The notes beneath the pieces were generated by a model, which ran no database searches, was not told the origin of the DNA, and saw only the letters and a list, made by a program, of their open reading frames with translations. Positions 1 to 64,000 of a DNA stretch of 64,000 nt are shown here, one piece after another. Made by a program: the position numbers and the translations under genes. Position 1 is the first letter of the stretch. Every line of letters starts with the position of its first letter. This DNA comes from Haloflavibacter putidus (GTDB taxonomy: Bacteria; Bacteroidota; Bacteroidia; Flavobacteriales; Flavobacteriaceae): NCBI RefSeq assembly GCF_006546625.1, contig NZ_VIAR01000003.1, forward strand, positions 248,001-312,000, given 5' to 3'.

Positions 1-181
1 CAATATGTTTGCGGTTTGGCAAAGGTTTGGGGAAAGACTCAAAAGTTTTTCTTCCCATAATAATAGGATGTCCGGTGGTTATACGTTTAAAGCGTTTAAA
101 ATCGTCTGGGAGGTGCCAAATGAGATCGTTGTTTTTGCCCAATTCATTGTTTTCTCCTATGGCGGCTATTATTGTTATCAT
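1..181 (-). CDS. folA: Dihydrofolate reductase, N-terminal part (cut by window edge)
   Basis: Reduces dihydrofolate to tetrahydrofolate with NADPH, renewing the cofactor used by thymidylate synthase (thyA is 5 kb away on the same strand). The first 60 residues are visible from an ATG at 181. They show the N-terminal strand ending in IGENNELG, a WHLPDDF segment whose second Asp matches the catalytic acid of the family, and the NADPH-contacting stretch GHPIIMGRKT. The gene starts one base after the stop of the upstream 2TM gene, so the two are probably translated together. The C-terminal two thirds lie outside the window. Confidence 0.93.
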   Translation of the reverse strand, partial: MITIIAAIGENNELGKNNDLIWHLPDDFKRFKRITTGHPIIMGRKTFESFPKPLPNRKHI

Positions 182-182
182 T

Positions 183-620
183 TTACGAATTTAGTGGTGG
201 GTGCCTAAATTTATCATCTTCATTAAAAGGCTTTGTTTTCTGGGGTAAGGGATGCTCTCTATCTACTTTTTTTTGTAGTTTTTCAATCCTAATCTGTTGT
301 TTTTCTACCAATTTTTCCAATTGGTGTTCTTCCCATTCTTTTCCCATTAATTTATTTACAACAAAAACATTTATAGTATGAATTAAAATAAAGAAAAACC
401 ACAGTAAAATTGCCCAAACAAACCAATCTATGCCTGAAATTTCGATTTCTGCACCAATATTTAAAACCACGTTTAAAATAATAAATAAAATAGAGCCGGC
501 AACAAATGCTACAATGTGCGTTGTTAAAGCTCTTTTTTGTCTAATTCTGCGTTGCGCATTTTCTATTAATTCACGCTGCTGCGGATCAATTTTGGTGCTC
601 TTTTTATCGGTACTTGCCAT
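183..620 (-). CDS. 2TM domain membrane protein
   Basis: A 145-residue protein of the small 2TM-domain type common in Flavobacteriaceae, without a known biochemical role. A basic N-terminal stretch (about residues 1-35) is followed by two hydrophobic segments at about 36-56 and 66-88. A charged, probably coiled-coil, cytoplasmic tail rich in Lys, Glu and Gln covers about 95-125. It sits directly upstream of folA with a one-base gap, so the two form one transcription unit. Family identity is from the overall pattern. Confidence 0.8.
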   Translation of the reverse strand: MASTDKKSTKIDPQQRELIENAQRRIRQKRALTTHIVAFVAGSILFIILNVVLNIGAEIEISGIDWFVWAILLWFFFILIHTINVFVVNKLMGKEWEEHQLEKLVEKQQIRIEKLQKKVDREHPLPQKTKPFNEDDKFRHPPLNS

Positions 621-679
621 AAATTAAATGTATCTTAGTCTTTACTCCAAATTTAACATTTTTAGTAAAAAAAGAGAGA

Positions 680-1759
680 ATGCTTATGAAGAATTTAAGA
701 AAGCAATTTCCGGCGCATAAAACCCAAACTTACCTTAATACTGCAGGCGTTGGCTTACTATCTGAAACTGTTTTTGACTTTAAAGCAGATAAAAATTTAG
801 ACTTATTGACTTTGGGAAGCGAATTTATGCAAAAGCACGAAACAATTTATGCAGAAGTACGTGAGGCTGTAGCCGAATTTTTAAACGGCAAGGCGCAATA
901 TGTTACTTTGGTGCCCAATTTCTCAATTGGGTTTAATACGCTTTTAGAAGCAACACCGCAAAACACAAACTTTTTGCTTTTAAAAGAAGATTATCCTTCT
1001 GTAAATATGCCGGTAGAAGCGCGAAATTTTACAATTGATTACGTGCATATTCAAGAAAATTTAGAAGAGGCTATTTACAAAGCTTTTAAAATAAAACAAC
1101 CCAAAGTTTTTGTCTTTAGTATTGTGCAATACCTTAACGGAATAAAGCTATCGCAAGAATTTATAAAAGAATTAAAAAAGGATTTTCCCGATACTATTTT
1201 GGTAGCCGACGGAACACAATATTGCGGCACCGAAATATTTGCTTTTGAAAACTCCGGAATAGACGTTTTGGGGGTAAGTGCGTATAAATGGTTAAATGCC
1301 GGTTTGGGAGCAGGTTTTTTTATGTTTAAACCGGAAGTAGAAAACTTTTTTAAACCAAAAATGCTCGGTTATGGTTCTAATTTAGGAAAGTACAAAGAAC
1401 AACCAGATTGTTTTATTGGTAAATTTGAAGCAGGCCATTTAGACGCTACCAATATTGGCAGTCTATTACCGGCAATTAATTTGATTAAGCAAACCGGGCA
1501 AGAGAATATTCAGCTATATTTAGAAGAACTTTCGGGTAAAGTAAAAACTGCTTTATCTAATTTGAATTTGTTGGAAAAAAGTGTAGTAAACCGTAAGCAA
1601 CATTCTACTATTTTTAATCTAAAAGGAGACGACGCCTTGTTTAAAAAGTTAATGGCAAAAAATATTATCTGTTCGCAACGCGGCGAAGGCATTAGGGTGA
1701 GTTTTCATCATTATAATACGGTAGAGGACTTAAATAAATTACTGGAAATCATAACTTAA
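680..1759 (+). CDS. Aminotransferase class V-fold PLP enzyme
   Basis: A PLP-dependent fold-type I enzyme of the class V (cysteine desulfurase/isopenicillin epimerase-like) group. The cofactor lysine is Lys203 in SAYKWLNAG and the pyridine-binding aspartate is Asp177 in VADGTQ. The N-terminal YLNTAGVG segment is typical of the group. No conserved active-site Cys loop of NifS/IscS type was seen, so it is not called a cysteine desulfurase. The start could be ATG 680 or ATG 686. It lies about 650 bp from the ergothioneine gene egtD but on the other strand. An EgtE-like C-S lyase role is possible from family membership but is not shown. Confidence 0.8.
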   Translation: MLMKNLRKQFPAHKTQTYLNTAGVGLLSETVFDFKADKNLDLLTLGSEFMQKHETIYAEVREAVAEFLNGKAQYVTLVPNFSIGFNTLLEATPQNTNFLLLKEDYPSVNMPVEARNFTIDYVHIQENLEEAIYKAFKIKQPKVFVFSIVQYLNGIKLSQEFIKELKKDFPDTILVADGTQYCGTEIFAFENSGIDVLGVSAYKWLNAGLGAGFFMFKPEVENFFKPKMLGYGSNLGKYKEQPDCFIGKFEAGHLDATNIGSLLPAINLIKQTGQENIQLYLEELSGKVKTALSNLNLLEKSVVNRKQHSTIFNLKGDDALFKKLMAKNIICSQRGEGIRVSFHHYNTVEDLNKLLEIIT

Positions 1760-1795
1760 AAACTATACTGCAATAAGTTTAAATTTGGCTCAACT

Positions 1796-2323
1796 TTACT
1801 TTTTCTGTTCTATTTCTGGTTCATTTGTCATTGGGAAAGTTTTTATTTTGTCTTTTATATACAATTCTAATTCGTGATCAGAATGAACCAAATCGATGGG
1901 AATTCCTTTGTTGTAAAAGAATTTGAGAACGTGCCCAAACTCAAACGGGTTTTCAGAAATTAAAATTTTTATAGATTTTTTTTCGTCAGTTTTTAAATAA
2001 ATTGCACGAGTCTGTCGATGCTTGCCGTGATTCCATTTTAAATTTTTAATGGCATCGAACGAAAGTTTTTCTGTTTTTTCTCTTTGCCAAAAGCTGTGCT
2101 TTGTCAAAATGATTTCTTCTTCTTTAACTAAAATAGAAGTCGCAAAATAATTTTTTACAATGGCTGCAATAATTGATGTAACAAAAATTGCAGCCATAAA
2201 TATTTTAATGCTCAACGACTCTGATATATAAACAAAATAAGCGCCAATTAGCGTAATTAAAAGAAGGCCAAACGGACTAAAAAGTCTATTTTTACTTTGG
2301 TAGATAACTTTGTTTTTTTTCAA
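1796..2323 (-). CDS. Hypothetical protein with two N-terminal membrane segments
   Basis: A 175-residue protein that I do not recognise by name. Two hydrophobic segments at about residues 17-34 and 38-58 form a membrane hairpin. The rest is a soluble domain of alternating strands (about 65-160) with the look of a bacterial PH-like domain, which is inference only. The tail is charged. It converges with the aminotransferase gene and lies 84 bp downstream of egtD in the same direction. Confidence 0.6.
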   Translation of the reverse strand: MKKNKVIYQSKNRLFSPFGLLLITLIGAYFVYISESLSIKIFMAAIFVTSIIAAIVKNYFATSILVKEEEIILTKHSFWQREKTEKLSFDAIKNLKWNHGKHRQTRAIYLKTDEKKSIKILISENPFEFGHVLKFFYNKGIPIDLVHSDHELELYIKDKIKTFPMTNEPEIEQKK

Positions 2324-2407
2324 ATTTTATAGTTAGCAAGGCATAAGCTTCAGTAGAAAATTTACTAAATAACAAATACACTAATTCCTAATTAACCAAT
2401 CCACCAA

Positions 2408-3376
2408 CTACTTCTTCACAAAAATATAATTGCGGTAGTACTTATTATCATCGGTAAAAAATTCTTTTATTTTTAAACCGGCTTCTCCTGCCAACCATTC
2501 TACAACCTCGTTATCGTATTTTTGCGAAATTTCGCAATGTATTGTCTCCCAGGGTTTAAAATTAAATTCTTTAGAAAAAGCTTCAATAAAAACACGTTGT
2601 TCTTTGGTACTTACCAAAAAACTTTTGGCCGTGCCGGTTTGCGGATTGTAAGTCTCCCAATGCTTAAAATTATCTAAATCAAAATTGCCACCCAATTCTG
2701 TATTAATACGAGCTAATAAATTTTTATTAAAGGCTGCAGTAATACCTTGCGGATCGTTATAAGCGTCTAAAATAGTTTGCGGATCTTTTTTCTGATCAAA
2801 ACCCATAAACAACATGTCTCGCGGGTTCATAGCCAACTGAATGTTTTTTAAAAATTCTACTGCGCGCTGGTGTTCTAAATTACCAATATTAGAACCCAAA
2901 ACAATAATTACTTTTTTGCGGGTAACGTAACTTTTTAAATTTTCTAAAACCTTGAAATACGTGCCTTGTAAGGTTTCTATTTCTAAATCTGGGATTTCGG
3001 TTTTTAGAGAATATTCTAAATCATCTAAGATATGCTGACTAATGTCTATAGGCAGATACTTAAAATTAAGTTTTTGTTGTACCAAATTACGTAGCAAAAT
3101 TTTGGTTTTCTTGCCGTCTCCTGCGCCCAATTCTATAAAATCAAAACCAGTGTCTGCTTTAAAATATTGCGTAATAAGATCTTGATGTTTCTCTAAAATA
3201 TTAAACTCACAATTGGTAAGATAATATTCCGGCAGATTCATTATCTGCTGAAAAAGTTTATCGCCTTTTTTATCGTAAATGTATTTGGAAGATAAATATT
3301 TTGGCGATGCGCTAAGGCCTTTTTCAACGTCTGTTTCAAACTGCGTGCGCAAGGTGGTAGGTTGTTTTCTTTTCAT
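2408..3376 (-). CDS. egtD: L-histidine N-alpha-methyltransferase (ergothioneine biosynthesis)
   Basis: Trimethylates L-histidine to hercynine with three SAM molecules, the first step of ergothioneine synthesis. From the ATG at 3376 the protein has 322 residues, nearly the length of mycobacterial EgtD. The SAM-binding motif ELGAGDGKK is at 82-90. Gly161, Asn166, Tyr206, Glu282 and Ser284 fall at the same numbers as the histidine-binding residues known for that enzyme. A longer frame runs back to 3493, but it overlaps egtB and its extra residues look like read-through of non-coding frame, so 3376 is preferred. It follows egtB with a 13-base gap, so the two are one operon. Confidence 0.95.
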   Translation of the reverse strand: MKRKQPTTLRTQFETDVEKGLSASPKYLSSKYIYDKKGDKLFQQIMNLPEYYLTNCEFNILEKHQDLITQYFKADTGFDFIELGAGDGKKTKILLRNLVQQKLNFKYLPIDISQHILDDLEYSLKTEIPDLEIETLQGTYFKVLENLKSYVTRKKVIIVLGSNIGNLEHQRAVEFLKNIQLAMNPRDMLFMGFDQKKDPQTILDAYNDPQGITAAFNKNLLARINTELGGNFDLDNFKHWETYNPQTGTAKSFLVSTKEQRVFIEAFSKEFNFKPWETIHCEISQKYDNEVVEWLAGEAGLKIKEFFTDDNKYYRNYIFVKK

Positions 3377-3389
3377 AAATTTTGATTGG

Positions 3390-4565
3390 TTATTTGGCAA
3401 GGCGCAGACCGTTAAACTGCCAACGTAAATCCGGATGAAAAAAGTTGCGATAAGTTGGTCTGGTATGTTTTTCTGCCGTAGCAACAGAGCCACCGCGTAA
3501 TACTTTTTGGTTTACCATAAATTTACCGTTGTATTCGCCCAAAGCGCCATCTGCTTTACAATAATTGGGGTAGGGCAGGTAAGTACTTTCTGTCCATTCC
3601 CACAATTGTCCCCAATCAAATTTTTCTTGGGCTATTTCCCATTCAAATTCGGTTGGCAAACGCAGGTTTTTCCATTGGGCAAAAGCAAAAGCTTCATAAT
3701 AAGAGAGATGGGTAACCGGTGCTTTTGGGTTTATCTCTTCTATTCCGCTCAAAGCGTAACGATGCCATTTATTTTCTATTTTGTGCCAATATGCCGGTGC
3801 ATTTATTTGGGTTTGTTTTAGCCATTCCCAAGCTTCAGAATGCCATAGCAATACTTGGTCGTAACCTCCGGCTTCCATAAACTCCAAATATTCTTGATTG
3901 GTTACGAGTTTATTCGATATAAAAAAATCTTGAACATACACTTTGTGTCGCCCCATTTCATTATCGTAACAAAAAGCGCTTTCATCTTTTTTAAAACCAA
4001 TTTCGTAAACACCTTCTTCTATACTATGCCATTTTTGAATGTGTTTTTCTTCTTTTGCTTCCGTAAAGTTTTTCTCGTAAACGGGTAGTAGAGGGTTGTT
4101 ACCTAAAATATACTTAATATCTGTAAGTAATAATTCTTGGTGTTGTTTCTCGTGGTGAATACCAATTTTTAGCACGCCTTCCAGTTCTTCAGAAATAGAA
4201 TTGTTTTCTAAAAAATCTTTTAATTCTTTGGTTACGTAATGTCGGTATTTGTAAATATTTTCTACGGTAGGTCGCGACAAATTACCACGATTGGTACGTA
4301 CAACTTTTTCTCCTACACTTTCGTAATAGCTATTAAAAACGTAGGCATAATCGGGGTCGTAAAGTTTGTATCCCGGTTTATTGTTTTTTAAAATAAATTC
4401 TTCAAAAAACCAAGTGGTATGTCCTAGATGCCATTTTGGTGGCGAAACAAATTCTACCGGTTGTATTACGTAATCTTCAATAGCCAATGGCATGCAAATT
4501 TGCTCGGTTTTTTTTCTGGTTTTTGTAAATAATTCTAAAGTTGGTGTAGTGGTAATCATAAACAT
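3390..4565 (-). CDS. egtB: Ergothioneine biosynthesis sulfoxide synthase EgtB
   Basis: Non-haem iron enzyme joining a thiol substrate to hercynine in an O2-dependent step. The N-terminal DinB-like domain (about 1-170) carries the probable iron ligands His49 (LGHTTW) and His137/His141 (HHEKQHQE). The C-terminal formylglycine-enzyme-like domain (about 185-391) contains WEWTEST and ends in LRGGS...NGLRLAK. The protein has 391 residues and stops after the FGE domain. It lacks the fused methyltransferase of the ovothiol enzyme OvoA, fitting the separate egtD just downstream. The start may instead be the ATG at 4559. No glutamate-cysteine ligase EgtA or amidase EgtC lies nearby, so the sulfur donor (cysteine or gamma-glutamylcysteine) is open. 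Confidence 0.93.
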   Translation of the reverse strand: MFMITTTPTLELFTKTRKKTEQICMPLAIEDYVIQPVEFVSPPKWHLGHTTWFFEEFILKNNKPGYKLYDPDYAYVFNSYYESVGEKVVRTNRGNLSRPTVENIYKYRHYVTKELKDFLENNSISEELEGVLKIGIHHEKQHQELLLTDIKYILGNNPLLPVYEKNFTEAKEEKHIQKWHSIEEGVYEIGFKKDESAFCYDNEMGRHKVYVQDFFISNKLVTNQEYLEFMEAGGYDQVLLWHSEAWEWLKQTQINAPAYWHKIENKWHRYALSGIEEINPKAPVTHLSYYEAFAFAQWKNLRLPTEFEWEIAQEKFDWGQLWEWTESTYLPYPNYCKADGALGEYNGKFMVNQKVLRGGSVATAEKHTRPTYRNFFHPDLRWQFNGLRLAK

Positions 4566-4819
4566 AGCGCTTTAAATGGTGCGTCCTCTCAAAGTTACGA
4601 TTTTATTATTACCAAAATGTTGTAAGATTGTTAATGCAAAGAAAAGGCATTAAAAAACTAAAATTTATGGAATTGTATATATTTCAGGATTTAACCTGCT
4701 TTTTGACAAGCAGATGAAAAGCAATAAGAATTTTAGGATAGTAACTTCCTTGCTTCTTGAAAATATTAGGTTTAACAATCCTTTTCCGTAAAGAAAGCTG
4801 TTGTATGAAAATCAATTCT
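4566..4819. other. Intergenic stretch upstream of egtB
   Basis: This 254-base gap holds the egtB promoter region and the 3' flank of the TonB-domain gene. No further gene was found. It carries one copy of the over-represented 10-mer at 4784-4793, close to the end of the TonB-domain gene. Confidence 0.6.
4784..4793 (+). repeat. Copy of recurring 10-mer TTCCGTAAAG (intergenic)
   Basis: An exact intergenic copy of the motif that recurs across the window on both strands. It is preceded by a T-rich flank. Confidence 0.7.
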
Positions 4820-5224
4820 TTAAAACGAGAAAGGAACTTTATATTTTATCTCTTTGGGTTTTCCGTTTAAAGAACCCGGTTGCATTTCAGGAATAAGCAT
4901 GATGTTGCGTTTGGCTTCTTCTTGTAGATATTTTTTCCCGCCGGTTACTTCGGTAACTTCCGGCTTGCCTTCTTTATTAATGATAAAGCTTACTATAACG
5001 CGCATGCCTTTATCTTCTTTAGTGTATTCTTTTGGAAATTTATAGTTTTCTTGAATATGTTTTGCCAACATTTTGTTGAAACAGTTTGCCGCGTTGTTAC
5101 TGTCTTCGCAACCCGGCCAAATCGGTGCTTGTTCTTTGCTGGTAACCGTATTGCCTTTTATGGTTTGCGAAAAACCAATTGCAGTAAAACTTAAAAATAA
5201 AACAGTAAACAGTAACTTCTTCAT
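4820..5224 (-). CDS. Secreted TonB C-terminal domain protein
   Basis: A 134-residue protein with an N-terminal signal peptide (about 1-19, ending FSQ) and then a TonB C-terminal-like domain. The marks are the region around WPGCE with an NCFN cysteine pair, then YKFPKEY, a strand VIVSFIINKEGKPEVTEV, and a closing GKPKEIKYKVPFSF. Small proteins of this type are common in Flavobacteriaceae. It has no membrane anchor or Pro-rich linker, so it is not a normal energy-transducing TonB, and its partner is unknown. It is 12 bases downstream of thyA and probably co-transcribed with it. Confidence 0.78.
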   Translation of the reverse strand: MKKLLFTVLFLSFTAIGFSQTIKGNTVTSKEQAPIWPGCEDSNNAANCFNKMLAKHIQENYKFPKEYTKEDKGMRVIVSFIINKEGKPEVTEVTGGKKYLQEEAKRNIMLIPEMQPGSLNGKPKEIKYKVPFSF

Positions 5225-5236
5225 AATCGTGGGGTT

Positions 5237-6061
5237 TTAAATTGCAACCTTGCCTTTTATGGCAGGATGCGGATTATAGTTTTCTAAGGTAAAATCATCA
5301 AAAGTAAAGCCAAAGATGTCTTTTACTTCCGGATTGAGTTTCATCTGCGGCAATTCTCGTGGACTTCTACTTAGTTGCAATTTTACTTGTTCTAAATGAT
5401 TGTTGTAAATATGCACATCGCCAAAGGTGTGTATAAAATCTCCCGCTTCATAGCCGCAAACTTGTGCCATCATCATCGTAAGTAAAGCATAGGAAGCTAT
5501 GTTAAATGGCACGCCCAAAAACACATCTGCGCTACGTTGATACAACTGGCAGGATAATTTACCATTGGCAACGTAAAATTGAAAGAACGCGTGACAAGGC
5601 GGTAAAGCTGCTTTTCCGTTGGCTACGTTTTCTTCAAAAGAAACAGAAGTGTCTGGTAGCACACTAGGATTCCAGGCAGAGACCAACATTCTACGACTAT
5701 TGGGATTATTTTTTAAGGTTTTTATAATATCGGTAATTTGGTCTATTTCGTCTCCGTTCCAATTGCGCCATTGTTTGCCGTAAATTGGTCCTAAATCGCC
5801 AGCTTCGTTTGCCCATTCGTTCCAGATGCGCACGCCGTTTTCTTGCAAATATTTTATATTGGTATCGCCTTTTAAAAACCACAACAATTCATAGATAATA
5901 GATTTTAAATGCAGTTTTTTGGTGGTTACCATCGGGAAACCTTCACCCAAATCAAAACGCATTTGATACCCAAAAACACTCTTTGTTCCCGTGCCGGTGC
6001 GGTCATCTTTTTGGTTGCCGTTTTCTAATATATGTTGTAATAAATCCTGGTATTGTTTCAT
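5237..6061 (-). CDS. thyA: Thymidylate synthase
   Basis: Methylates dUMP to dTMP with methylene-tetrahydrofolate, giving dihydrofolate for FolA. The protein has 274 residues, close to the 264 of E. coli. The catalytic cysteine is Cys156 in [10 protein letters not shown]. The phosphate-binding [11 protein letters not shown] (21-31), [12 protein letters not shown] (121-132) and [18 protein letters not shown] segments are all intact, as is the C-terminal [12 protein letters not shown]. The gene heads a unit with the TonB-domain gene behind it. Confidence 0.98.
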
Positions 6062-6270
6062 GGTTTTTTATTTGGGTGCTTTGGCAATCCTACTAATTTT
6101 CTGGCGCGCTTTTTCTCCTTGTTTTTAGTGATTTTTGTCACGGTTAAAAAGTTAAAAAAAGCTTCAATATCAATTTGGTATAGGGTGTATTAAAAGACGC
6201 ATTTTCTAACGCAAGATACTAAGAAATATTAAAAACAAAAATCAGTGTAAACTACTATAAAACCTAGAAC
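6062..6270. other. Intergenic region between divergent thyA and the YceI operon
   Basis: Together with the sites at 6271-6352 this makes a 316-base divergent promoter region. No open reading frame of note was found. The part next to thyA is AT-rich and must contain the thyA promoter, but I could not pick a convincing -7 element for it. Confidence 0.5.
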
Positions 6271-6282
6271 TGATAAATATCA
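6271..6282 (+). promoter_or_regulatory. FNR/CRP-family-like box 1
   Basis: TGATAAATATCA is a perfect inverted repeat TGAT-N4-ATCA, the layout bound by FNR/CRP-family regulators. Its centre lies at about -80.5 from the start point predicted from the -7 element at 6345-6352. Confidence 0.6.
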
Positions 6283-6309
6283 TTGTTCAGTGAAAACTAA
6301 AACGCAGAC

Positions 6310-6321
6310 TGATAAATGTCA
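6310..6321 (+). promoter_or_regulatory. FNR/CRP-family-like box 2
   Basis: TGATAAATGTCA repeats box 1 with one change, 39 bases downstream of it. Its centre (6315.5) falls about 41.5 bases before the predicted start point, the classical position for an activator contacting RNA polymerase. Confidence 0.62.
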
Positions 6322-6344
6322 TAAGTGTTTCTAACCTGTACTTG

Positions 6345-6352
6345 TATTTTTG
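6345..6352 (+). promoter_or_regulatory. -7 promoter element of the YceI-porin operon
   Basis: TATTTTTG matches the Bacteroidota -7 consensus TAnnTTTG and lies 25 bases before the ATG at 6378. No good -33 TTTG was found at the expected distance, which suits an activator-dependent promoter. Confidence 0.65.
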
Positions 6353-6377
6353 CTGTGTAATATAAAAACGAGTATTT

Positions 6378-6929
6378 ATGAGAAATTTATTGATAACAGT
6401 CTTATTTCTTGTAGGAATAAGTCAAATAAACGCCCAGACTTTTATAGCAGATGCCGCCAATTCTAAATTGAGTGTAACCGGTACTTCCACTTTACATGAT
6501 TGGGAGTGTGTTGCAGAAACTTTTACAGGAAAAGTGGAGGCCACTATAGAGAACAGTAACATAAAAAGTATTAATAATTTTCATTTTAAGCTAAAAGCTA
6601 AAAGTTTAAAAAGTGGTAAGTCCGGAATGGACAAAAAAATGTACGATGCCTTAGAAGAAGAAGATTATCCGGTAATTTCCTTTAAAGGGAATCAAGTGAA
6701 AATAGATGGTAATCAAGCAGTTTTTATTGGAGAAATGAGTATTGCCGGTAACAGTAGAAGTATTTCTGCTCCGGTAAAAATAAACTATACAAATAATAAA
6801 ATTCATTTAGTAGGTAAAGTAGGTTTTGAGCTCACCAGCTTTAATATAGATCCGCCAAAAGCTATGTTTGGTACTATTACTACAGGAAATGAAGTGGTTA
6901 TACATTATGAAATAAATCTTAAAAATTAA
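6378..6929 (+). CDS. YceI family periplasmic protein
   Basis: A 183-residue secreted protein with a signal peptide (about 1-19, ending NAQ) and a full YceI-like lipocalin-fold domain. Hallmarks are TGTSTLHDWEC near the mature N-terminus, the YDALEEEDYPVISFKG strand pair, and the C-terminal FNIDPPKAMFGTI. YceI proteins bind isoprenoid or other amphiphilic molecules, but the ligand here is unknown. It is the first gene after two FNR/CRP-like boxes and is followed 12 bases later by an outer-membrane barrel, so the pair probably works in the envelope under one control. Confidence 0.88.
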   Translation: MRNLLITVLFLVGISQINAQTFIADAANSKLSVTGTSTLHDWECVAETFTGKVEATIENSNIKSINNFHFKLKAKSLKSGKSGMDKKMYDALEEEDYPVISFKGNQVKIDGNQAVFIGEMSIAGNSRSISAPVKINYTNNKIHLVGKVGFELTSFNIDPPKAMFGTITTGNEVVIHYEINLKN

Positions 6930-6941
6930 ATACATCAAGTT

Positions 6942-8219
6942 ATGAGAAATATTGTTTATTTATTAAGTATTGCGGTTATGGCTTTAGGAAGCTATACCTT
7001 GCAAGCACAGGAAAATGAGACAGATAAAAGGCATTTGGATAATTATAGGTATCCAGACCAACGCGGTCTTAATACATTTGAGTCGCCAAAAGACACCACA
7101 AGCACTTTTGATGGTGTGCACGTAAGAATGGGCGGAGCTTTTGCCCTACAATATCAACTTCTAGACCACGAAAACTCCGGAAACGTGCCATTGGTAGAAA
7201 TTGGTGAAAACTTTAACTTGGCAACAGCCAACTTAGACGTAGACGTAGCATTATACGATGGGGTTCGTTTACACTTAAGAACCTATTTATCTTCTAGACA
7301 CCACCACGAACCTTATGTAAAAGGTGGGTATTTGCAGATTGATAAATTAGACTTTATAGAAGAAGGCTTTTTAGATAATGTAATGCAATATATGACCGTA
7401 AAAATAGGGCATATGGAAAACAACTATGGTGATGCACACTTTAGAAGAACAGATAATGCCCAAGCCATTTACAATCCGTTTGTAGGAAACTATATTATGG
7501 ATGCTTTTACAACAGAAGTTGGGGGAGAGGTTTACTTTAGAAAAAACGGCTTTTTGGCAATGGTTGGTGCTACCAATGGTAAGCTAAACCAATCTGTTAG
7601 CAACCCGGGTGAAACTGGCGCATCTTTCTTAGGTAAATTAGGTTACGATAAAAAAATAAACGAAGATTTGCGTTTGCGTTTAACCGGTTCTGTTTACACC
7701 ACTGGAAAATCTGCCAGTATTTATCTTTATAATGCAGACCGCGCAGGCTCTAGATATTATTTAGTGCTAGAAGAAGAAGGAGCATCAGACACAGGAAACT
7801 TTAGATCTGCAAGGTATAATCCAAATTTTCAGGATGAAATGACGGCTTTTATGATTAACCCGTTTGTAAAGTATAAAGGATTAGAATTTTTTGGAACTTA
7901 CGAACATAGTAGTGGTAAAGCTACAGACGGCGTTGCAGACAGAAGTGTTTCTCAATATGCCGGAGATTTGATTTACCGTTTTGGAAACAACGAGAACTTT
8001 TACGTAGGTGGCCGTTATAACGTAGTAGATGCAGAAGATATTAGCGGTAACGATGTAACCATAAGCCGTTACCAATTAGGTGCAGGTTGGTTTATGACCA
8101 AAAATATTATGGTAAAAGCAGAATATGTAAACCAAGAATATGACGATTTCCCAGAGCTAAGTGTAAAAAACGAAGGTAAGTTTAATGGCGTAATGCTTGA
8201 AGCTGCAATCTCTTTTTAA
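6942..8219 (+). CDS. Outer-membrane porin-like beta-barrel protein
   Basis: A 425-residue secreted protein with a signal peptide (about 1-22, ending LQAQ) and then alternating amphipathic strands with aromatic belts, ending in MLEAAISF with the terminal Phe of outer-membrane barrels. The sequence fits a porin of the putative phosphate-selective type found in Bacteroidota, but the substrate cannot be read from it. It lies between two YceI-like genes and is followed by a strong terminator. Confidence 0.78.
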   Translation: MRNIVYLLSIAVMALGSYTLQAQENETDKRHLDNYRYPDQRGLNTFESPKDTTSTFDGVHVRMGGAFALQYQLLDHENSGNVPLVEIGENFNLATANLDVDVALYDGVRLHLRTYLSSRHHHEPYVKGGYLQIDKLDFIEEGFLDNVMQYMTVKIGHMENNYGDAHFRRTDNAQAIYNPFVGNYIMDAFTTEVGGEVYFRKNGFLAMVGATNGKLNQSVSNPGETGASFLGKLGYDKKINEDLRLRLTGSVYTTGKSASIYLYNADRAGSRYYLVLEEEGASDTGNFRSARYNPNFQDEMTAFMINPFVKYKGLEFFGTYEHSSGKATDGVADRSVSQYAGDLIYRFGNNENFYVGGRYNVVDAEDISGNDVTISRYQLGAGWFMTKNIMVKAEYVNQEYDDFPELSVKNEGKFNGVMLEAAISF

Positions 8220-8239
8220 TTGAATTAGTTTTAAATTCT

Positions 8240-8274
8240 AAAAGCAGTACAGGCATAAAACTTGTACTGCTTTT
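8240..8274 (+). terminator. Rho-independent terminator after the porin gene
   Basis: A 12-bp perfect stem (AAAAGCAGTACA at 8240-8251 with its complement at 8263-8274), an 11-base loop and a following T-rich tract. The next YceI-like gene begins 22 bases beyond, so it is either read through or has its own promoter. Confidence 0.85.
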
Positions 8275-8295
8275 ATTTTTAATATACTTCATCTT

Positions 8296-8814
8296 ATGAG
8301 ACCAAAACTTTTAATACTGTTTCTTTTATTGGGTTTTGCACTGCAAAAAGCGCAAGCACAAGCAGAAGTTGTGGTTAACGTAAAAACCAATGTAAACCAA
8401 TTTAGTTGCGAATGTACCGGTTTAAATGATTTGCATTTAAGCAAATTTAAAACCTATAATAAGATAGTAATTCCGGTGACAGATTTTGATTGTCCCAAAA
8501 AATTAATGGAGCGCGACTTACAAAAGCTCTTTCAAGCGAAAAAATTTCCCGAAATAGAGTTATTTATAGATACCCAAAAAAACAACGCCCATTTACGACA
8601 AACAGCGTTAACTATTAAAATAAAAGAAATTGAGCAAACCTATCGCGTAGCGTTAACCAAGCACACAGAAGAGAAAAAAGAATTTTATACGGGCAGTCAA
8701 ATAATTTCTATAGAAAACTATAATATAGAACCACCAACCAAAGCTTTGGGCTTGGTAAAAGTGCGTGAAAAAGTGTTAATCGAGTTTAAGATACCCGCTA
8801 ATTTTCTACGCTAA
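8296..8814 (+). CDS. YceI-like secreted protein
   Basis: A 172-residue protein with a signal peptide (about 1-22, ending AQAQ) and a divergent YceI-like domain. The pattern of strands and the closing NYNIEPPTKALGLVKV match the FNIDPPKAMFG region of the upstream YceI protein at 6378. It carries Cys pairs (CEC and FDCPKK) that the first copy lacks. It probably belongs functionally with the YceI-porin pair, although a terminator separates them. Confidence 0.68.
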   Translation: MRPKLLILFLLLGFALQKAQAQAEVVVNVKTNVNQFSCECTGLNDLHLSKFKTYNKIVIPVTDFDCPKKLMERDLQKLFQAKKFPEIELFIDTQKNNAHLRQTALTIKIKEIEQTYRVALTKHTEEKKEFYTGSQIISIENYNIEPPTKALGLVKVREKVLIEFKIPANFLR

Positions 8815-8825
8815 GTTAATTTTTT

Positions 8826-8925
8826 GGGCGTTACCCCAATTAAAAGTTGGGGTCGGGCTTTCGTGAGTCGCTTCCCGATTGCTATCGCATCGGGAGAGCT
8901 TCAACAAACACTCAATCCCTAACGC
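8826..8925. repeat. Probable interspersed palindromic repeat element
   Basis: A 100-base non-coding unit with nested symmetry. Its ends are GCGTTA (8828-8833) and TAACGC (8920-8925). Inside are a hairpin ACCCCAA/TTGGGGT (8833-8839 and 8847-8853) and a second hairpin TCCCGAT/ATCGGGA (8873-8879 and 8889-8895). It is clearly richer in GC than its flanks. The build resembles REP/MITE-like intergenic repeats of Bacteroidota. There is only one copy in this window, so repeat status is inferred. Confidence 0.55.
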
Positions 8926-9004
8926 AAAAGGCAATCTTGTAAAAACATCAATCTTGTTTTAATTGAAAAGCTTAGACCTTGTTGACAGGAAAATAAAACA
9001 GCAA

Positions 9005-10705
9005 CTACCCAATAATCATTCCCGCAATAGTAGCCGAAAGTAAGGAAGCTAAAGTACCACCAATAACAGATTTTATTCCAAACCTGGATAAGGTTTTACG
9101 CTGTCCGGGCGCCAAAGAGCCAATTCCACCAATTTGAATACCAATAGAGGCAAAGTTGGCAAAACCACACAACATATAGGTTGCCATAATAATAGATTTT
9201 TCATAGGTAAGGCTTAAGCCTGCTGTGGCGTCTTTTAATTCGGCTAATTGAATGTAGCCTACAAACTCACTTGCCGCTAATTTTATTCCCAACAATTGCC
9301 CCATAAGCATAATGTCTTCTTTGGCAATACCAATAAGCCACATTAAAGGCGAGAAAATTATTCCCAAAGTAGATTCTATAGAAAAACTTTGGTAAGGCGT
9401 GTTCTCAGCTAAAACGCTGTTAAGGTTTGTCCACGCACCTATTTTACCAAAACCGTAATTTAGCATCGCAATTAAAGCTACAAATACCAAAAGCATTGCG
9501 CCAACATTTGCTGCTAATTTTAAACCTTCTGTCGTACCGTTTGCAATGGCATCTAAAATATTATCGCCAATTTTTTCTTGCGAAACTTCTACGCTTCTAT
9601 CTACTTCTTCTTGCTGCGGATACAATAATTTAGAAATAATAATCGCGCCGGGTGCTGCCATTACAGAAGCTGCCAACAAGTGCTTGGCAAATTCTAATCG
9701 CGCTACCGGATCGTCGCCACCCAAAAAGCCAATATATGCTGCCAAAACCCCGCCGGCCACAGTTGCCATTCCGCCAACCATAACCAAAAGAATTTCAGAT
9801 TTGGTCATTTTTTCTAAATAGGCTTTAATCATTAACGGTGCTTCGGTTTGACCTAAGAAAATATTACCGGCAACACTTAAACCTTCTGCTCCAGAAACAC
9901 CTAAAACACGCGATAAAAGAAGCGCCAGGCCTTTTACGACTATTTGAATAACACCAAGATAAAATAAAATAGAAGTTAAAGCAGAAAAGAAAATAACGGT
10001 TGGTAGTACTTGAAACAAGAAAATAAAACCGTAGCTGTCTACATTCATCAAATCGCCTAAAAGAAACTCACTTCCTGCGGCGGTAAAATCTAATATTTTT
10101 ACAAAAATCTGACCTACAAATTCAAAGCCAATTTGTACCCATTCTACTTGTAAAATTCCGTATGCCAAAAGCAATTGTCCGGCTAAACCTAAACCAACTG
10201 TGCGCCAGTTTATAGCTTTACGATTGCTGCTTAACAAGAAAGCTATAAGCAACAGACTTATCATACCAATTGCGCCACGCCAAAAACTGGTAAAAGTAAA
10301 CCCCTGGCTTTTTACAAACTTTTTGCCACCTGCAATACCTTCCGCGGAAGCGTTACTAGTATTTTGCTCATTATACTTAATGGTTTGCTGTGCATTTTGT
10401 AAAGTAAGCGTAGAATCTGTTAAAGCAGAAATTTCAAAACGTGCAATACTGTCTTTGGGTTGTTGGTAAAAAAACACCAACTGTTTATCTTTTAAGACAT
10501 ATTCTCCAGAGCTATGAACTTTGCCGGAATTTAATTTATATTCAAACGCGCCTTCTTGAAAAGAAAGGGTTTTTGGTGACGAAAAAAGAGTGGTTAAGGT
10601 ATCTTTTTTGGTTTCTGTTTGCCAGTCTTTTTCCAGACTTTGGGCAGAAGCGTTTAAGGTGTAAAAAGCTATTATTAATAAGCTTAGAAGATAACGTATT
10701 CTCAC
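9005..10705 (-). CDS. Concentrative nucleoside transporter (NupC/CNT) with N-terminal lipocalin-like domain
   Basis: A 566-residue inner-membrane protein. A signal-like segment (about 1-21) leads into a soluble beta-rich region at about 23-115 with the look of a lipocalin-like domain. The rest (about 135-566) is a full CNT-family nucleoside symporter with many membrane segments. CNT signatures include GQTEAPLMIKAYL and the late CGFANFASIGIQIGG. E. coli NupC is about 400 residues, so the N-terminal 130 or so are extra. The added domain would face the periplasm and might hold or sense substrate, which is inference. The gene ends just before the repeat element at 8826-8925. Confidence 0.88.
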   Translation of the reverse strand: MRIRYLLSLLIIAFYTLNASAQSLEKDWQTETKKDTLTTLFSSPKTLSFQEGAFEYKLNSGKVHSSGEYVLKDKQLVFFYQQPKDSIARFEISALTDSTLTLQNAQQTIKYNEQNTSNASAEGIAGGKKFVKSQGFTFTSFWRGAIGMISLLLIAFLLSSNRKAINWRTVGLGLAGQLLLAYGILQVEWVQIGFEFVGQIFVKILDFTAAGSEFLLGDLMNVDSYGFIFLFQVLPTVIFFSALTSILFYLGVIQIVVKGLALLLSRVLGVSGAEGLSVAGNIFLGQTEAPLMIKAYLEKMTKSEILLVMVGGMATVAGGVLAAYIGFLGGDDPVARLEFAKHLLAASVMAAPGAIIISKLLYPQQEEVDRSVEVSQEKIGDNILDAIANGTTEGLKLAANVGAMLLVFVALIAMLNYGFGKIGAWTNLNSVLAENTPYQSFSIESTLGIIFSPLMWLIGIAKEDIMLMGQLLGIKLAASEFVGYIQLAELKDATAGLSLTYEKSIIMATYMLCGFANFASIGIQIGGIGSLAPGQRKTLSRFGIKSVIGGTLASLLSATIAGMIIG

Positions 10706-10748
10706 AGGATGAATTTTAGTAAATAGTTTGCAAATATCGCATTAGCAA

Positions 10749-11378
10749 TTATTTGCGTTTAGAAATTTCGTCTCTTATTTTTGCCGCTCTTTCATAGTTT
10801 TCTTTTTTTACGGCTTCTTCTAAAAGTTTATTTAATTCTGACAAAGATTTTCTCTTTAATCCGTCATCTTCTTCTTCTTTTTTAGATGGGCCTTCTTCTT
10901 TTAAAGCGTCTTCTATGATTACTTCGGTTTGTTTTGCGGCTTCTTCTTCTTTTTCTGAAGGAGAGGTTTTTAAATAAACCCCGGCTTTGTCTAAAATGTT
11001 TTGATAGGTAAATATTGGCGCATCAAAACGCAAAGCCAAAGCAATAGCATCGCTGGTGCGAGCGTCTATAATCTCTTCTATCTTGTCTCGTTCGCAAATC
11101 AAACTGGAATAGAACACCCCGTCTACTAATTTATGTATGATGACTTGTTTTACATTTATGGCAAAACGTCCGGCCATGCTTTTAAATAAATCATGGGTAA
11201 GCGGTCGTGGGGGTTTAATATCTTTTTCTAAAGCAATTGCAATAGATTGGGCTTCAAAAGCACCAATAACAATAGGTAATTGTTTTTCTCCATCTACCTC
11301 GCTCAATAAAAGGGCATAGGCCCCATTTTGGGTCTGGCTGTAAGAAATACCTTTTATAGTCAATCGCACTAAACTCAT
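10749..11378 (-). CDS. Bifunctional nuclease (BFN/DUF151) family protein with UvrB/UvrC motif
   Basis: A 209-residue protein. Residues about 1-135 form the DUF151/BFN domain, with LPIVIGAFEAQSIAIALE, RPLTHDLF and a DARTSDAIALALRF core. An acidic, Glu/Lys-rich linker (about 140-175) joins it to a C-terminal UVR motif (LNKLLEEAVKKENYERAAKI). The family was named from plant proteins with nuclease activity; the bacterial role is not settled. It lies downstream of etfBA but is separated from them by a strong terminator. Confidence 0.88.
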   Translation of the reverse strand: MSLVRLTIKGISYSQTQNGAYALLLSEVDGEKQLPIVIGAFEAQSIAIALEKDIKPPRPLTHDLFKSMAGRFAINVKQVIIHKLVDGVFYSSLICERDKIEEIIDARTSDAIALALRFDAPIFTYQNILDKAGVYLKTSPSEKEEEAAKQTEVIIEDALKEEGPSKKEEEDDGLKRKSLSELNKLLEEAVKKENYERAAKIRDEISKRK

Positions 11379-11404
11379 ACTACAAAGTAATCAAAATATT
11401 CTAC

Positions 11405-11452
11405 AATAAAAAAGGCAGTCTAAATAAAGAGCTTATCTAGACTGCCCTTTTT
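11405..11452 (-). terminator. Terminator after etfA
   Basis: Stem GGCAGTCTA (11414-11422) with TAGACTGCC (11438-11446), flanked by an A-run on the left and a T-run on the right, so it could stop transcription in both directions. On the minus strand it closes the etfB-etfA operon before the BFN gene. Confidence 0.85.
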
Positions 11453-11475
11453 TACAGGGGCACAATTTATAAAAA

Positions 11476-12444
11476 TTATGCGTTATTAGCCTTAAATTCT
11501 TTTAATTTTTCGGTAAGCTTTGGCACTACTTCAAAAGCATCGCCAACTACGCCGTAATCTGCTGCTTTAAAGAACGGTGCTTCCGGGTCGTTATTTATAA
11601 CAACTTTGGTTTTAGAAGCGTTTATACCTGCCAAATGCTGGATAGCTCCAGAAATTCCCACGGCAATATATAAGTTTGCAGCTACCGGTTTTCCCGTTTG
11701 TCCCACGTGTTCGCTGTGTGGTCTCCAACCCATATCGCTCACTGGTTTAGAGCAAGCGGTTGCGGCACCAAGAACTTCTGCCAGGTTTTCTATCATTTCC
11801 CAATTTTCTGGACCTTTAAGGCCGCGACCTCCGGAAACTACAATCTCTGCATCTGCAATGGTAATTTTATCGGTTGCTTTGTCTACAGACTCGATGTTGA
11901 TAGAAAAATCTTCTTCGCTTAAGTTTGGTTCAAAGCTTTCTTCTTGCGCATCTGTTGCGTTTTCTTTTAAGCCGTAGGCATTTTTTGCTAATCCTACTAT
12001 TTTTACATCGGTAGAAATTTCGGTAATGTTAAAAGCTTTATTGGTAAAAGCATTTCTTTTTACCTGAAATGGCGAAGTGCTTTCTGGTAAGGCTACTGCA
12101 TTTGGTGCATAACCTGCTTCCAGGTTTACAGCCAAAATGGGTGCCAAATACCTATCGTTTGCGGTTTGCCCGATTACAACCACTTTGGCATCTTCGTTTT
12201 TTGCCGCCTGTGCAATTACATCCGCGTAAGCATCTGCATTAAATTTTTGCAGCTTATCGTTATTAACTTTTAATACTTTGCTAACGCCATATTTCCCTAA
12301 ATCCGAAGTGTCTTCGGCATTTACGCTCACGGCGGTAACGTTGGTATCCATTTTATCTGCTATTCCTTTGGCGTAAGAAGCGGCTTCAAAAGCTGCTTTC
12401 TTAAACTTTCCGTTTTCTGATTCGGTATATACTAAAACTGACAT
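11476..12444 (-). CDS. etfA: Electron transfer flavoprotein, alpha subunit
   Basis: FAD-binding subunit of the flavoprotein that takes electrons from acyl-CoA dehydrogenases. It has 322 residues, near the usual size. The C-terminal FAD domain is intact: VVSGGRGLKG, GWRPHSEHVGQTGKPV, LYIAVGISGAIQHLAG and INNDPEAPFFKAADYGVVGD follow in the family order. It comes 39 bases after etfB in the same operon. The acyl-CoA dehydrogenase at 26801-28162 is a possible electron donor. Confidence 0.97.
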   Translation of the reverse strand: MSVLVYTESENGKFKKAAFEAASYAKGIADKMDTNVTAVSVNAEDTSDLGKYGVSKVLKVNNDKLQKFNADAYADVIAQAAKNEDAKVVVIGQTANDRYLAPILAVNLEAGYAPNAVALPESTSPFQVKRNAFTNKAFNITEISTDVKIVGLAKNAYGLKENATDAQEESFEPNLSEEDFSINIESVDKATDKITIADAEIVVSGGRGLKGPENWEMIENLAEVLGAATACSKPVSDMGWRPHSEHVGQTGKPVAANLYIAVGISGAIQHLAGINASKTKVVINNDPEAPFFKAADYGVVGDAFEVVPKLTEKLKEFKANNA

Positions 12445-12483
12445 GTTTTCTTTCTTTTTTGAGATTAAATTAAAAAAGGAGGT

Positions 12484-13230
12484 TTAAATTGCTTTTGCTT
12501 CGTTATGCAACAAATCGATTAACTCGTCTAAGTTGTCTTCAGAAACTAATTTTACCTCGCCTTTTGGGGCTGGTTTTTCAAATTTGGTAGCGCTGGTTTT
12601 TGCATCTGCACCAACCGGATCTACCACTTTCAGCGGTTTTTTACGCGCCATCATAATACCACGCATATTGGGTATTTTAAGGTCGCTTTCTTCTACCAAA
12701 CCTTTTTGGCCGCCAATTACTAATGGAAAATCAGAACTCAATGTTTCTTTTCCGCCATCTATCTCGCGAATTGCAGTGGCCTTCTCACCTTCTACTTCTA
12801 AGCCAACGCAAGTGTTTACAAAATTGGCATCTATTAATTTGGCTAACATTCCGGGAACCATCCCGCCATTATAATCTATAGATTCTCTTCCGGCAATAAT
12901 TAAATCGTAGTTACCGTCTTGCGCCACTTTGGCCAATTCTTTGGCTACTTGAAAACCGTCTTTTGCTGCGGTGTTTACGCGTATAGCGTTATCTGCGCCA
13001 ATTGCCAATGCTTTGCGTAAAGTTGGCTCTGTTTCTGCTTCGCCTACATTTACCACATCTACAGAAGCGCCTTGCTTCTCTTTAAACCACATAGCGCGGG
13101 TTAAACCAAACTCGTCGTTTGGGTTTATAACATATTGTACTCCATTGGTATCAAATTTAGTGTCTCCATCTGTAAAATTGATTTTGGAAGTAGTGTCTGG
13201 TACGTGACTTATACACACTAATATTTTCAT
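12484..13230 (-). CDS. etfB: Electron transfer flavoprotein, beta subunit
   Basis: AMP-binding partner subunit of ETF, 248 residues. Family features are the N-terminal MKILVCISHVPDTTSKI, the mid-domain YDLIIAGRESIDYNGGMVPG, and LKIPNMRGIMMARKKPL, which corresponds to the recognition loop used to dock on dehydrogenases. It is the first gene of the etfB-etfA operon and diverges from pdhB across a 178-base promoter region. Confidence 0.97.
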   Translation of the reverse strand: MKILVCISHVPDTTSKINFTDGDTKFDTNGVQYVINPNDEFGLTRAMWFKEKQGASVDVVNVGEAETEPTLRKALAIGADNAIRVNTAAKDGFQVAKELAKVAQDGNYDLIIAGRESIDYNGGMVPGMLAKLIDANFVNTCVGLEVEGEKATAIREIDGGKETLSSDFPLVIGGQKGLVEESDLKIPNMRGIMMARKKPLKVVDPVGADAKTSATKFEKPAPKGEVKLVSEDNLDELIDLLHNEAKAI

Positions 13231-13365
13231 TTTTTATGTCTTTTTATTATGATAAATTTACTTAAAAATAAGTGATTGCGAATATACAGAAATTATATAA
13301 AAATTACTATGCTTGCATAATAAATTTTTATTAAAAAACATGTGGTTTTTGGATAGGTTTATTCC

Positions 13366-13373
13366 TACTTTTG
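13366..13373 (+). promoter_or_regulatory. -7 promoter element of pdhB
   Basis: TACTTTTG matches TAnnTTTG and lies 35 bases before the pdhB ATG. Confidence 0.6.
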
Positions 13374-13408
13374 TAGCCGTTATTAGATAAAAATACCTGG
13401 ATAATATC

Positions 13409-14389
13409 ATGAGAAGTATTCAATTTAGAGAGGCTGTAGCCGAAGCCATGAGCGAAGAGATGCGTAATGACGAATCTATCTATTTGATGGGTGAGGAAGT
13501 TGCCGAATACAACGGAGCTTATAAAGCTTCTAAAGGAATGTTGGACGAGTTTGGCCCGGACCGGGTTATAGATACCCCAATTTCTGAAGCCGGTTTTAGC
13601 GGTATAGGAGTGGGTTCTACCATGACCGGTAACCGACCAATTATTGAGTTTATGACGTTTAACTTCTCTTTGGTAGCTATAGATCAAATTGTAAATAATG
13701 CCGCGAAAATAAGACAAATGTCCGGAGGTCAATTTAATTGTCCTATTGTGTTTAGAGGTCCTACGGCTTCTGCAGGACAATTAGGTGCTACGCACTCGCA
13801 GGCTTTCGAGAATTGGTATGCCAATTGTCCCGGTTTAAAAGTAGTGGTTCCTTCTAATCCTTACGATGCAAAAGGTTTGTTGAAATCTGCTATTAGAGAT
13901 GACGATCCGGTTATCTTTATGGAAAGTGAACAAATGTATGGCGATAAAGGCGAAGTGCCAGAAGAAGATTATATTATTCCTTTAGGCAAAGCAGATATAA
14001 AACGCGAAGGCGACGATGTTACCATCGTATCTTTTGGTAAAATTATAAAAGAAGCTTATAAAGCCGCAGATAAATTAGCTGAAGAAGAAAATATTTCTTG
14101 CGAAATTATAGATTTACGTACCGTGCGACCAATGGATCACGAAACCATTATGGAGTCGGTAAAAAAGACCAATAGGTTGGTAATTTTAGAAGAAGCCTGG
14201 CCTTTTGGCAATGTAGCTACAGAAATTACCTACCAAGTACAAGAACAAGTTTTTGACTATTTAGATGCGCCAATCATAAAACTAAATACCGCCGATGCGC
14301 CTGCACCGTATTCTCCAGTGTTATTAAAAGAATGGTTGCCTAATAGTGAAGATGTTGTTAAAGCTGTTAAAAAGGTGCTTTATAAATAA
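13409..14389 (+). CDS. pdhB: Pyruvate dehydrogenase E1 component, beta subunit
   Basis: Beta subunit of the thiamine-diphosphate-dependent E1 of the pyruvate (or a related 2-oxo acid) dehydrogenase complex. It has 326 residues, as usual for the family. The segments GEEVAEYNGAYKASKGM, IDTPISEAGFSGIGVG (with the Glu that activates the cofactor), FRGPTASAGQLGATHSQ and the C-terminal LEEAWPFGNVATEI are complete. No E1-alpha or E2 gene adjoins it, so those partners must lie elsewhere. It has its own promoter and terminator, and so is a single-gene unit. Confidence 0.94.
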   Translation: MRSIQFREAVAEAMSEEMRNDESIYLMGEEVAEYNGAYKASKGMLDEFGPDRVIDTPISEAGFSGIGVGSTMTGNRPIIEFMTFNFSLVAIDQIVNNAAKIRQMSGGQFNCPIVFRGPTASAGQLGATHSQAFENWYANCPGLKVVVPSNPYDAKGLLKSAIRDDDPVIFMESEQMYGDKGEVPEEDYIIPLGKADIKREGDDVTIVSFGKIIKEAYKAADKLAEEENISCEIIDLRTVRPMDHETIMESVKKTNRLVILEEAWPFGNVATEITYQVQEQVFDYLDAPIIKLNTADAPAPYSPVLLKEWLPNSEDVVKAVKKVLYK

Positions 14390-14407
14390 AGTATACCATT
14401 ATATTTG

Positions 14408-14437
14408 AGGCTTCATTCAATCGGGTGAAGCTTTTTT
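14408..14437 (+). terminator. Terminator after pdhB
   Basis: Stem GCTTCA (14410-14415) with TGAAGC (14426-14431), followed by a run of six T. The GTG at 14425 that would lengthen the next gene lies inside this hairpin, which argues for its start at 14449 instead. Confidence 0.8.
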
Positions 14438-14448
14438 ATTTCAAATCT

Positions 14449-16944
14449 ATGAAAAACTACTTCGCAGGCATTTTCTTTTTTTTTATTGTCTTTACCGCTT
14501 ACAGTCAAACAAAAGTTGGCGGTATTGTGCAAGATGAAAGCGGAGAGCCGGTGCCTTTTGCTAATGTATTATTTGCAAATTCTTCAGAAGGTACCATAAC
14601 CAACGACGATGGTAGTTTCTATTATCAATCAGAAAAAACCTATAATGCCATTACTGTTTCTTTTATGGGGTTTGAAACCAAGACCATAGAGTTAGAACAA
14701 AAAGTAAATTACGATATGGTAATAACGCTGCAAGAAGCAGCAGATGCCTTAGATGAGGTGGTAATATACCAAGGGAAAACCTCTAAAAAAAATAATCCCG
14801 CTATAGATATTTTACGGAAAATATGGGCTAATAAAAGAGATAACGGCGTAGAAAAATTCAAGCAATACCAATATAAAAAGTACGAAAAACAAGAATTTGA
14901 TCTAAATACCATAGACAGTGCTTTGATTAACAGCAAGGTTTTTAATGGTATGGAGTTTATTTTTGAGCAAACAGATACCAATGCCGTTACCGGGAAAACT
15001 TATCTTCCAATCTTTTTAAACGAAGCCGTTTACCGCGTTTATGGCGATAATAAATTAGACAAAGAAAAAGAAATATTGTTGGGTAATAAAAACTCTGGTT
15101 TCAGCAACAACCAAGCCTTAATTGCTTTTGTTAAAGACTTATATGCAGAGTATAATATTTACGATAATTACTTAAAGTTTTTTGATAAAAGCTTTGTAAG
15201 TCCACTGTCAGAAACCGGTATAAATGTCTACAACTACGTTTTAGCAGATACTGCTTATATAGACAATAAATACAGTTATAAAATCGTCTATTACCCAAGA
15301 CGTAAAAACGAACTTACTTTTAAAGGAGATTTTTGGGTAAACGACACTACTTGGGCTATAAAAAAAATAAATATGGAACTTACCCAAAGTGCAAACATAA
15401 ACTGGGTAAAAGAGCTTTATATAGAACAAGAATACGATGTGCTTAACGACTCGATTTTCTTGATTACCCGCGATCATTTTATGACCGATTTTGCCTTAAA
15501 CAAAAAACCAGATTCGCGTGGTGTTTACGGAAAAAGAACAACATTATATAGCGATTATGTTTTTAATGAAGAAAAAGGCGAAGCTTTTTATAAAAGAACT
15601 GCAGATCCATACCAAGAACAAGTTTACAACAGAGGGGACGAATTTTGGAAAAATAACCGTACCGAAGAATTAAACAAAGACGAACGCCAAGTATATAAAA
15701 TGTTGGACACTTTGCGTACCGTTCCTGCTTTTAAAAGATTGTACAACGTAGGTTCTATTTTAGCATCCGGTTATGTAGAAATTGGTAATTTCGATTTTGG
15801 TCCCATTTTTTCTACCTTCGGGTTTAACGATGTAGAAGGTGTTCGCGTGCGTGCCGGTGGAAGAACCTATTTCTCTAGAAACGACCAATGGCGCTTAGAA
15901 GGATATACCGCTTACGGTTTTAAAGACAACAAATTTAAGTACGGTATTTCGGGAAAATGGCTTCTAGACAGACGAAGCCGTTTGATTATAAGCGGTGGTA
16001 ACCGTCGCGATGTAGAGCAATTGGGTGCAAGCCTTACCAATACCAGCGATGTTTTGGGAAGAAGCTTGGCTTCCTCCTCTCTAATAACCGTTGGCGCTAA
16101 TGAAAGTCTTACAAATATTAACCTTTCTACCTTTGCCGTAGAAATGGAACCTTTTTTAAACCTTCGCGTAAGAGTAGGAGGTTCTTACCGAACTTTAGAG
16201 CCGGCGTCTAAAGAGTTTAGTTTGGCCTATTATACCAACCAAGCACGCACCCAAACAAGCGAACTTACAGAGCAAGCAGAAATTTCTACTATGATACGTT
16301 ATACTCCGGGTCGTAAAACCACCGGTTACGGTGTAGAACGCATTATTGTAAACGACGATGATTATGCGCAATTGTTTTTAAATTATTCGGTAGGGGTAAA
16401 AGATATTTTTAGCAGCGATTTCGAGTACGAAAAACTTCAATTCTACTATCGTCAACCCTACAATGTTGGCGGTTTGGGTAGATTAACTTCTACTTTCGAA
16501 ATTGGTAAAACCTTTGGCGAAGTACCTTTGGGTCTTTTAAACGTAGTTCCAGGTAACCAAACATTATTCTCTATTTTCGGGTCTTTCCCGTTAGTAGATT
16601 ATTATGAGTTTGTTACAGATACTTACGCCAGTTTGCATTTAGAACACAACTTTAACGGCCGTATTTTTGGGCGCGTGCCGTGGTTGCGCGACCTAAATTT
16701 ACGCGAAATTGTAGCAGCGCGCGCTGTAGCCGGAGATATATCTAAAGAAAATAGACAATTAAATGCTTCTACTTCTAACCCGGTCTTATTTGCACCAGAT
16801 CAAAAACCATATTGGTCGTGGAGTGTTGGAGTAGGTAATATCTTTAATGTTTTTAGATTGGATTTTCACTTCCGTGGAAACTATAAAGACACGCCAGATG
16901 CCAGAGATTTCGGGGTTACCGGCTCCTTCGGATTTTATTTCTAA
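14449..16944 (+). CDS. DUF5686 outer-membrane protein with carboxypeptidase-regulatory-like domain
   Basis: About 831 residues. A signal peptide (about 1-19, ending AYSQ) precedes a carboxypeptidase-D regulatory-like beta-sandwich (KVGGIVQDESGEPVPFANV, about 22-100). A long DUF5686 region follows, ending in a predicted beta-barrel that closes with GVTGSFGFYF. Such proteins are large outer-membrane components in Bacteroidota, and their function is not established. The reading frame is open back to a GTG at 14425, but that codon is inside the pdhB terminator and the signal peptide begins at the ATG at 14449. Confidence 0.85.
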   Translation: MKNYFAGIFFFFIVFTAYSQTKVGGIVQDESGEPVPFANVLFANSSEGTITNDDGSFYYQSEKTYNAITVSFMGFETKTIELEQKVNYDMVITLQEAADALDEVVIYQGKTSKKNNPAIDILRKIWANKRDNGVEKFKQYQYKKYEKQEFDLNTIDSALINSKVFNGMEFIFEQTDTNAVTGKTYLPIFLNEAVYRVYGDNKLDKEKEILLGNKNSGFSNNQALIAFVKDLYAEYNIYDNYLKFFDKSFVSPLSETGINVYNYVLADTAYIDNKYSYKIVYYPRRKNELTFKGDFWVNDTTWAIKKINMELTQSANINWVKELYIEQEYDVLNDSIFLITRDHFMTDFALNKKPDSRGVYGKRTTLYSDYVFNEEKGEAFYKRTADPYQEQVYNRGDEFWKNNRTEELNKDERQVYKMLDTLRTVPAFKRLYNVGSILASGYVEIGNFDFGPIFSTFGFNDVEGVRVRAGGRTYFSRNDQWRLEGYTAYGFKDNKFKYGISGKWLLDRRSRLIISGGNRRDVEQLGASLTNTSDVLGRSLASSSLITVGANESLTNINLSTFAVEMEPFLNLRVRVGGSYRTLEPASKEFSLAYYTNQARTQTSELTEQAEISTMIRYTPGRKTTGYGVERIIVNDDDYAQLFLNYSVGVKDIFSSDFEYEKLQFYYRQPYNVGGLGRLTSTFEIGKTFGEVPLGLLNVVPGNQTLFSIFGSFPLVDYYEFVTDTYASLHLEHNFNGRIFGRVPWLRDLNLREIVAARAVAGDISKENRQLNASTSNPVLFAPDQKPYWSWSVGVGNIFNVFRLDFHFRGNYKDTPDARDFGVTGSFGFYF

Positions 16945-16972
16945 AAATGAGGTATTAACGGGTAATATTTCG

Positions 16973-16980
16973 TAAATTTG
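16973..16980 (+). promoter_or_regulatory. -7 promoter element of ppa
   Basis: TAAATTTG matches TAnnTTTG and is followed by a leader of about 45-50 bases before the ppa ATG at 17031. Confidence 0.6.
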
Positions 16981-17030
16981 CAATCTTGAATTTTTTTTAA
17001 AGAAAATAGTAACCACAGTAATTTTGAGCG

Positions 17031-17540
17031 ATGAAATTTGATGTATTAATAGAAATTCCAAAAGGTAGCAGAAACAAGTACGAATATGACTTTAAATTAA
17101 AAAAGATTCGCTACGATAGGATGATCTTTTCTTCTATGATGTATCCGGCAGATTATGGTTTTATTCCAGAAACCTTGGCCTTAGATGAAGATCCTTTAGA
17201 TGTATTAGTTTTGGTAACAGAGCCAACTTTTCCAGGCTGTGTGATGGAAGTAGCGCCAATTGGGGTTTTCCATATGGCAGATGAAAAAGGTCCGGACGAA
17301 AAAATTATATGTGTTCCCGTAAGCGACCCTATCTCTAATAAAGTAAAAGACCTTTCAGAACTTAATTCACATCTTATAAAAGAAATAGAACATTTCTTTA
17401 GAGTATATAAAGATTTGGAAGAGAAAAAAGTAGATGTTGACGGTTGGGGCGATGCTTCTGAGGCAAAGGAAATTGTTAGACAATGCACCGAACGATATAA
17501 AAATAGTGACGTTCCTAAAGAGGAAGTAAGTATAGATTAA
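17031..17540 (+). CDS. ppa: Soluble inorganic pyrophosphatase (family I)
   Basis: Hydrolyses pyrophosphate in the cytoplasm. It has 169 residues, close to the usual 175. Family I marks are IEIPKGSRNKYEYD near the N-terminus, YPADYGFIPET, and the metal-binding DEDPLDVLVL with its clustered Asp residues. A terminator follows, and the next gene encodes a membrane pyrophosphatase, so two enzymes for the same substrate lie side by side. Confidence 0.97.
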   Translation: MKFDVLIEIPKGSRNKYEYDFKLKKIRYDRMIFSSMMYPADYGFIPETLALDEDPLDVLVLVTEPTFPGCVMEVAPIGVFHMADEKGPDEKIICVPVSDPISNKVKDLSELNSHLIKEIEHFFRVYKDLEEKKVDVDGWGDASEAKEIVRQCTERYKNSDVPKEEVSID

Positions 17541-17563
17541 TCTTTATTATAAATATTTAGTAT

Positions 17564-17597
17564 AAAAGCAACATTTTGTAAAAAGTGTTGCTTTTTT
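17564..17597 (+). terminator. Terminator after ppa
   Basis: A 10-bp perfect stem, AAAAGCAACA (17564-17573) with TGTTGCTTTT (17586-17595), followed by more T residues. Confidence 0.87.
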
Positions 17598-17649
17598 TTA
17601 ATATTAAATTTTTATACAGTAGATTTAACAAAACTTTAAATCTATTTGT

Positions 17650-19896
17650 ATGGAATCTAATATTATCTATCTTCCCATTGGTCTAGCTCTTTTGGGAATA
17701 GTGTTTATGCTGGTTAAAGCAGCTTGGGTAAAAAAACAACCAGGAGGCGATCAAAAAATGCTTGGTATTTCCAAAAGTATAAAAGAAGGCGCACTTGCTT
17801 TTTTACACGCAGAATACCGTTTGCTACTGGTTTTCGTTATCATAGCCTCTGTCGCATTATTTTATGTTTCTACTTTGGTAGACTCTACCAGTTGGATGAT
17901 AGTTCCCTCTTTCATAATAGGCGCCTTTTTCTCTGCCCTTGCGGGGAATATAGGAATGCGCATAGCAACAGAAGCAAACGCTCGTACTGCAGAAGCAGCT
18001 AAAACTAGTTTACCGCAAGCTTTAAAAGTCTCGTTTAACGGCGGAACAGTAATGGGATTGGGAGTAGCCGGTTTGGCAGTATTGGGACTAAGTTTACTAT
18101 TCTTGTTTTTTGTAGGACAGTTTATAATAGAGCCGGATAATTTCTATTTAGAAATGACAAAGGTTTTAGAAACCTTGGCCGGTTTTTCTTTAGGAGCAGA
18201 ATCTATTGCTCTTTTTGCTAGAGTAGGCGGCGGTATTTACACCAAAGCCGCAGATGTGGGGGCAGATTTAGTTGGTAAAGTTGAAGCCGGTATACCGGAA
18301 GACGATCCACGAAATCCGGCAACAATTGCAGATAACGTAGGTGATAATGTAGGCGATGTAGCCGGAATGGGTGCAGATTTATTCGGGAGTTATGTTGCTA
18401 CGGTTTTGGCGGCAATGGTTTTGGGTAATTACCTTATTCGCGATATGGCGAGTGTAGCAAGTTTTCAAGATGCTTTCAATAATATGGGGCCTGTTTTATT
18501 ACCGCTAGTTATTGCGGGAGTTGGGGTTTTAGCTTCCATTATAGGAACGCTTATTGTTAAAATAAACTCCAATTCTGCTAAAGAACCGCAAGTACAAGCA
18601 GCTTTAGATAGAGGTAATTGGTTAGCAATTTTACTAACTATTATAGCAACTTGGTTTTTAATAGACTGGATGTTACCCAACACTATAAATATGGTGTTTT
18701 TTGGAGAGGGTGTGCAACAAATACCTTCTACAAACGTATTTTGGGCAGCTTTAATTGGCTTGGCTGTAGGAGCTTTAATTTCTATGGTTACCGCATACTA
18801 CACGAGTTTAGGTAAAAAACCGGTTTTAAATATTGTAAAAAATAGCTCTACAGGAGCAGCAACCAATATTATTGCAGGTTTGGCAGTTGGTATGAAATCT
18901 ACTTTTGCTTCTGTTTTATTATTTGCGGCCGCAATTTATGGCTCTTATGCTTTAGCTGGGTTTTACGGAGTAGCTTTAGCCGCTTCTGCTATGATGGCCA
19001 CTACAGCTATGCAATTGGCAATAGATGCTTTTGGTCCAATTGCAGATAATGCCGGAGGCGTGGCAGAAATGAGTGAGTTGCCCGATGAGGTGCGAGAACG
19101 TACAGATATTTTAGATTCGGTTGGTAATACTACTGCAGCTGTAGGTAAAGGTTTTGCAATAGCTTCTGCAGCGCTTACCGCTTTGGCTTTATTTGCTGCT
19201 TATGTAACCTTTACGGGAATAGATGGTATAAACATTTTTAAAGCAGATGTTTTGGCTGCTTTATTTGTAGGCGGAATGATTCCGGTTATCTTTTCCGCTT
19301 TAGCGATGGAATCTGTAGGGAAAGCTGCTATGCAAATGGTAAAAGAAGTGCGAAGACAGTTTAAAGAAATTCCTGGTATTTTAGAAGGTACCGCAGTACC
19401 GCAATATGCAAGATGTGTCGAGATTTCTACCAAAGCCGCTTTAAAAGAAATGATCTTACCGGGATTAATTACAATAATTACGCCAATTATTGTAGGAATT
19501 ATATTTGGCGCAGAACCGCTTGGTGGTTATATGGCAGGCGTTTGTGTGTCTGGCGTTATGTGGGCTATTTTTCAAAACAATGCTGGTGGAGCTTGGGATA
19601 ATGCTAAAAAATCTTTTGAAGCCGGCGTAGAAATCGACGGTAAAATGACGTATAAAGGTAGCGAAGCACATAAAGCTGCAGTAACTGGCGATACGGTTGG
19701 CGATCCTTTTAAAGATACTTCCGGACCGTCTATGAATATTTTAATAAAACTCACGTGTTTGGTAGGTTTGGTAATGGCGCCAATTTTGGGCCATATTCCG
19801 GAAAAGGAAGAAGATTTGGGAAATAAAATACCACCACAAGAGCAATTACAAAACAAAACAGAAACACAGGAAAAGGCAGTAGTAAACCTTCCGTAA
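17650..19896 (+). CDS. hppA: Membrane-bound ion-pumping pyrophosphatase
   Basis: Couples pyrophosphate hydrolysis to transport of H+ or Na+ across the inner membrane. The 748 residues contain about 16 membrane segments. The substrate site includes [22 protein letters not shown] written in family order, then [35 protein letters not shown] has Ala where K+-independent enzymes carry Lys, so a K+-dependent enzyme is predicted from established family rules. Whether it pumps H+ or Na+ was not decided. The C-terminal tail (about 720-748) is charged and Gln-rich and looks like a lineage-specific extension. Confidence 0.95.
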
Positions 19897-19969
19897 ACTG
19901 ATAATTAGAGATTTATTTTGCGCAGCTTAAAACTTTAATTAGCTTGCTAAAAGACACAAGGCGATATAA

Positions 19970-20995
19970 ATGTTTAAAAAAACAGGCAAGTTTGTTCGAT
20001 TATTTAAAAAGGTAGAATCTATTAATCTGATTTTATATAAAACCTATGCTAGAGAAGATTATTTATATGTAAAAGGCAGGGTTTTAGATAATAAGCCCTT
20101 GGTTATAAAGGAAGAAGAAGGTTTTTTAACAACCATAAAAACCACTTTCAAACAATTTAATACCTATGAGGTAGAGAATTGCACGATAAGGTTTAGCATT
20201 CCAAATTTATTAGAAGAAACTACCAAAACCAACGCAGAAGGCTACTTTGTATTTTCGGTAGGAATAAAGAAACTTCCGGAGGAAATGTTTACGGAAAAAG
20301 ATTGGTTTTCTTTTTCTGTAACTGCCAGCTATAAAGATTTTAGAGCTAAAAAAACAGGTAAGCTGCTTGTGCCTTCTACCAAAAGTGAATTTGGAGTAAT
20401 TAGCGATATAGACGATACCATTTTGCAAACCGGAGTAACTTCTTTCTTTAAATGGCAACTCATAAAAAATTCGTTATTTACCAATGTTCATAAACGCATT
20501 CCGCTTAAAGGAGCGCCGGAGTTTTATAGAAAATTGCATCAAAATGAATCGGGCCACGATAATCCGTTTTTTTATTTGAGTAATACCCCGTGGAATATGT
20601 ATCAATATTTAGATACTTTTCTTTCTATTCATCAATTCCCGAAAGGGGCAATTTTATTACGGTATTTTCCCAACGTAATCATGCGTTTATTTAAAAAGGA
20701 AAAACCGCATAAACAAAAAGAGATTATAAATATCTTAAAAACCTATCCAGATTTAAAATTTGTACTCATTGGCGATAGTGGCGAGCATGACGCTACTATT
20801 TATATTGATATTGCGCGACAATACCCGCAACAAATCAAAGCAATATTTTTACGAAGTGTAGATCATAAAAAAAAGATGCAAATGGTAAAAAGTATTGTTG
20901 ATGCTTTTGAGGTTACACCTGTTTTTTTAGTAGATTCTTCTACACAGGCAATAAAAGAAGCAAAAAAAATAGGCTTGGTAAATACGCAAGCCTAA
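19970..20995 (+). CDS. App1-like phosphatase domain protein (DUF2183)
   Basis: A 341-residue cytoplasmic-looking protein. The N-terminal half (about 25-135) is a beta-rich domain. The second half is a HAD-type phosphatase domain of the DUF2183/App1 family, with the nucleophile motif DIDDT (Asp146, Asp148, Thr150), FYLSNTPWNMY, the KPHKQKEI lysine region and the acidic IGDSGEHDATIY motif. App1 of yeast is a phosphatidate phosphatase. A lipid phosphate substrate is plausible here but not shown. No signal peptide was seen. Confidence 0.86.
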   Translation: MFKKTGKFVRLFKKVESINLILYKTYAREDYLYVKGRVLDNKPLVIKEEEGFLTTIKTTFKQFNTYEVENCTIRFSIPNLLEETTKTNAEGYFVFSVGIKKLPEEMFTEKDWFSFSVTASYKDFRAKKTGKLLVPSTKSEFGVISDIDDTILQTGVTSFFKWQLIKNSLFTNVHKRIPLKGAPEFYRKLHQNESGHDNPFFYLSNTPWNMYQYLDTFLSIHQFPKGAILLRYFPNVIMRLFKKEKPHKQKEIINILKTYPDLKFVLIGDSGEHDATIYIDIARQYPQQIKAIFLRSVDHKKKMQMVKSIVDAFEVTPVFLVDSSTQAIKEAKKIGLVNTQA

Positions 20996-21008
20996 ATTTT
21001 GCTTATAA

Positions 21009-21686
21009 TTAATTTGCTTCCGGGTCTATATAGACATTTGTTTTTTGCTTCCGTTTTGCTCGTGGGTTTTTACGTGGCATTGTTCTAAAGATCTGATCCC
21101 ATAAAGGGGAAGAGACGCCAAACGCTCTATCTGGTTCACGATAATGATGAATACTGTGATGGTGCCATAAAACTTTTAAAAAATTATTGGGCACTCTAAA
21201 AGCATGTACCGAATAGTGTACACCCAAATAAGCGGCATAGCCTATTAAAAATCCTGCCAGAAAGCCAAAAACATAATCACCCAAAACCGCGCGGTAAATA
21301 ATAAATAAAATCGTGGCAACAACCAGGCTTAAAACTGGTGGCATTGCAAGTCTAGATTTGTCTTTTGGGTAGTCGTGATGCACGCCGTGCATTGTATAAC
21401 TCAATTTCTTTTTACGCTCGCTGGTAGCCGGAATATGATACAAATAACGGTGCATAATATATTCTACAAATGTAAAGAAGAATAATCCTGCTATAAAGAG
21501 TAAAACCATTATTGGCGCTTCAAAACCTTTTTCTATAATACCGTAATAAATTAAGGCAATAGAGATGAGTCCGAAAATAATTAACGGCATAGATATATGC
21601 GTATGCGTTAATTTTTCTAGAATTGGGTTCTTAAATAATTTTGGCGAACCTTTATGCTTGGGTCTTTTTAATTTTGTTGATTCCAT
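21009..21686 (-). CDS. Fatty acid hydroxylase / sterol desaturase superfamily membrane protein
   Basis: A 225-residue di-iron membrane oxygenase. The His clusters typical of the superfamily are His79/His84 (HRYLYH), His100/His103/His104 (HGVHH), His157/His161 (HYSVH) and His175-177/His180-181 (HHHSIHH). About four hydrophobic segments lie between. The arrangement is closest to fatty acid 2-hydroxylases, so it may hydroxylate membrane lipid acyl chains such as those of sphingolipids or amino lipids, which is inference. It follows the deoxynucleoside kinase gene with an 11-base gap. Confidence 0.87.
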   Translation of the reverse strand: MESTKLKRPKHKGSPKLFKNPILEKLTHTHISMPLIIFGLISIALIYYGIIEKGFEAPIMVLLFIAGLFFFTFVEYIMHRYLYHIPATSERKKKLSYTMHGVHHDYPKDKSRLAMPPVLSLVVATILFIIYRAVLGDYVFGFLAGFLIGYAAYLGVHYSVHAFRVPNNFLKVLWHHHSIHHYREPDRAFGVSSPLWDQIFRTMPRKNPRAKRKQKTNVYIDPEAN

Positions 21687-21697
21687 AAAATTGTCAT

Positions 21698-22312
21698 TTA
21701 AAATAAACCGTGAAGTTCGGCGTCTATTTTATTGATAATATCGCCTAAATCTTCCTGCTTTTCTACAAAGTTAATATTGTCTACGTTAATTATCAAGAGA
21801 TTCCCCTTATTATAACTTTGTATCCAGGCTTCATACCGTTCGTTTAAGCGATTAAGGTAATCTATAGAAATAGAATTTTCATAATCACGGCCGCGTTGCT
21901 GTATTTGGGACACCAAATTTGGTACGCTGCTTCTAAGGTAGATAAGTAAATCTGGACTTTGGGTAACGCTTTCCATCAATTCAAATAAAGCTGCATAATT
22001 TTCATAATCACGATTGGTCATAAGCCCCATAGCGTGTAAATTGGGAGCAAAAATATGCGCATCTTCGTAAATAGTACGATCTTGAATAATATCTTTACCG
22101 CTTTCTCTAATTTCTAAAATTTGCCGAAACCTGCTGTTTAAAAAATAAATTTGCAGGTTAAAACTCCATCGTTCCATAGAGTTGTAAAAATCTTCGAGAT
22201 ACGGGTTTTCAAGAACGTCTTCGTATTGTGGTTCCCAATTATAATGTTTGGCCAAGAGCTTGGTTAGTGTTGTTTTTCCGGCACCAATATTTCCGGCAAT
22301 TGCTACGTGCAT
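21698..22312 (-). CDS. Deoxynucleoside kinase
   Basis: Phosphorylates deoxynucleosides for dNTP salvage. The 204 residues show the P-loop GNIGAGKTT (7-15), WSFNLQIYFLNSRF with the substrate-binding Gln, the DRTIYED motif with catalytic Arg, and a C-terminal lid region RGRDYENSI. The substrate (dA, dG, dC or dT) cannot be told reliably from these motifs. It lies 5 bases after the 22318 gene, so the three minus-strand genes from 23106 to 21009 are probably one operon. Confidence 0.92.
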   Translation of the reverse strand: MHVAIAGNIGAGKTTLTKLLAKHYNWEPQYEDVLENPYLEDFYNSMERWSFNLQIYFLNSRFRQILEIRESGKDIIQDRTIYEDAHIFAPNLHAMGLMTNRDYENYAALFELMESVTQSPDLLIYLRSSVPNLVSQIQQRGRDYENSISIDYLNRLNERYEAWIQSYNKGNLLIINVDNINFVEKQEDLGDIINKIDAELHGLF

Positions 22313-22317
22313 AGAGT

Positions 22318-23106
22318 TTAATTTGGTAAGGTTAATTGATATTGATAGATTTTTTTACCGCTGTAAATATAAAGGTAATCGTTTTGCAAATAAAAATCTT
22401 TAACGGCATTTTGAGAAATAGAAAGCGGAATAAATTGCTTTTTTTCTTCTAGCAATAATGCTATTTTGCCCTGCTCATTTACAGCTGCCAATCTATTGTT
22501 GTTTTCTGATATTTTTTTATACCCGTTATTGGGTAAAGTGCCAACTAGGCTCCCGTAGGTATTATAGACTTTTATATTCTGTTTGCTTAAAATCCAACAA
22601 AAATTAAAATTGCTTTTATGGTTTAAAACGTTTTCTTGTAAAGGCTGCGAATGGGCCAAAACTCTTTCGCGGTAATAATCGAATAGTTCTAAACGCTGCA
22701 AATCTATATTATAAATCCACAAACTACGGTTTTTTCCGGTTGTGGCAGATGCAAGGTTTCTAAAGTTTTGTATTTGCGAAAAATTAATACGGTCTATCTC
22801 GTTTAGATTATTGTCTAAGATTACAACCGTGTTGGTGTTTTTATAAAAGAGTGTAATTTTAAGCGGATTAATAATATCTGCAGAGGTTATATTACCCAAC
22901 TGCAAAGCTTGAAATTCTTGTTTTTTGGTGGCTCCTATTTTATAAAAAACCTGCTGATTTATTCCGTAAAGGTTATTAAAATTATCTACCCCAATAAAAC
23001 GTTCCATTTTAAAAGGAATTTCTGCCCGCATTTGGGTTTCTACACTTTGCGGAAAAGCATCTTTTACCAATAATATTAAGAAAATAAAATAAATAACTTT
23101 TCTCAT
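22318..23106 (-). CDS. Secreted conserved hypothetical protein, propeller-like
   Basis: A 262-residue protein that I do not recognise. It begins with a signal peptide (about 1-19, ending AFPQ). Short repeated strand units with the look of beta-propeller blades follow, for instance FIGVDNFNNLYGIN, VVILDNNLNEIDRI, LWIYNIDLQRLELFDYY and IKVYNTYGSLVGTL. No catalytic motif was seen. It heads the unit that includes the deoxynucleoside kinase and the fatty acid hydroxylase. Confidence 0.65.
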   Translation of the reverse strand: MRKVIYFIFLILLVKDAFPQSVETQMRAEIPFKMERFIGVDNFNNLYGINQQVFYKIGATKKQEFQALQLGNITSADIINPLKITLFYKNTNTVVILDNNLNEIDRINFSQIQNFRNLASATTGKNRSLWIYNIDLQRLELFDYYRERVLAHSQPLQENVLNHKSNFNFCWILSKQNIKVYNTYGSLVGTLPNNGYKKISENNNRLAAVNEQGKIALLLEEKKQFIPLSISQNAVKDFYLQNDYLYIYSGKKIYQYQLTLPN

Positions 23107-23138
23107 CTTTTGTTTTTTGATAGTTGAAGTAGACTTTA

Positions 23139-23157
23139 ATTTCGGTTAAACCGAAAT
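23139..23157. promoter_or_regulatory. Perfect 19-base palindrome between two minus-strand genes
   Basis: ATTTCGGTT, one A, then AACCGAAAT. It lies 33 bases before the start of the 22318-23106 gene and 19 bases after the stop of the DUF6122 gene. It could be an operator of the former or a weak stop signal of the latter. No T-run follows on the minus strand. Confidence 0.4.
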
Positions 23158-23175
23158 AATTCCACGTAAAGTGTA

Positions 23176-23502
23176 TTAATTAAAACTACTCCAGTAACAA
23201 TCTATTGCATCTGTAATTAAATGAAATACCAAGCCTATACATACCAAACGTAAACTTTTATTTCTGATTACAATACTGCCCAAAAGATAAATTGCGCCTG
23301 CCCAATAGGTATGTAAAAAATGATAATTTATACTGCATCTGTCCGGATCAAAAACTGGGCTTGCCCATAAATGGTCTATATCTATAAGCATTGTTGCAAT
23401 TAAAAGAAGCCAGTATTTTTTCCATTTTTTGGGGTCGTACCAATAGGCTATTGCTCCCACCGCGACAAAATGTAAACCGTAATGCACAAAATTTTGCAAC
23501 AT
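23176..23502 (-). CDS. DUF6122 family membrane protein
   Basis: A 108-residue integral membrane protein with about four hydrophobic segments. The motif positions HYGLHFVAVG, ATMLIDIDHLWA and HLITDAIDC place His and Asp residues near membrane faces, as in the larger YdjM/metal-dependent membrane hydrolase group. Activity is unknown. It is the last gene of a three-gene run with the DUF202 and SLC13 genes (gaps of 1-2 bases). Confidence 0.78.
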   Translation of the reverse strand: MLQNFVHYGLHFVAVGAIAYWYDPKKWKKYWLLLIATMLIDIDHLWASPVFDPDRCSINYHFLHTYWAGAIYLLGSIVIRNKSLRLVCIGLVFHLITDAIDCYWSSFN

Positions 23503-23503
23503 T

Positions 23504-23830
23504 TTATTCTTCTTCGGGCTCTTCTGGTTCTTCAGGCAAAAGTAAATCTTTCAATTTTCTTTCTAAAGCAATATAGCGCGAAATACCAATAATTATAAAT
23601 AATACGCAGATAAATAAAGAAGCATACCCAACCCAGTGTAACCGCGGAAAATCTTCTATTTGCAACAAAGCTACGCCGCCAACCAACAAATATAAGGAAG
23701 CCCTAATGTATGAAAGCAACGTGCGCTCGTTAGCCAATTTGGTGCGTTCTAAAGCCAAATGCTCCCGTAAGTTTTTTTCGTTGGTTATCCTGGGTTTAAA
23801 CGGATTGTGTAGTTTGAATCTTTTTTTCAT
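23504..23830 (-). CDS. DUF202 (YidH-like) membrane protein
   Basis: A 108-residue protein. The signature LANERTLLSYIRASL (about 32-46) leads directly into two membrane segments, followed by a charged, Glu/Pro-rich end. This is the DUF202 family, of unknown function. It lies between SLC13 (2-base gap) and DUF6122 (1-base gap), so it is translated from the same mRNA as both. Confidence 0.85.
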   Translation of the reverse strand: MKKRFKLHNPFKPRITNEKNLREHLALERTKLANERTLLSYIRASLYLLVGGVALLQIEDFPRLHWVGYASLFICVLFIIIGISRYIALERKLKDLLLPEEPEEPEEE

Positions 23831-23832
23831 AA

Positions 23833-25611
23833 TTAGTTTAGTTCAAAAGGAAAAAACAATGGAATTATAATTGATGCGGCTATCCAAACTACCAAGTTTA
23901 AAGGTGTTCCTATTTTTAGATAGTCTTTAAATTTATAATTTCCCGGGGCATAAACCATCGTGTTTGTTGGGTAACTTACCGGCGTCATAAACGTGAGAGA
24001 GCACGCAAACATTACCGCAATTAAAAAAGGTTTCTCGCTTATTTCTAATATTTTAGAAAATTCTATTACAATTGGCGTCATTAAAACCGCCGTGGCTTTG
24101 CTGGATAAAACATTGGTGGCCAAAAAAGTAAACAAGAAAATAATGCTTAGCATAATTTGCGGATGTAAGTTGCCTAAGTTATCAAATAAAAACTGCGAAA
24201 TCAACTCAGAACCTCCCGTTTTTTCTAAAGCTTTTCCCATAGAGAGAACGCCGGCAACCATAAAAATAACCTTCCATTCTATTGCTTCGTAGGCTTCTTT
24301 TGGTTTTAAAATAGCAGTGGTTACAATTAGTAAACTCCCTACTAAAGCGCTTATTAATATAGAAGTCAAATCTAAAGCTGCAGAGGTTATTACACCTATT
24401 AAAATTAAAATAGCCGGTATGGCTTTTTTTAAATTTACCTGTCTGGCATCGTATTCTGATAAAGCTACAATAAGTTTATTAGAAACCAAATGCATAATGT
24501 TATTCTTAGAAGCATAAAGCAGCAACATATCGCCTTCCTTAAGCTGTACATTTGCTACGTTTTGGGTAATGGTTTCTTTGCGTTGCCTAATAGCCAAAAC
24601 AGAGGCGTAATACGTATTTCTGAAATTAGAATTTTTTAAAGTTGCCCCGCTTAGGTTAGAACCATATGGTATCATAACTTCATAAATCATTTTCTCGCTA
24701 TCGTCTTCGCTTACTTCGCCTATACCGCTAAATTTATAATGTTTAGCGTCTTTTAATTTGCTTATTTTTCTTGGCGGAATTAAAACTTTAATCAAATCTC
24801 CCTCGCGAATAACCGTTTCTTCATTAATCTCATAAAAGCGTAAATGTTTACGCTTAATCATAAGCAATTGTGCTTGTAAATCTTTTATGAGTTTGGTTTG
24901 GGTAATGGGTTTATCTATATCTGGATTGCCCGGCAAAATTTCTATTTCTGCCATATAATCTTCTGCTTCATTTTGCAAAGTATCTTGAGACGATTGTCTT
25001 TCAGGAAGCAAGATGGGCGCAACAATAAAAATATAAACCAAGCCAACAACGGTAATTCCTAAAGCGGCCAAAGAAAACTCAAACATACTAAACCCGGCAC
25101 TTCCTAATTCTATAGCATAACTGCTCACCAAAATGTTGGTAGAAGTACCAATAAGCGTACAAGTACCACCAAATAATGCTGCAAAAGAAATAGGAATTAA
25201 TAGCCTTGAAGGCGAAATGTCTGTTTCGCGAGAAACCATTAACGCCATAGGAATAAGCATTGCCACAACCGCCGTGTCGTTTATAAAAGCAGAAAGAACA
25301 GCTGCCGTTAAGCAAAAAACAATTAATGCCAATAAGTAATTAACTCTGGCTATTTGTACAATTTTATTGCTAAGACCGTCTACAATGCCAGACCTAAAAA
25401 CCGCTGCACTCAAAACAAACATACAGCCCAAAGTTATGGTTGCCGGGTGGTTAAATCCCGCAAAACCTTCGGCCGGATTTAAAACTCCCGAAACAATAAA
25501 CAAAGACATAATAAGTATAGATGTCGTGTCTATACTAAAATAATCCTTTACAAAAAGGAATATACCAATGGCTATTATTATAAAAGTTATGCTTAAATAC
25601 ATAGGTTTCAC
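23833..25611 (-). CDS. SLC13 family permease with two central TrkA-C (RCK-C) domains
   Basis: A 592-residue inner-membrane transporter of the DASS/SLC13 family. Membrane segments occupy about 1-205 and 400-592. Between them lie two cytoplasmic TrkA-C-type domains at about 220-300 and 305-390. The halves carry the family motifs NDTAVVAMLIP, GGTCTLIGTSTNILV, SSKATAVLMTPIVI and TPVSYPTNTMVY. Related proteins move sulfate, dicarboxylates or other anions; the substrate cannot be told. It is the first gene of an operon with the DUF202 and DUF6122 genes. Confidence 0.9.
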   Translation of the reverse strand: MKPMYLSITFIIIAIGIFLFVKDYFSIDTTSILIMSLFIVSGVLNPAEGFAGFNHPATITLGCMFVLSAAVFRSGIVDGLSNKIVQIARVNYLLALIVFCLTAAVLSAFINDTAVVAMLIPMALMVSRETDISPSRLLIPISFAALFGGTCTLIGTSTNILVSSYAIELGSAGFSMFEFSLAALGITVVGLVYIFIVAPILLPERQSSQDTLQNEAEDYMAEIEILPGNPDIDKPITQTKLIKDLQAQLLMIKRKHLRFYEINEETVIREGDLIKVLIPPRKISKLKDAKHYKFSGIGEVSEDDSEKMIYEVMIPYGSNLSGATLKNSNFRNTYYASVLAIRQRKETITQNVANVQLKEGDMLLLYASKNNIMHLVSNKLIVALSEYDARQVNLKKAIPAILILIGVITSAALDLTSILISALVGSLLIVTTAILKPKEAYEAIEWKVIFMVAGVLSMGKALEKTGGSELISQFLFDNLGNLHPQIMLSIIFLFTFLATNVLSSKATAVLMTPIVIEFSKILEISEKPFLIAVMFACSLTFMTPVSYPTNTMVYAPGNYKFKDYLKIGTPLNLVVWIAASIIIPLFFPFELN

Positions 25612-25788
25612 CGTTTAAGGCTACCTAGTAAAAATAGCATTTTTATTTATTCGCCGGTATTCAATCTAAGCTTTATACTAAAAATTTGTAATTAAAAAAG
25701 ATTTGGTGCGCATTCTCTATATTGCTTTCTTCTTATTTTCTCTGTTAGTTATAAACCAAAATTAATAGCACCAAGTTCTTTTTTTTTG

Positions 25789-25798
25789 CTTTACGGAA
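25789..25798 (-). repeat. Copy of recurring 10-mer (intergenic)
   Basis: Reads CTTTACGGAA on the plus strand, in the 231-base gap between the SLC13 start and the end of the hydroxyacid reductase gene. Nothing else was recognised in that gap apart from the expected SLC13 promoter region. Confidence 0.7.
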
Positions 25799-25842
25799 AT
25801 AAAAAAGGCTTGCATTCTAAACTTTAACACGCAATTTTTAGC

Positions 25843-26778
25843 TTAGTATCCTTTTTGCTTATCTATTTGGTACAATATTTTTTCTTCAGATTGCATTCGA
25901 TCATAATTTTCAACAATCTGTTTACTTACCCTTTTAGGATGGGTAACGCTGGCAATATGTGGGGTGATGGTTATTTTGGGATGCGACCAAAAAATATGTT
26001 CTTGTGGCAAAGGTTCTTCCTGAAAAACATCTAAGGCTGCACCGCTAAGTTGCTGGTTATTTATGGCTTCCAGCAAATCATTTTCTTTTAAATGTGCTCC
26101 ACGGCCAACATTTATAAGATAAGCTCCTTTTTTTAATTGCTTAAACAAAGAAGCAGATAAAATGCCTTGGGTTTCTTTGGTTAAGGGTAATAAGCAAACT
26201 AAAATATCGCATTGCTGTAAAAATTCCGTAAAGGCATCTTTTCCTACAAACGTCTTAATATTTTTATGGTTTTTGTTAGAATTGGCATAACCAATAACCT
26301 TAAAATCGCTTTTATATAAGGTTTCGCCCACGGCTTGGCCTATAGTTCCAAACCCTAAAATACCCACACAAGTTTCTTCCGGTCGCACATATTTGATTGG
26401 TTTCCATTCGCTTTCTTGTTGTTTGGTGTAATAGAAAGAAATGTCCCGTAAATGGTTTAAGCAACTGGTTAATACAAAAATACCTAAATCTTTTTCCAAT
26501 TGTTTATCTTCTACTTTGGTAACAACAACGTTTTCAGCAATTGTACTGTTGTTAAAAATATGCTTTACGCCCGCGCCCATAGAAGCAACGACTTTTAGGT
26601 TAGGATAATTCTGAAAAACTTCTCGAGGCGGATTCCATGTTAAAATAAATTCTGTTTTCTCTCGCTGGGTATCTTGCGGATATACTTCTACTTGTAGTTT
26701 TTCGTCTTGCTGTTTTAAAGCTTCTACCCAAGCATCTACATCGCGATTAGGAGCGATAATTACAATTTTCTTTGCCAT
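25843..26778 (-). CDS. Glyoxylate/hydroxypyruvate reductase A-like dehydrogenase
   Basis: A 311-residue NAD(P)H-dependent D-2-hydroxyacid dehydrogenase. The Rossmann motif is GILGFGTIGQAVG, and the catalytic set is seen in LINVGRGAHLKENDLL (Arg), DVFQEEPLPQEH (Glu) and TPHIASVTHP (His). The set and length resemble GhrA, which reduces glyoxylate and hydroxypyruvate. It lies 22 bases after the acyl-CoA dehydrogenase gene and may share its mRNA. One copy of the recurring 10-mer lies within the gene at 26224-26233. Confidence 0.87.
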   Translation of the reverse strand: MAKKIVIIAPNRDVDAWVEALKQQDEKLQVEVYPQDTQREKTEFILTWNPPREVFQNYPNLKVVASMGAGVKHIFNNSTIAENVVVTKVEDKQLEKDLGIFVLTSCLNHLRDISFYYTKQQESEWKPIKYVRPEETCVGILGFGTIGQAVGETLYKSDFKVIGYANSNKNHKNIKTFVGKDAFTEFLQQCDILVCLLPLTKETQGILSASLFKQLKKGAYLINVGRGAHLKENDLLEAINNQQLSGAALDVFQEEPLPQEHIFWSHPKITITPHIASVTHPKRVSKQIVENYDRMQSEEKILYQIDKQKGY

Positions 26779-26800
26779 ACAATTATTTCATTTTTTAAAA

Positions 26801-28162
26801 TTATACAAAAGCGCTGTAACCGGTAATTGCCCTACCCACAATAAGCGAGTTGATTTCTTTGGTGCCTTCATAACTGTAAATAGCTTCGGCATCTGCTACA
26901 AAACGAGCAACGTCGTGTTCTAATAAAATGCCATTACCGCCCATAACTTCGCGGGCACGACTTACAATATCTCTGGTGCGTAAACTGCAAAATACTTTCG
27001 CCAACGAGGCGTGTTCGTCTGTTAAAATACCTTGATCCTGCATTTCAGAAAGGCGGTAAACCATGGTTTGCATAGCCGTAAGGTTAGAAACCATTTCTAC
27101 CAAGTGGTTTTGTATTAATTGGTAGGTGGCAATGGGTTTGCCAAATTGCTCGCGTTTTTTGGTATATTTTAAAGCATTTTCATAAGCTCCGCGAGCGCAA
27201 CCAACGGCTTGCCAAGCAACGCCGGCGCGTGTCATTTTTAAAACTTTGGCTGTATCTTTAAACGTATCTGCTTTTTGCAAACGATCACTTTCCGGCACTT
27301 TACAATCGGTTAGCGTTATTATAGCATTTTGTACGATACGCAAAGCCATTTTGTCTTGCATTTTTTCGGCTTTAAATCCGGGGTTTTCTTTTCGTACCAA
27401 AAAGCCTTTTACTTGTTTGGAGTCTACATCTTTAGCCCAAATTATAATTACGTCTGCAAAGGTGGCATTGCCAATCCATTTTTTTTGTCCGTTTAAAATC
27501 CAGTTTTCGCCATCAAATTTACAAGTAGTTTCCATTCCTTGTGACACAGCCGAACCTACATTTGGTTCGGTTAAACCGAAGGCGCCAATTTTTTCTAGTT
27601 TTTGCATTTTTGGCAACCATTCTTCTTTCTGTTCCTCGCTTCCGCAAAGGTAAATAGATCCCATTGCCAAGCCGCTGTGTACGCCAAAAAACGTAGAAAT
27701 AGAAACATCTACGCGGGCAATTTCTTGTGCTATTATACCTTCCATCAAAAAAGGAAGGTTGGGGCAGCCGTAACCCTCGTACGGGATGCCGGTTATATTG
27801 AGTTTTGCAAATTTTGGTATAATCTCAAACGGAAATTTTGCGCGGTTCCAATGGTCGTTTACCAATGGGCGTACTTCATCTTCCATAAAGTTGCGCACTT
27901 TCATTTGTATATCGCGCTGGGCATCTGTAAGTTTTAGGTCTAAATTATAAAAATCGCCATCTATTGGCGGGAGTTTATGCTGACCTTTTTTGCCTTGGTG
28001 CTGTAAAAGCTTCATCATACCTTTTATTTGGCGATCGTCTAATTTGCCCAAGGTATCCATGGTTTTTTTAAGGTCTATTTTTTCATTTATTTTGGCAAGT
28101 TGATCCAAATCGACTCCTTTTAAGAGACTCATTGTGTTTTTAATTTTTCCGAAAAGCGACAT
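26801..28162 (-). CDS. Acyl-CoA dehydrogenase, glutaryl-CoA dehydrogenase-like
   Basis: FAD-dependent alpha,beta-dehydrogenation of an acyl-CoA, with electrons passing to ETF (etfAB lie 14 kb away). The 453 residues include an N-terminal extension of about 65. The fold's marks are FGLTEPNVGS, NGQKKWIGNATFADV, GGNGILLEHDVAR and the catalytic base Glu432 in YSYEGTKEIN. Its position in that C-terminal loop and the GRAITG ending resemble glutaryl-CoA dehydrogenase. Whether it decarboxylates is not known. Confidence 0.88.
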   Translation of the reverse strand: MSLFGKIKNTMSLLKGVDLDQLAKINEKIDLKKTMDTLGKLDDRQIKGMMKLLQHQGKKGQHKLPPIDGDFYNLDLKLTDAQRDIQMKVRNFMEDEVRPLVNDHWNRAKFPFEIIPKFAKLNITGIPYEGYGCPNLPFLMEGIIAQEIARVDVSISTFFGVHSGLAMGSIYLCGSEEQKEEWLPKMQKLEKIGAFGLTEPNVGSAVSQGMETTCKFDGENWILNGQKKWIGNATFADVIIIWAKDVDSKQVKGFLVRKENPGFKAEKMQDKMALRIVQNAIITLTDCKVPESDRLQKADTFKDTAKVLKMTRAGVAWQAVGCARGAYENALKYTKKREQFGKPIATYQLIQNHLVEMVSNLTAMQTMVYRLSEMQDQGILTDEHASLAKVFCSLRTRDIVSRAREVMGGNGILLEHDVARFVADAEAIYSYEGTKEINSLIVGRAITGYSAFV

Positions 28163-28299
28163 AGAAAGTGTTTTATGTTTCGGTTAAAATTATCGAATTA
28201 TTTTGTTTATCGCTGTTAAATAATTGCGAAGAAAATTAGAAAACGCTGTCGTAGTTTATTTTAGAAGGATGTAATTAAATATACCAAACAATAACTCAA

Positions 28300-29877
28300 C
28301 TAAGATCTGTTGGTATTAGGATTAAGCATTAATTTTTCAGCAATCTTATCTACACAATTAATTCCATCAATGGCGGCAGAAATAATTCCGCCTGCATAAC
28401 CAGCACCTTCGGCACACGGATACAAACCTTTAATTTCTATATGTTCTAAGCTTTCGCGATTTCTCGGAATTAAAATAGGAGAGGAGGTTCTACTTTCGGG
28501 AGCGTGGAGTACGGCTTCATTGGTATAGTAGCCTTTCATTTTTTTACCAAAAGCCACAAATGCTTTTTGCAAGCGTTTGGCAATCATTTTTGGTAATACC
28601 TCGCTTAGATCTACGCTTACAATCCCTGGTTGGTAGGAAGTCTTCGGGAAATCTTTAGAGATTTTTCCTTCTACAAAATCAATCATACGTTGTGCAGGAA
28701 CTTGCTGCGTTTTTCCTGCCGCTTCCCAACAAGCTTTTTCTACTTGCTGTTGAAACTCTAAACAAACAAAGGGATTATTTTTTTTATAGTTTGGTAAATC
28801 TTCAGGAGCAATACTCACTACAATCCCCGAATTAGAATAAGGATTATTCCGCCTACTTGGGCTCCAACCGTTGGTTACCACTTCTTCTTGCTTGGTTGCA
28901 CAAGGCGCAATAATTCCGCCGGGACACATACAAAAAGAATACACGCCCAAACCGTCTACTTGCTCTACCAAACTGTAAGAAGCAGGTGGTAAATACGGAT
29001 TTTGATCGTCGCCGTGATATTGAATCGAATTGATTAATTGCTGCTGATGCTCTACCCGAACGCCAAGTGCAAAGCCTTTGGCTTCCATTTTGATATTTTT
29101 ACGATGCAATAGATAGAAAATATCCCGCGCGGAATGTCCGGTGGCTAAAACAACATTAGTAAAATCAAACCAGTCTTTCCCGTTGATTTCTATAGATTTG
29201 ATCTCCTGATTTTTAATGCGAATATCGGTTAGTTTGCTGTCAAAATGTACTTCTCCGCCATATTGAATAATCGCTTCCCGCATTGCAGTAATAATTTTAG
29301 GCAATTTGTTAGTGCCAATATGCGGATGCGCATCGACAAGAATATCTGCGTCAGCGCCAAAATGCACAAACCACTCCATCGCCTTGAGTACATTGCCACG
29401 TTTTTTAGAACGCGTGTACAGTTTTCCGTCGGAATAGGTCCCCGCGCCGCCTTCTCCAAAGCAATAGTTGGATTCTGGATTTACGATTTGTTCTTTATTG
29501 ATTTTTGCCAAATCCCGACGTCGAGAACGAACGTCTTTTCCGCGCTCGAATACGATGGGTTTTAAACCAGCTTCGATGGCACGCAAGGCGGCATATAAAC
29601 CCGCAGGTCCAGCACCAATTATCGCAATTTCTTCTGCCTGATGTACTTGCTGCGGAATAAATGGCGGAATGTCTTTTTTAATTTCTCCTAGTTTCCAAAA
29701 TTCTAGCTGAAGGTTGAGTTTTATCTGTTTTTGGCGCGCATCAATAGAGCGTTTTCTAATGTTCCAGTCCAAAATATCGGTAGCTTTTAGGTTTGCTTTT
29801 TTGAGTCCGAGTTTTAAAATAAAATCACGGTCTTCTTGCTGCTCGGGTAAAATAGAAATCTGTACTAGTTGACTCAT
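28300..29877 (-). CDS. FAD-dependent dehydrogenase (COG2509-like)
   Basis: A 525-residue NAD(P)/FAD-dependent oxidoreductase. The first 85 or so residues form an extra N-terminal domain. The dinucleotide motif IIGAGPAGLYAALRAIEAG then follows at about 88-106. Further marks are the FGEGGAGTYSDGKLYTRS loop, a second VVLATGHSARD glycine region and the C-terminal GLYPCAEGAGYAGGI. The family is widespread, but its substrate is unknown. The gene stands alone. Confidence 0.88.
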   Translation of the reverse strand: MSQLVQISILPEQQEDRDFILKLGLKKANLKATDILDWNIRKRSIDARQKQIKLNLQLEFWKLGEIKKDIPPFIPQQVHQAEEIAIIGAGPAGLYAALRAIEAGLKPIVFERGKDVRSRRRDLAKINKEQIVNPESNYCFGEGGAGTYSDGKLYTRSKKRGNVLKAMEWFVHFGADADILVDAHPHIGTNKLPKIITAMREAIIQYGGEVHFDSKLTDIRIKNQEIKSIEINGKDWFDFTNVVLATGHSARDIFYLLHRKNIKMEAKGFALGVRVEHQQQLINSIQYHGDDQNPYLPPASYSLVEQVDGLGVYSFCMCPGGIIAPCATKQEEVVTNGWSPSRRNNPYSNSGIVVSIAPEDLPNYKKNNPFVCLEFQQQVEKACWEAAGKTQQVPAQRMIDFVEGKISKDFPKTSYQPGIVSVDLSEVLPKMIAKRLQKAFVAFGKKMKGYYTNEAVLHAPESRTSSPILIPRNRESLEHIEIKGLYPCAEGAGYAGGIISAAIDGINCVDKIAEKLMLNPNTNRS

Positions 29878-30154
29878 CGTGCGGCAAAGGTAATTGAAGA
29901 TAAGTTAGTAATTAGAATTTTAAAAGTGAAAATTCAGGAATGAGTAATGAGAGGTTAGAGGGGAGTGGAGGAAAAAGGACGTTGAGTCAAATTCGTTAGA
30001 ATTTTGTATCAAAACGAAAGCGGAGTTGGGAAGCTAAAAGCGAAAAATTAAAAAGAAAGAAGATGAAATTGAATAAAAGCTATTTTCGATATTCACTATT
30101 GTTATTCTGTATTCAAAAATTTCCAATCAATAATCTTCAATCTCCAATAATTTT

Positions 30155-30162
30155 TATCTTAG
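30155..30162 (+). promoter_or_regulatory. Probable -7 element of tex
   Basis: TATCTTAG differs from TAnnTTTG at one base and ends 4 bases before the tex ATG at 30167, so transcription would begin at or next to the start codon. The rest of the 289-base gap 29878-30166 shows no gene. Confidence 0.4.
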
Positions 30163-30166
30163 CAAA

Positions 30167-32299
30167 ATGCAAAAAATAGCTTTTATTCAATCTTCTACGG
30201 GTTTGCCGGAAAAGTCAATTGAAAACACCCTGCAACTTTTTTCAGAAGATGCAACAATTCCGTTTATAGCGCGCTACAGGAAAGAGCGTACTCAAAACTT
30301 AGATGAGGTGCAGTTGGAACAAATCCGTAAAGCAAAAGAAGATTTTGAAGCCAGAGAAAAACGCCGAGAATCTATTCTTTCTACTTTGGAGGAACAAGGA
30401 AACCTAAGTAAAGACTTAAAGGAAGAATTAGAAGCCGCCCAAGATTTAAAGCTACTGGAAGATTTGTATTTGCCGTATAAAAAGAAACGCAAAACAAAAG
30501 CAGATACTGCCAAAGAACAAGGTTTAGAACCGCTGGCCAAAATAATAATGGCGCAAAGTACACGAGATGTAAAAACTGCCGCAGCAAAATTCTTGTCTAA
30601 AGAAGTAAAGACAACCGAAGATGCTTTGGACGGCGCCAGCAATATTATAGCAGAGTGGATTGCAGAACGTATAGATTTACGGAATTATTTGCGTTACCAA
30701 TTAGAAAATTTTGGGCAGTTAAAAACCAAAGTGATAAAAAGTAAAAAGGGCGAAGAAAAGGCGCAAAAATTTAAAGATTATTTTGATTGGGAAGAAAGTT
30801 TAAAGAAAATACCCTCTCACCGATTTTTAGCTATTCGTCGTGCAGAAAATGAAGGTTATGTACGTGTAAAATTACTAATTGACGAAAAACGCACCTTTCA
30901 GAAATTTGAAGAAAAACTTATCAAGCCGCAAAGCAGTACCAAAATGTTTATAGCGGTAAGTATTAAAGATGCTTATAAACGATTATTGTATCCTTCGTTA
31001 AGCAACGAAATTCTTCAAGAAGCCAAGCAAAAAGCAGATGAAGCCGCCATACAAGTTTTTGCCAAAAACCTAAAACAATTACTATTAGGCGCGCCCTTAG
31101 GACAAAAACGTGTTTTGGCAATAGATCCCGGTTTTAGAACTGGTTGCAAAGTGGTTTGTTTAGACGAAGAAGGCAATTTACTGCATAACGAAACTATTTT
31201 TCCGCACCCGCCAAAAAAACGACAAAAAGAGAGTATTAAAAAAATAAGCACTTTGGCAGAAGCTTATAAAATAGATGCCATAGCTATTGGCGACGGCACA
31301 GCTTCTCGAGAGACAGAGAGTTTAATAAAACGTATTCATTTTAAAAATGCCTTAGAAGTATTTGTGGTGAGCGAAGCTGGTGCCTCAATTTATTCGGCAT
31401 CTTCTATTGCGCGGGAAGAATTTCCTAATTATGACGTTACCGTGCGTGGCGCAATTTCCATTGGTAGGCGTTTGCAAGACCCGCTGGCCGAATTGGTAAA
31501 AATAGACCCAAAATCTATTGGCGTTGGCCAATACCAACACGATGTAAACCAAACCGAGTTACAAAAAAGTTTGGACCGGGTAGTAGAAACTTGCGTTAAT
31601 ACAGTAGGTGTTAATTTGAATACAGCCAGCAAATCTTTGCTGAAATATGTTTCTGGAATTGGAGAAAAACTGGCAGAAAATATTGTAGAATATCGCATAG
31701 AAAATGGTGCTTTCACAAAACGTGAAGGACTAAAAAATATACCGAGACTTGGCGCGAAAGCCTACCAACAAGCTGCGGGATTTTTGCGGGTAAAACAAAG
31801 TGAAAATCCGTTAGACGACTCTGCTGTACATCCCGAGCAATACGCTTTGGTAAAGAAAATAGCCAATACAGAATCTCTGGAGATAAAAGAATTGGTGGGT
31901 AACCAAACCTTATTAGATAAAATAGATTTGCAAAAATTTTGCACCAAAAACGTAGGTTTACCTACCTTAAAAGATATTGTAAACGAGCTAAAAAAGCCGG
32001 GGCGAGATATTAGAGAAAAAGCCAAAGCCTTTAGTTTTAACCAAAACGTCAAAACCATAGAAGATTTGCACGAAGGTATGTTATTGCCGGGTATTGTAAA
32101 CAATATTACCAATTTTGGCTGCTTTGTTTCTATAGGAATCAAAGAAAGCGGTCTTATTCACGTTTCTAATCTAGCCAATGAGTTTGTTAGCGATGTTAGT
32201 CAGTTTGTACATTTACATGAGCAAATTGTAGTAAAAGTTTTAAGTGTAGATATTCCGCGAAAGCGCATACAGTTAAAACTGGTAAAATTAAATGAATAA
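30167..32299 (+). CDS. tex: Tex family RNA-binding protein
   Basis: A 710-residue cytoplasmic nucleic-acid binding protein of the Tex/YhgF family, tied to transcription and RNA metabolism. The order is an N-terminal helical region containing PFIARYRKERTQNLDE and LYLPYKKKRKTKADTA, a YqgF/RNase H-like domain (about 320-450) with AIDPGFRTGCK, a helix-hairpin-helix region (about 485-560), and an S1 domain at about 635-708 beginning LLPGIVNNITNFGCFV. The length is close to the usual 770. It carries its own promoter and ends at a terminator shared with marC. Confidence 0.96.
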   Translation: MQKIAFIQSSTGLPEKSIENTLQLFSEDATIPFIARYRKERTQNLDEVQLEQIRKAKEDFEAREKRRESILSTLEEQGNLSKDLKEELEAAQDLKLLEDLYLPYKKKRKTKADTAKEQGLEPLAKIIMAQSTRDVKTAAAKFLSKEVKTTEDALDGASNIIAEWIAERIDLRNYLRYQLENFGQLKTKVIKSKKGEEKAQKFKDYFDWEESLKKIPSHRFLAIRRAENEGYVRVKLLIDEKRTFQKFEEKLIKPQSSTKMFIAVSIKDAYKRLLYPSLSNEILQEAKQKADEAAIQVFAKNLKQLLLGAPLGQKRVLAIDPGFRTGCKVVCLDEEGNLLHNETIFPHPPKKRQKESIKKISTLAEAYKIDAIAIGDGTASRETESLIKRIHFKNALEVFVVSEAGASIYSASSIAREEFPNYDVTVRGAISIGRRLQDPLAELVKIDPKSIGVGQYQHDVNQTELQKSLDRVVETCVNTVGVNLNTASKSLLKYVSGIGEKLAENIVEYRIENGAFTKREGLKNIPRLGAKAYQQAAGFLRVKQSENPLDDSAVHPEQYALVKKIANTESLEIKELVGNQTLLDKIDLQKFCTKNVGLPTLKDIVNELKKPGRDIREKAKAFSFNQNVKTIEDLHEGMLLPGIVNNITNFGCFVSIGIKESGLIHVSNLANEFVSDVSQFVHLHEQIVVKVLSVDIPRKRIQLKLVKLNE

Positions 32300-32347
32300 A
32301 ATCTCACCAATCTGCGTTTAAACTATTCAAATTCTTCAGCCTTTAAA

Positions 32348-32385
32348 AATTCCGTAAAGCAAGTAGATGCTTTCTTTACGGAATT
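32348..32385. terminator. Bidirectional terminator between tex and marC, built from two inverted 10-mer copies
   Basis: AATTCCGTAAAG (32348-32359) pairs with CTTTACGGAATT (32374-32385), leaving a 14-base loop. Each arm contains an exact copy of the recurring 10-mer, one per strand. It separates the convergent genes tex and marC and overlaps the last bases of marC at 32384. An inner alternative stem (AAAGCA/TGCTTT) is also possible. Confidence 0.75.
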
Positions 32386-33028
32386 AATTAGTGCTGTTTA
32401 AAATATCTATCAAAATGGGTTTTAAGCCGCTAAAAAAGAATTCTACAGCAATAACCATAACAATAAGCCCCATAAGACGCATTAACACATTCTTGCCGGT
32501 ATTGCCCAAAACTTTTAAAATTTTCGAAGAGCTCAATAAAATTAAATAAGTTAAGAGAAGCACCAAAAATATACCGCCAATTAGAACTGCTTTTGCTTCT
32601 ATAGTTTTGGCATCTTCCATCATTATAATAGCGTTGGTAATAGAGCCCGGACCGGAAATCATGGGGATGGCCAGTGGCGTGATAGAAATATCTTCTACAT
32701 AGGTTTTTTTCTCTGATTTAGATCTTACTTTTATACTAGATAAACGAGCTTGCAGCATATCCATTCCCATTAAAAAGAAAATAACCCCACCAACCAACCG
32801 AAAACTGTTAACCGAAATACCAAAAAACTCAAAAAGCACTTGACCAGAAAATGCAAATGCTACAATAGTTACAAAAGCAGCAATGGTGGCTTTTTTTGCC
32901 GTTGCATTACGATGCGCATTGTCTAAATCTGACGTCATGGTCATAAAAATAGGCATCGTCCCAATAGGGTTTATCAGGGTGAAAAAAGAGGTAAATGCCA
33001 GTAGTCCAAATCCTAGTAAATCGTTCAT
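32384..33028 (-). CDS. MarC family integral membrane protein
   Basis: A 214-residue protein with about six membrane segments. MarC-family marks are FTLINPIGTMPIF near the N-terminus, GGVIFFLMGMDML, and ITPLAIPMISGPGSITNAI. The family was once linked to multiple antibiotic resistance, but that was not upheld and its function is unknown. It converges with tex. It lies downstream of metK and is cut off from it by a terminator. Confidence 0.9.
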   Translation of the reverse strand: MNDLLGFGLLAFTSFFTLINPIGTMPIFMTMTSDLDNAHRNATAKKATIAAFVTIVAFAFSGQVLFEFFGISVNSFRLVGGVIFFLMGMDMLQARLSSIKVRSKSEKKTYVEDISITPLAIPMISGPGSITNAIIMMEDAKTIEAKAVLIGGIFLVLLLTYLILLSSSKILKVLGNTGKNVLMRLMGLIVMVIAVEFFFSGLKPILIDILNSTN

Positions 33029-33092
33029 TTTACTAATTTAAATTTTTTGCAAAAGAAGTAATTAAAATTTATTTGATAAAATATTACGGCAA

Positions 33093-33122
33093 AAAAAAAG
33101 CGGCTTTTAAGCCGCTTTTTTT
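33093..33122 (-). terminator. Terminator after metK
   Basis: Stem AAGCGGCTT (33098-33106) with AAGCCGCTT (33109-33117), a 2-base TT spacer so the real loop opens inside, and long A and T runs on the two sides. The right end overlaps the metK stop region. Confidence 0.85.
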
Positions 33123-34381
33123 TAATCGATTTCAAATGCCTTTTTTATCTTATCTACATAATCTAATTTTTCCCAAGTAAACAATTCTACCTCGCGTTTT
33201 AATTTCCCGGAATACGGACTTTCAAATATTTTGGTCACTTTTCTTGGCTCTTTGCCCATATGGCCGTAAGCTGCTGTTTCTCTGTAAATTGGGTTGCGCA
33301 ACTGCAAACGATCTTCTATGGCCGCCGGACGCATGTCAAAAATCTCTTTTACTTTTTTTGCAATTTCGCCATCGCTCATCTGAACTTGTGCGCTATTATA
33401 GGTATCTACCAAGATAGAAGTTGGTTGGGCAATTCCAATGGCATAAGAAACTTGCACCAAAACTTCTTTAGCTACTCCCGCTGCTACCAAATTTTTAGCA
33501 ATGTGTCGCGTGGCATAAGCGGCAGAACGGTCTACTTTGCTGGGATCTTTTCCAGAAAAAGCACCACCGCCGTGTGCTCCTTTTCCGCCATAAGTATCTA
33601 CAATAATTTTACGACCTGTAAGTCCGGCATCGCCGTGTGGACCGCCAATTACAAATTTTCCTGTAGGATTTATATGGTATTTTATTTCTTCGTTAAACAA
33701 TTTGTGCACGTATTCTGGCAATTGTTTGGTAACACGCGGTATAAGTATCTCTTTTACGTCTTTTTTAATTTGCTCCAACATTTCTTTTTCGTCTTCGTTA
33801 AATGCATCATGTTGGGTGGAAAGCACGATGGCTTCTATGCGTTGTGGCACATTTTCGTCACTATATTCTATGGTAACTTGCGCTTTGGCATCTGGACGTA
33901 AATAAGTCATCTTATTGCCTTCTCGTCTAATTTTTGCTAATTCTATTAGTAATTTATGCGAAATATCTAACGCCAACGGCATATAGTTCTCGGTTTCTGT
34001 GGTGGCATAACCAAACATCATACCTTGGTCGCCAGCGCCTTGATCTTCTTTTTTCTCGCGGTCTACTCCTTGATTAATATCTGGTGATTGTTCGTGTATT
34101 AACGATATTACGCCACAAGAATCGCCACTAAATTTGTATTCTCCTTTGGTGTAGCCAATGTCATTAATTACATCGCGCGCAATTTGTTGTACATCTATAT
34201 AGGTGTCAGATTTTACCTCTCCTGCCAAAACTACTTGCCCGGTTGTAACCAGGGTTTCGCAAGCAACTTTTGATTTTTCGTCAAAAGCTAAAAAGTTATC
34301 TAATAAGGTATCACTAATTTGGTCTGCTATTTTGTCTGGGTGTCCTTCAGAAACACTTTCTGAAGTAAATAAATAAGCCAT
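33122..34381 (-). CDS. metK: S-adenosylmethionine synthetase
   Basis: Makes SAM from methionine and ATP. It has 419 residues, somewhat longer than the 384 of E. coli. Signatures are [14 protein letters not shown] near the N-terminus, the central [13 protein letters not shown], and [19 protein letters not shown]. It supplies the methyl donor used by EgtD, RsmH and RlmN elsewhere in the window. The 298-base upstream gap 34382-34679 is shared with a divergent gene and shows no recognisable SAM riboswitch. Confidence 0.98.
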
Positions 34382-34578
34382 ATATTTTTATTTAAAAGCG
34401 GGAAAAGTGGTTGAGAAAGCTGCGCCAAAACACTAAAGAAGAAAACCTGCTTTAGCATTTTTAAAAGGGTTGCAATCAGTCAAATTTTTCCCTATAAATT
34501 TTTACGCAAAGTTATAAAATAAGTCCGATACTTGGTTCATTTTAACTAGTTTTTAAACTATGCTTAATCTTGGTTTAT

Positions 34579-34588
34579 TTCCGTAAAG
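34579..34588 (+). repeat. Copy of recurring 10-mer TTCCGTAAAG (intergenic)
   Basis: An exact copy in the divergent gap between metK and the acyloxyacyl hydrolase-like gene, about 80 bases before the -7 element of the latter. Its left flank is T-rich. Confidence 0.7.
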
Positions 34589-34667
34589 GTAATGGTAGAA
34601 ATTTTTGTTTTTTGCTTAAAGCGAAATTTCAAAAGCAATACAAATACGCTAAACTCAAATATTCTGC

Positions 34668-34675
34668 TATTTTTG
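34668..34675 (+). promoter_or_regulatory. -7 element implying a leaderless mRNA
   Basis: TATTTTTG matches TAnnTTTG and ends 4 bases before the ATG at 34680, so the predicted transcription start coincides with the start codon. Confidence 0.55.
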
Positions 34676-34679
34676 CGCT

Positions 34680-35771
34680 ATGAAAAAATGGCTTTTTTTA
34701 GGCGCAGTCTTTTGTTGTATGCTTGGTTTTTCGCAAGAAGAAAATTCTTTGCACGAGTTTAGCTTAGATTATTTTTACGGAAGCATTTTAGAGCATAACA
34801 AAGCTATTGGCCATTTAATTACCAAACACCCCGAAGGCGTTATTTTAAGCTACAACCGTAAAACCTACGGAAAAAATGCTTGGGAAGCTGCTTTTAATTA
34901 CCCGGATTATGGTGTTTCGGCTATTTTTCAAAATATGAAAAATCCGTATTTGGGCGAAAATATAGGTCTTTATGCACATTACAACTTTTATTTTTTAAAC
35001 AGAAAATTACAATTTAGGTTGGGGCAGGGTTTGGCTTATGCTACCAATCCGTACGATGCTAAAAATAATTACGAAAATAATGCTTACGGGTCGCATTTTT
35101 TGGCTTCTACTTTTGTGGCGCTTAATTATAAACAAGCAAATATCTTTAGAGGGTTGGGCGTACATTTTGGTTTAAGCGTGATACATTATTCTAATGCCAA
35201 TGTAAAAGCGCCAAATACGAGCACCAATACCTTGGCGGCCAATATTGGTATAAATTACTTGTTGGATGCAGATAAAGAATTGACCTACAAAACTTTTGAA
35301 AAACAGAAATTTATAGAGCCAATTCGTTTTAATTTTATTGCACGAGGCGGCATAAATGCCAGCGATGTGATAGGCATGAAAAGTTATCCTTTTTATACCT
35401 TTGGGATGTTTGCAGACAAGCGTCTGAGTTTAAAAAGCTCTATCTTGTTGGGTACAGAAGTATTTTTTTCGCCAATGCTTAAAGAGCTTATCCGTTACCG
35501 GGGAATAGCCTATCCCGAAGAAAATATAAGCGGTGACGAATCTAGCACGCGGGCAGGGATTTTTGCCGGCTATCAATTGCATTTAGGTAAAAACTCTATT
35601 GTTGCCAATGGAGGCTATTACTATTATTATCCGTACGATTTTGAAGGACAAGTTTATTTGCGTGCCGGCATTCAACGTGAAATTTCTAAACATCTTTTTG
35701 CAAGTATTTCCGTAAAGGCACACGCAGCAAAGGCTGAAGCGGTAGAATTTACAATTGGGTATAGATTATGA
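34680..35771 (+). CDS. Acyloxyacyl hydrolase / PagL-like lipid A deacylase
   Basis: A 363-residue outer-membrane barrel protein with a signal peptide (about 1-18, ending GFSQ). Residues His169 and Ser171 in VIHYSNAN match the His-x-Ser pair of PagL-type lipid A 3-O-deacylases. The third catalytic residue was not identified. If active, it would remove acyl chains from lipid A. Its last 4 bases overlap the start of the head-GIN lipoprotein gene (ATGA), so the two are co-translated. Confidence 0.78.
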   Translation: MKKWLFLGAVFCCMLGFSQEENSLHEFSLDYFYGSILEHNKAIGHLITKHPEGVILSYNRKTYGKNAWEAAFNYPDYGVSAIFQNMKNPYLGENIGLYAHYNFYFLNRKLQFRLGQGLAYATNPYDAKNNYENNAYGSHFLASTFVALNYKQANIFRGLGVHFGLSVIHYSNANVKAPNTSTNTLAANIGINYLLDADKELTYKTFEKQKFIEPIRFNFIARGGINASDVIGMKSYPFYTFGMFADKRLSLKSSILLGTEVFFSPMLKELIRYRGIAYPEENISGDESSTRAGIFAGYQLHLGKNSIVANGGYYYYYPYDFEGQVYLRAGIQREISKHLFASISVKAHAAKAEAVEFTIGYRL

Positions 35772-36517
35772 AATATTTTCTAATAATAGTAATGAGTTTT
35801 ATTTTATCTGCTTGCAGTGCTGATTGGACGCCGGATTGTTTCCGTAAAGAAGGAGAAATTATAAGCAAAGAAATTGCTTTGGTAAATTTTGAAGAAATAG
35901 AAGTACACGCCGGGGTAGAACTTTTCTTAAGCAAAGCAAATACGCAAAAAGTAGTTTTGGAAACCGGAGAGAATTTGGCAGAAGACATCACTTTTAAGTT
36001 AGTTGGGAATAAATTGGTTATAAAAAACAAGAATACCTGCAACTTTGTGCGCGACTATAAAGTTACCAAAGTATATATAGAAAGTCCTGATTTAAAAGTC
36101 ATACGAAATGCGAGCAGTTGGACGATAAATAGTTTAAATACGCTGACTTATGATACTTTGCAATTAATTTCTGAAGATGCCAGTTTGGGAGATACCGTAA
36201 AAACCGATGGCGATTTTGATTTAGATCTACAATGTAACAGTTTAACTATTGTAAGCAACGGCTTAAGTGATTATTTTTTAGATGGCGAGGTTGCCAATTT
36301 TAGCATAAATTTTTACAGTGGCGACGGCAGGCTAGAATCAGAAAATTTGCTTGCAGAAAATATAGAGGTTTACCATCGCGGTTCTAATACTATGGTAATA
36401 AATCCGCAGCAATCGCTTATTGGGAAAATAGTGAGCACTGGCAATATTCTTGCTAAAAACGAGCCACCTTTGGTACAAGTAGAAGAATTGTATACCGGAA
36501 GATTGCTTTTTGAATAA
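35768..36517 (+). CDS. Head-GIN domain (DUF2807) lipoprotein
   Basis: A 249-residue lipoprotein. The lipobox LSAC places the acylated cysteine at Cys16. A right-handed beta-helix-like DUF2807 domain follows (about 40-240), with repeating strand-turn units such as FEEIEVHAGVELFLSK, LVIKNKNTCNF and NIEVYHRGSNTMVIN. Proteins of this family are called putative adhesin head domains, but no activity is established. It overlaps the upstream gene by 4 bases. Confidence 0.82.
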   Translation: MKYFLIIVMSFILSACSADWTPDCFRKEGEIISKEIALVNFEEIEVHAGVELFLSKANTQKVVLETGENLAEDITFKLVGNKLVIKNKNTCNFVRDYKVTKVYIESPDLKVIRNASSWTINSLNTLTYDTLQLISEDASLGDTVKTDGDFDLDLQCNSLTIVSNGLSDYFLDGEVANFSINFYSGDGRLESENLLAENIEVYHRGSNTMVINPQQSLIGKIVSTGNILAKNEPPLVQVEELYTGRLLFE

Positions 36518-36883
36518 TTTTTAGATCTTGTTTCTAGTTACGGAATAATTTTGGTGAGAATACAATTTTATTAGAATATAACTTTTTCTCTTTTTCTTCA
36601 GTATAGCTAATCTTTTCCGTAAAAATTTTTGAAACCTTGGAGGAAATTTAGGAAAAGCTTAGTGGTTTTTCGCCATAAGCGAAAAAATACCTAAGAAAAA
36701 GCGTCTTTTCTCTTGGTTCGTTTTCTTTGGACGAGCAAAGAAAAGTGAATAACGTTTCTTAAAACGCAAGATTTCTATTGAGTTATGAATTTTTATTGAA
36801 AAAGCTTATGTTGAACCTAGTTTTTTAAAATAGATTACCTTTATTCTATCTTTTTGGTTTAGAATTAGGCTTTTCAATATTTT
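36518..36883. other. Intergenic stretch with a probable palindromic repeat
   Basis: A 366-base gap between two convergent genes with no open reading frame worth calling. It has a T-rich first part with two partial copies of the recurring 10-mer (TTACGGAA at 36538-36545, TTCCGTAAA at 36615-36623). Two hairpins then lie close together at 36650-36745. Confidence 0.6.
36650..36750. repeat. Probable interspersed repeat with two hairpins
   Basis: Hairpin one is TTTTTCGC (36666-36673) with GCGAAAAA (36679-36686), extended imperfectly outward to CTTAG and CTAAG. Hairpin two is TTTTCTTTG (36721-36729) with CAAAGAAAA (36736-36744). I recognise the general wording of the unit from intergenic repeats of Flavobacteriaceae. 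Only one copy is present here, so repeat status is an inference. Confidence 0.45.
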
Positions 36884-37783
36884 TTAACTTTCCTGCGTAA
36901 GCGTTCTAAACAAATCTTCCAAACTAGTGTGTTTTTGGTGCAATTGGAGAATTTTTAGTCCGTTATCGTGGGCAAAATCAAAAATCGCGGGGCGCATATC
37001 TTTGGTGGTATCAAAATAAAGCTCATATCTAAAACCGCCGGTATTTACTACTTTTTCCAATTTTGGAAGTTTTTGTAAGGCTATCATTTCTACTCTAAAA
37101 TCAAACTCTACCACAACTACTTGCTCTTGACTTTCTGCCAATTGGTTGAGTTGTTTATCTGCAACAATGCTGCCTTTATTTATAATAATAGCTCTATCGC
37201 ACACGGCTTCTACTTCTTGCATAATATGCGTAGAAAGAAAAACGGTTTTGGTTTGCCCAATTTCTTTAATAAGCTCTCTAATTTCTACCAATTGATTAGG
37301 GTCTAAACCGGTGGTAGGCTCGTCTAAGATTAAAACTTCCGGATCGTGCAATAAAGCGCTGGCCAAACCTACACGCTGCCGAAAGCCTTTAGATAATTGC
37401 TCTATTTTTTTATTTGCTTCTGGCAATAATCCGGTTTGTTCTATTACTTTTTCTACCTGTTTTTTAGAGACCTTATAGATATTGGCATTAAAATTTAAAT
37501 ATTCGCGTACGTACATTTCTAAGTACAACGGATTGTGCTCTGGTAAATAACCAATTTTTCTTTGCAATGCCAGTTTTTGGGTACTTACCTCCAAATCTTC
37601 TACTTTTGCCCAACCTTTGGTGGCTGGTAAATATCCGGTTAAAATTTTCATTAAAGTAGATTTCCCCGCGCCATTAGGGCCTAAAAATCCTACAATTTGA
37701 CCAGTTTTTACTACAAAAGAAACTTGGTTTAAAGCTTTTTGTTTTCCGTAAAGTTTAGATAAATTATTTACTTCAATACCCAT
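36884..37783 (-). CDS. gldA: Gliding motility ABC transporter ATP-binding protein GldA
   Basis: ATPase of the GldA-GldF-GldG ABC transporter associated with gliding. Of 299 residues, the Walker A motif GPNGAGKST is at 35-43, the signature is LSKGFRQRVGLA (Lys-Gly in place of Gly-Gly), and VLILDEPTTGLD is Walker B. The start at 37783 begins MGIEVNNLSKLYG. The frame is open to 37840, but those 19 residues do not resemble the family. gldF and gldG are not next to it. One copy of the 10-mer lies at 37744-37753. Confidence 0.88.
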   Translation of the reverse strand: MGIEVNNLSKLYGKQKALNQVSFVVKTGQIVGFLGPNGAGKSTLMKILTGYLPATKGWAKVEDLEVSTQKLALQRKIGYLPEHNPLYLEMYVREYLNFNANIYKVSKKQVEKVIEQTGLLPEANKKIEQLSKGFRQRVGLASALLHDPEVLILDEPTTGLDPNQLVEIRELIKEIGQTKTVFLSTHIMQEVEAVCDRAIIINKGSIVADKQLNQLAESQEQVVVVEFDFRVEMIALQKLPKLEKVVNTGGFRYELYFDTTKDMRPAIFDFAHDNGLKILQLHQKHTSLEDLFRTLTQES

Positions 37784-37933
37784 AAACTTAATTTTAGGTA
37801 AAAATACGTAATTAGATGTGGCAGACTTTACTTTTAGCATAGAAAACTATAAAAAAGTAACCGCTTTTCTCTAAAAATATAGTTATTTTGTGCTATACTG
37901 CCGTAGGAAATAGAGGTAGGTAAAATATATTTT

Positions 37934-39016
37934 GTGAAAAATTCTATGCAATTAAAATCTTGGTTAACTCAAATGCAATTGGAGCATCCGCTACTAATTG
38001 CGGGACCTTGCAGTGCCGAAACAGAAAAGCAGGTTTTAACCATAGCGCATAAACTAAAAAATACACAAGCTACGGTTTTGCGCGCCGGTATTTGGAAACC
38101 GCGTACGCGGCCGGGTAATTTTGAAGGCGTTGGTGCTTTGGGGCTAAAATGGCTGCAAAAAGCAAAAAAAGAGACCGGAATGCTTACAACTACAGAGGTT
38201 GCCAATCCGGTGCACGTAGATTTGGCACTAAAGCACGATATAGATATTTTATGGATTGGGGCAAGAACTACGGTATCGCCATTTATGGTGCAAGAAATTG
38301 CAGAAGCTTTAAATGGTTGTGATAAAATTGTGTTGATTAAAAACCCCGTAAATCCGGATTTGGCACTTTGGTTGGGCGCAGTAGAGCGTTTTTTTGAGCA
38401 AGGAATTAAAAAATTGGGTGTAATTCATAGAGGTTTTTCTACTTACGAAAAATCGCAATATCGCAACAATCCGGAGTGGCAAATACCAATAGATTTACAA
38501 ACCCGTTTTCCGGATTTGCCTTTATTGTTAGATCCGTCGCATATTGCCGGGCGAAGAGATATTATTGGCAATTTATGCCAAACTGCTTTAGATTTAAAGT
38601 ACGATGGTTTTATGGTAGAAACCCACCACGAGCCGGATAATGCCTGGAGTGATGCCCAGCAACAAATTACGCCGGAGCGTTTGCAAGAAATTATTCAGAA
38701 TTTAAAAATCCGTAAAGAAACTTCGCATAACGAAGATTTTCAAAAAGAGATTATAAAAATGCGCACCAATATAGATTTGATAGACAATCAACTTATAGAA
38801 ATGATGGGCAAACGTATGGAAATTGCAGATAAGATTGGCGCTATAAAACGCGATAAAGAAGTGGTGATTTTACAGTCTGAACGCTGGATGTCTATTTTAC
38901 GGAAAATGATAGCCGAAGGTGCTAAAAACGGTTTGAGCGAAGCTTTTATTTTACGGATTTTTAAAGCTATTCATCAAGAATCTATTCATCATCAAGAGAA
39001 AATATTGCATCGGTAG
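37934..39016 (+). CDS. DAHP synthase / chorismate mutase fusion
   Basis: Bifunctional shikimate-pathway enzyme. Residues about 1-260 are a type I-beta-like 3-deoxy-7-phosphoheptulonate synthase, with LIAGPCSAET, LRAGIWKPRTRPGNFEG, IGARTTVSPF and LLLDPSHIAGRR. Residues about 270-360 are a type II (AroQ) chorismate mutase with IIKMRTNIDLIDNQLIEMM. The fusion gives both the first step and the branch toward Phe and Tyr. The start is a GTG; the ATG at 37946 is an alternative. aroA, a later step, lies 7 kb on. Confidence 0.95.
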   Translation: MKNSMQLKSWLTQMQLEHPLLIAGPCSAETEKQVLTIAHKLKNTQATVLRAGIWKPRTRPGNFEGVGALGLKWLQKAKKETGMLTTTEVANPVHVDLALKHDIDILWIGARTTVSPFMVQEIAEALNGCDKIVLIKNPVNPDLALWLGAVERFFEQGIKKLGVIHRGFSTYEKSQYRNNPEWQIPIDLQTRFPDLPLLLDPSHIAGRRDIIGNLCQTALDLKYDGFMVETHHEPDNAWSDAQQQITPERLQEIIQNLKIRKETSHNEDFQKEIIKMRTNIDLIDNQLIEMMGKRMEIADKIGAIKRDKEVVILQSERWMSILRKMIAEGAKNGLSEAFILRIFKAIHQESIHHQEKILHR

Positions 39017-39040
39017 CATTAAAAGTTAATAAAGACGTTT

Positions 39041-39991
39041 ATGAAAGGAATTGTATATAAATCTACCGGCAGTTGGTATGCCGTAAAAGCAGAAAACGGT
39101 ACTTTTTACGAATGCAGGATAAAAGGTAAATTTAGATTAAAAGGTATAAAAAACACCAATCCGGTAGCAGTGGGAGATAAGGTGGTTTTTGATTTGGAAG
39201 ATTCTGGGGGAGAGACCATAGGCGTTATAAAGAAACTAGAAGATCGTAAAAATTACATCATTCGTAAGTCTGTCAATCTTTCTAAGCAAACCCATATTAT
39301 TGGTGCCAATTTAGACAAAGCATTTTTGATTATCACCTTAAACAATCCGCCCACTTTAAGCATTTTTATAGACCGTTTTTTGGTAACCGCAGAAGCCTAT
39401 CGGGTAGAAACGGTTTTGTTGTTTAATAAAGTAGACGTTTACACGGAAGAAGAAAAAGACGAAATACGCTATCTAATGGCTATTTACAGAGATATTGGTT
39501 ATACGTGTATTCCTATTTCGGCAAAGACCGGAAAAAATATAGAAAAGATCAAGGAAGAAATGACCGGTAAAACCAGTCTATTTGCAGGTCATAGTGGGGT
39601 AGGGAAATCTACTTTAATCAATGCTATAGAGCCAGAACTTGGGTTAAAAACGGCACAAATATCTACGCAACATATGCAAGGCCAGCATACCACTACCTTT
39701 GCGCAGATGTTCGATCTAAGTTTTGATGCACGCATTATAGACACGCCGGGCATTAAAGGTTTTGGCGTTGTAGATGTTGCTAAAGAAGAATTAGGCGATT
39801 ATTTTCCGGAGTTTTTTGCTTTAAAAGGCCGTTGCAAATTTAATAATTGCTTGCATGTAAACGAACCCAAATGTGCGGTAAAAGAAGCCTTAGAAGAAGG
39901 CGAGGTAAGTTGGTCTAGATACAAATCGTATTTACAAATTATAGAGGGTGAAGACGAGAATTATAGAGTAGATGTTTATAAAAAAGAATAA
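39041..39991 (+). CDS. rsgA: Ribosome small-subunit GTPase RsgA
   Basis: Circularly permuted GTPase that assists late 30S assembly. The 316 residues contain an N-terminal OB-fold (about 1-65), then NKVD (G4), the P-loop GHSGVGKST and DTPGIKGFG (G3). A C-terminal zinc motif GRCKFNNCLHVNEPKCAV holds three Cys and one His in family order. It is followed 2 bases later by dtd. Confidence 0.97.
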   Translation: MKGIVYKSTGSWYAVKAENGTFYECRIKGKFRLKGIKNTNPVAVGDKVVFDLEDSGGETIGVIKKLEDRKNYIIRKSVNLSKQTHIIGANLDKAFLIITLNNPPTLSIFIDRFLVTAEAYRVETVLLFNKVDVYTEEEKDEIRYLMAIYRDIGYTCIPISAKTGKNIEKIKEEMTGKTSLFAGHSGVGKSTLINAIEPELGLKTAQISTQHMQGQHTTTFAQMFDLSFDARIIDTPGIKGFGVVDVAKEELGDYFPEFFALKGRCKFNNCLHVNEPKCAVKEALEEGEVSWSRYKSYLQIIEGEDENYRVDVYKKE

Positions 39992-39993
39992 CT

Positions 39994-40440
39994 ATGAGGG
40001 CGGTAATTCAGCGGGTTAAAAAAGCAAATGTTAGTGTAGGTAATGAGTTAAATGCGGTTATGCAACAAGGTTTGCTTATTTTGCTGGGCATAGAAGCAGA
40101 AGATACAAAAGAAGATATAGATTGGCTTGTTAGGAAGATATGCAATATGCGTATTTTTTCTGATCAAGACGGTAATATGAATTTATCCCTAAAAGATATA
40201 GACGGCGAAGCTATTATTGTTAGTCAATTTACCTTGTACGCTAATACCAAAAAAGGAAACCGACCAAGTTTTATAAAAGCCGCAAAACCAGCTATTGCCA
40301 AACCACTTTACGAAAAATTTATACAAGAATTTGAAGAGAAATTAGGTAAACGAGTTGGTACCGGCAAGTTTGGAGCAGATATGCAGATAAATTTGGTAAA
40401 CGACGGCCCGGTAACTATAATTATAGATTCTAAAGAATAA
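39994..40440 (+). CDS. dtd: D-aminoacyl-tRNA deacylase
   Basis: Frees tRNA charged with D-amino acids or glycine by error. It has 148 residues, the normal size. The active-site SQFTLYANTKKGNRPSF and the Gly-cis-Pro motif in NDGPVT are both present. It is translationally linked to rsgA (2-base gap). Confidence 0.97.
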   Translation: MRAVIQRVKKANVSVGNELNAVMQQGLLILLGIEAEDTKEDIDWLVRKICNMRIFSDQDGNMNLSLKDIDGEAIIVSQFTLYANTKKGNRPSFIKAAKPAIAKPLYEKFIQEFEEKLGKRVGTGKFGADMQINLVNDGPVTIIIDSKE

Positions 40441-40495
40441 TAAAGAGGTTTCTAAAAAAAATATTATATTTAACATTTTTTTAGGAAATTGATAT

Positions 40496-42400
40496 ATGAA
40501 AAAACTCCCTATACTATTTATTAGCCTTTTATCTATCTTTCAAATCTACGCGCAAAAAGAGATTGCACCCCTTGAGCAAAGCGATTATCGCGACGCAAAT
40601 GCGGTAATTAGAAAGTACGAAAAGAAAGTAGAATTTAATAACTTTTCTTCTCTAGATGTAAAAGAGTATAAGCTTACAACTGTTTTAAATGCTAAAGGCA
40701 ATAAGGCTGCAAGGGCTTATGCTTATTACGATGACGATTTGCGCTTAAAAAATGTAGAAGCTATTATTTATGACGCCAATGGGCAGCGTATAAAAAAGAT
40801 AAAAGAAAAAGATTTTAAAGACGAGAGCGCAGTAGATGGTTCTACGTTATATTCAGATTCTCGTATAAAATATCTAAATTATAAACCAACGGGTTATCCT
40901 TATTCGGTAGCTTTCATTAAAGAGTATAAAACAAAAAACACTTCTTTTGTGCCAGGGCATAGTTTTATACCAGGATACGATATTTACGTGCAAGAGTCGA
41001 GTTATAAATTATTATTTGATAAGACTGAAACTACTTTTAATATAAAAGAGAAGAATTTTGAAAATTTTGAAATAGAAAAACAAGAAAATCCTGCTGGTAT
41101 ATTTTATACTTTAAAAGAAGTTGAGCCTATTCCTAACGAGAATCTTAACCTTCCATGGCAGCAAATTTTACCTTGGGTTTCGGCAATGTCGCATAATTTT
41201 CATTTATCCGGTTATAAAGGTGAAAATATTTCTAATTGGGAAGGTTTGGGAAAATGGTTTCACGACCAGGTTTTAGAAAACAGGACAGATTTACCTGCCG
41301 CTACCATAAAAAAAGTGCAAGCTTTAACCGCAAACGTAGAAGACCCGATAGAAAAAGCCAAAATTGTTTATAATTATGTACAAAATAATACACGCTATAT
41401 AAGCGTTCAGGTAGGAATTGGCGGATACCAACCAATAGAAGCGAGCGAGGTAGACGAAATGAAATATGGCGATTGTAAAGGGCTTTCCAATTACACCCAA
41501 GCTTTGCTAAATGCCGTTGGCGTGCCGGCCTATTACACGCACGTAGAGGCGGGAAAAACAAAAATAGATTTTGAAGAAGACTTTGCAAGTTTGGCTCAAG
41601 GCAACCACGTTATTTTGGCCATTCCATACAAAAACGATTATAAATGGATAGATTGCACCAGCCAAACACAACCTTTCGGCTTTTTGGGCGATTTTACAGA
41701 CGATAGAAGAGTTTTGGTAATGAAACCCGATGGCGGAGAGATTGTAAAAACGCCGGCCTACATAAACGAAGATAATTATCAAAAAACAACCGCTTCAGTC
41801 CATTTTACAGAAAACGGTAAGGTAAACATAGAGGGAGAAATTATTACTAAAGGCAATCAATATAATAGTAGGCAATATCTAGAGCATTACTCGCCCAAAG
41901 ATCTTGAAAAAAGAGACTTTCGATATTGGTCTTCTATAGATAATTTAGAAATAGAAGAACACAGTTTTCACAACGACAAGGAAGCTGTAAGCTTTACGGA
42001 AACTTTTAAAATTAGCGGCAATAATTTTGTAACCCAAACCAACAATCATCTGTTTGCGGCCATAAATCCAATTAGTGCCATAACCTACATTCCGCAGCGT
42101 TATCGCAATAGGAAAACCCCATTTCATATTTCGCGAGGTTATCTAGACGAAGATAGTATAGAGATTTTTATTCCTAAAAATTATACAATTGCCTCTAAGC
42201 CAGAAAATGTTACTATAGAAACAGAATTTGGTAGTTATACCATGTCACTTCAGCAAAAAAAGAACAGCTTAGTATACACAAAAAGAGTTCTAATTAAAGA
42301 CGGAGTGTATCCCAAAGAAAAATATGCTGCTTATAGAGAGTTTAGAAAAAAAATAAGCAATGCAGAAAATCAAAAATTAGTATTGAAAAAACGCGATTAA
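40496..42400 (+). CDS. DUF3857 / transglutaminase-like secreted protein, active-site Cys present
   Basis: A 634-residue envelope protein with a signal peptide (about 1-19, ending IYAQ). It has an N-terminal DUF3857 domain (about 50-210), a transglutaminase-like core (about 270-390) and a C-terminal beta-rich region. The presumed nucleophile is Cys327 in KYGDCKGLS. His and Asp follow in GNHVILAIPY and KWIDCTS. Activity is unknown in this family. It is followed 3 bases later by a paralogue. Confidence 0.85.
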   Translation: MKKLPILFISLLSIFQIYAQKEIAPLEQSDYRDANAVIRKYEKKVEFNNFSSLDVKEYKLTTVLNAKGNKAARAYAYYDDDLRLKNVEAIIYDANGQRIKKIKEKDFKDESAVDGSTLYSDSRIKYLNYKPTGYPYSVAFIKEYKTKNTSFVPGHSFIPGYDIYVQESSYKLLFDKTETTFNIKEKNFENFEIEKQENPAGIFYTLKEVEPIPNENLNLPWQQILPWVSAMSHNFHLSGYKGENISNWEGLGKWFHDQVLENRTDLPAATIKKVQALTANVEDPIEKAKIVYNYVQNNTRYISVQVGIGGYQPIEASEVDEMKYGDCKGLSNYTQALLNAVGVPAYYTHVEAGKTKIDFEEDFASLAQGNHVILAIPYKNDYKWIDCTSQTQPFGFLGDFTDDRRVLVMKPDGGEIVKTPAYINEDNYQKTTASVHFTENGKVNIEGEIITKGNQYNSRQYLEHYSPKDLEKRDFRYWSSIDNLEIEEHSFHNDKEAVSFTETFKISGNNFVTQTNNHLFAAINPISAITYIPQRYRNRKTPFHISRGYLDEDSIEIFIPKNYTIASKPENVTIETEFGSYTMSLQQKKNSLVYTKRVLIKDGVYPKEKYAAYREFRKKISNAENQKLVLKKRD

Positions 42401-42403
42401 AAC

Positions 42404-44407
42404 ATGAAAATTAATTTACCTACATATTGTCTAAGTCTAGTATTATTTATTATTGCTAGTTCAAGTATTGTTGCCCAAGAATATGAATTAAGGGAGGTCT
42501 CTAAAGGAGAATTGCTTAAAACAAAAAGTGAGATTGATACTGCTGCGGGGGCAGAAGTACTTTATTTAAATAAAAAAGTATATTATGATATTGGTTCCTC
42601 TTTTATAAACTTGGTTACCGAAGTTCATAAGCGAATAAAGTTTTACAATACTCGTCCGGAAGATTTAAAATATGCCACACAAAAAATTAATCTATACGTT
42701 AAACGCGATAAGGAAAGTGTTTCAAAAATAAGGGCATATACCTATAATTTGGTGGATGGCGAGATAGAAGAAACCAAATTAGATAGAAAACAAATTTTCG
42801 AAAAAGAACTTTCAGATCGTTATGAGCAAGTTAGCTTTACCATGCCCAAAGTAAAGAAAGGCTCTGTCATAGATATATATTACAAGATAAGATCTCCTTA
42901 TTTTTATAATATAGACGAGTTTAAATTTCAGTTTAATATCCCAGCTCAAAAAGTTGTAGCTAAAATTTACACGCCAGAAGGTTTTATTTTTAACCGAATA
43001 CGTAAAGGCAGCATAAAGCCACGATTTACTTTAGAAAGTACCATAGATCAACGAATGGGCACAAAAGCAGATATTTATAAATATGAAGTAAATAACGTGC
43101 CTCCTTTAAAAGAAGAAAAATATGTAGATAATATAGAAAACTATAGAGGCGGGGTTTTATTTGAGTTGGTTTCTGTAAAACAAAGCTATGGTCCCAATAA
43201 AAACTACGCCAAAAGCTGGGAAGATGTTGCAAGTACAATAGCTTCTAGTGACGATTACAAAAATGATATTAACAGAACCAACATTTTTGAAGATGATATA
43301 GATGCTATAATAAAAAAGTTTCCTTCTGAAGAAAGTGAAAATTCTGAAGACGAAGAAACGCAAGAACCACCTTTAGAATTGGCAAAAGAAATTTTTAGAT
43401 ATGTAAAAAAGAACCTGAAATGGAATGACCAAAAATCTAAATTTTTTAGTAATGGAATTAGAAGAACCTACAAAGAAAAATCCGGAAACTCTGCAGATAT
43501 AAATTTAACGTTGGTTGCCATGTTGCGTTATGCCGGCTTTAGTTCTAACCCTATAGTAATTAGCACCAGAGATAATCTGAAACCGTTTTTTCCTACTGTA
43601 GATAGATTAAATTACGTCATAGCACAAGTAAATCACAACGATAAAGAATATTTCTTAGACGCTACAGACAAATATAGCGAGTTTAATATTTTACCTATTA
43701 GAGCTTATAATTGGAATGGCGTATTTGTAGACGCCCCAAATAAACTTTACAAATTAATTAGCCTTAAAACTCCCGAAGCCAGCAAAGAAGTAAATTTAGT
43801 AAATGCTACAATTAGTCAAAATGGCGAAATAACTGGGGAAGTTAAAACACAAAAAAGTAACCATTCTGCGTATTTGTATCGAAAAAATTACGCATCACAA
43901 GCAAAAGAAGACTTTTTAAGAGATAAAGAAAGTAATTTAGATAATATTTTAATTAGCAACTACGAGGTAGAAAATCTAGATTTAGAGGGGCCAATTGTAG
44001 AAAAATATTCATATACATATGAAAATGCCGGAGAAGTTGTAGGAAATAAAATCTTTTTTAAACCTTTTATGTTTTTTACTAATGATGAAAACCCGTTTAA
44101 ACTAGAAGAACGTAATTTCCCGGTTGATTTTATTTATCCGTTTTCAGATAAATATATAGTTAATATAAAAATACCTGAAGGTTATAAAGTAACCTCAGTG
44201 CCAGAGCCTATGAAACTAACCTTTGGAGAAAACATAGGTATGTATCAATATTTACTTTCTAATCGCGGAAAGTTCCTTAGATTAGCAGTAGATTTTGAGA
44301 TGAACCATAGTATTATTGGCTCCGATAATTATAAGTTCTTAAAACAGTTTTATAATCAAATGATTAAAAAACAACAAGAGCAAATAGTACTAACAAAAAC
44401 GGAGTAA
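42404..44407 (+). CDS. DUF3857 / transglutaminase-like secreted protein, nucleophile Cys absent
   Basis: A 667-residue paralogue of the gene just upstream, with a signal peptide (about 1-24, ending IVAQ), DUF3857 and a transglutaminase-like core. At the position of the nucleophile the sequence reads SGNSADIN with Ser363 where the upstream protein has Cys327 in YGDCKG. It is therefore probably not a working cysteine enzyme. It may be a binding partner of its neighbour. It ends directly before the MazG-like gene, with no gap. Confidence 0.83.
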   Translation: MKINLPTYCLSLVLFIIASSSIVAQEYELREVSKGELLKTKSEIDTAAGAEVLYLNKKVYYDIGSSFINLVTEVHKRIKFYNTRPEDLKYATQKINLYVKRDKESVSKIRAYTYNLVDGEIEETKLDRKQIFEKELSDRYEQVSFTMPKVKKGSVIDIYYKIRSPYFYNIDEFKFQFNIPAQKVVAKIYTPEGFIFNRIRKGSIKPRFTLESTIDQRMGTKADIYKYEVNNVPPLKEEKYVDNIENYRGGVLFELVSVKQSYGPNKNYAKSWEDVASTIASSDDYKNDINRTNIFEDDIDAIIKKFPSEESENSEDEETQEPPLELAKEIFRYVKKNLKWNDQKSKFFSNGIRRTYKEKSGNSADINLTLVAMLRYAGFSSNPIVISTRDNLKPFFPTVDRLNYVIAQVNHNDKEYFLDATDKYSEFNILPIRAYNWNGVFVDAPNKLYKLISLKTPEASKEVNLVNATISQNGEITGEVKTQKSNHSAYLYRKNYASQAKEDFLRDKESNLDNILISNYEVENLDLEGPIVEKYSYTYENAGEVVGNKIFFKPFMFFTNDENPFKLEERNFPVDFIYPFSDKYIVNIKIPEGYKVTSVPEPMKLTFGENIGMYQYLLSNRGKFLRLAVDFEMNHSIIGSDNYKFLKQFYNQMIKKQQEQIVLTKTE

Positions 44408-44734
44408 ATGAATTTACAAGACGCACAAAAAGCAGTAGATGCTTGGATAGAAGAACACGGCGTTCGTTATTTTAATGAGCTTACCAATATGGCGCAACTC
44501 ACAGAAGAAGTAGGAGAAGTAGCTAGAATTATTGCCAGAAGGTACGGCGAGCAAAGCGAAAAAGAGAGCGATAAAAATAAAGACCTTGGCGAAGAATTGG
44601 CAGATGTAGTTTTTGTAGTGCTTTGCCTTGCCAACCAAACCGGCATAGATTTACAAAGCGCCTTCGATAAAAAATTAGACCTCAAGACCAAACGCGATCA
44701 CGAGCGGCATCATCAAAATGAAAAACTACAATAA
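44408..44734 (+). CDS. MazG-like nucleotide pyrophosphohydrolase
   Basis: A 108-residue all-alpha NTP pyrophosphohydrolase domain protein. The metal-binding EEVGEVARII and DLGEELADVVFVVLCLA motifs carry the acidic residues of the MazG/dUTPase-like superfamily. It probably hydrolyses non-standard or surplus NTPs. It overlaps the next gene by one base, so the series from dtd to aroA is tightly packed. Confidence 0.9.
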   Translation: MNLQDAQKAVDAWIEEHGVRYFNELTNMAQLTEEVGEVARIIARRYGEQSEKESDKNKDLGEELADVVFVVLCLANQTGIDLQSAFDKKLDLKTKRDHERHHQNEKLQ

Positions 44735-45003
44735 TGAGTGTAAAAGCAAAAGACGTTATTGCAGTAAAAGGTTTTTGGAAATCTGTTGCAGTCCTGGGTA
44801 TAATCTTTATCATTGGCTATAATTTAATAGATCTGCTGTTTAGTTACGGTTTTAATTGGGATGCTTTTGTAGCAGAAAAACTAACCGGTAAAATGGCTTG
44901 GCGCTTTATTGCTGCAAGTTTAGTAGGCGGATTTATTTATGGATTTATCGTAGTATTTCTACAATTTAGAAGCAAATTAAAACAAGAAGAAAAGCAACGA
45001 TAA
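44734..45003 (+). CDS. Small membrane protein of unknown function
   Basis: An 89-residue protein I do not recognise. Two hydrophobic stretches at about 15-34 and 55-76 suggest a membrane hairpin, and the C-terminus is charged (KLKQEEKQR). Its start overlaps the stop of the MazG-like gene, and its stop adjoins the start of aroA. The close coupling supports it as a real gene. Confidence 0.7.
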   Translation: MSVKAKDVIAVKGFWKSVAVLGIIFIIGYNLIDLLFSYGFNWDAFVAEKLTGKMAWRFIAASLVGGFIYGFIVVFLQFRSKLKQEEKQR

Positions 45004-46218
45004 ATGACGCGGCAACTTTCAGCCTTACAAAGCCAAAACGAATTAGAATGGCAAATAAGTGGTTCTAAAAGCGAGTCTAACCGCTTACTAATTTTACAAG
45101 CTTTCTATCCGCAAATTAAAATTGCAAACCTCTCTAACAGCAACGATACACAGGTTCTAAAAAAAGCCTTACAAAATAGTTCTAACATCGCAGATGTAGG
45201 GCATGCGGGTACAGCTATGCGTTTTCTAGCCGCTTATTTTGCATCACAAGCTACAGCAGAAGTTTTTTTAACAGGCAGTCAAAGAATGCAAGAACGCCCC
45301 ATAAAAATTTTGGTAGAAGCTTTACGGAATTTAGGTGCAAAAATAGAATATGCCAAACAAGAAGGTTTTCCGCCTTTGGTAATTAAACCTGCCGCGTTAA
45401 CCAAAAGTAAAGTAAGTTTGCCTGCAAACATTAGTAGCCAATATATTTCTGCATTATTATTAATTGCGCCACGGCAAAAAAACGGTCTTCAAATTGGGCT
45501 AACGCAAACCGTTACCTCGTTGCCATATATAGAAATGACGTTAAATTTGCTACAGCAACTAGGCGCAAAAATCAATTTTCAAAATAATACAATTAGCGTA
45601 GATTATTTAAAAGAACCAATTAAAAATAATTTTCAAGTAGAACCAGATTGGAGTTCGGCGTCTTATTTTTATAGTTTGGCGGCTTTAAGCAAAACTGCAA
45701 ACATTTCTTTGCCGGGGTTTTTAAAAAACAGTCTCCAAGGTGATATGCAAGTTGCAGAAATTTATAAGCAATTAGGCGTAAAAACCAGCTTTACGGAAAC
45801 GGGAATCCGACTTAAAAAACAAGCTGCGAATAATTATCCTAAAAATTTAGAATTAGATTTAAGCAACACGCCAGATTTGGCACAAACCATTGCGGTTAGC
45901 TGTTTAGGTTTAAACATTTCTTGCAATCTTAAAGGCTTACACACGTTAAAAATTAAAGAAACCGACAGACTACAAGCCCTAAAAACCGAATTAGAAAAAT
46001 TTGGAGCAAAGGTTAATATTACATCCGATTCCTTACAACTTCTGCCTGCAGAAAAATTAGTAGAAAATGTGCAGGTAGAAACCTATCAAGATCATCGTAT
46101 GGCAATGGCTTTTGCACCTTTGGCAGTAAAAACTTCCATATATATTCAAAATCCTGAAGTGGTAAAAAAATCATTTCCAGATTTCTGGAAGGCACTCGCA
46201 GCCGCCGGTATTAGGTAA
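45004..46218 (+). CDS. aroA: 3-phosphoshikimate 1-carboxyvinyltransferase (EPSP synthase)
   Basis: Shikimate-pathway enzyme transferring enolpyruvate from PEP to shikimate-3-phosphate. It has 404 residues against 427 in E. coli. Motifs in order are SGSKSESNRLLIL, GHAGTAMRFLAAYFA, NISSQYISALLL, LKIKETDRLQALK and YQDHRMAMAFAPL. Together with the DAHP synthase fusion it makes two pathway steps in this window. Two copies of the 10-mer lie inside (45320-45329, 45789-45798). Confidence 0.97.
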   Translation: MTRQLSALQSQNELEWQISGSKSESNRLLILQAFYPQIKIANLSNSNDTQVLKKALQNSSNIADVGHAGTAMRFLAAYFASQATAEVFLTGSQRMQERPIKILVEALRNLGAKIEYAKQEGFPPLVIKPAALTKSKVSLPANISSQYISALLLIAPRQKNGLQIGLTQTVTSLPYIEMTLNLLQQLGAKINFQNNTISVDYLKEPIKNNFQVEPDWSSASYFYSLAALSKTANISLPGFLKNSLQGDMQVAEIYKQLGVKTSFTETGIRLKKQAANNYPKNLELDLSNTPDLAQTIAVSCLGLNISCNLKGLHTLKIKETDRLQALKTELEKFGAKVNITSDSLQLLPAEKLVENVQVETYQDHRMAMAFAPLAVKTSIYIQNPEVVKKSFPDFWKALAAAGIR

Positions 46219-46264
46219 AAAAATAAGACTTAAAAATCTATTTTTTAAATAATTGGCTATTTAC

Positions 46265-46296
46265 TTGACAACGCCTACTTGGAGGTTGTATATTTG
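46265..46296 (+). promoter_or_regulatory. Promoter of queA
   Basis: TTG at 46265-46267 and the -7 element TATATTTG at 46289-46296, spaced 21 bases, in agreement with the Bacteroidota pattern. The queA ATG at 46316 follows 20 bases later. The position excludes a longer reading frame from 46253 as the real start. Confidence 0.7.
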
Positions 46297-46315
46297 CGCT
46301 TCTAAAAATTTTAGT

Positions 46316-47371
46316 ATGGGAATGAAACTTTCACAGTTCAGTTTTGAACTGCCAAAACATTTATTAGCAGAATATCCGTCAGAACATCGGGATGAAGCAC
46401 GTTTAATGGTGGTAAACCGCGAAAAGCAGACCATCGAGCATAAACTTTTTAAAGATTTGATAGATTATTTTGAACCCGAAGATGTGATGGTTTTAAATAA
46501 TACGAAAGTTTTTCCGGCAAGGTTGTTTGGTAACAAAGAAAAAACCGGCGCCAGAATAGAGGTGTTTTTGTTAAGAGAACTAAACCCCGAAACCCGTCTA
46601 TGGGATGTTTTGGTAGATCCTGCCAGAAAAATTAGAATTGGTAATAAACTGTATTTTGGTGAAGACGAAAGTTTGGTAGCAGAGGTTATAGATAATACCA
46701 CTTCCCGTGGAAGAACTCTGCGCTTTCTATACGATGGGTCTTACGAAGAATTCCGCGAAAAGCTAAATGAACTTGGCGAAACCCCCTTACCCAAATATAT
46801 AAAACGCGAGGTAGAAACAGACGATGCAGATCGTTACCAAACCATATACGCAAAACAAGAAGGAGCTGTAGCCGCGCCAACTGCCGGTTTGCACTTTTCA
46901 AAACATTTATTAAAACGATTGGAGATTAAAGGCGTTCACTTGCCAGAAGTCACTTTGCACGTTGGTTTAGGAACTTTTACCCCGGTAGAAGTAGAAGATT
47001 TGTCTAAACATAAGATGGATAGCGAAGAGGCAGAGATAGAACCAGACGCGGTAAAAACCATAAATAATGCAATTAAAGAAAGACGCAGAATTTGTGCGGT
47101 AGGTACTACGGTAATGCGTGCTTTAGAAAGCTCGGTTTCTTCAGATTATAAATTAAACGAGTTTAAAGGTTGGACCAATAAATTTATTTTTCCACCCTAC
47201 GATTTTAGTATCGCTAACTGTATGATAACGAATTTTCATACGCCAAAATCTACTTTGTTAATGATGGTTTCTGCATTTGCAGGCCACGATTTAATGAAAA
47301 AAGCTTACGAAGAAGCTATAAAGGCAGAATATAAATTCTACTCGTATGGTGATGCAATGCTGATTATATAG
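46316..47371 (+). CDS. queA: S-adenosylmethionine:tRNA ribosyltransferase-isomerase
   Basis: Adds a ribosyl group to preQ1 in tRNA, the penultimate stage of queuosine synthesis. It has 351 residues from the ATG at 46316 (or 349 from 46322), the family length. Marks include [43 protein letters not shown] and [11 protein letters not shown]. The frame is open from 46253, but those 21 residues lie upstream of the -7 element. It carries its own terminator. Confidence 0.97.
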
Positions 47372-47504
47372 TAATTAGTAATGAGTAGTTAGTATTGAGT
47401 TTCATTTATAAAAAAATTGCCTCGTAATTATTTCTCAACTTATTACGAAGGCTAGAAGTTAAAGAAACAAGAAATAGAAATACTATTCTCAAAATAATTC
47501 AGTC

Positions 47505-47539
47505 AAAAAAAGGTTTTCTCTAAAAAGAAAACCTTTTTT
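47505..47539 (+). terminator. Terminator after queA
   Basis: A 13-bp stem, AAAAAAGGTTTTC (47506-47518) with GAAAACCTTTTTT (47527-47539), and an 8-base loop. It is followed within 40 bases by the rlmN promoter. Confidence 0.87.
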
Positions 47540-47576
47540 GTTAGCTATCTTCTTCTGCCAGTTAAGATTAAGTTTA

Positions 47577-47584
47577 TATCTTTG
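47577..47584 (+). promoter_or_regulatory. -7 element of rlmN implying a leaderless mRNA
   Basis: TATCTTTG ends 4 bases before the GTG at 47589. The predicted start of transcription falls on the start codon. The upstream ATG at 47538 would not be transcribed from it. Confidence 0.6.
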
Positions 47585-47588
47585 CAGC

Positions 47589-48638
47589 GTGAAAAAAGAT
47601 AAGAAGGATATACGTGCTTTAAGTAAAGAGCAACTACGCGATTTTTTTGTTACTATTGGCGATAAAGCTTTTAGGGGCAACCAGGTGTATGAATGGTTAT
47701 GGAGCAAAAGCGCTCATAACTTTGAAGATATGACTAATATCTCTAAAGAAACCCGCGCCTTGCTAGAGGAGAATTTTGTTATAAACCACATAAAGGTAGA
47801 TAACATGCAGCGCAGTAATGACGGCACTATAAAAAATGCCGTAAAACTGCATGACGGTTTTACTGTAGAGTCGGTTTTAATTCCTACTTTTTCTAGAACT
47901 ACGGCTTGTGTTTCTTCGCAAGTTGGCTGTAGTTTAGATTGTAAGTTTTGTGCTACGGCAAAGTTAAAACGTATGCGAAATTTAAACCCCGATGAAATTT
48001 ACGATCAAGTGGTTGCAATAGACAGAGAAAGCAGACTGTATAACAATATGCCACTTTCTAATATTGTTTTTATGGGAATGGGCGAGCCGCTTATGAATTA
48101 TAAAAACGTACTAAAGTCTATTGAAAAGATTACTTCCCCGGAAGGTTTAGGAATGTCGCCAAAACGCATTACGGTTTCTACTTCTGGCGTACCGAAGATG
48201 ATAAAAAAATTGGCAGACGATGAGGTAAAGTTTAATCTGGCAGTTTCTTTGCATTCTGCGATAGATGAGGTGCGCACATCTATTATGCCGTTTAATGCTA
48301 CTTTTTCTTTAGAAGATTTAAAAGAATCCTTGGTTTATTGGTACGAAAAGACCAAAAAACGGGTAACCTACGAATATCTAATCTGGAAAGACATTAACGA
48401 CCGTCAGGAAGATATAGATGCTTTGGTAGATTTCTGTAAGCTAATTCCCTGTAAAGTTAATATTATAGAATACAATCCTATAGATGACGGCGAGTTTCAA
48501 CAAGCTTCCTCAGAAATAACAGATAGGTATAAAGATGCTTTAGAAAACAACCAAATTACGGTAACCGTAAGAAGATCACGTGGTAAAGACATTGATGCCG
48601 CCTGCGGACAATTGGCCAACAAGTCTGCTCAGGATTAA
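47589..48638 (+). CDS. rlmN: 23S rRNA / tRNA adenine-C2 methyltransferase RlmN
   Basis: Radical SAM enzyme methylating A2503 of 23S rRNA and A37 of some tRNAs. From a GTG start at 47589 the protein has 349 residues. The cluster-binding motif is CSLDCKFC. The C-terminal methyl-carrying cysteine is in DAACGQLANK. An ATG at 47538 gives 17 additional residues that lie in and before the promoter, so the GTG is preferred. Confidence 0.95.
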   Translation: MKKDKKDIRALSKEQLRDFFVTIGDKAFRGNQVYEWLWSKSAHNFEDMTNISKETRALLEENFVINHIKVDNMQRSNDGTIKNAVKLHDGFTVESVLIPTFSRTTACVSSQVGCSLDCKFCATAKLKRMRNLNPDEIYDQVVAIDRESRLYNNMPLSNIVFMGMGEPLMNYKNVLKSIEKITSPEGLGMSPKRITVSTSGVPKMIKKLADDEVKFNLAVSLHSAIDEVRTSIMPFNATFSLEDLKESLVYWYEKTKKRVTYEYLIWKDINDRQEDIDALVDFCKLIPCKVNIIEYNPIDDGEFQQASSEITDRYKDALENNQITVTVRRSRGKDIDAACGQLANKSAQD

Positions 48639-48681
48639 TAAGTGTTTTTTCACGGAAGTCTAACCACAGACCAAGACAAAT

Positions 48682-48721
48682 AAAAAAGGGCTGTCTAAAT
48701 TAAAATTAGACAGCCCTTTTT
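48682..48721. terminator. Bidirectional terminator between rlmN and a convergent gene
   Basis: An 11-bp stem GGGCTGTCTAA (48688-48698) with TTAGACAGCCC (48706-48716), A-run on the left and T-run on the right. Its core resembles the etfA terminator at 11405-11452. Confidence 0.88.
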
Positions 48722-48748
48722 ATTTGCTAAGAAATTAGTTTATAAACT

Positions 48749-49579
48749 TTATTTCTTAATAATTTTAAAAGATTTTGTTTCTCCTTCAATAGAAACCTGT
48801 GTTAAATAAACTCCGGCGTTTAAGCTGCTTAAGTTTAATTGTACATCTGTAGCAGATAATTTTTTACTAATTACTTGCTGTCCTGTAATACTAAAAACAG
48901 AAACTTGATTCATCGGAGTTTTTGCCGATAAGTTTAAGTTATGATTAGCATCTACAAAATGCGTAAAGTTAGCAAACTTTTCATTTTCTACAGACATAGA
49001 ACCTGCTGTAACCATCACATCATCAATCTCTATAGTAAATTGGTCAGAAGTTTCATGATGTCTAAAAGCAACATAAACTACTTGTCCCGCCATAGAGGTA
49101 ATATCTAAGGTTTTAGTGTAAGGGTTGTCAAGACCTCCGGGACCATTATCTGTTACTATTTCATTAAAACTTATTGGTGCAGCTAAAGCGTCTGCTACAG
49201 TATTGTTGGTTGCTACGTATACAGAATAATTTTCATCTGCAAAAGATGCATCAGCAGCCGTAACTACCCATGATAAAGTAATGGTTTCACTACCATCTTC
49301 CGCTGTTAAATCAATTACCGGAGAAAAAGCATAGTTGTCTGGTGTAAGTGCACCAACAGCCGAATTCCACGAAGCAGAACGCATTACAGGAGTTCCAACA
49401 GGATTACCGCTTGCATCTTGAATTTGTACCGCACTCCAATTAAAAGTGTCACCATCTTCATCAATCAAACTCCAATCAGAAATCTCCCCATCATTAAAAT
49501 CGTCTGAGAAATAAGTGGTCTGCGCATTCATAGTAAATGCTGCAACAAAAGCAGCAATAGTTAAAGTAATTTTTTTCAT
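48749..49579 (-). CDS. Secreted protein with choice-of-anchor J domain and T9SS type A sorting signal
   Basis: A 276-residue extracellular or surface protein. It has a signal peptide (about 1-19, ending MNAQ), then a choice-of-anchor J beta-sandwich (about 20-190) starting FSDDFNDGEISDWSLID, rich in Asp. The C-terminal 70 residues form a type A sorting domain with NLNLSAKTPM, VSVFSITGQQV, SLNAGVYLTQV and a final KSFKIIKK. It is therefore predicted cargo of the type IX secretion system. The binding target is unknown. Confidence 0.88.
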   Translation of the reverse strand: MKKITLTIAAFVAAFTMNAQTTYFSDDFNDGEISDWSLIDEDGDTFNWSAVQIQDASGNPVGTPVMRSASWNSAVGALTPDNYAFSPVIDLTAEDGSETITLSWVVTAADASFADENYSVYVATNNTVADALAAPISFNEIVTDNGPGGLDNPYTKTLDITSMAGQVVYVAFRHHETSDQFTIEIDDVMVTAGSMSVENEKFANFTHFVDANHNLNLSAKTPMNQVSVFSITGQQVISKKLSATDVQLNLSSLNAGVYLTQVSIEGETKSFKIIKK

Positions 49580-49678
49580 AGTTAAGGATTTTTAATTAAG
49601 GTTCTAAAGTAAGAATTTAATACTAAAAGCTAAAATAAATGCTGTTAAAATTACTGTATATATACTTGCGGGTTTTAG

Positions 49679-49686
49679 TATATTTG
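49679..49686 (+). promoter_or_regulatory. -7 element of the polyprenyl synthetase gene
   Basis: TATATTTG ends 7 bases before the ATG at 49694, implying a leader of only a few bases. Confidence 0.6.
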
Positions 49687-49693
49687 TGCCTTT

Positions 49694-50671
49694 ATGAAAA
49701 TAATCTCGCAAATAAAACATCCCATTGCTTACGAGATGGAACTTTTTGAAAAAAAATTCCGTCTTTCTATGTCTTCCAAGGTGGCATTATTAAACCGTAT
49801 CACCTATTATGTGGTAAACCGCAAGGGCAAGCAAATGCGGCCAATGTTTGTGTTTTTGGTGGCCAAAATGGTTTCCGATGGCGAGGTTAACGATCGTACG
49901 TATCGCGGGGCATCTGTTATAGAACTTATTCACACCGCAACCTTAGTGCACGACGATGTGGTGGATGATTCTAACCGTCGTCGCGGATTTTTTTCCATCA
50001 ACGCCCTTTGGAAAAATAAAATTGCCGTTTTGGTAGGCGATTATCTGCTGTCTAAAGGCTTGTTGCTTTCTATAGATAATAACGATTTTGATTTGCTGAA
50101 AATAATTTCGGTAGCCGTGCGCGAAATGAGCGAAGGCGAACTTCTACAAATAGAAAAAGCCAGAAAATTAGATATTACAGAAGAAGTTTATTACGAGATT
50201 ATTCGGCAAAAAACTGCAACACTTATTGCGGCTTGTTGTAGTTTGGGCGCTGCGGCAGTAAAACCAGACTCTGAGCATGTGGAACGTATGCGCAAATTTG
50301 GCGAGTTGATAGGAATGGCTTTCCAGATAAAAGACGATTTGTTTGATTATGGCAACCAAAAAATTGGAAAACCAACCGGTATAGACATCAAAGAACAAAA
50401 AATGACCTTGCCCCTTATTTATACGCTTAACAATTCGCCAGAAAAAGACCGGCGTTGGTTAATCAATTCGGTAAAAAACCATAATAAAGACAAAAAACGC
50501 GTTAACCAAGTTATTCAATTTGTAAAAGATGCCGGCGGGCTGGATTATGCGGTAACAAAAATGAAAGCTTTTCAGCAAGAAGCTTTTGAAATCATAGAGC
50601 ATTATCCCGCCTCGCCCTACAAAGATTCTTTAGAGTTAATGATGAATTACGTAATAGACCGTAAGAAGTAA
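49694..50671 (+). CDS. Trans-polyprenyl diphosphate synthase
   Basis: A 325-residue prenyltransferase that extends allylic diphosphates with IPP. The first Asp-rich motif is HDDVVDDSNRRRG and the second DDLFDYGN. LIHTATLVHDD, KGKQMRP with the IPP-binding Lys and Arg, and GELLQIEKA are also present. The chain length could match octaprenyl or a related product for menaquinone. It cannot be fixed from the residues alone. Confidence 0.92.
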   Translation: MKIISQIKHPIAYEMELFEKKFRLSMSSKVALLNRITYYVVNRKGKQMRPMFVFLVAKMVSDGEVNDRTYRGASVIELIHTATLVHDDVVDDSNRRRGFFSINALWKNKIAVLVGDYLLSKGLLLSIDNNDFDLLKIISVAVREMSEGELLQIEKARKLDITEEVYYEIIRQKTATLIAACCSLGAAAVKPDSEHVERMRKFGELIGMAFQIKDDLFDYGNQKIGKPTGIDIKEQKMTLPLIYTLNNSPEKDRRWLINSVKNHNKDKKRVNQVIQFVKDAGGLDYAVTKMKAFQQEAFEIIEHYPASPYKDSLELMMNYVIDRKK

Positions 50672-50706
50672 GTTTTTGCATACTATATTGTAGATTTTCG
50701 TATTTT

Positions 50707-50716
50707 CTTTACGGAA
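50707..50716 (-). repeat. Copy of recurring 10-mer (intergenic)
   Basis: Reads CTTTACGGAA on the plus strand, 35 bases after the polyprenyl synthetase stop. It lies before the dnaG promoter. Confidence 0.7.
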
Positions 50717-50778
50717 TAAATTTTTACTACTTTCTTTTTCTTTGCATACCAATCAAAATAGAAATAACATATATTTTC

Positions 50779-50786
50779 TACTTTTG
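50779..50786 (+). promoter_or_regulatory. -7 promoter element of dnaG
   Basis: TACTTTTG matches TAnnTTTG, 24 bases before the dnaG ATG. Confidence 0.6.
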
Positions 50787-50810
50787 TAATTCCAAAATTA
50801 GCCGGACCAA

Positions 50811-52772
50811 ATGATAAAAAAAGCCACGATAGACCAAGTTTTTGATGCCGCAAGGGTAGAAGAAGTAATTGGCGATTTTGTGCAACTAAAAAAATCTGGT
50901 ACCAATTATAAAGGCTTGAGTCCGTTTACAGACGAGCGCACGCCAAGTTTTATGGTTTCGCCGGTAAAGCAAATCTGGAAAGATTTCTCAAGTGGAAAAG
51001 GTGGTAATGTCGTAGCTTTTTTAATGGAGCACGAACATTTTAACTATCCCGAAGCTATAAAATACCTGGCAAAAAAATACGGAATAGAAATAGAGGAAAC
51101 CCAGCAAACAGACGAACAAAAACAACAAGCAGACGAGCGCGAAAGTTTATTTTTGGTAAGCGAGTTTGCCAAAGATTACTTTCAAAGAATGTTGCACAAA
51201 ACAGACGAGGGCAAATCTGTTGGTTTAAGTTATTTTAAAGAGCGCGGTTTTTCTGCGCAAACCATAGAGAAATTTGATTTAGGTTACTCGCCCAACCAAT
51301 GGGATGCCTTTACTGCAGAGGCTTTAAAAAAAGGTTATAAAGCAGAATTTCTAGAAAAAACCGGCTTAAGCATTTTTAAAGAAGAAAAACAATTTGATCG
51401 CTTCCGCGGAAGGGTTATTTTTCCCATTCACTCTATGTCCGGGCGGGCTTTAGGTTTTGGCGGCCGTATTTTAGAAACCAACAAAAAAGCAGCAAAATAC
51501 CTAAACTCGCCAGAGAGCGATATTTACCATAAAAGCAAGGTACTTTACGGAATTTATTATGCCAAGCAAGCCATTGCCAAAGAAGATAATTGTTATTTGG
51601 TAGAAGGTTATACAGATGTTATTCAAATGCACCAAGCCGGAATTGAAAATGTGGTTGCCTCGTCCGGTACGGCTTTAACCCCAGAGCAAATTAGATTGAT
51701 AAATCGGCTTACAAAAAATATCACCTTGCTTTTTGATGGCGACGAAGCCGGATCACGCGCTTCTTTACGCGGGGTAGATTTGATTTTAGAACAAGGCATG
51801 AACGTTAAAATCTGCAATTTCCCGGAAGGCGAAGATCCAGATAGTTTTGCCAAAGCCAATACTACAGAGGACATGCAAGATTACCTGAGAAAAAATGCGA
51901 TGGATTTTATTCGGTTTAAAGCTTCTTTGTTAATGAAAGAAGCCAAAAAAGACCCGATTAAAAAAGCAGAGGTAATTAGAGATATGGTAAACAGTATTGC
52001 AAAAATTCCAGACACCATTAAGCAAGAAATTTACTTAAAAGAATGTACTGCCATAATGGATATTTCTGAACAGGTGCTTTACAGTTCTTTGGCGCAAGTA
52101 CAGGCAAAACAGAGCGGCAATACCAATTATAAAAACAAACCGCAGCCAAGGCAAGAAATGCACTTGGTAAAACCGGAGCAGCAAAAGCCAAAAGTAGATC
52201 AGCAATACCAATTGGAGCGACAAATTATTAGTTTGTTGTTGCGTTACGGAAATATACAAGACGAGTTTGAAGATTTTATTTTAAAAGCCGCAGAAGACGG
52301 CGATTTGCAATTGGAAGAAGAAATACAAACGGCTAAAGTATACGAGAAAATATTTCTGGATTTGCAGGAAGATGAAATAGAATTTACCAACACCAATTTT
52401 AAAGAACTCTACCAATTAATTATAGAGAAATTTAATCAAAACCAAGAGCTGAATATTAGAGAGTTGGTCAATTCGGTTAAACCGGAATTAGCTTCAGAAA
52501 TAACTTCTATTATAATGGAAGAAGAACGCGAAAGCTTGCATAAATGGCACGAACAAGATATTTATGTTACAGATAGAAGCGAGCTAGAACCTAGAGAAGT
52601 AAACGAAACCATCTTAAATTTACGCCGATTTTTAATTAAAAAGAAAGTAAACGATCTTTTAGAAAGCATAAAAGAAAAACGTACAGAATCTAATACAGAT
52701 GTAATTCAAGAAACGATGGACTACAAGAGTTTGGAAGTTTTAATTTCGCGCAAATTAAATAGAGTGATCTAA
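50811..52772 (+). CDS. dnaG: DNA primase with degenerate zinc-binding domain
   Basis: Makes RNA primers at the replication fork. The 653 residues have an N-terminal CHC2-type region (about 1-100), a TOPRIM catalytic core (about 260-345, VEGYTDVIQMHQAG and LLFDGDEAGSRAS) and a C-terminal helicase-binding part (about 460-653). The usual zinc ligands are missing. The stretch normally read as CPFH is SPFT (Ser37, Thr40), and the second pair is replaced in KDFSSGKGG. The protein looks otherwise intact. Confidence 0.95.
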   Translation: MIKKATIDQVFDAARVEEVIGDFVQLKKSGTNYKGLSPFTDERTPSFMVSPVKQIWKDFSSGKGGNVVAFLMEHEHFNYPEAIKYLAKKYGIEIEETQQTDEQKQQADERESLFLVSEFAKDYFQRMLHKTDEGKSVGLSYFKERGFSAQTIEKFDLGYSPNQWDAFTAEALKKGYKAEFLEKTGLSIFKEEKQFDRFRGRVIFPIHSMSGRALGFGGRILETNKKAAKYLNSPESDIYHKSKVLYGIYYAKQAIAKEDNCYLVEGYTDVIQMHQAGIENVVASSGTALTPEQIRLINRLTKNITLLFDGDEAGSRASLRGVDLILEQGMNVKICNFPEGEDPDSFAKANTTEDMQDYLRKNAMDFIRFKASLLMKEAKKDPIKKAEVIRDMVNSIAKIPDTIKQEIYLKECTAIMDISEQVLYSSLAQVQAKQSGNTNYKNKPQPRQEMHLVKPEQQKPKVDQQYQLERQIISLLLRYGNIQDEFEDFILKAAEDGDLQLEEEIQTAKVYEKIFLDLQEDEIEFTNTNFKELYQLIIEKFNQNQELNIRELVNSVKPELASEITSIIMEEERESLHKWHEQDIYVTDRSELEPREVNETILNLRRFLIKKKVNDLLESIKEKRTESNTDVIQETMDYKSLEVLISRKLNRVI

Positions 52773-52785
52773 ATTTAGAGCTTTT

Positions 52786-53571
52786 TTATTTTTTTAAATA
52801 CAAAGGAATATTACAAACCGGAATAGGTTTTACTTTATGTAAATTAGCGCGGTTCAAGCGTTTGTAAATTTCAAAAACCTCTGCTTTTCTCCCCGAAAAA
52901 CTTGCGATGGTTTTTCCTAAATCGTCCATTTTCATTGCCCACTCCAGTTCAGGGTAACTCGCGCCAAGTTGGTCTTCGTCAGAACGGTTGTCTCCAAAAA
53001 GGCCATCGGTTGGTTTGGCATCTATAATTTCTTTTGTAATATTTAATTCTTTGGCAAGTTTATAAACTTCGGTTTTTAGTAAATCTGCTATTGGGCTTAA
53101 ATCTACGCCGCCGTCGCCGTATTTAGTAAAAAAACCTACGCCAAAATCTTCTATTTTGTTACCGGTTCCTGCAACCAATAAATTGTTTATTCCGGCAAAG
53201 TAATACAGAGTGGTCATGCGTAACCTGGCGCGGGTATTGGCCAAACTCAAATCTTGGTTTTTTTCGGTAGCCGGAATTGCTTCCATAAAGCTATCAAAAA
53301 CACCGGTTAAATCTGTTTGCGTTCTCGTTACGTTCTCAAAATTATTTTGCAACCACTCAATATGCTTGTGGGCGCGGTCTACTTGTTTTTCTTCTTGATG
53401 AATAGGCATTTCTACGCATAAAAGCGGCAAACCTGTTTTAGCGCATAAAGTAGAGGTTACCGCAGAATCTATCCCGCCGCTAATACCAACTACAAAGCCG
53501 GAAGTTTTACTTTTTTCTACATAATCTTCTAACCATTCTACAATATGTGTGATAACTTTTTCGGTCTGCAT
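52786..53571 (-). CDS. nadE: NAD+ synthetase (ammonia-dependent type)
   Basis: Amidates nicotinic acid adenine dinucleotide to NAD+. The 261 residues have the ATP-pyrophosphatase P-loop GISGGIDSAV, LANTRARLRMTTLYY, VAGTGNKIEDFGVGFFTKYGD and the DGLFGDNRSDEDQLG loop. No glutaminase domain is fused, so free ammonia or an external source of it is used. It converges with dnaG and diverges from gldB. Confidence 0.95.
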   Translation of the reverse strand: MQTEKVITHIVEWLEDYVEKSKTSGFVVGISGGIDSAVTSTLCAKTGLPLLCVEMPIHQEEKQVDRAHKHIEWLQNNFENVTRTQTDLTGVFDSFMEAIPATEKNQDLSLANTRARLRMTTLYYFAGINNLLVAGTGNKIEDFGVGFFTKYGDGGVDLSPIADLLKTEVYKLAKELNITKEIIDAKPTDGLFGDNRSDEDQLGASYPELEWAMKMDDLGKTIASFSGRKAEVFEIYKRLNRANLHKVKPIPVCNIPLYLKK

Positions 53572-53598
53572 AAACTTTAATTTTAGCGTAATTAACTA

Positions 53599-53606
53599 TA
53601 CCTTTG
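53599..53606 (+). promoter_or_regulatory. -7 promoter element of gldB
   Basis: TACCTTTG matches TAnnTTTG and lies 63 bases before the gldB ATG. Confidence 0.6.
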
Positions 53607-53669
53607 CGGCTAAATTATGCCAAAAAATATGCAAAACAAATCTTTTTGGCTTAAAGCTTCTTTAAATAT

Positions 53670-54635
53670 ATGCTAAGAAATTTTTGTCTTATTTTTATAC
53701 TTGTATGCGCGTTTTCTGCTTGCGAAAGCAGGGGTAAGCTGGAGGCAGAGATTGCCAAAATACCGGTAGATTTACGCCTGCAACGTTTTGATAAAGATTT
53801 TGCCCAAGCCCAGCCGGAAGATTTGCCACGCCTAAAAAAAGAATATTCGTATTTGTTTCCTAAGTCTTTTCCAGATTCTGTTTGGGTAGGAAGAATGAAT
53901 GATACTATACAACAAGAAATTAATAGGGAAGTAGCAAAAGCTTTCCCGGATTTTAAAGAAGAAAAACAAGCTATAGAAAACCTGTTTAAGCATTTAAAAT
54001 TTTATTTTGATAGTTTTAAAACGCCGCAGGTAGTAACCATTACATCAGAAGTAGATTATCATAATAAGGTCGTAGCAGCAGATAGTTTGTTGCTAATTAG
54101 TCTGGATACGTATTTGGGTAGAGACCATAAATTTTATAAAGGAATCGAAAAATACATCCGCAAAAATTTCCGTAAAGAACAAATAACACCAGATATTGTT
54201 TTTGAGTATGGCAGACAACTTATTCCCAATACGCAATCTAGAACTTTGCTGGCGTCTATGATTTATTACGGAAAGATTTTATATCTAAAAGACAAGCTTT
54301 TGCCTAAAAAACCCGATCACGAAAAAATTGGGTATACGCAAGAAGAAATAGATTGGGCACAAGCCAACGAAGAGCAACTTTGGCGTTACTTTATAGAGCG
54401 TGAATTGTTATATTCTACAGATTCTGGTTTGCAGAGACGTTTTATAAATTTGGCGCCTTTTACCAAATTCCGGTTGCAGTTAGATAGCGAAAGTCCGCCG
54501 CAACTTGGTCAATATATTGGTTGGCAAATTGTACGGCAGTTTATGGAAAAGAATGAAGAAATAACTTTGCCGCAGCTTTTAAAGCTGGATGCCGAGTATA
54601 TTTTTAAAAATTCGAATTATAAACCTAGAAGATAA
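53670..54635 (+). CDS. gldB: Gliding motility lipoprotein GldB
   Basis: A 321-residue lipoprotein needed for gliding in Flavobacteriaceae. The lipobox FSAC puts the acylated cysteine at Cys18. The rest is a mostly helical soluble domain with IPVDLRLQRFDKDFA, EYSYLFPKSFPDSVW and GQYIGWQIVRQFM. The precise role is unknown. gldC follows after 5 bases, the usual arrangement. Confidence 0.92.
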   Translation: MLRNFCLIFILVCAFSACESRGKLEAEIAKIPVDLRLQRFDKDFAQAQPEDLPRLKKEYSYLFPKSFPDSVWVGRMNDTIQQEINREVAKAFPDFKEEKQAIENLFKHLKFYFDSFKTPQVVTITSEVDYHNKVVAADSLLLISLDTYLGRDHKFYKGIEKYIRKNFRKEQITPDIVFEYGRQLIPNTQSRTLLASMIYYGKILYLKDKLLPKKPDHEKIGYTQEEIDWAQANEEQLWRYFIERELLYSTDSGLQRRFINLAPFTKFRLQLDSESPPQLGQYIGWQIVRQFMEKNEEITLPQLLKLDAEYIFKNSNYKPRR

Positions 54636-54640
54636 AGAAG

Positions 54641-54988
54641 ATGAGTTTAAAAAAATCTGAAATAAAAATTCAAGTAGAAGTAGACGAAAATAACGTGCCG
54701 GAAAATCTTAACTGGAGCGCGCAAGATGGAGGCATAGATAACGAAGATGCCAAGGCGATGTTATTGTCTTTGTGGGATTCTAAAGCGCAAGAAAGTTTGC
54801 GTATAGATTTATGGACAAAAGATATGCCTTTAGACGAGATGAAGGTATTTTTTCACCAGACATTGGTAGCAATGAGCGACACATTTTATAAAGCTACAGA
54901 AGACGAAAAAATGACGGCAACAATGAAAGATTTTTGCGATTACTTTGCGGAAAAATTAGACTTAAAAGACAACCCGAAAAAAAGGTAA
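54641..54988 (+). CDS. gldC: Gliding motility protein GldC
   Basis: A 115-residue soluble protein without a signal peptide. The sequence begins with a strand (EIKIQVEVDENNVPENLNW) and continues with LWDSKAQESLRIDLWTKDMP and a helical C-terminus. It is known from gliding genetics to act with GldB, although its biochemical role is not established. It is the second and last gene of the gldBC unit. Confidence 0.92.
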   Translation: MSLKKSEIKIQVEVDENNVPENLNWSAQDGGIDNEDAKAMLLSLWDSKAQESLRIDLWTKDMPLDEMKVFFHQTLVAMSDTFYKATEDEKMTATMKDFCDYFAEKLDLKDNPKKR

Positions 54989-55037
54989 ATTCTAAGATTA
55001 GTAAACCTTGGCTGTAGCCGAAAAAACTTGACCAGAA

Positions 55038-55634
55038 TTATAGGTTTTGGTTAATTTGCTCGATGTATTCAAGAATTTTGTCGGTGCCTAGATGTTGGGT
55101 AGAGGAGGTCATAAAATACGGTGGCAACTCTTCCCAATATTTTAAAAGCTCTGTTACGTAGTTTTCTATATTCTTGTCTAAAACAGCCGGTTTTAACTTG
55201 TCTATTTTGGTAAAAACAATGCTAAACGGTATTTGTTGCAACCCGAGCCATTGCATAAATTCCATATCAATTTCTTGCGGCTTGTGGCGCGAATCTACCA
55301 GTACAAAAGCAGAGATAAGCTGTTTGCGGTTTAGAAAATAATCGGTTATAAATTTCTGAAAGGTTTTCTTTTCTTTCTTGCTAACGCGTGCATAACCGTA
55401 ACCCGGCAAATCGACCAAATGCCAATTATCATTAATTAAAAAATGGTTGATGAGTTGGGTTTTTCCCGGTCTTCCCGAAGTTTTTGCGAGTTTTTTTCTT
55501 CCGGTAAGAGCATTTATTAAAGAGGACTTGCCCACATTACTTCTTCCAATAAAAGCATATTCCGGAATTTTAGAATTTGGGCATTTTTCAACATCGCTGT
55601 TGCTAATTACAAAAGAAGCAGAATGTATATCCAT
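55038..55634 (-). CDS. engB: Ribosome biogenesis GTPase EngB/YsxC
   Basis: A 198-residue small GTPase for late 50S assembly. It has G1 GRSNVGKSS, G3 DLPGYG and G4 TKID in order. It lies 2 bases after the alpha/beta hydrolase gene in the same direction. It converges with gldC. Confidence 0.96.
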   Translation of the reverse strand: MDIHSASFVISNSDVEKCPNSKIPEYAFIGRSNVGKSSLINALTGRKKLAKTSGRPGKTQLINHFLINDNWHLVDLPGYGYARVSKKEKKTFQKFITDYFLNRKQLISAFVLVDSRHKPQEIDMEFMQWLGLQQIPFSIVFTKIDKLKPAVLDKNIENYVTELLKYWEELPPYFMTSSTQHLGTDKILEYIEQINQNL

Positions 55635-55636
55635 AT

Positions 55637-56401
55637 CTAAAAGTTTCTTTCAGACAACCATTTATACAAGATTTCATTAAATTCTTGCGGATGTTCCATC
55701 ATTGCTGCATGCCCGCATTTATCTATCCAATATAAAGAAGAATCAGGAAGTAAGTCATGAAAATCTTTGGCTACTTCGGGTGGGGTCACGCTGTCCTGTT
55801 TACCCCAAATAATACAGGTTGGCGTATGCATTCGTGGTAAATCTTTAGACATATTATGCCGTATGGCACTTTTGGCAATGGCCAAAGTTCGTATAAGTTT
55901 ATTACGATCGTTTACAGTAGAGTAAACGTCATCTACAATTTCTTTGGTAGCTACCGCTGGATCGTAAAAAACATTTTCTGCCTTTTGTTTAATGTATTCA
56001 TAATCGCCTTTTTTAGGATAACTTTCTCCCATTGCACTTTCGTATAAACCGGAGCTTCCGGTAATTACTAGTGCTTTTATATGTTCTGGATAAAGTTTGG
56101 TGGTAAGAAGTGCAATATGCCCGCCAAGCGAGTTTCCTAAAAGAATAACTTTATCATAGCCTTGCAGTTCTATAAAATCCCGAATGTATTTTGCAAAGTT
56201 ACCAACATTTGTCTTCAATAATGACAAAGTATATAAAGGCAACTCCGGAATTATAACTTTATATCCTCTTTCCGGAAAAAAGTTTGCCACGCCGTCAAAA
56301 TTGCTCAAACCTCCCATTAATCCGTGAAGAATAACAATAGGAGTGCCTTCGCCAAATTCTACGTATTTGAATTTTCCGTTGGTTTTAAGTTTACTTTCCA
56401 T
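55637..56401 (-). CDS. Alpha/beta hydrolase
   Basis: A 254-residue alpha/beta hydrolase fold protein. It has the oxyanion-hole region ILHGLMGG, the nucleophile elbow GNSLGGH, a late Asp in IIWGKQDSVTPP and the catalytic His in KCGHAAMMEHP. The substrate is unknown. The frame is open to 56449, but a -7 element lies between that point and the ATG at 56401, so the shorter start is used. It is likely co-transcribed with engB. Confidence 0.88.
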   Translation of the reverse strand: MESKLKTNGKFKYVEFGEGTPIVILHGLMGGLSNFDGVANFFPERGYKVIIPELPLYTLSLLKTNVGNFAKYIRDFIELQGYDKVILLGNSLGGHIALLTTKLYPEHIKALVITGSSGLYESAMGESYPKKGDYEYIKQKAENVFYDPAVATKEIVDDVYSTVNDRNKLIRTLAIAKSAIRHNMSKDLPRMHTPTCIIWGKQDSVTPPEVAKDFHDLLPDSSLYWIDKCGHAAMMEHPQEFNEILYKWLSERNF

Positions 56402-56426
56402 TAATAGATGTTGCAGTTCGCAATGG

Positions 56427-56434
56427 CAAATATA
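56427..56434 (-). promoter_or_regulatory. -7 element of the alpha/beta hydrolase-engB operon
   Basis: CAAATATA on the plus strand reads TATATTTG on the minus strand, 25 bases before the ATG at 56401. Confidence 0.6.
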
Positions 56435-56630
56435 GAGATTATTGTACAAGTATAATTATTTTTTAGCAAAAGGCAACTTTAAACTTTGAAGTTTCTGTTC
56501 TTAATTTTTAAAACCGCAATTATCTACTTTCTTTAAAAAAATCAATCCTCAATTTAAGTTGCAGAATACCAATATTCTAAGGCTTTGCCGTAGCCTAACC
56601 AACAATTGTGAATAAAAACTTATCAACAAA

Positions 56631-56660
56631 GTGGTAAAAAGTGGTAAAAGGTGGTAAAAT
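56631..56660 (+). promoter_or_regulatory. MraZ operator: three direct 10-base repeats
   Basis: GTGGTAAAAA, GTGGTAAAAG and GTGGTAAAAT follow without a break. The 10-base period with a G-rich core and 5-base spacer copies the plan of known MraZ boxes (TGGG-type repeats). The last repeat ends 6 bases before the -7 element, so bound MraZ would cover the -33 region. Confidence 0.75.
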
Positions 56661-56666
56661 TTTCAA

Positions 56667-56674
56667 TATATTTG
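56667..56674 (+). promoter_or_regulatory. -7 promoter element of mraZ
   Basis: TATATTTG matches TAnnTTTG, 19 bases before the mraZ ATG. It directly follows the MraZ repeats. Confidence 0.7.
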
Positions 56675-56693
56675 AACATAGGTTTTTGCGCAC

Positions 56694-57164
56694 ATGACAA
56701 ATCTCATAGGTACACACGAATGTAAAATTGACGCCAAAGGTAGGTTATTATTGCCATCGGCGTTAAAAAAACAATTGCTTCCTATTCTAGAAGAAGGTTT
56801 TGTATTAAAACGTTCTGTTTTTGAGCCATGTATAGAAATTTATCCTATGCGCCAGTGGCAAGAACTTATGAAGAAGGTTAACGGTTTAAACCGATTTAAA
56901 AAAAAGAACAACGATTTTATAAGAAGGTTTACCGCCGGCGTAAAATTGATAGAAATAGATGCCAGCGGTAGGCTTTTAGTGCCAAAAGATCTGTATTCGT
57001 TTGCAGGCTTAAAGAAAGAAATCGTGCTTTCTAGCGCTGTAGATATCATAGAGATTTGGGATAAAAATAAATATGAACAAGCTATTGACGGCGCTACCGA
57101 TGATTTTGCCGAACTAGCCGAAGAAGTAATGGGAGGAGACAATGAGCAACCAGAATTATCATAA
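56694..57164 (+). CDS. mraZ: Transcriptional regulator MraZ
   Basis: A 156-residue DNA-binding protein with two AbrB/SpoVT-like halves. Each has the family turn, DAKGRLLLPSALKK (about 13-26) and DASGRLLVPKDLYS (about 88-101). It is the first gene of the division and wall cluster and probably represses it through the three repeats at 56631-56660. Its end overlaps rsmH by 23 bases. Confidence 0.96.
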   Translation: MTNLIGTHECKIDAKGRLLLPSALKKQLLPILEEGFVLKRSVFEPCIEIYPMRQWQELMKKVNGLNRFKKKNNDFIRRFTAGVKLIEIDASGRLLVPKDLYSFAGLKKEIVLSSAVDIIEIWDKNKYEQAIDGATDDFAELAEEVMGGDNEQPELS

Positions 57165-58047
57165 CCCGGTTTTGTTAGAAGAAGCTGTAAACGCCTTGGC
57201 TATAAAGCCAAATGGGGTTTATGTAGATGTTACTTTTGGTGGCGGCGGACATTCTGCAGCAATATTGCAACAGTTGGGAGATGAAGGAAAATTATTTGCT
57301 TTTGATCAAGATCCCGATGCTGTACAAAATGCATTTGATGATGAGCGTTTTAAGCTCATTGAGCAGAATTTTAGGTTTATGAAAAATTTTCTGCGTTTAG
57401 AAGGTTATAAAAAAGTAGACGGAATTTTAGGCGATTTTGGCGTTTCTTCCCACCAGTTTGATGTGGCAGAGCGCGGATTTTCTACCAGATACGATGCAGA
57501 GCTCGATATGCGAATGGATCAAAACAGTGCGCTAAGTGCTTATCGTGTTATAAACGAATATTCTGAAGAAGATTTAACTAAAATTTTTTACGAATACGGC
57601 GAGCTAAAAAACGCTCCACGATTGGCGGCAAACATTGTAAATAAAAGGCAAGAAAAACCTATAAAAACAGGAGAAGAATTTAAAAACTTGCTAATGCCGC
57701 TTTTATTTAAAGGAAAAGAATTTAAAATCTTGGCACAAATATACCAAGCTATACGTATAGAGGTAAACCAAGAACTAAAGGTGATAAAAGAATTTTTACA
57801 GCAAACTGAGCAAGTTCTAAATCCCGGCGGCAGGCTTAGTCTTATATCTTATCATTCTTTAGAAGATAGATTGGTAAAACGATATATACGCAGCGGCTTA
57901 TTTGAAGGAGAACCGGAAAAAGATTTTTACGGAAATATCTCGGTTCCTTTTAAAAAGGTAGGAAAGTTAATAGTTCCTTCCGCAAAGGAAATAAAAGAAA
58001 ACCCGCGCGCAAGAAGTGCAAAATTACGCGTGGCGGTAAAATTATAA
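57142..58047 (+). CDS. rsmH: 16S rRNA cytosine-1402 N4-methyltransferase
   Basis: SAM-dependent methylation of C1402 in 16S rRNA. The 301 residues include YVDVTFGGGGHSAAIL, DGILGDFGVSSHQFD, RGFSTRYDAELDMRMD and a late YHSLEDRLVKRYI. It begins inside mraZ (23-base overlap) and ends 5 bases before the ftsL-like gene. Confidence 0.97.
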   Translation: MSNQNYHNPVLLEEAVNALAIKPNGVYVDVTFGGGGHSAAILQQLGDEGKLFAFDQDPDAVQNAFDDERFKLIEQNFRFMKNFLRLEGYKKVDGILGDFGVSSHQFDVAERGFSTRYDAELDMRMDQNSALSAYRVINEYSEEDLTKIFYEYGELKNAPRLAANIVNKRQEKPIKTGEEFKNLLMPLLFKGKEFKILAQIYQAIRIEVNQELKVIKEFLQQTEQVLNPGGRLSLISYHSLEDRLVKRYIRSGLFEGEPEKDFYGNISVPFKKVGKLIVPSAKEIKENPRARSAKLRVAVKL

Positions 58048-58052
58048 AAAAA

Positions 58053-58373
58053 ATGAAACAAGGAATTTATGCTTTGCTAAAAGGTCGTTTTTTAATAAGC
58101 GACGACGCCATGAAAAACTGGCGGTTCATTTTGTTTTGCACCTTGTTGGCAATTATAATGATTGCTTTTTCGCACAACGCAGAAAAAAAAGTACACGAAA
58201 TTGCCAGAATTAATAAAGAAGTGAAAGAATTGCGTAGTGAATTTGTAGATACGCGCAAACGCTTAATGCAGTTAAAAATGGAGTCTACTATTATTAATCG
58301 GGTTTCTGCCTTAGGTATTAAACCATCGGAAACGCCACCGCAAAAACTTATCATAAAAAGAAATTTAAAATAA
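58053..58373 (+). CDS. ftsL: FtsL-like cell division protein
   Basis: A 106-residue protein with a single membrane segment at about 25-42 and a coiled-coil segment after it (EIARINKEVKELRSEF onward). Topology, size and position between rsmH and ftsI match FtsL, although sequence conservation in this family is always low. It overlaps ftsI by one base. Confidence 0.82.
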   Translation: MKQGIYALLKGRFLISDDAMKNWRFILFCTLLAIIMIAFSHNAEKKVHEIARINKEVKELRSEFVDTRKRLMQLKMESTIINRVSALGIKPSETPPQKLIIKRNLK

Positions 58374-60337
58374 TGACCACAGAAAAAGGCATATTATACA
58401 GATTGTATTTGGTGGCGGCACTTATGTTTGTGTTTGCCTTTGCTGTTGGGTTTAAACTTTTGAATATTCAGTTTGTAGAAGGCGATAAATACGAAGAACT
58501 GGCAGAAAAAAGAACTTATAAAGATTTTACAATACCTGCCAATCGTGGCAATTTATACGATGCCAATGGTAATTTATTGGCAACCTCTGTACCAGAATAT
58601 GATATTCGGTTTGATGCTGTTACCGTTTCCGAAAAGAATTTTGAAGAAAACTTAAAGCCACTTGCCAGAGAATTATCGAATCTTCTAGGAAAACCAACTT
58701 CCTATTATATAGCCAAATTACGTAAAGCAAGAGTACACAAAAACCGGTATTTATTAATAGCACGCAGTCTTAGTTATTCAGAATATGTGAAAATGCGCGA
58801 GTTTCCTGTTTTTAATCTTGGCGCGTATAAAGGTGGTTTTATCGCAGAACAACGTACGGTTAGAGAATTGCCAATGGGTAAAATTGGCGAACGTACGGTA
58901 GGTTACGGTCAAGCCGGATTAGAAGGCGCTTACGACCAATATTTGCGCGGTAGAAACGGGCACCGTTTAAAACAGAAAATTGCGCAAGGCCAATGGAAAC
59001 CAATTAGCGACGCCAACGAGGTAGAACCACAAGATGGTTTAGACGTGGTTTCTACCATAGATGTAAATATTCAAGATGTTGCACACCACGCATTGTTAAC
59101 GCAGGTAGAAAAGTTTAAAGCAGATCACGGCACTGTAGTGGTTATGGAAACCAAAACCGGCGAAATTAAAGCAATGGCCAACTTAGGTCGTACAGATTTA
59201 GGTACGTATTACGAAAAAAGAAACTACGCTATATGGGAATCACACGAGCCGGGTTCTACTTTTAAACTTATGGCTATGGTGGCAGCTTTAGAAGATAAAG
59301 TGATAGATACAAGCATGGTAATAGATACCGAAAATGGTCGCGTAAAATATTACGATAGAGTGGTGAGAGATTCTAGACTTGGTGGCTACGGAAAAATTTC
59401 TGCCGCGCGCGCTTTTGAAGTATCTTCAAATACAGCTTTTACCAAAATGATTTATAACGGGTATAAAGACAATCCGGAAGCCTTTGTAAACCGCTTGGAT
59501 AATATGGGTTTAACCAAAAAAATTGGTTTAGATATAAAAGGAGAAGGCGCGCCAAAAATTCCACATCCAGACGATTCTAATTGGTATGGTACAACTTTGC
59601 CGTGGATGTCTTTTGGATATGGCGTTTCGCTAACGCCGTTGCAAACTTTAGCTTTTTATAATGCTATTGCAAATAATGGGGTTATGGTAAAACCCAGATT
59701 AATCAAAAAGGTAAAAGATCGCGACCGGTTGGTAAAACATTATGACAAACCAATAGTTCAAAACGCCATTTGTTCTAAAGAAACCGCTTTAAAAGCAAAA
59801 GCAATAATGCAACATACCGTAGAGCGAGGTACGGCTTCTAATATCTTTACGGAAAACTTTTCTATGGCGGGAAAAACAGGGACCTGTTTAACCAACTACG
59901 GCAAAGGAAAAGAAGGTTCTAGTTATATAGCTTCTTTTGCGGGATATTTTCCGGCAAACGACCCTAAATATTCTTGCATAGTAGTAATAAGTAAACCCGA
60001 TACAAAAATTGGTTATTACGGCAGCACAGTAGCCGCGCCGGTTTTTAAAAGCATTGCGCAAAAAATATATACGGCAACACCAAAAACAGACAGCTTTGAA
60101 TCTATTGAGGTGCAAAACCCAAACATAGAAAAAAATTATAAAAAGTTTTATGCTTTGGCGCACGATGCTAAAACCACGATGCCAAATTTGGTAGGTATGC
60201 CCACTATGGATGCTATTGCTTTGTTAGAAAATATGGGCTTGCAGGTAGAAGCCAATGGTTTTGGAATGGTAAAACACCAATCTATAGACTTTGGAGAAAA
60301 AATTAACACTAATCAAAAAATTAAATTGTCCAGTTGA
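58373..60337 (+). CDS. ftsI: Division-type penicillin-binding protein with PASTA domain
   Basis: Septal peptidoglycan transpeptidase, 654 residues. One N-terminal membrane anchor (about 12-28) is followed by a dimerisation domain. The transpeptidase domain has SxxK (Ser in EPGSTFKLM), SxN (SSNTAF) and KTG (AGKTGT). A C-terminal PASTA domain starts at about 600 (TMPNLVGMPTMDAIALLENM). It overlaps murE by 4 bases. Confidence 0.94.
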   Translation: MTTEKGILYRLYLVAALMFVFAFAVGFKLLNIQFVEGDKYEELAEKRTYKDFTIPANRGNLYDANGNLLATSVPEYDIRFDAVTVSEKNFEENLKPLARELSNLLGKPTSYYIAKLRKARVHKNRYLLIARSLSYSEYVKMREFPVFNLGAYKGGFIAEQRTVRELPMGKIGERTVGYGQAGLEGAYDQYLRGRNGHRLKQKIAQGQWKPISDANEVEPQDGLDVVSTIDVNIQDVAHHALLTQVEKFKADHGTVVVMETKTGEIKAMANLGRTDLGTYYEKRNYAIWESHEPGSTFKLMAMVAALEDKVIDTSMVIDTENGRVKYYDRVVRDSRLGGYGKISAARAFEVSSNTAFTKMIYNGYKDNPEAFVNRLDNMGLTKKIGLDIKGEGAPKIPHPDDSNWYGTTLPWMSFGYGVSLTPLQTLAFYNAIANNGVMVKPRLIKKVKDRDRLVKHYDKPIVQNAICSKETALKAKAIMQHTVERGTASNIFTENFSMAGKTGTCLTNYGKGKEGSSYIASFAGYFPANDPKYSCIVVISKPDTKIGYYGSTVAAPVFKSIAQKIYTATPKTDSFESIEVQNPNIEKNYKKFYALAHDAKTTMPNLVGMPTMDAIALLENMGLQVEANGFGMVKHQSIDFGEKINTNQKIKLSS

Positions 60338-61797
60338 TTCAGTTAAAAGACATATTATATAAAGTTGAAATAAACTCGGTAGTTGGAAACACTAATATTG
60401 CTGTAGGTAAGATAGAATTTGATTCGCGCAAGGTGCAATTAAACGATGTTTTTGTGGCTATACGTGGTTCTAAAACAGACGGACATTCTTATATAGAACA
60501 AGCTGCAAAAAATGGTGCTTTGGTTATTGTGGCAGAAAGTTTACCAGAAGAGAAAGTTGGCGGTATTACCTATGTGGAAGTTAACAACAGTCAAAGAGCT
60601 TTAGCGTTAATTGCATCTAATTATTACCAAAATCCGTCGCAAGATTTAAAACTAGTTGGGGTAACGGGCACCAATGGCAAAACTACTATTGCTACCCTTT
60701 TACACGAATTATTTACTAAAGCCGGTTTTACGGTAGGTTTAATTTCTACGGTTGCCATTAAGATTGGTACAGAAGAATTTCCAACAAAATTAACCACGCC
60801 AGATTCGCTTCAGATTAATCGGTATTTAGATAAGATGAATAAAGCCGGTGCTGCTTTTTGCTTTATGGAAGTAAGCTCACACGGTATAGATCAACATCGC
60901 ACCAGCGGTTTAGAATTTGCCGGGGGTATTTTTACCAATTTATCGCACGATCATTTAGATTACCATAAAAATTTTGCCGAATACCGCGATGTTAAAAAAC
61001 GCTTTTTTGACGAGTTGCCGGCAAATGCCTTTGCCTTGGTAAATATAGACGATAAAAACGGCCGTGTAATGTTACAAAATACCCGCGCCAAGCAGAAAAC
61101 CTATGCCTTAAAAACTATAGCAGATTATAAAGGGCAAATAATGGAAAATCAGTTTAGTGGTTTGTTGCTAAAACTGAATAACCAAGAATTATGGACCAAG
61201 CTTATTGGTAATTTTAACGCCTATAACGTTTTAGCAGTTTACGCTGCCGCGGATTTGTTAGGACTGGAAAACCTGGAGAACTTACGAATAATAAGTGAGC
61301 TTTCGCCTGTAGAAGGTAGGTTTGAACATTTTATTTCAGATAAAAAAATAACCGCTATCGTAGATTATGCGCATACTCCGGATGCTTTAAAAAATGTTTT
61401 GGAGACCATAAATAGTATCCGTACAAAAAACGAAACTTTAATTACAGTAGTGGGTTGTGGTGGCGATAGGGATGCAAGCAAACGACCAAAAATGGGACAT
61501 GTTGCTTCCGCTTTAAGCGATAAAGTAGTTTTTACCAGTGATAATCCCAGAACAGAAGATCCGGATAAAATTATAGAAGATGTAGAAGCCGGCGTACAAG
61601 CGCAAAATACAGCCAAAACCTTGGCGGTTACCAATCGTAGACAAGCCATTAAAACCGCTTGCACAATTGCCAAGAGTGGCGATATAATTTTAATAGCAGG
61701 AAAAGGGCATGAAACCTACCAAGAGATAAATAACAAACGTCACGATTTTGACGATCTAGAGATAGTAAAAGAAATATTAACAGCCTTAAACAAATAA
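60334..61797 (+). CDS. murE: UDP-MurNAc-tripeptide ligase MurE
   Basis: Adds the third amino acid to the peptidoglycan stem. The 487 residues contain the P-loop GVTGTNGKTTIATLL and, near 405, DNPRTEDP. The DNPR form marks meso-diaminopimelate specificity by established family rule. The start is a TTG at 60334 that overlaps the ftsI stop (TTGA), typical for coupled translation. mraY follows after 6 bases. Confidence 0.96.
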   Translation: MIQLKDILYKVEINSVVGNTNIAVGKIEFDSRKVQLNDVFVAIRGSKTDGHSYIEQAAKNGALVIVAESLPEEKVGGITYVEVNNSQRALALIASNYYQNPSQDLKLVGVTGTNGKTTIATLLHELFTKAGFTVGLISTVAIKIGTEEFPTKLTTPDSLQINRYLDKMNKAGAAFCFMEVSSHGIDQHRTSGLEFAGGIFTNLSHDHLDYHKNFAEYRDVKKRFFDELPANAFALVNIDDKNGRVMLQNTRAKQKTYALKTIADYKGQIMENQFSGLLLKLNNQELWTKLIGNFNAYNVLAVYAAADLLGLENLENLRIISELSPVEGRFEHFISDKKITAIVDYAHTPDALKNVLETINSIRTKNETLITVVGCGGDRDASKRPKMGHVASALSDKVVFTSDNPRTEDPDKIIEDVEAGVQAQNTAKTLAVTNRRQAIKTACTIAKSGDIILIAGKGHETYQEINNKRHDFDDLEIVKEILTALNK

Positions 61798-61803
61798 ATA
61801 CCC

Positions 61804-63036
61804 ATGCTTTATTATTTATTTGACTTTTTAGAAAATAAGTACGACTTCCCGGGGGCGCAATTGTTTGACTTTTTGTCCTTCCGCGCAAGCATGGCTATTA
61901 TATTTTCTTTGTGTATTTCTACCATATTCGGTAAACAAATTATTAATTATTTGCATCGCAAACAAGTTGGCGAAAGCGTACGCGACTTAGGTTTGCAAGG
62001 CCAAACAGAAAAAGCCGGAACCCCAACTATGGGCGGGCTCATAATTATTTTTGCCACGTTGGTGCCGGTATTGCTTTTTGCCAAATTAGATAATATTTAT
62101 GTCTTGTTGCTTATTGTTACCACTTTATGGATGGGAGCAATAGGTTTTATAGACGATTACATCAAAACTTTTAAGCAAAACAAAGAAGGTTTAAAAGGTA
62201 AATTTAAAGTAATTGGGCAAGTTGGTTTAGGTGTAATTATAGGCGCTACTATGTATTTTCATCCGGATATTACGGTAAAGCAAAAAGCGCCGGAACATAA
62301 AATAGAAACCAAACAAGAAATAGCAGGCAAAACTATAAATTTTAAAGATGCGCAAAAGTCTACCAAGACTACTATTCCTTTTGTAAAAAACAACGAGTTA
62401 GATTATTCTAAACTAATTAGTTGGATAGATCCCGGCTTAAAGAAATATGCCTGGCTGGTATTTATTCCTATTGTGATTTTTATTGTAACGGCGGTTTCTA
62501 ACGGCGCTAATTTAACAGATGGTATAGACGGCTTGGCAGCAGGTTCGTCTGCTATAATTGTGTTGACTTTGGGCTTGTTTGCATGGATTTCCGGTAATAT
62601 AATATTCTCTGATTATTTGAACGTAATGAATATACCAAACTCCGGCGAAATGACGGTTTATATCACAGCATTTGCGGGAGCTTTGGTTGGTTTTTTATGG
62701 TATAATACCTATCCGGCGCAAGTGTTTATGGGTGACACCGGTAGTTTGACTATTGGCGGTATTATAGCTGTGCTGGCAATTGCCACCAGGAAGGAATTAC
62801 TAATACCCATTTTGTGCGGCATCTTTTTTATAGAAAATATGTCGGTAGTGATGCAGGTAAGTTGGTTTAAGTATACCAAGAAAAAAACCGGCACCGGAAA
62901 ACGCATTTTTCTTATGTCGCCTTTGCACCATCATTACCAAAAACGTGGTTTGCACGAAAGCAAAATAGTAGTGCGTTTCTGGATTATAGGTATTCTCTTG
63001 GCAATAATCACCATTGTAACTTTAAAAATCAGATAG
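61804..63036 (+). CDS. mraY: Phospho-MurNAc-pentapeptide transferase MraY
   Basis: Makes lipid I on the inner membrane. The 410 residues have about ten membrane segments, with the catalytic [14 protein letters not shown] and [15 protein letters not shown], and LHHHYQKRG near the end. It is about 50 residues longer than the E. coli enzyme, mostly from an inserted segment at about 158-215 (from [13 protein letters not shown] to [12 protein letters not shown]). murD follows after 2 bases. Confidence 0.96.
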
Positions 63037-63038
63037 AG

Positions 63039-64000
63039 ATGAAAAAGTTAGTGGTTTTAGGCGCAGGAGAAAGTGGAGTTGGAGCAGCAATGCTGGCCAA
63101 ACAAAAAGGCTGGGAAGTATTTGTTTCCGATAAAGGAGAAATAAAAGATAATCATAAGCACGTTCTTAAAAATCTTGTAATTGCTTGGGAAGAAAACCAA
63201 CACAGCGAAGCTAAAATTTTAACTGCCGATGAGGTAGTGAAAAGTCCCGGTATTCCGGACACGGTAGCTTTAATTAAAAAATTAAAAGAAAAGGGCATTC
63301 CGGTAATTTCTGAAATAGAATTTGCTGCGCGCTATACCACAGCAAATCTTATTGCCATTACCGGCAGCAATGGTAAAACAACGGTTACCAATTGGATAAA
63401 TTTTTTACTGAAAAATGCCAATTATAGTGTAGAAGCCGGTGGTAATATAGGAAATAGTTTTGCCGCTTTGGTTGCCGAAAACCCGAAAGAAAATTATGTG
63501 TTGGAGTTGAGTAGTTTTCAGTTAGATGGGATAAAGCAATTTAGACCAAATATTGGCATTATTACCAACATAACGGCAGATCATTTAGATCGTTACGAAT
63601 ACGATTTTGATAAATATGTTGCGGCTAAATTTCGCATAGCAAAAAATCAAACCGAAAAAGATTATTTGATTTTTGATGCAGACAATCCCGCAATTCAAGA
63701 TTACTTAAAAAAGCATAAAATAAAGGCAAAAAAGCTGCCTTTGTCTTCTAAAAAAATAGAGACAGACGGCGCTTTTATCGATAAAAAAGAAATAAAAGTA
63801 CTAATAGAAAATAACGAATTTACTATGCCAAAAGCAGACATTGCATTAAAGGGCGCACATAACACCAAAAACGCCATGGCGGCCGCTACTGTTGCGCAGT
63901 TGCTAAAAATAAGAAAACAAACCATTAGAGAAAGTCTCGAAGGTTTTCAAGGAGTAGAGCACCGTTTGGAAAAGGTTTTAAAAATAAACAACGTGCAATA
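63039..64000 (+). CDS. murD: UDP-MurNAc-L-alanine--D-glutamate ligase, N-terminal part (cut by window edge)
   Basis: Adds D-Glu to UDP-MurNAc-Ala. The first 320 codons are visible from an ATG at 63039. Features are the UMP-binding VVLGAGESGVGAAML, KSPGIP, the P-loop ITGSNGKTTVTNW, LELSSFQLDGI and GAHNTKNAMAAATVA. EHRLE at the edge is the expected continuation. It continues beyond the window. Confidence 0.95.
   Translation, partial: MKKLVVLGAGESGVGAAMLAKQKGWEVFVSDKGEIKDNHKHVLKNLVIAWEENQHSEAKILTADEVVKSPGIPDTVALIKKLKEKGIPVISEIEFAARYTTANLIAITGSNGKTTVTNWINFLLKNANYSVEAGGNIGNSFAALVAENPKENYVLELSSFQLDGIKQFRPNIGIITNITADHLDRYEYDFDKYVAAKFRIAKNQTEKDYLIFDADNPAIQDYLKKHKIKAKKLPLSSKKIETDGAFIDKKEIKVLIENNEFTMPKADIALKGAHNTKNAMAAATVAQLLKIRKQTIRESLEGFQGVEHRLEKVLKINNVQ

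Follow-up and report, generated by a model that had tools for sequence, protein, structure and literature searches.

TTCCGTAAAG, an over-represented 10-base word in a Mesonia-like species of Flavobacteriaceae, as the core of a candidate DNA uptake sequence

Copies in the window and in the genome

Eighteen exact copies of the 10-mer TTCCGTAAAG were found in the window (the whole 64,000-nt stretch of DNA analysed here, GC 36.2%), against 0.32 expected (dinucleotide shuffles: mean 0.32, maximum 2). Inside genes, the word is read in the Phe-Thr-Glu frame at 4059..4068 (+; gene 3390-4565(-)), 26224..26233 (+; gene 25843-26778(-)), 41992..42001 (-; gene 40496-42400(+)), 45789..45798 (-; aroA-like gene 45004-46218(+)) and 59845..59854 (-; penicillin-binding-protein gene 58373-60337(+)). 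The Leu-Tyr-Gly frame is used at 22962..22971 (+; gene 22318-23106(-)), 37744..37753 (+; gene 36884-37840(-)) and 51543..51552 (-; dnaG, 50811-52772(+)), and the Phe-Arg-Lys frame at 35840..35849 (+; gene 35768-36517(+)) and 54168..54177 (+; gene 53670-54635(+)). The copy at 35708..35717 (+; gene 34680-35771(+)) is read as Ser-Val-Lys, and a second copy in the aroA-like gene, at 45320..45329 (-), as Leu-Arg-Asn. Intergenic copies lie at 4784..4793 (+), at 25789..25798 (-), at 34579..34588 (+; flanking genes divergent) and, upstream of dnaG, at 50707..50716 (-). An inverted pair, 32350..32359 (+) and 32374..32383 (-), forms the left and right arms of a hairpin between two convergent genes, one of them Tex-like with its end at 32299, the other at 32384-33028(-). 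The initial annotation had listed 17 of these copies, each of them correctly placed, and had overlooked the one at 22962. The 8-mer TCCGTAAA occurs 31 times in the window (3.3 expected), 18 times within the 10-mer and 13 times elsewhere; the 11 separate copies reported before are all there, but the total was too low, those at 18962 and 19890 having been missed.

The Mesonia-like genome to which the window belongs (Flavobacteriaceae; 2.92 Mb) contains 746 copies, split 370:376 between the strands (the orientation of the contigs being arbitrary), and eight copies of the reversed word used as a control. In the 814 kb of this genome that was read, an order-3 Markov model predicts 4.8 copies and 195 were counted, so that the over-representation proposed from the window extends genome-wide. 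These copies are spread over all contigs read with a mean spacing of about 4 kb, and one-base variants of the word are enriched too.

The hairpin of the inverted pair at 32350/32374 has a predicted energy of -17.9 kcal/mol on the plus strand and -15.9 on the minus strand (z -4.4 and -4.3). On the minus strand UUUUU comes after it; a simple terminator scan did not report it. Within the 814 kb, inverted pairs no more than 100 bp apart number seven (about 2.3 expected) and comprise 12 of the 195 copies; no excess of the word was seen between convergent genes. The earlier view that such a pair acts as a terminator, a hallmark of uptake sequences, thus fits the pair in the window, but describes few of the copies.

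Three gaps of more than 30 kb between copies were observed in the 814 kb (0.12 expected), and a fourth gap measures 24.6 kb. Forty proteins from the three gaps, which contain more frames than these, were examined. The gap on contig C4 covers the ribosomal-protein operon region (ribosomal and other core proteins), that on C33 contains largely IF-2, respiratory proteins, ruvB and other core proteins, and that on C2 holds a mixture: hydrolases, one protein of the outer membrane, one resembling UvrA, and some without an assignment. An interpretation of the gaps as mobile elements was rejected, because the proteins examined in C4 and C33 were mostly core proteins. Uptake sequences are described as scarce in constrained coding DNA in PMC7811141.

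Frame, strand, flanks and persistence between species

All five stop-free frame and orientation classes are occupied by the 135 genic copies in the 814 kb, the sixth class being closed by a TAA stop; the claim that the word is read in different frames, with no dependence on a single one, therefore holds. The coding strand carries CTTTACGGAA in 88 of the 135 copies, which bears out the preference suspected earlier. Since one of the six classes is closed by TAA, such a bias is expected, and the ratio of 88:47 does not depart from the predicted 3:2 (p=0.25). Between genes, where 11.1% of the bases lie, 60 of the 195 copies were found, a 2.8-fold enrichment (p=1e-13). The same was seen in sister genome G005 (13 of 38 copies, 14.2% of bases, p=0.0016); neither G003 and G015 together (3 of 18 copies) nor the A-variant group (5 of 29) showed an intergenic excess.

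The copies in the 814 kb are flanked by AT-rich positions at -6..-1 and +11..+15 and by GC-rich positions at -11..-7. With 10,499 composition-matched decoys as the reference, each of these signals is significant in the 135 genic copies alone, in the 60 intergenic copies alone and in the pooled set, and the flanks of the 38 copies from G005 are similar. Past the word the flanks share no common sequence, only shifts in composition; a bipartite motif was considered and discarded, the upstream side showing a weak excess of CAGC (23 vs 12) and no fixed element.

Strand polarity was gauged from GC skew and from neighbouring copies. Adjacent copies lie on the same strand in 97 cases and on opposite strands in 91, and the strand of the word agrees with GC skew in 72 of 156 copies from all contigs read (39 of the 195 were dropped because they lie in regions of skew below 0.01), i.e., no polarity with respect to replication was detected by skew. 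Contig C33 was divided into 16 bins of 20 kb, of which 15 have positive skew; its plus strand carries 35 copies and its minus strand 42. A segregation or nucleoid motif that organises the chromosome (KOPS-like, or the site of a widespread DNA-binding protein) would agree with the presence of copies on all contigs read and with the conservation of sites described below; the missing polarity, together with the even strand split of the genome as a whole, and counts near background in eight of the 15 sister genomes make it highly improbable.

Comparison with sister species revealed that the word outlasts its surroundings. In G005 (88.6% identity) 18 of 19 copies are kept at orthologous places, whereas other 10-mers, which served as the control, are kept in 336 of 966 cases (35%); in G003 (70.4% identity) the figures are 7 of 18 and 52 of 1066 (4.9%). 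In the reverse direction, 18 of 23 G005 copies and 7 of 9 G003 copies are common to the genome studied here. The conservation of neighbouring sequence is not raised, the flanks diverging normally, and all five copies present only in G005 are one base off the word in the genome studied here. In the A-variant group, sites common to the genomes were 4/4, 1/1 and 1/1, but the controls reached 47-64%, which makes this comparison uninformative. In the comparisons with G005 and G003, copies of TTCCGTAAAG originate by point change and persist at orthologous places.

Distribution in the genus and beyond

Among the 16 genomes of the genus, four contain at least 255 copies of TTCCGTAAAG and three more mainly carry a one-letter variant. 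Only 4-18 copies are present in eight of the 15 sister genomes, and one further sister has 27; the intermediate counts in sisters range from 27 to 263, and none of 394 genomes from other genera exceeds 59. Conservation of copy number in sister species had been proposed as a check; the number differs between them. The copies might also be decaying relics of a former uptake sequence whose drive has stopped, with which the intermediate counts and the enrichment of one-base variants would agree; we consider this very unlikely, because the genome studied here and G005 keep their copies far better than other 10-mers.

Several related words were evaluated as possible dialects. The counts of ATCCGTAAAG and TTCCGTAAAG are 169:70 in G001, 154:70 in G006 and 162:69 in G012; in the stretches read, 2 of 21 copies of ATCCGTAAAG were intergenic, which is no enrichment, and 10 of 19 genic copies were in one frame. 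Several genomes poor in TTCCGTAAAG are enriched in TTCCGYTAG (for example, 158 vs 14 for the reversed word in G013, 220 vs 64 in G011), and genus g43 and Aequorivita are enriched in TTCCGAAG. Neither was retained as a dialect, because 42 of 43 copies of the former and 30 of 31 and 55 of 56 of the latter in the stretches read lie in genes and two or three frame classes account for most of them; nor was TTCAGCAA, with 17 of 171 copies intergenic (no enrichment) and mostly two frame classes. These three words, mostly genic and confined to few frames, are of the kind whose counts are raised by codon bias, by a protein motif or by dispersed repeats. For TTCCGTAAAG the chance of such an origin appears negligible, as no stop-free frame lacks it, its intergenic copies are in excess, its flanks show composition shifts in place of a common sequence, and its copies differ by single bases between close species.

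A Chi-like site, at which an AddAB-like helicase-nuclease would stop degrading and start recombination, so that the word is kept for repair, is a more serious alternative. The genome may encode an enzyme that could read Chi: at G000:C11:232935-238864, two long frames of 938 and 1059 aa, separated by 5 kb, each match PDDEXK_1 and may represent an AddAB-like pair. Like Chi of RecBCD/AddAB, TTCCGTAAAG is a short, over-represented, non-palindromic word, and both its mean spacing and its conservation at orthologous places would fit. Unlike Chi, it shows no strand polarity (C33 and the skew comparison above), it has a flank signature, and it is patchy among sisters, whereas Chi is usually stable across larger groups. 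For a site read on one strand, neither intergenic enrichment nor flank signals on both sides are expected. The alternative of a Chi or segregation role, which had been left standing in the initial annotation, is thus weakened by polarity and distribution, though the putative AddAB-like pair speaks for Chi, and we regard a Chi-like role as unlikely.

Transformation genes and comparison with known systems

We consider it probable that TTCCGTAAAG is the core of a DNA uptake sequence of this Mesonia-like species, kept by biased uptake. Of the readings weighed, this one, favoured from the start, has the best support: the word is tied to no single frame and shows no polarity, it is enriched between genes, it arises by point change and persists at orthologous places, and its copy number differs between sister species. 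Some part of the transformation machinery at the cell surface would prefer double-stranded DNA containing the word; DNA released by kin would then enter as a single strand via ComEC and be recombined with the help of DprA and RecA, and biased uptake with recombination could spread and restore copies arisen by point mutation over time (molecular drive).

ComEC is present in all 16 genomes of the genus and DprA in the genome studied here, which also encodes, in adjacent genes, a CarboxypepD_reg+Plug protein and a DUF5689+DUF5017 lipoprotein (G000:C52, L231:6780-9569 and 9599-10945). These are likely orthologs of two transformation proteins of Riemerella, where two proteins of these kinds are essential for transformation according to PMC8459023. 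The type IV pilus was assessed by one marker, the PilB/T2SS-type ATPase (PF00437). Four of the 16 genomes of the genus, G002, G012, G013 and G014, gave matches above the Pfam cut-off, and the genome studied here, G005, G003 and G015 gave none; a ComP-like minor-pilin receptor is therefore unlikely. Since the transformation machinery also occurs in word-poor genomes of the genus, the word cannot be predicted from it. The tree of the DUF5689 lipoprotein departs strongly from that of six other proteins and unites the four TTCCGTAAAG-rich genomes and G004 in one clade (support 0.99) that is not a clade of the species tree. That the DUF5689 allele tracks the word was nevertheless not supported: G004 has five copies despite its allele, and G283, G057 and G071 from other genera, whose alleles fall in the same part of a larger tree (without support values), have counts of 21, 25 and 12, compared with 14, 20 and 13 for the reversed word.

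Two families of Proteobacteria have well-established uptake sequences, and to our knowledge there are no others; both use type IV pili, on which the known DUS and USS systems rely. PMC3630211 and PMC7811141 describe for N. meningitidis and N. gonorrhoeae a 10-base DUS with about 1,900 copies, permissive intergenic regions, related dialects in sister species and some inverted pairs. TTCCGTAAAG resembles the DUS of Neisseriaceae in its length, its intergenic copies and some inverted pairs (here 12 of 195 copies), and differs in its unrelated sequence, its phylum and the lack of a PF00437 match over the cut-off in its genome. The USS of Pasteurellaceae, as reported in PMC7811141, has a core with flanking AT tracts, is gained by point mutation and is rare in coding DNA under constraint. 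A core with AT flanks and gain by point mutation are shared with TTCCGTAAAG. In H. influenzae the 9-bp core is present 1,465 times, compared with 746 copies of TTCCGTAAAG here; the sequence is unrelated, the core studied here is bordered by AT-rich stretches on either side, and again no PilB/T2SSE ATPase over the cut-off accompanies it. The candidate would thus work in the manner of DUS and USS, but via other machinery.

With Riemerella (PMC8459023), ComEC, DprA and a CarboxypepD_reg outer-membrane protein adjoining a DUF5689+DUF5017 protein are shared. In R. columbina, a preference for self-DNA is reported in PMC7965970: own DNA competes and other DNA at an equal amount does not. The k-mer table of that source contains A/T-rich words only, and it demonstrates no uptake sequence. 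Beyond this table, no uptake sequence proposed in Bacteroidota was encountered among the matches listed in the open literature. Tentatively, and with more doubt than confidence, we suggest an independent uptake sequence of Bacteroidota that functions without type IV pili: its reader would be a TonB-dependent, SusC-like outer-membrane channel with the DUF5689+DUF5017 surface lipoprotein, self-DNA being imported by a system like a nutrient importer. The word would date back to an ancestor of at least a part of the genus, several lineages having since lost or altered it.

If uptake sequences arose independently in a phylum with a different import machinery, this would point to biased uptake and molecular drive as outcomes that transformation has in general. 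If the proposal is true, the word would offer a genetic handle on flavobacterial DNA import, and SusC/D-like pairs would become testable as DNA carriers. One genus with many-, few- and no-copy species would provide a natural series for weighing drive against selection.

Abundance, placement and flanks of the word

The 10-mer TTCCGTAAAG (hereafter the word) has 18 exact copies in the window, compared to 0.32 in shuffles; all 17 positions listed in the initial annotation were correct, and one copy, at 22962, had been overlooked. Its 42-fold excess over an order-3 Markov expectation was the top ratio among 10-mers with at least six copies in the window (other features of the window include a cell-wall cluster with penicillin-binding protein, MurE and MraY, 58373-63036, and a sodium-translocating pyrophosphatase, 17650-19896). 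The whole H. putidus genome (2.92 Mb, 53 contigs), taken as a Mesonia-like member of the Flavobacteriaceae because its best DnaG matches among named genomes are mostly Mesonia (71-75%), holds 370 forward and 376 reverse copies, and 4 + 4 copies of the reversed word (the same letters read backwards). In a sample of 814,241 bases of this genome, window included, 195 copies were found vs. 4.8 expected from a Markov model.

With genes called in this sample by a longest-frame rule (no gene finder), 60 of the 195 copies were intergenic vs. 11.1% of the bases (p=1e-13). The 135 genic copies filled all frame and orientation classes except one that reads TAA as stop, which agrees with the earlier claim that the word depends on no single codon frame. 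The orientation CTTTACGGAA, thought to be commoner on the coding strand, was so in number (88:47), but this fits the 3:2 ratio of open classes (p=0.25). The intergenic copies showed no preference for convergent gene pairs: convergent spacers (17.2 kb) held 12, divergent spacers (18.2 kb) 18 and tandem spacers (51.4 kb) 28, and 2 of the 60 lay outside these classes.

Within 100 bp, seven inverted pairs (12 copies) and four direct pairs were observed, about 2.3 of each being expected. The inverted pair at 32350/32374 may be the terminator of a minus-strand gene, as initially proposed, because it forms a good hairpin and a UUUUU run comes after it on the minus strand, at the end of that gene, although a simple terminator scan listed none there. 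Polarity of the kind considered for a segregation motif or Chi was absent: the word agreed with the G-rich strand in 72 of 156 copies (39 in low-skew regions left out), and adjacent copies lay on the same strand 97 times and on opposite strands 91 times. The explanation as a segregation motif fails on this absence, judged by GC skew.

Three gaps of more than 30 kb separate copies (0.12 expected): a ribosomal-protein operon region (S12, S7, EF-G, L3, L4, L2, S3, L5, L6, S5, L15, SecY, S4, RpoA, L17 and others), an IF-2/respiratory/ruvB region, and a mixed region. Uptake sequences are reported to be scarce in constrained genes (PMC7811141), with which the first two gaps appear consistent.

On the TTCC strand, positions -6 to -1 are AT-rich, -11 to -7 GC-richer, and +11 to +15 AT-rich with an A bias (pooled AT fractions 0.741 vs. 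0.641, 0.556 vs. 0.632 and 0.769 vs. 0.643 in 10,499 composition-matched decoys). Each shift reached significance in the genic and in the intergenic copies taken separately, and in the pooled set against these decoys. In the congeneric genome G005 the fractions were 0.75, 0.55 and 0.79 (38 copies). A site that is read by its shape in double-stranded DNA could show such a pattern. The frames, the intergenic excess and the flanks make codon bias or repeats very unlikely as the source of the word. The strongest rival is a Chi-like site, for which the presence of an AddAB-like pair in the genome speaks, but the word lacks polarity, has a flank signature and is low in number in many sister genomes, which makes this rival less likely.

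Conservation and distribution in the genus

In an alignment of the H. putidus genome with G005 (52.8 kb, 88.6% identity), 18 of 19 H. putidus copies and 18 of 23 G005 copies were common to both (same-composition 10-mers were kept in 336 of 966 cases). Adjoining 10-bp bins were 77-88% identical, so only the word itself is constrained. All five copies private to G005 were one base off in H. putidus; the sole H. putidus-only copy differed by three bases. With G003 (63.6 kb, 70.4%), 7 of 18 H. putidus and 7 of 9 G003 copies were common (control 52/1066), with G015 3 of 11 (p=0.05) and 3 of 4 (p=0.002; control 81/1026), and between G003 and G015 3 of 3 (control 53/504). None was shared with word-poor G004 (0/7) or G011 (0/5), nor with G001 (0/3), where one of the three sites reads ATCCGTAAAG, a one-letter variant. 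From these pairwise alignments, copies are kept across long divergence, and those of close species differ by point changes.

Copy number is not conserved in sister species, a check suggested initially: among the 15 other genomes of the genus it ranges from 4-18 in eight genomes, through 27 (G007), 69 (G012), 70 (G001 and G006), 255 (G003) and 263 (G015), to 804 (G005). The variant ATCCGTAAAG is present 169 times in G001, 154 times in G006, 162 times in G012, 97 times in H. putidus and 102 times in G005. In the group of G001, G006 and G012 it should be read with care: in the stretches sampled there (21 copies vs. 0.57 expected), 2 of the 21 lie between genes, and 10 of the 19 inside genes share one frame. 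Comparison of sites within the group was uninformative. G003 and G015 showed no clear intergenic excess of the word (3/18 copies).

In a family draw of 397 genomes (three from this genus), no genome of another genus exceeded 59 copies (G143 59, reversed word 29; G325 56, reversed 16). In a six-protein tree with some incomplete rows, the four word-rich genomes (H. putidus, G005, G003, G015) never formed one side of a branch (0/200 bootstrap trees), the best-supported branches alone being compatible with their grouping. Their scattered positions and common sites suggest an older origin of the word, followed by loss and change.

Other words were also over-represented. In word-poor species (L010, L011, L029 and stretches of G002, G004, G010, G011, G014), TTCAGCAA was about four-fold enriched (208 vs. 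53), mostly in two frame classes, with neighbours more often on opposite strands than on the same one (94 vs. 51). In four G003 stretches (L110, L165, L166, L236), TTCCGCGAA (8 copies vs. 0.3 expected) and CCGCGAAAGC (6 vs. 0.03) are perhaps a small dispersed repeat; in G008 and G009 (L115, L116, others), 10-mers such as CAGCATGACA, ATAGCTATCG and GTCTTGACAC had 7-13 copies (at most 0.2 expected), suggesting dispersed repeats.

Transformation machinery and known uptake systems

ComEC and DUF5689 were found in 16/16 genus genomes, and DprA in H. putidus, the one genome searched for it. The sole pilus marker searched, PF00437 (PilB/T2SS-type ATPase), passed the Pfam cut-off in 4/16 genomes, with no match over it in H. 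putidus. On the contig with ComEC, the gene of a 448-aa DUF5689+DUF5017 lipoprotein directly follows that of a 929-aa protein, which combines a carboxypeptidase-regulatory domain with a weak match to a TonB-receptor plug. Riemerella anatipestifer RA0C_RS04920 and RA0C_RS04915, of the same domain make-up, are described as essential for transformation in PMC8459023, and we infer orthology from domain make-up and gene order. Two further papers report that R. anatipestifer tonB mutants transform less (PMC8383284) and that R. columbina DNA competes in the transformation of R. columbina, whereas the same quantity of DNA from R. anatipestifer or E. coli does not (PMC7965970).

The DUF5689 lipoprotein (G000:C52, L231:9599-10945) is 27-69% identical between genus species, setting aside three near-identical groups, and its tree disagrees with that of the species, as would be the case if species had exchanged alleles. 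For tyrS, identity to the H. putidus gene is 72-85% in the 12 sisters, G005 set apart, where the gene was found. A candidate second surface protein, 577 aa long (G000:C52, L234:8696-10429), is encoded some 32 kb away from comEC. It carries a type IX secretion sorting tail, and the genome search gave it a 38.5-bit DUF5689 match, which the Pfam scan did not list.

The AT-rich flanks resemble the AT tracts that PMC7811141 describes for the uptake signal in H. influenzae. Because its sequence differs from both the Neisseriaceae DNA uptake sequence and the Pasteurellaceae uptake signal sequence, and the pilus marker is missing from H. putidus, the word is assigned to neither system. No earlier convincing proposal of a Bacteroidota uptake sequence was found among the matches listed in the open literature. 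The word is a candidate uptake sequence, and it probably works like those of the Neisseriaceae and Pasteurellaceae.
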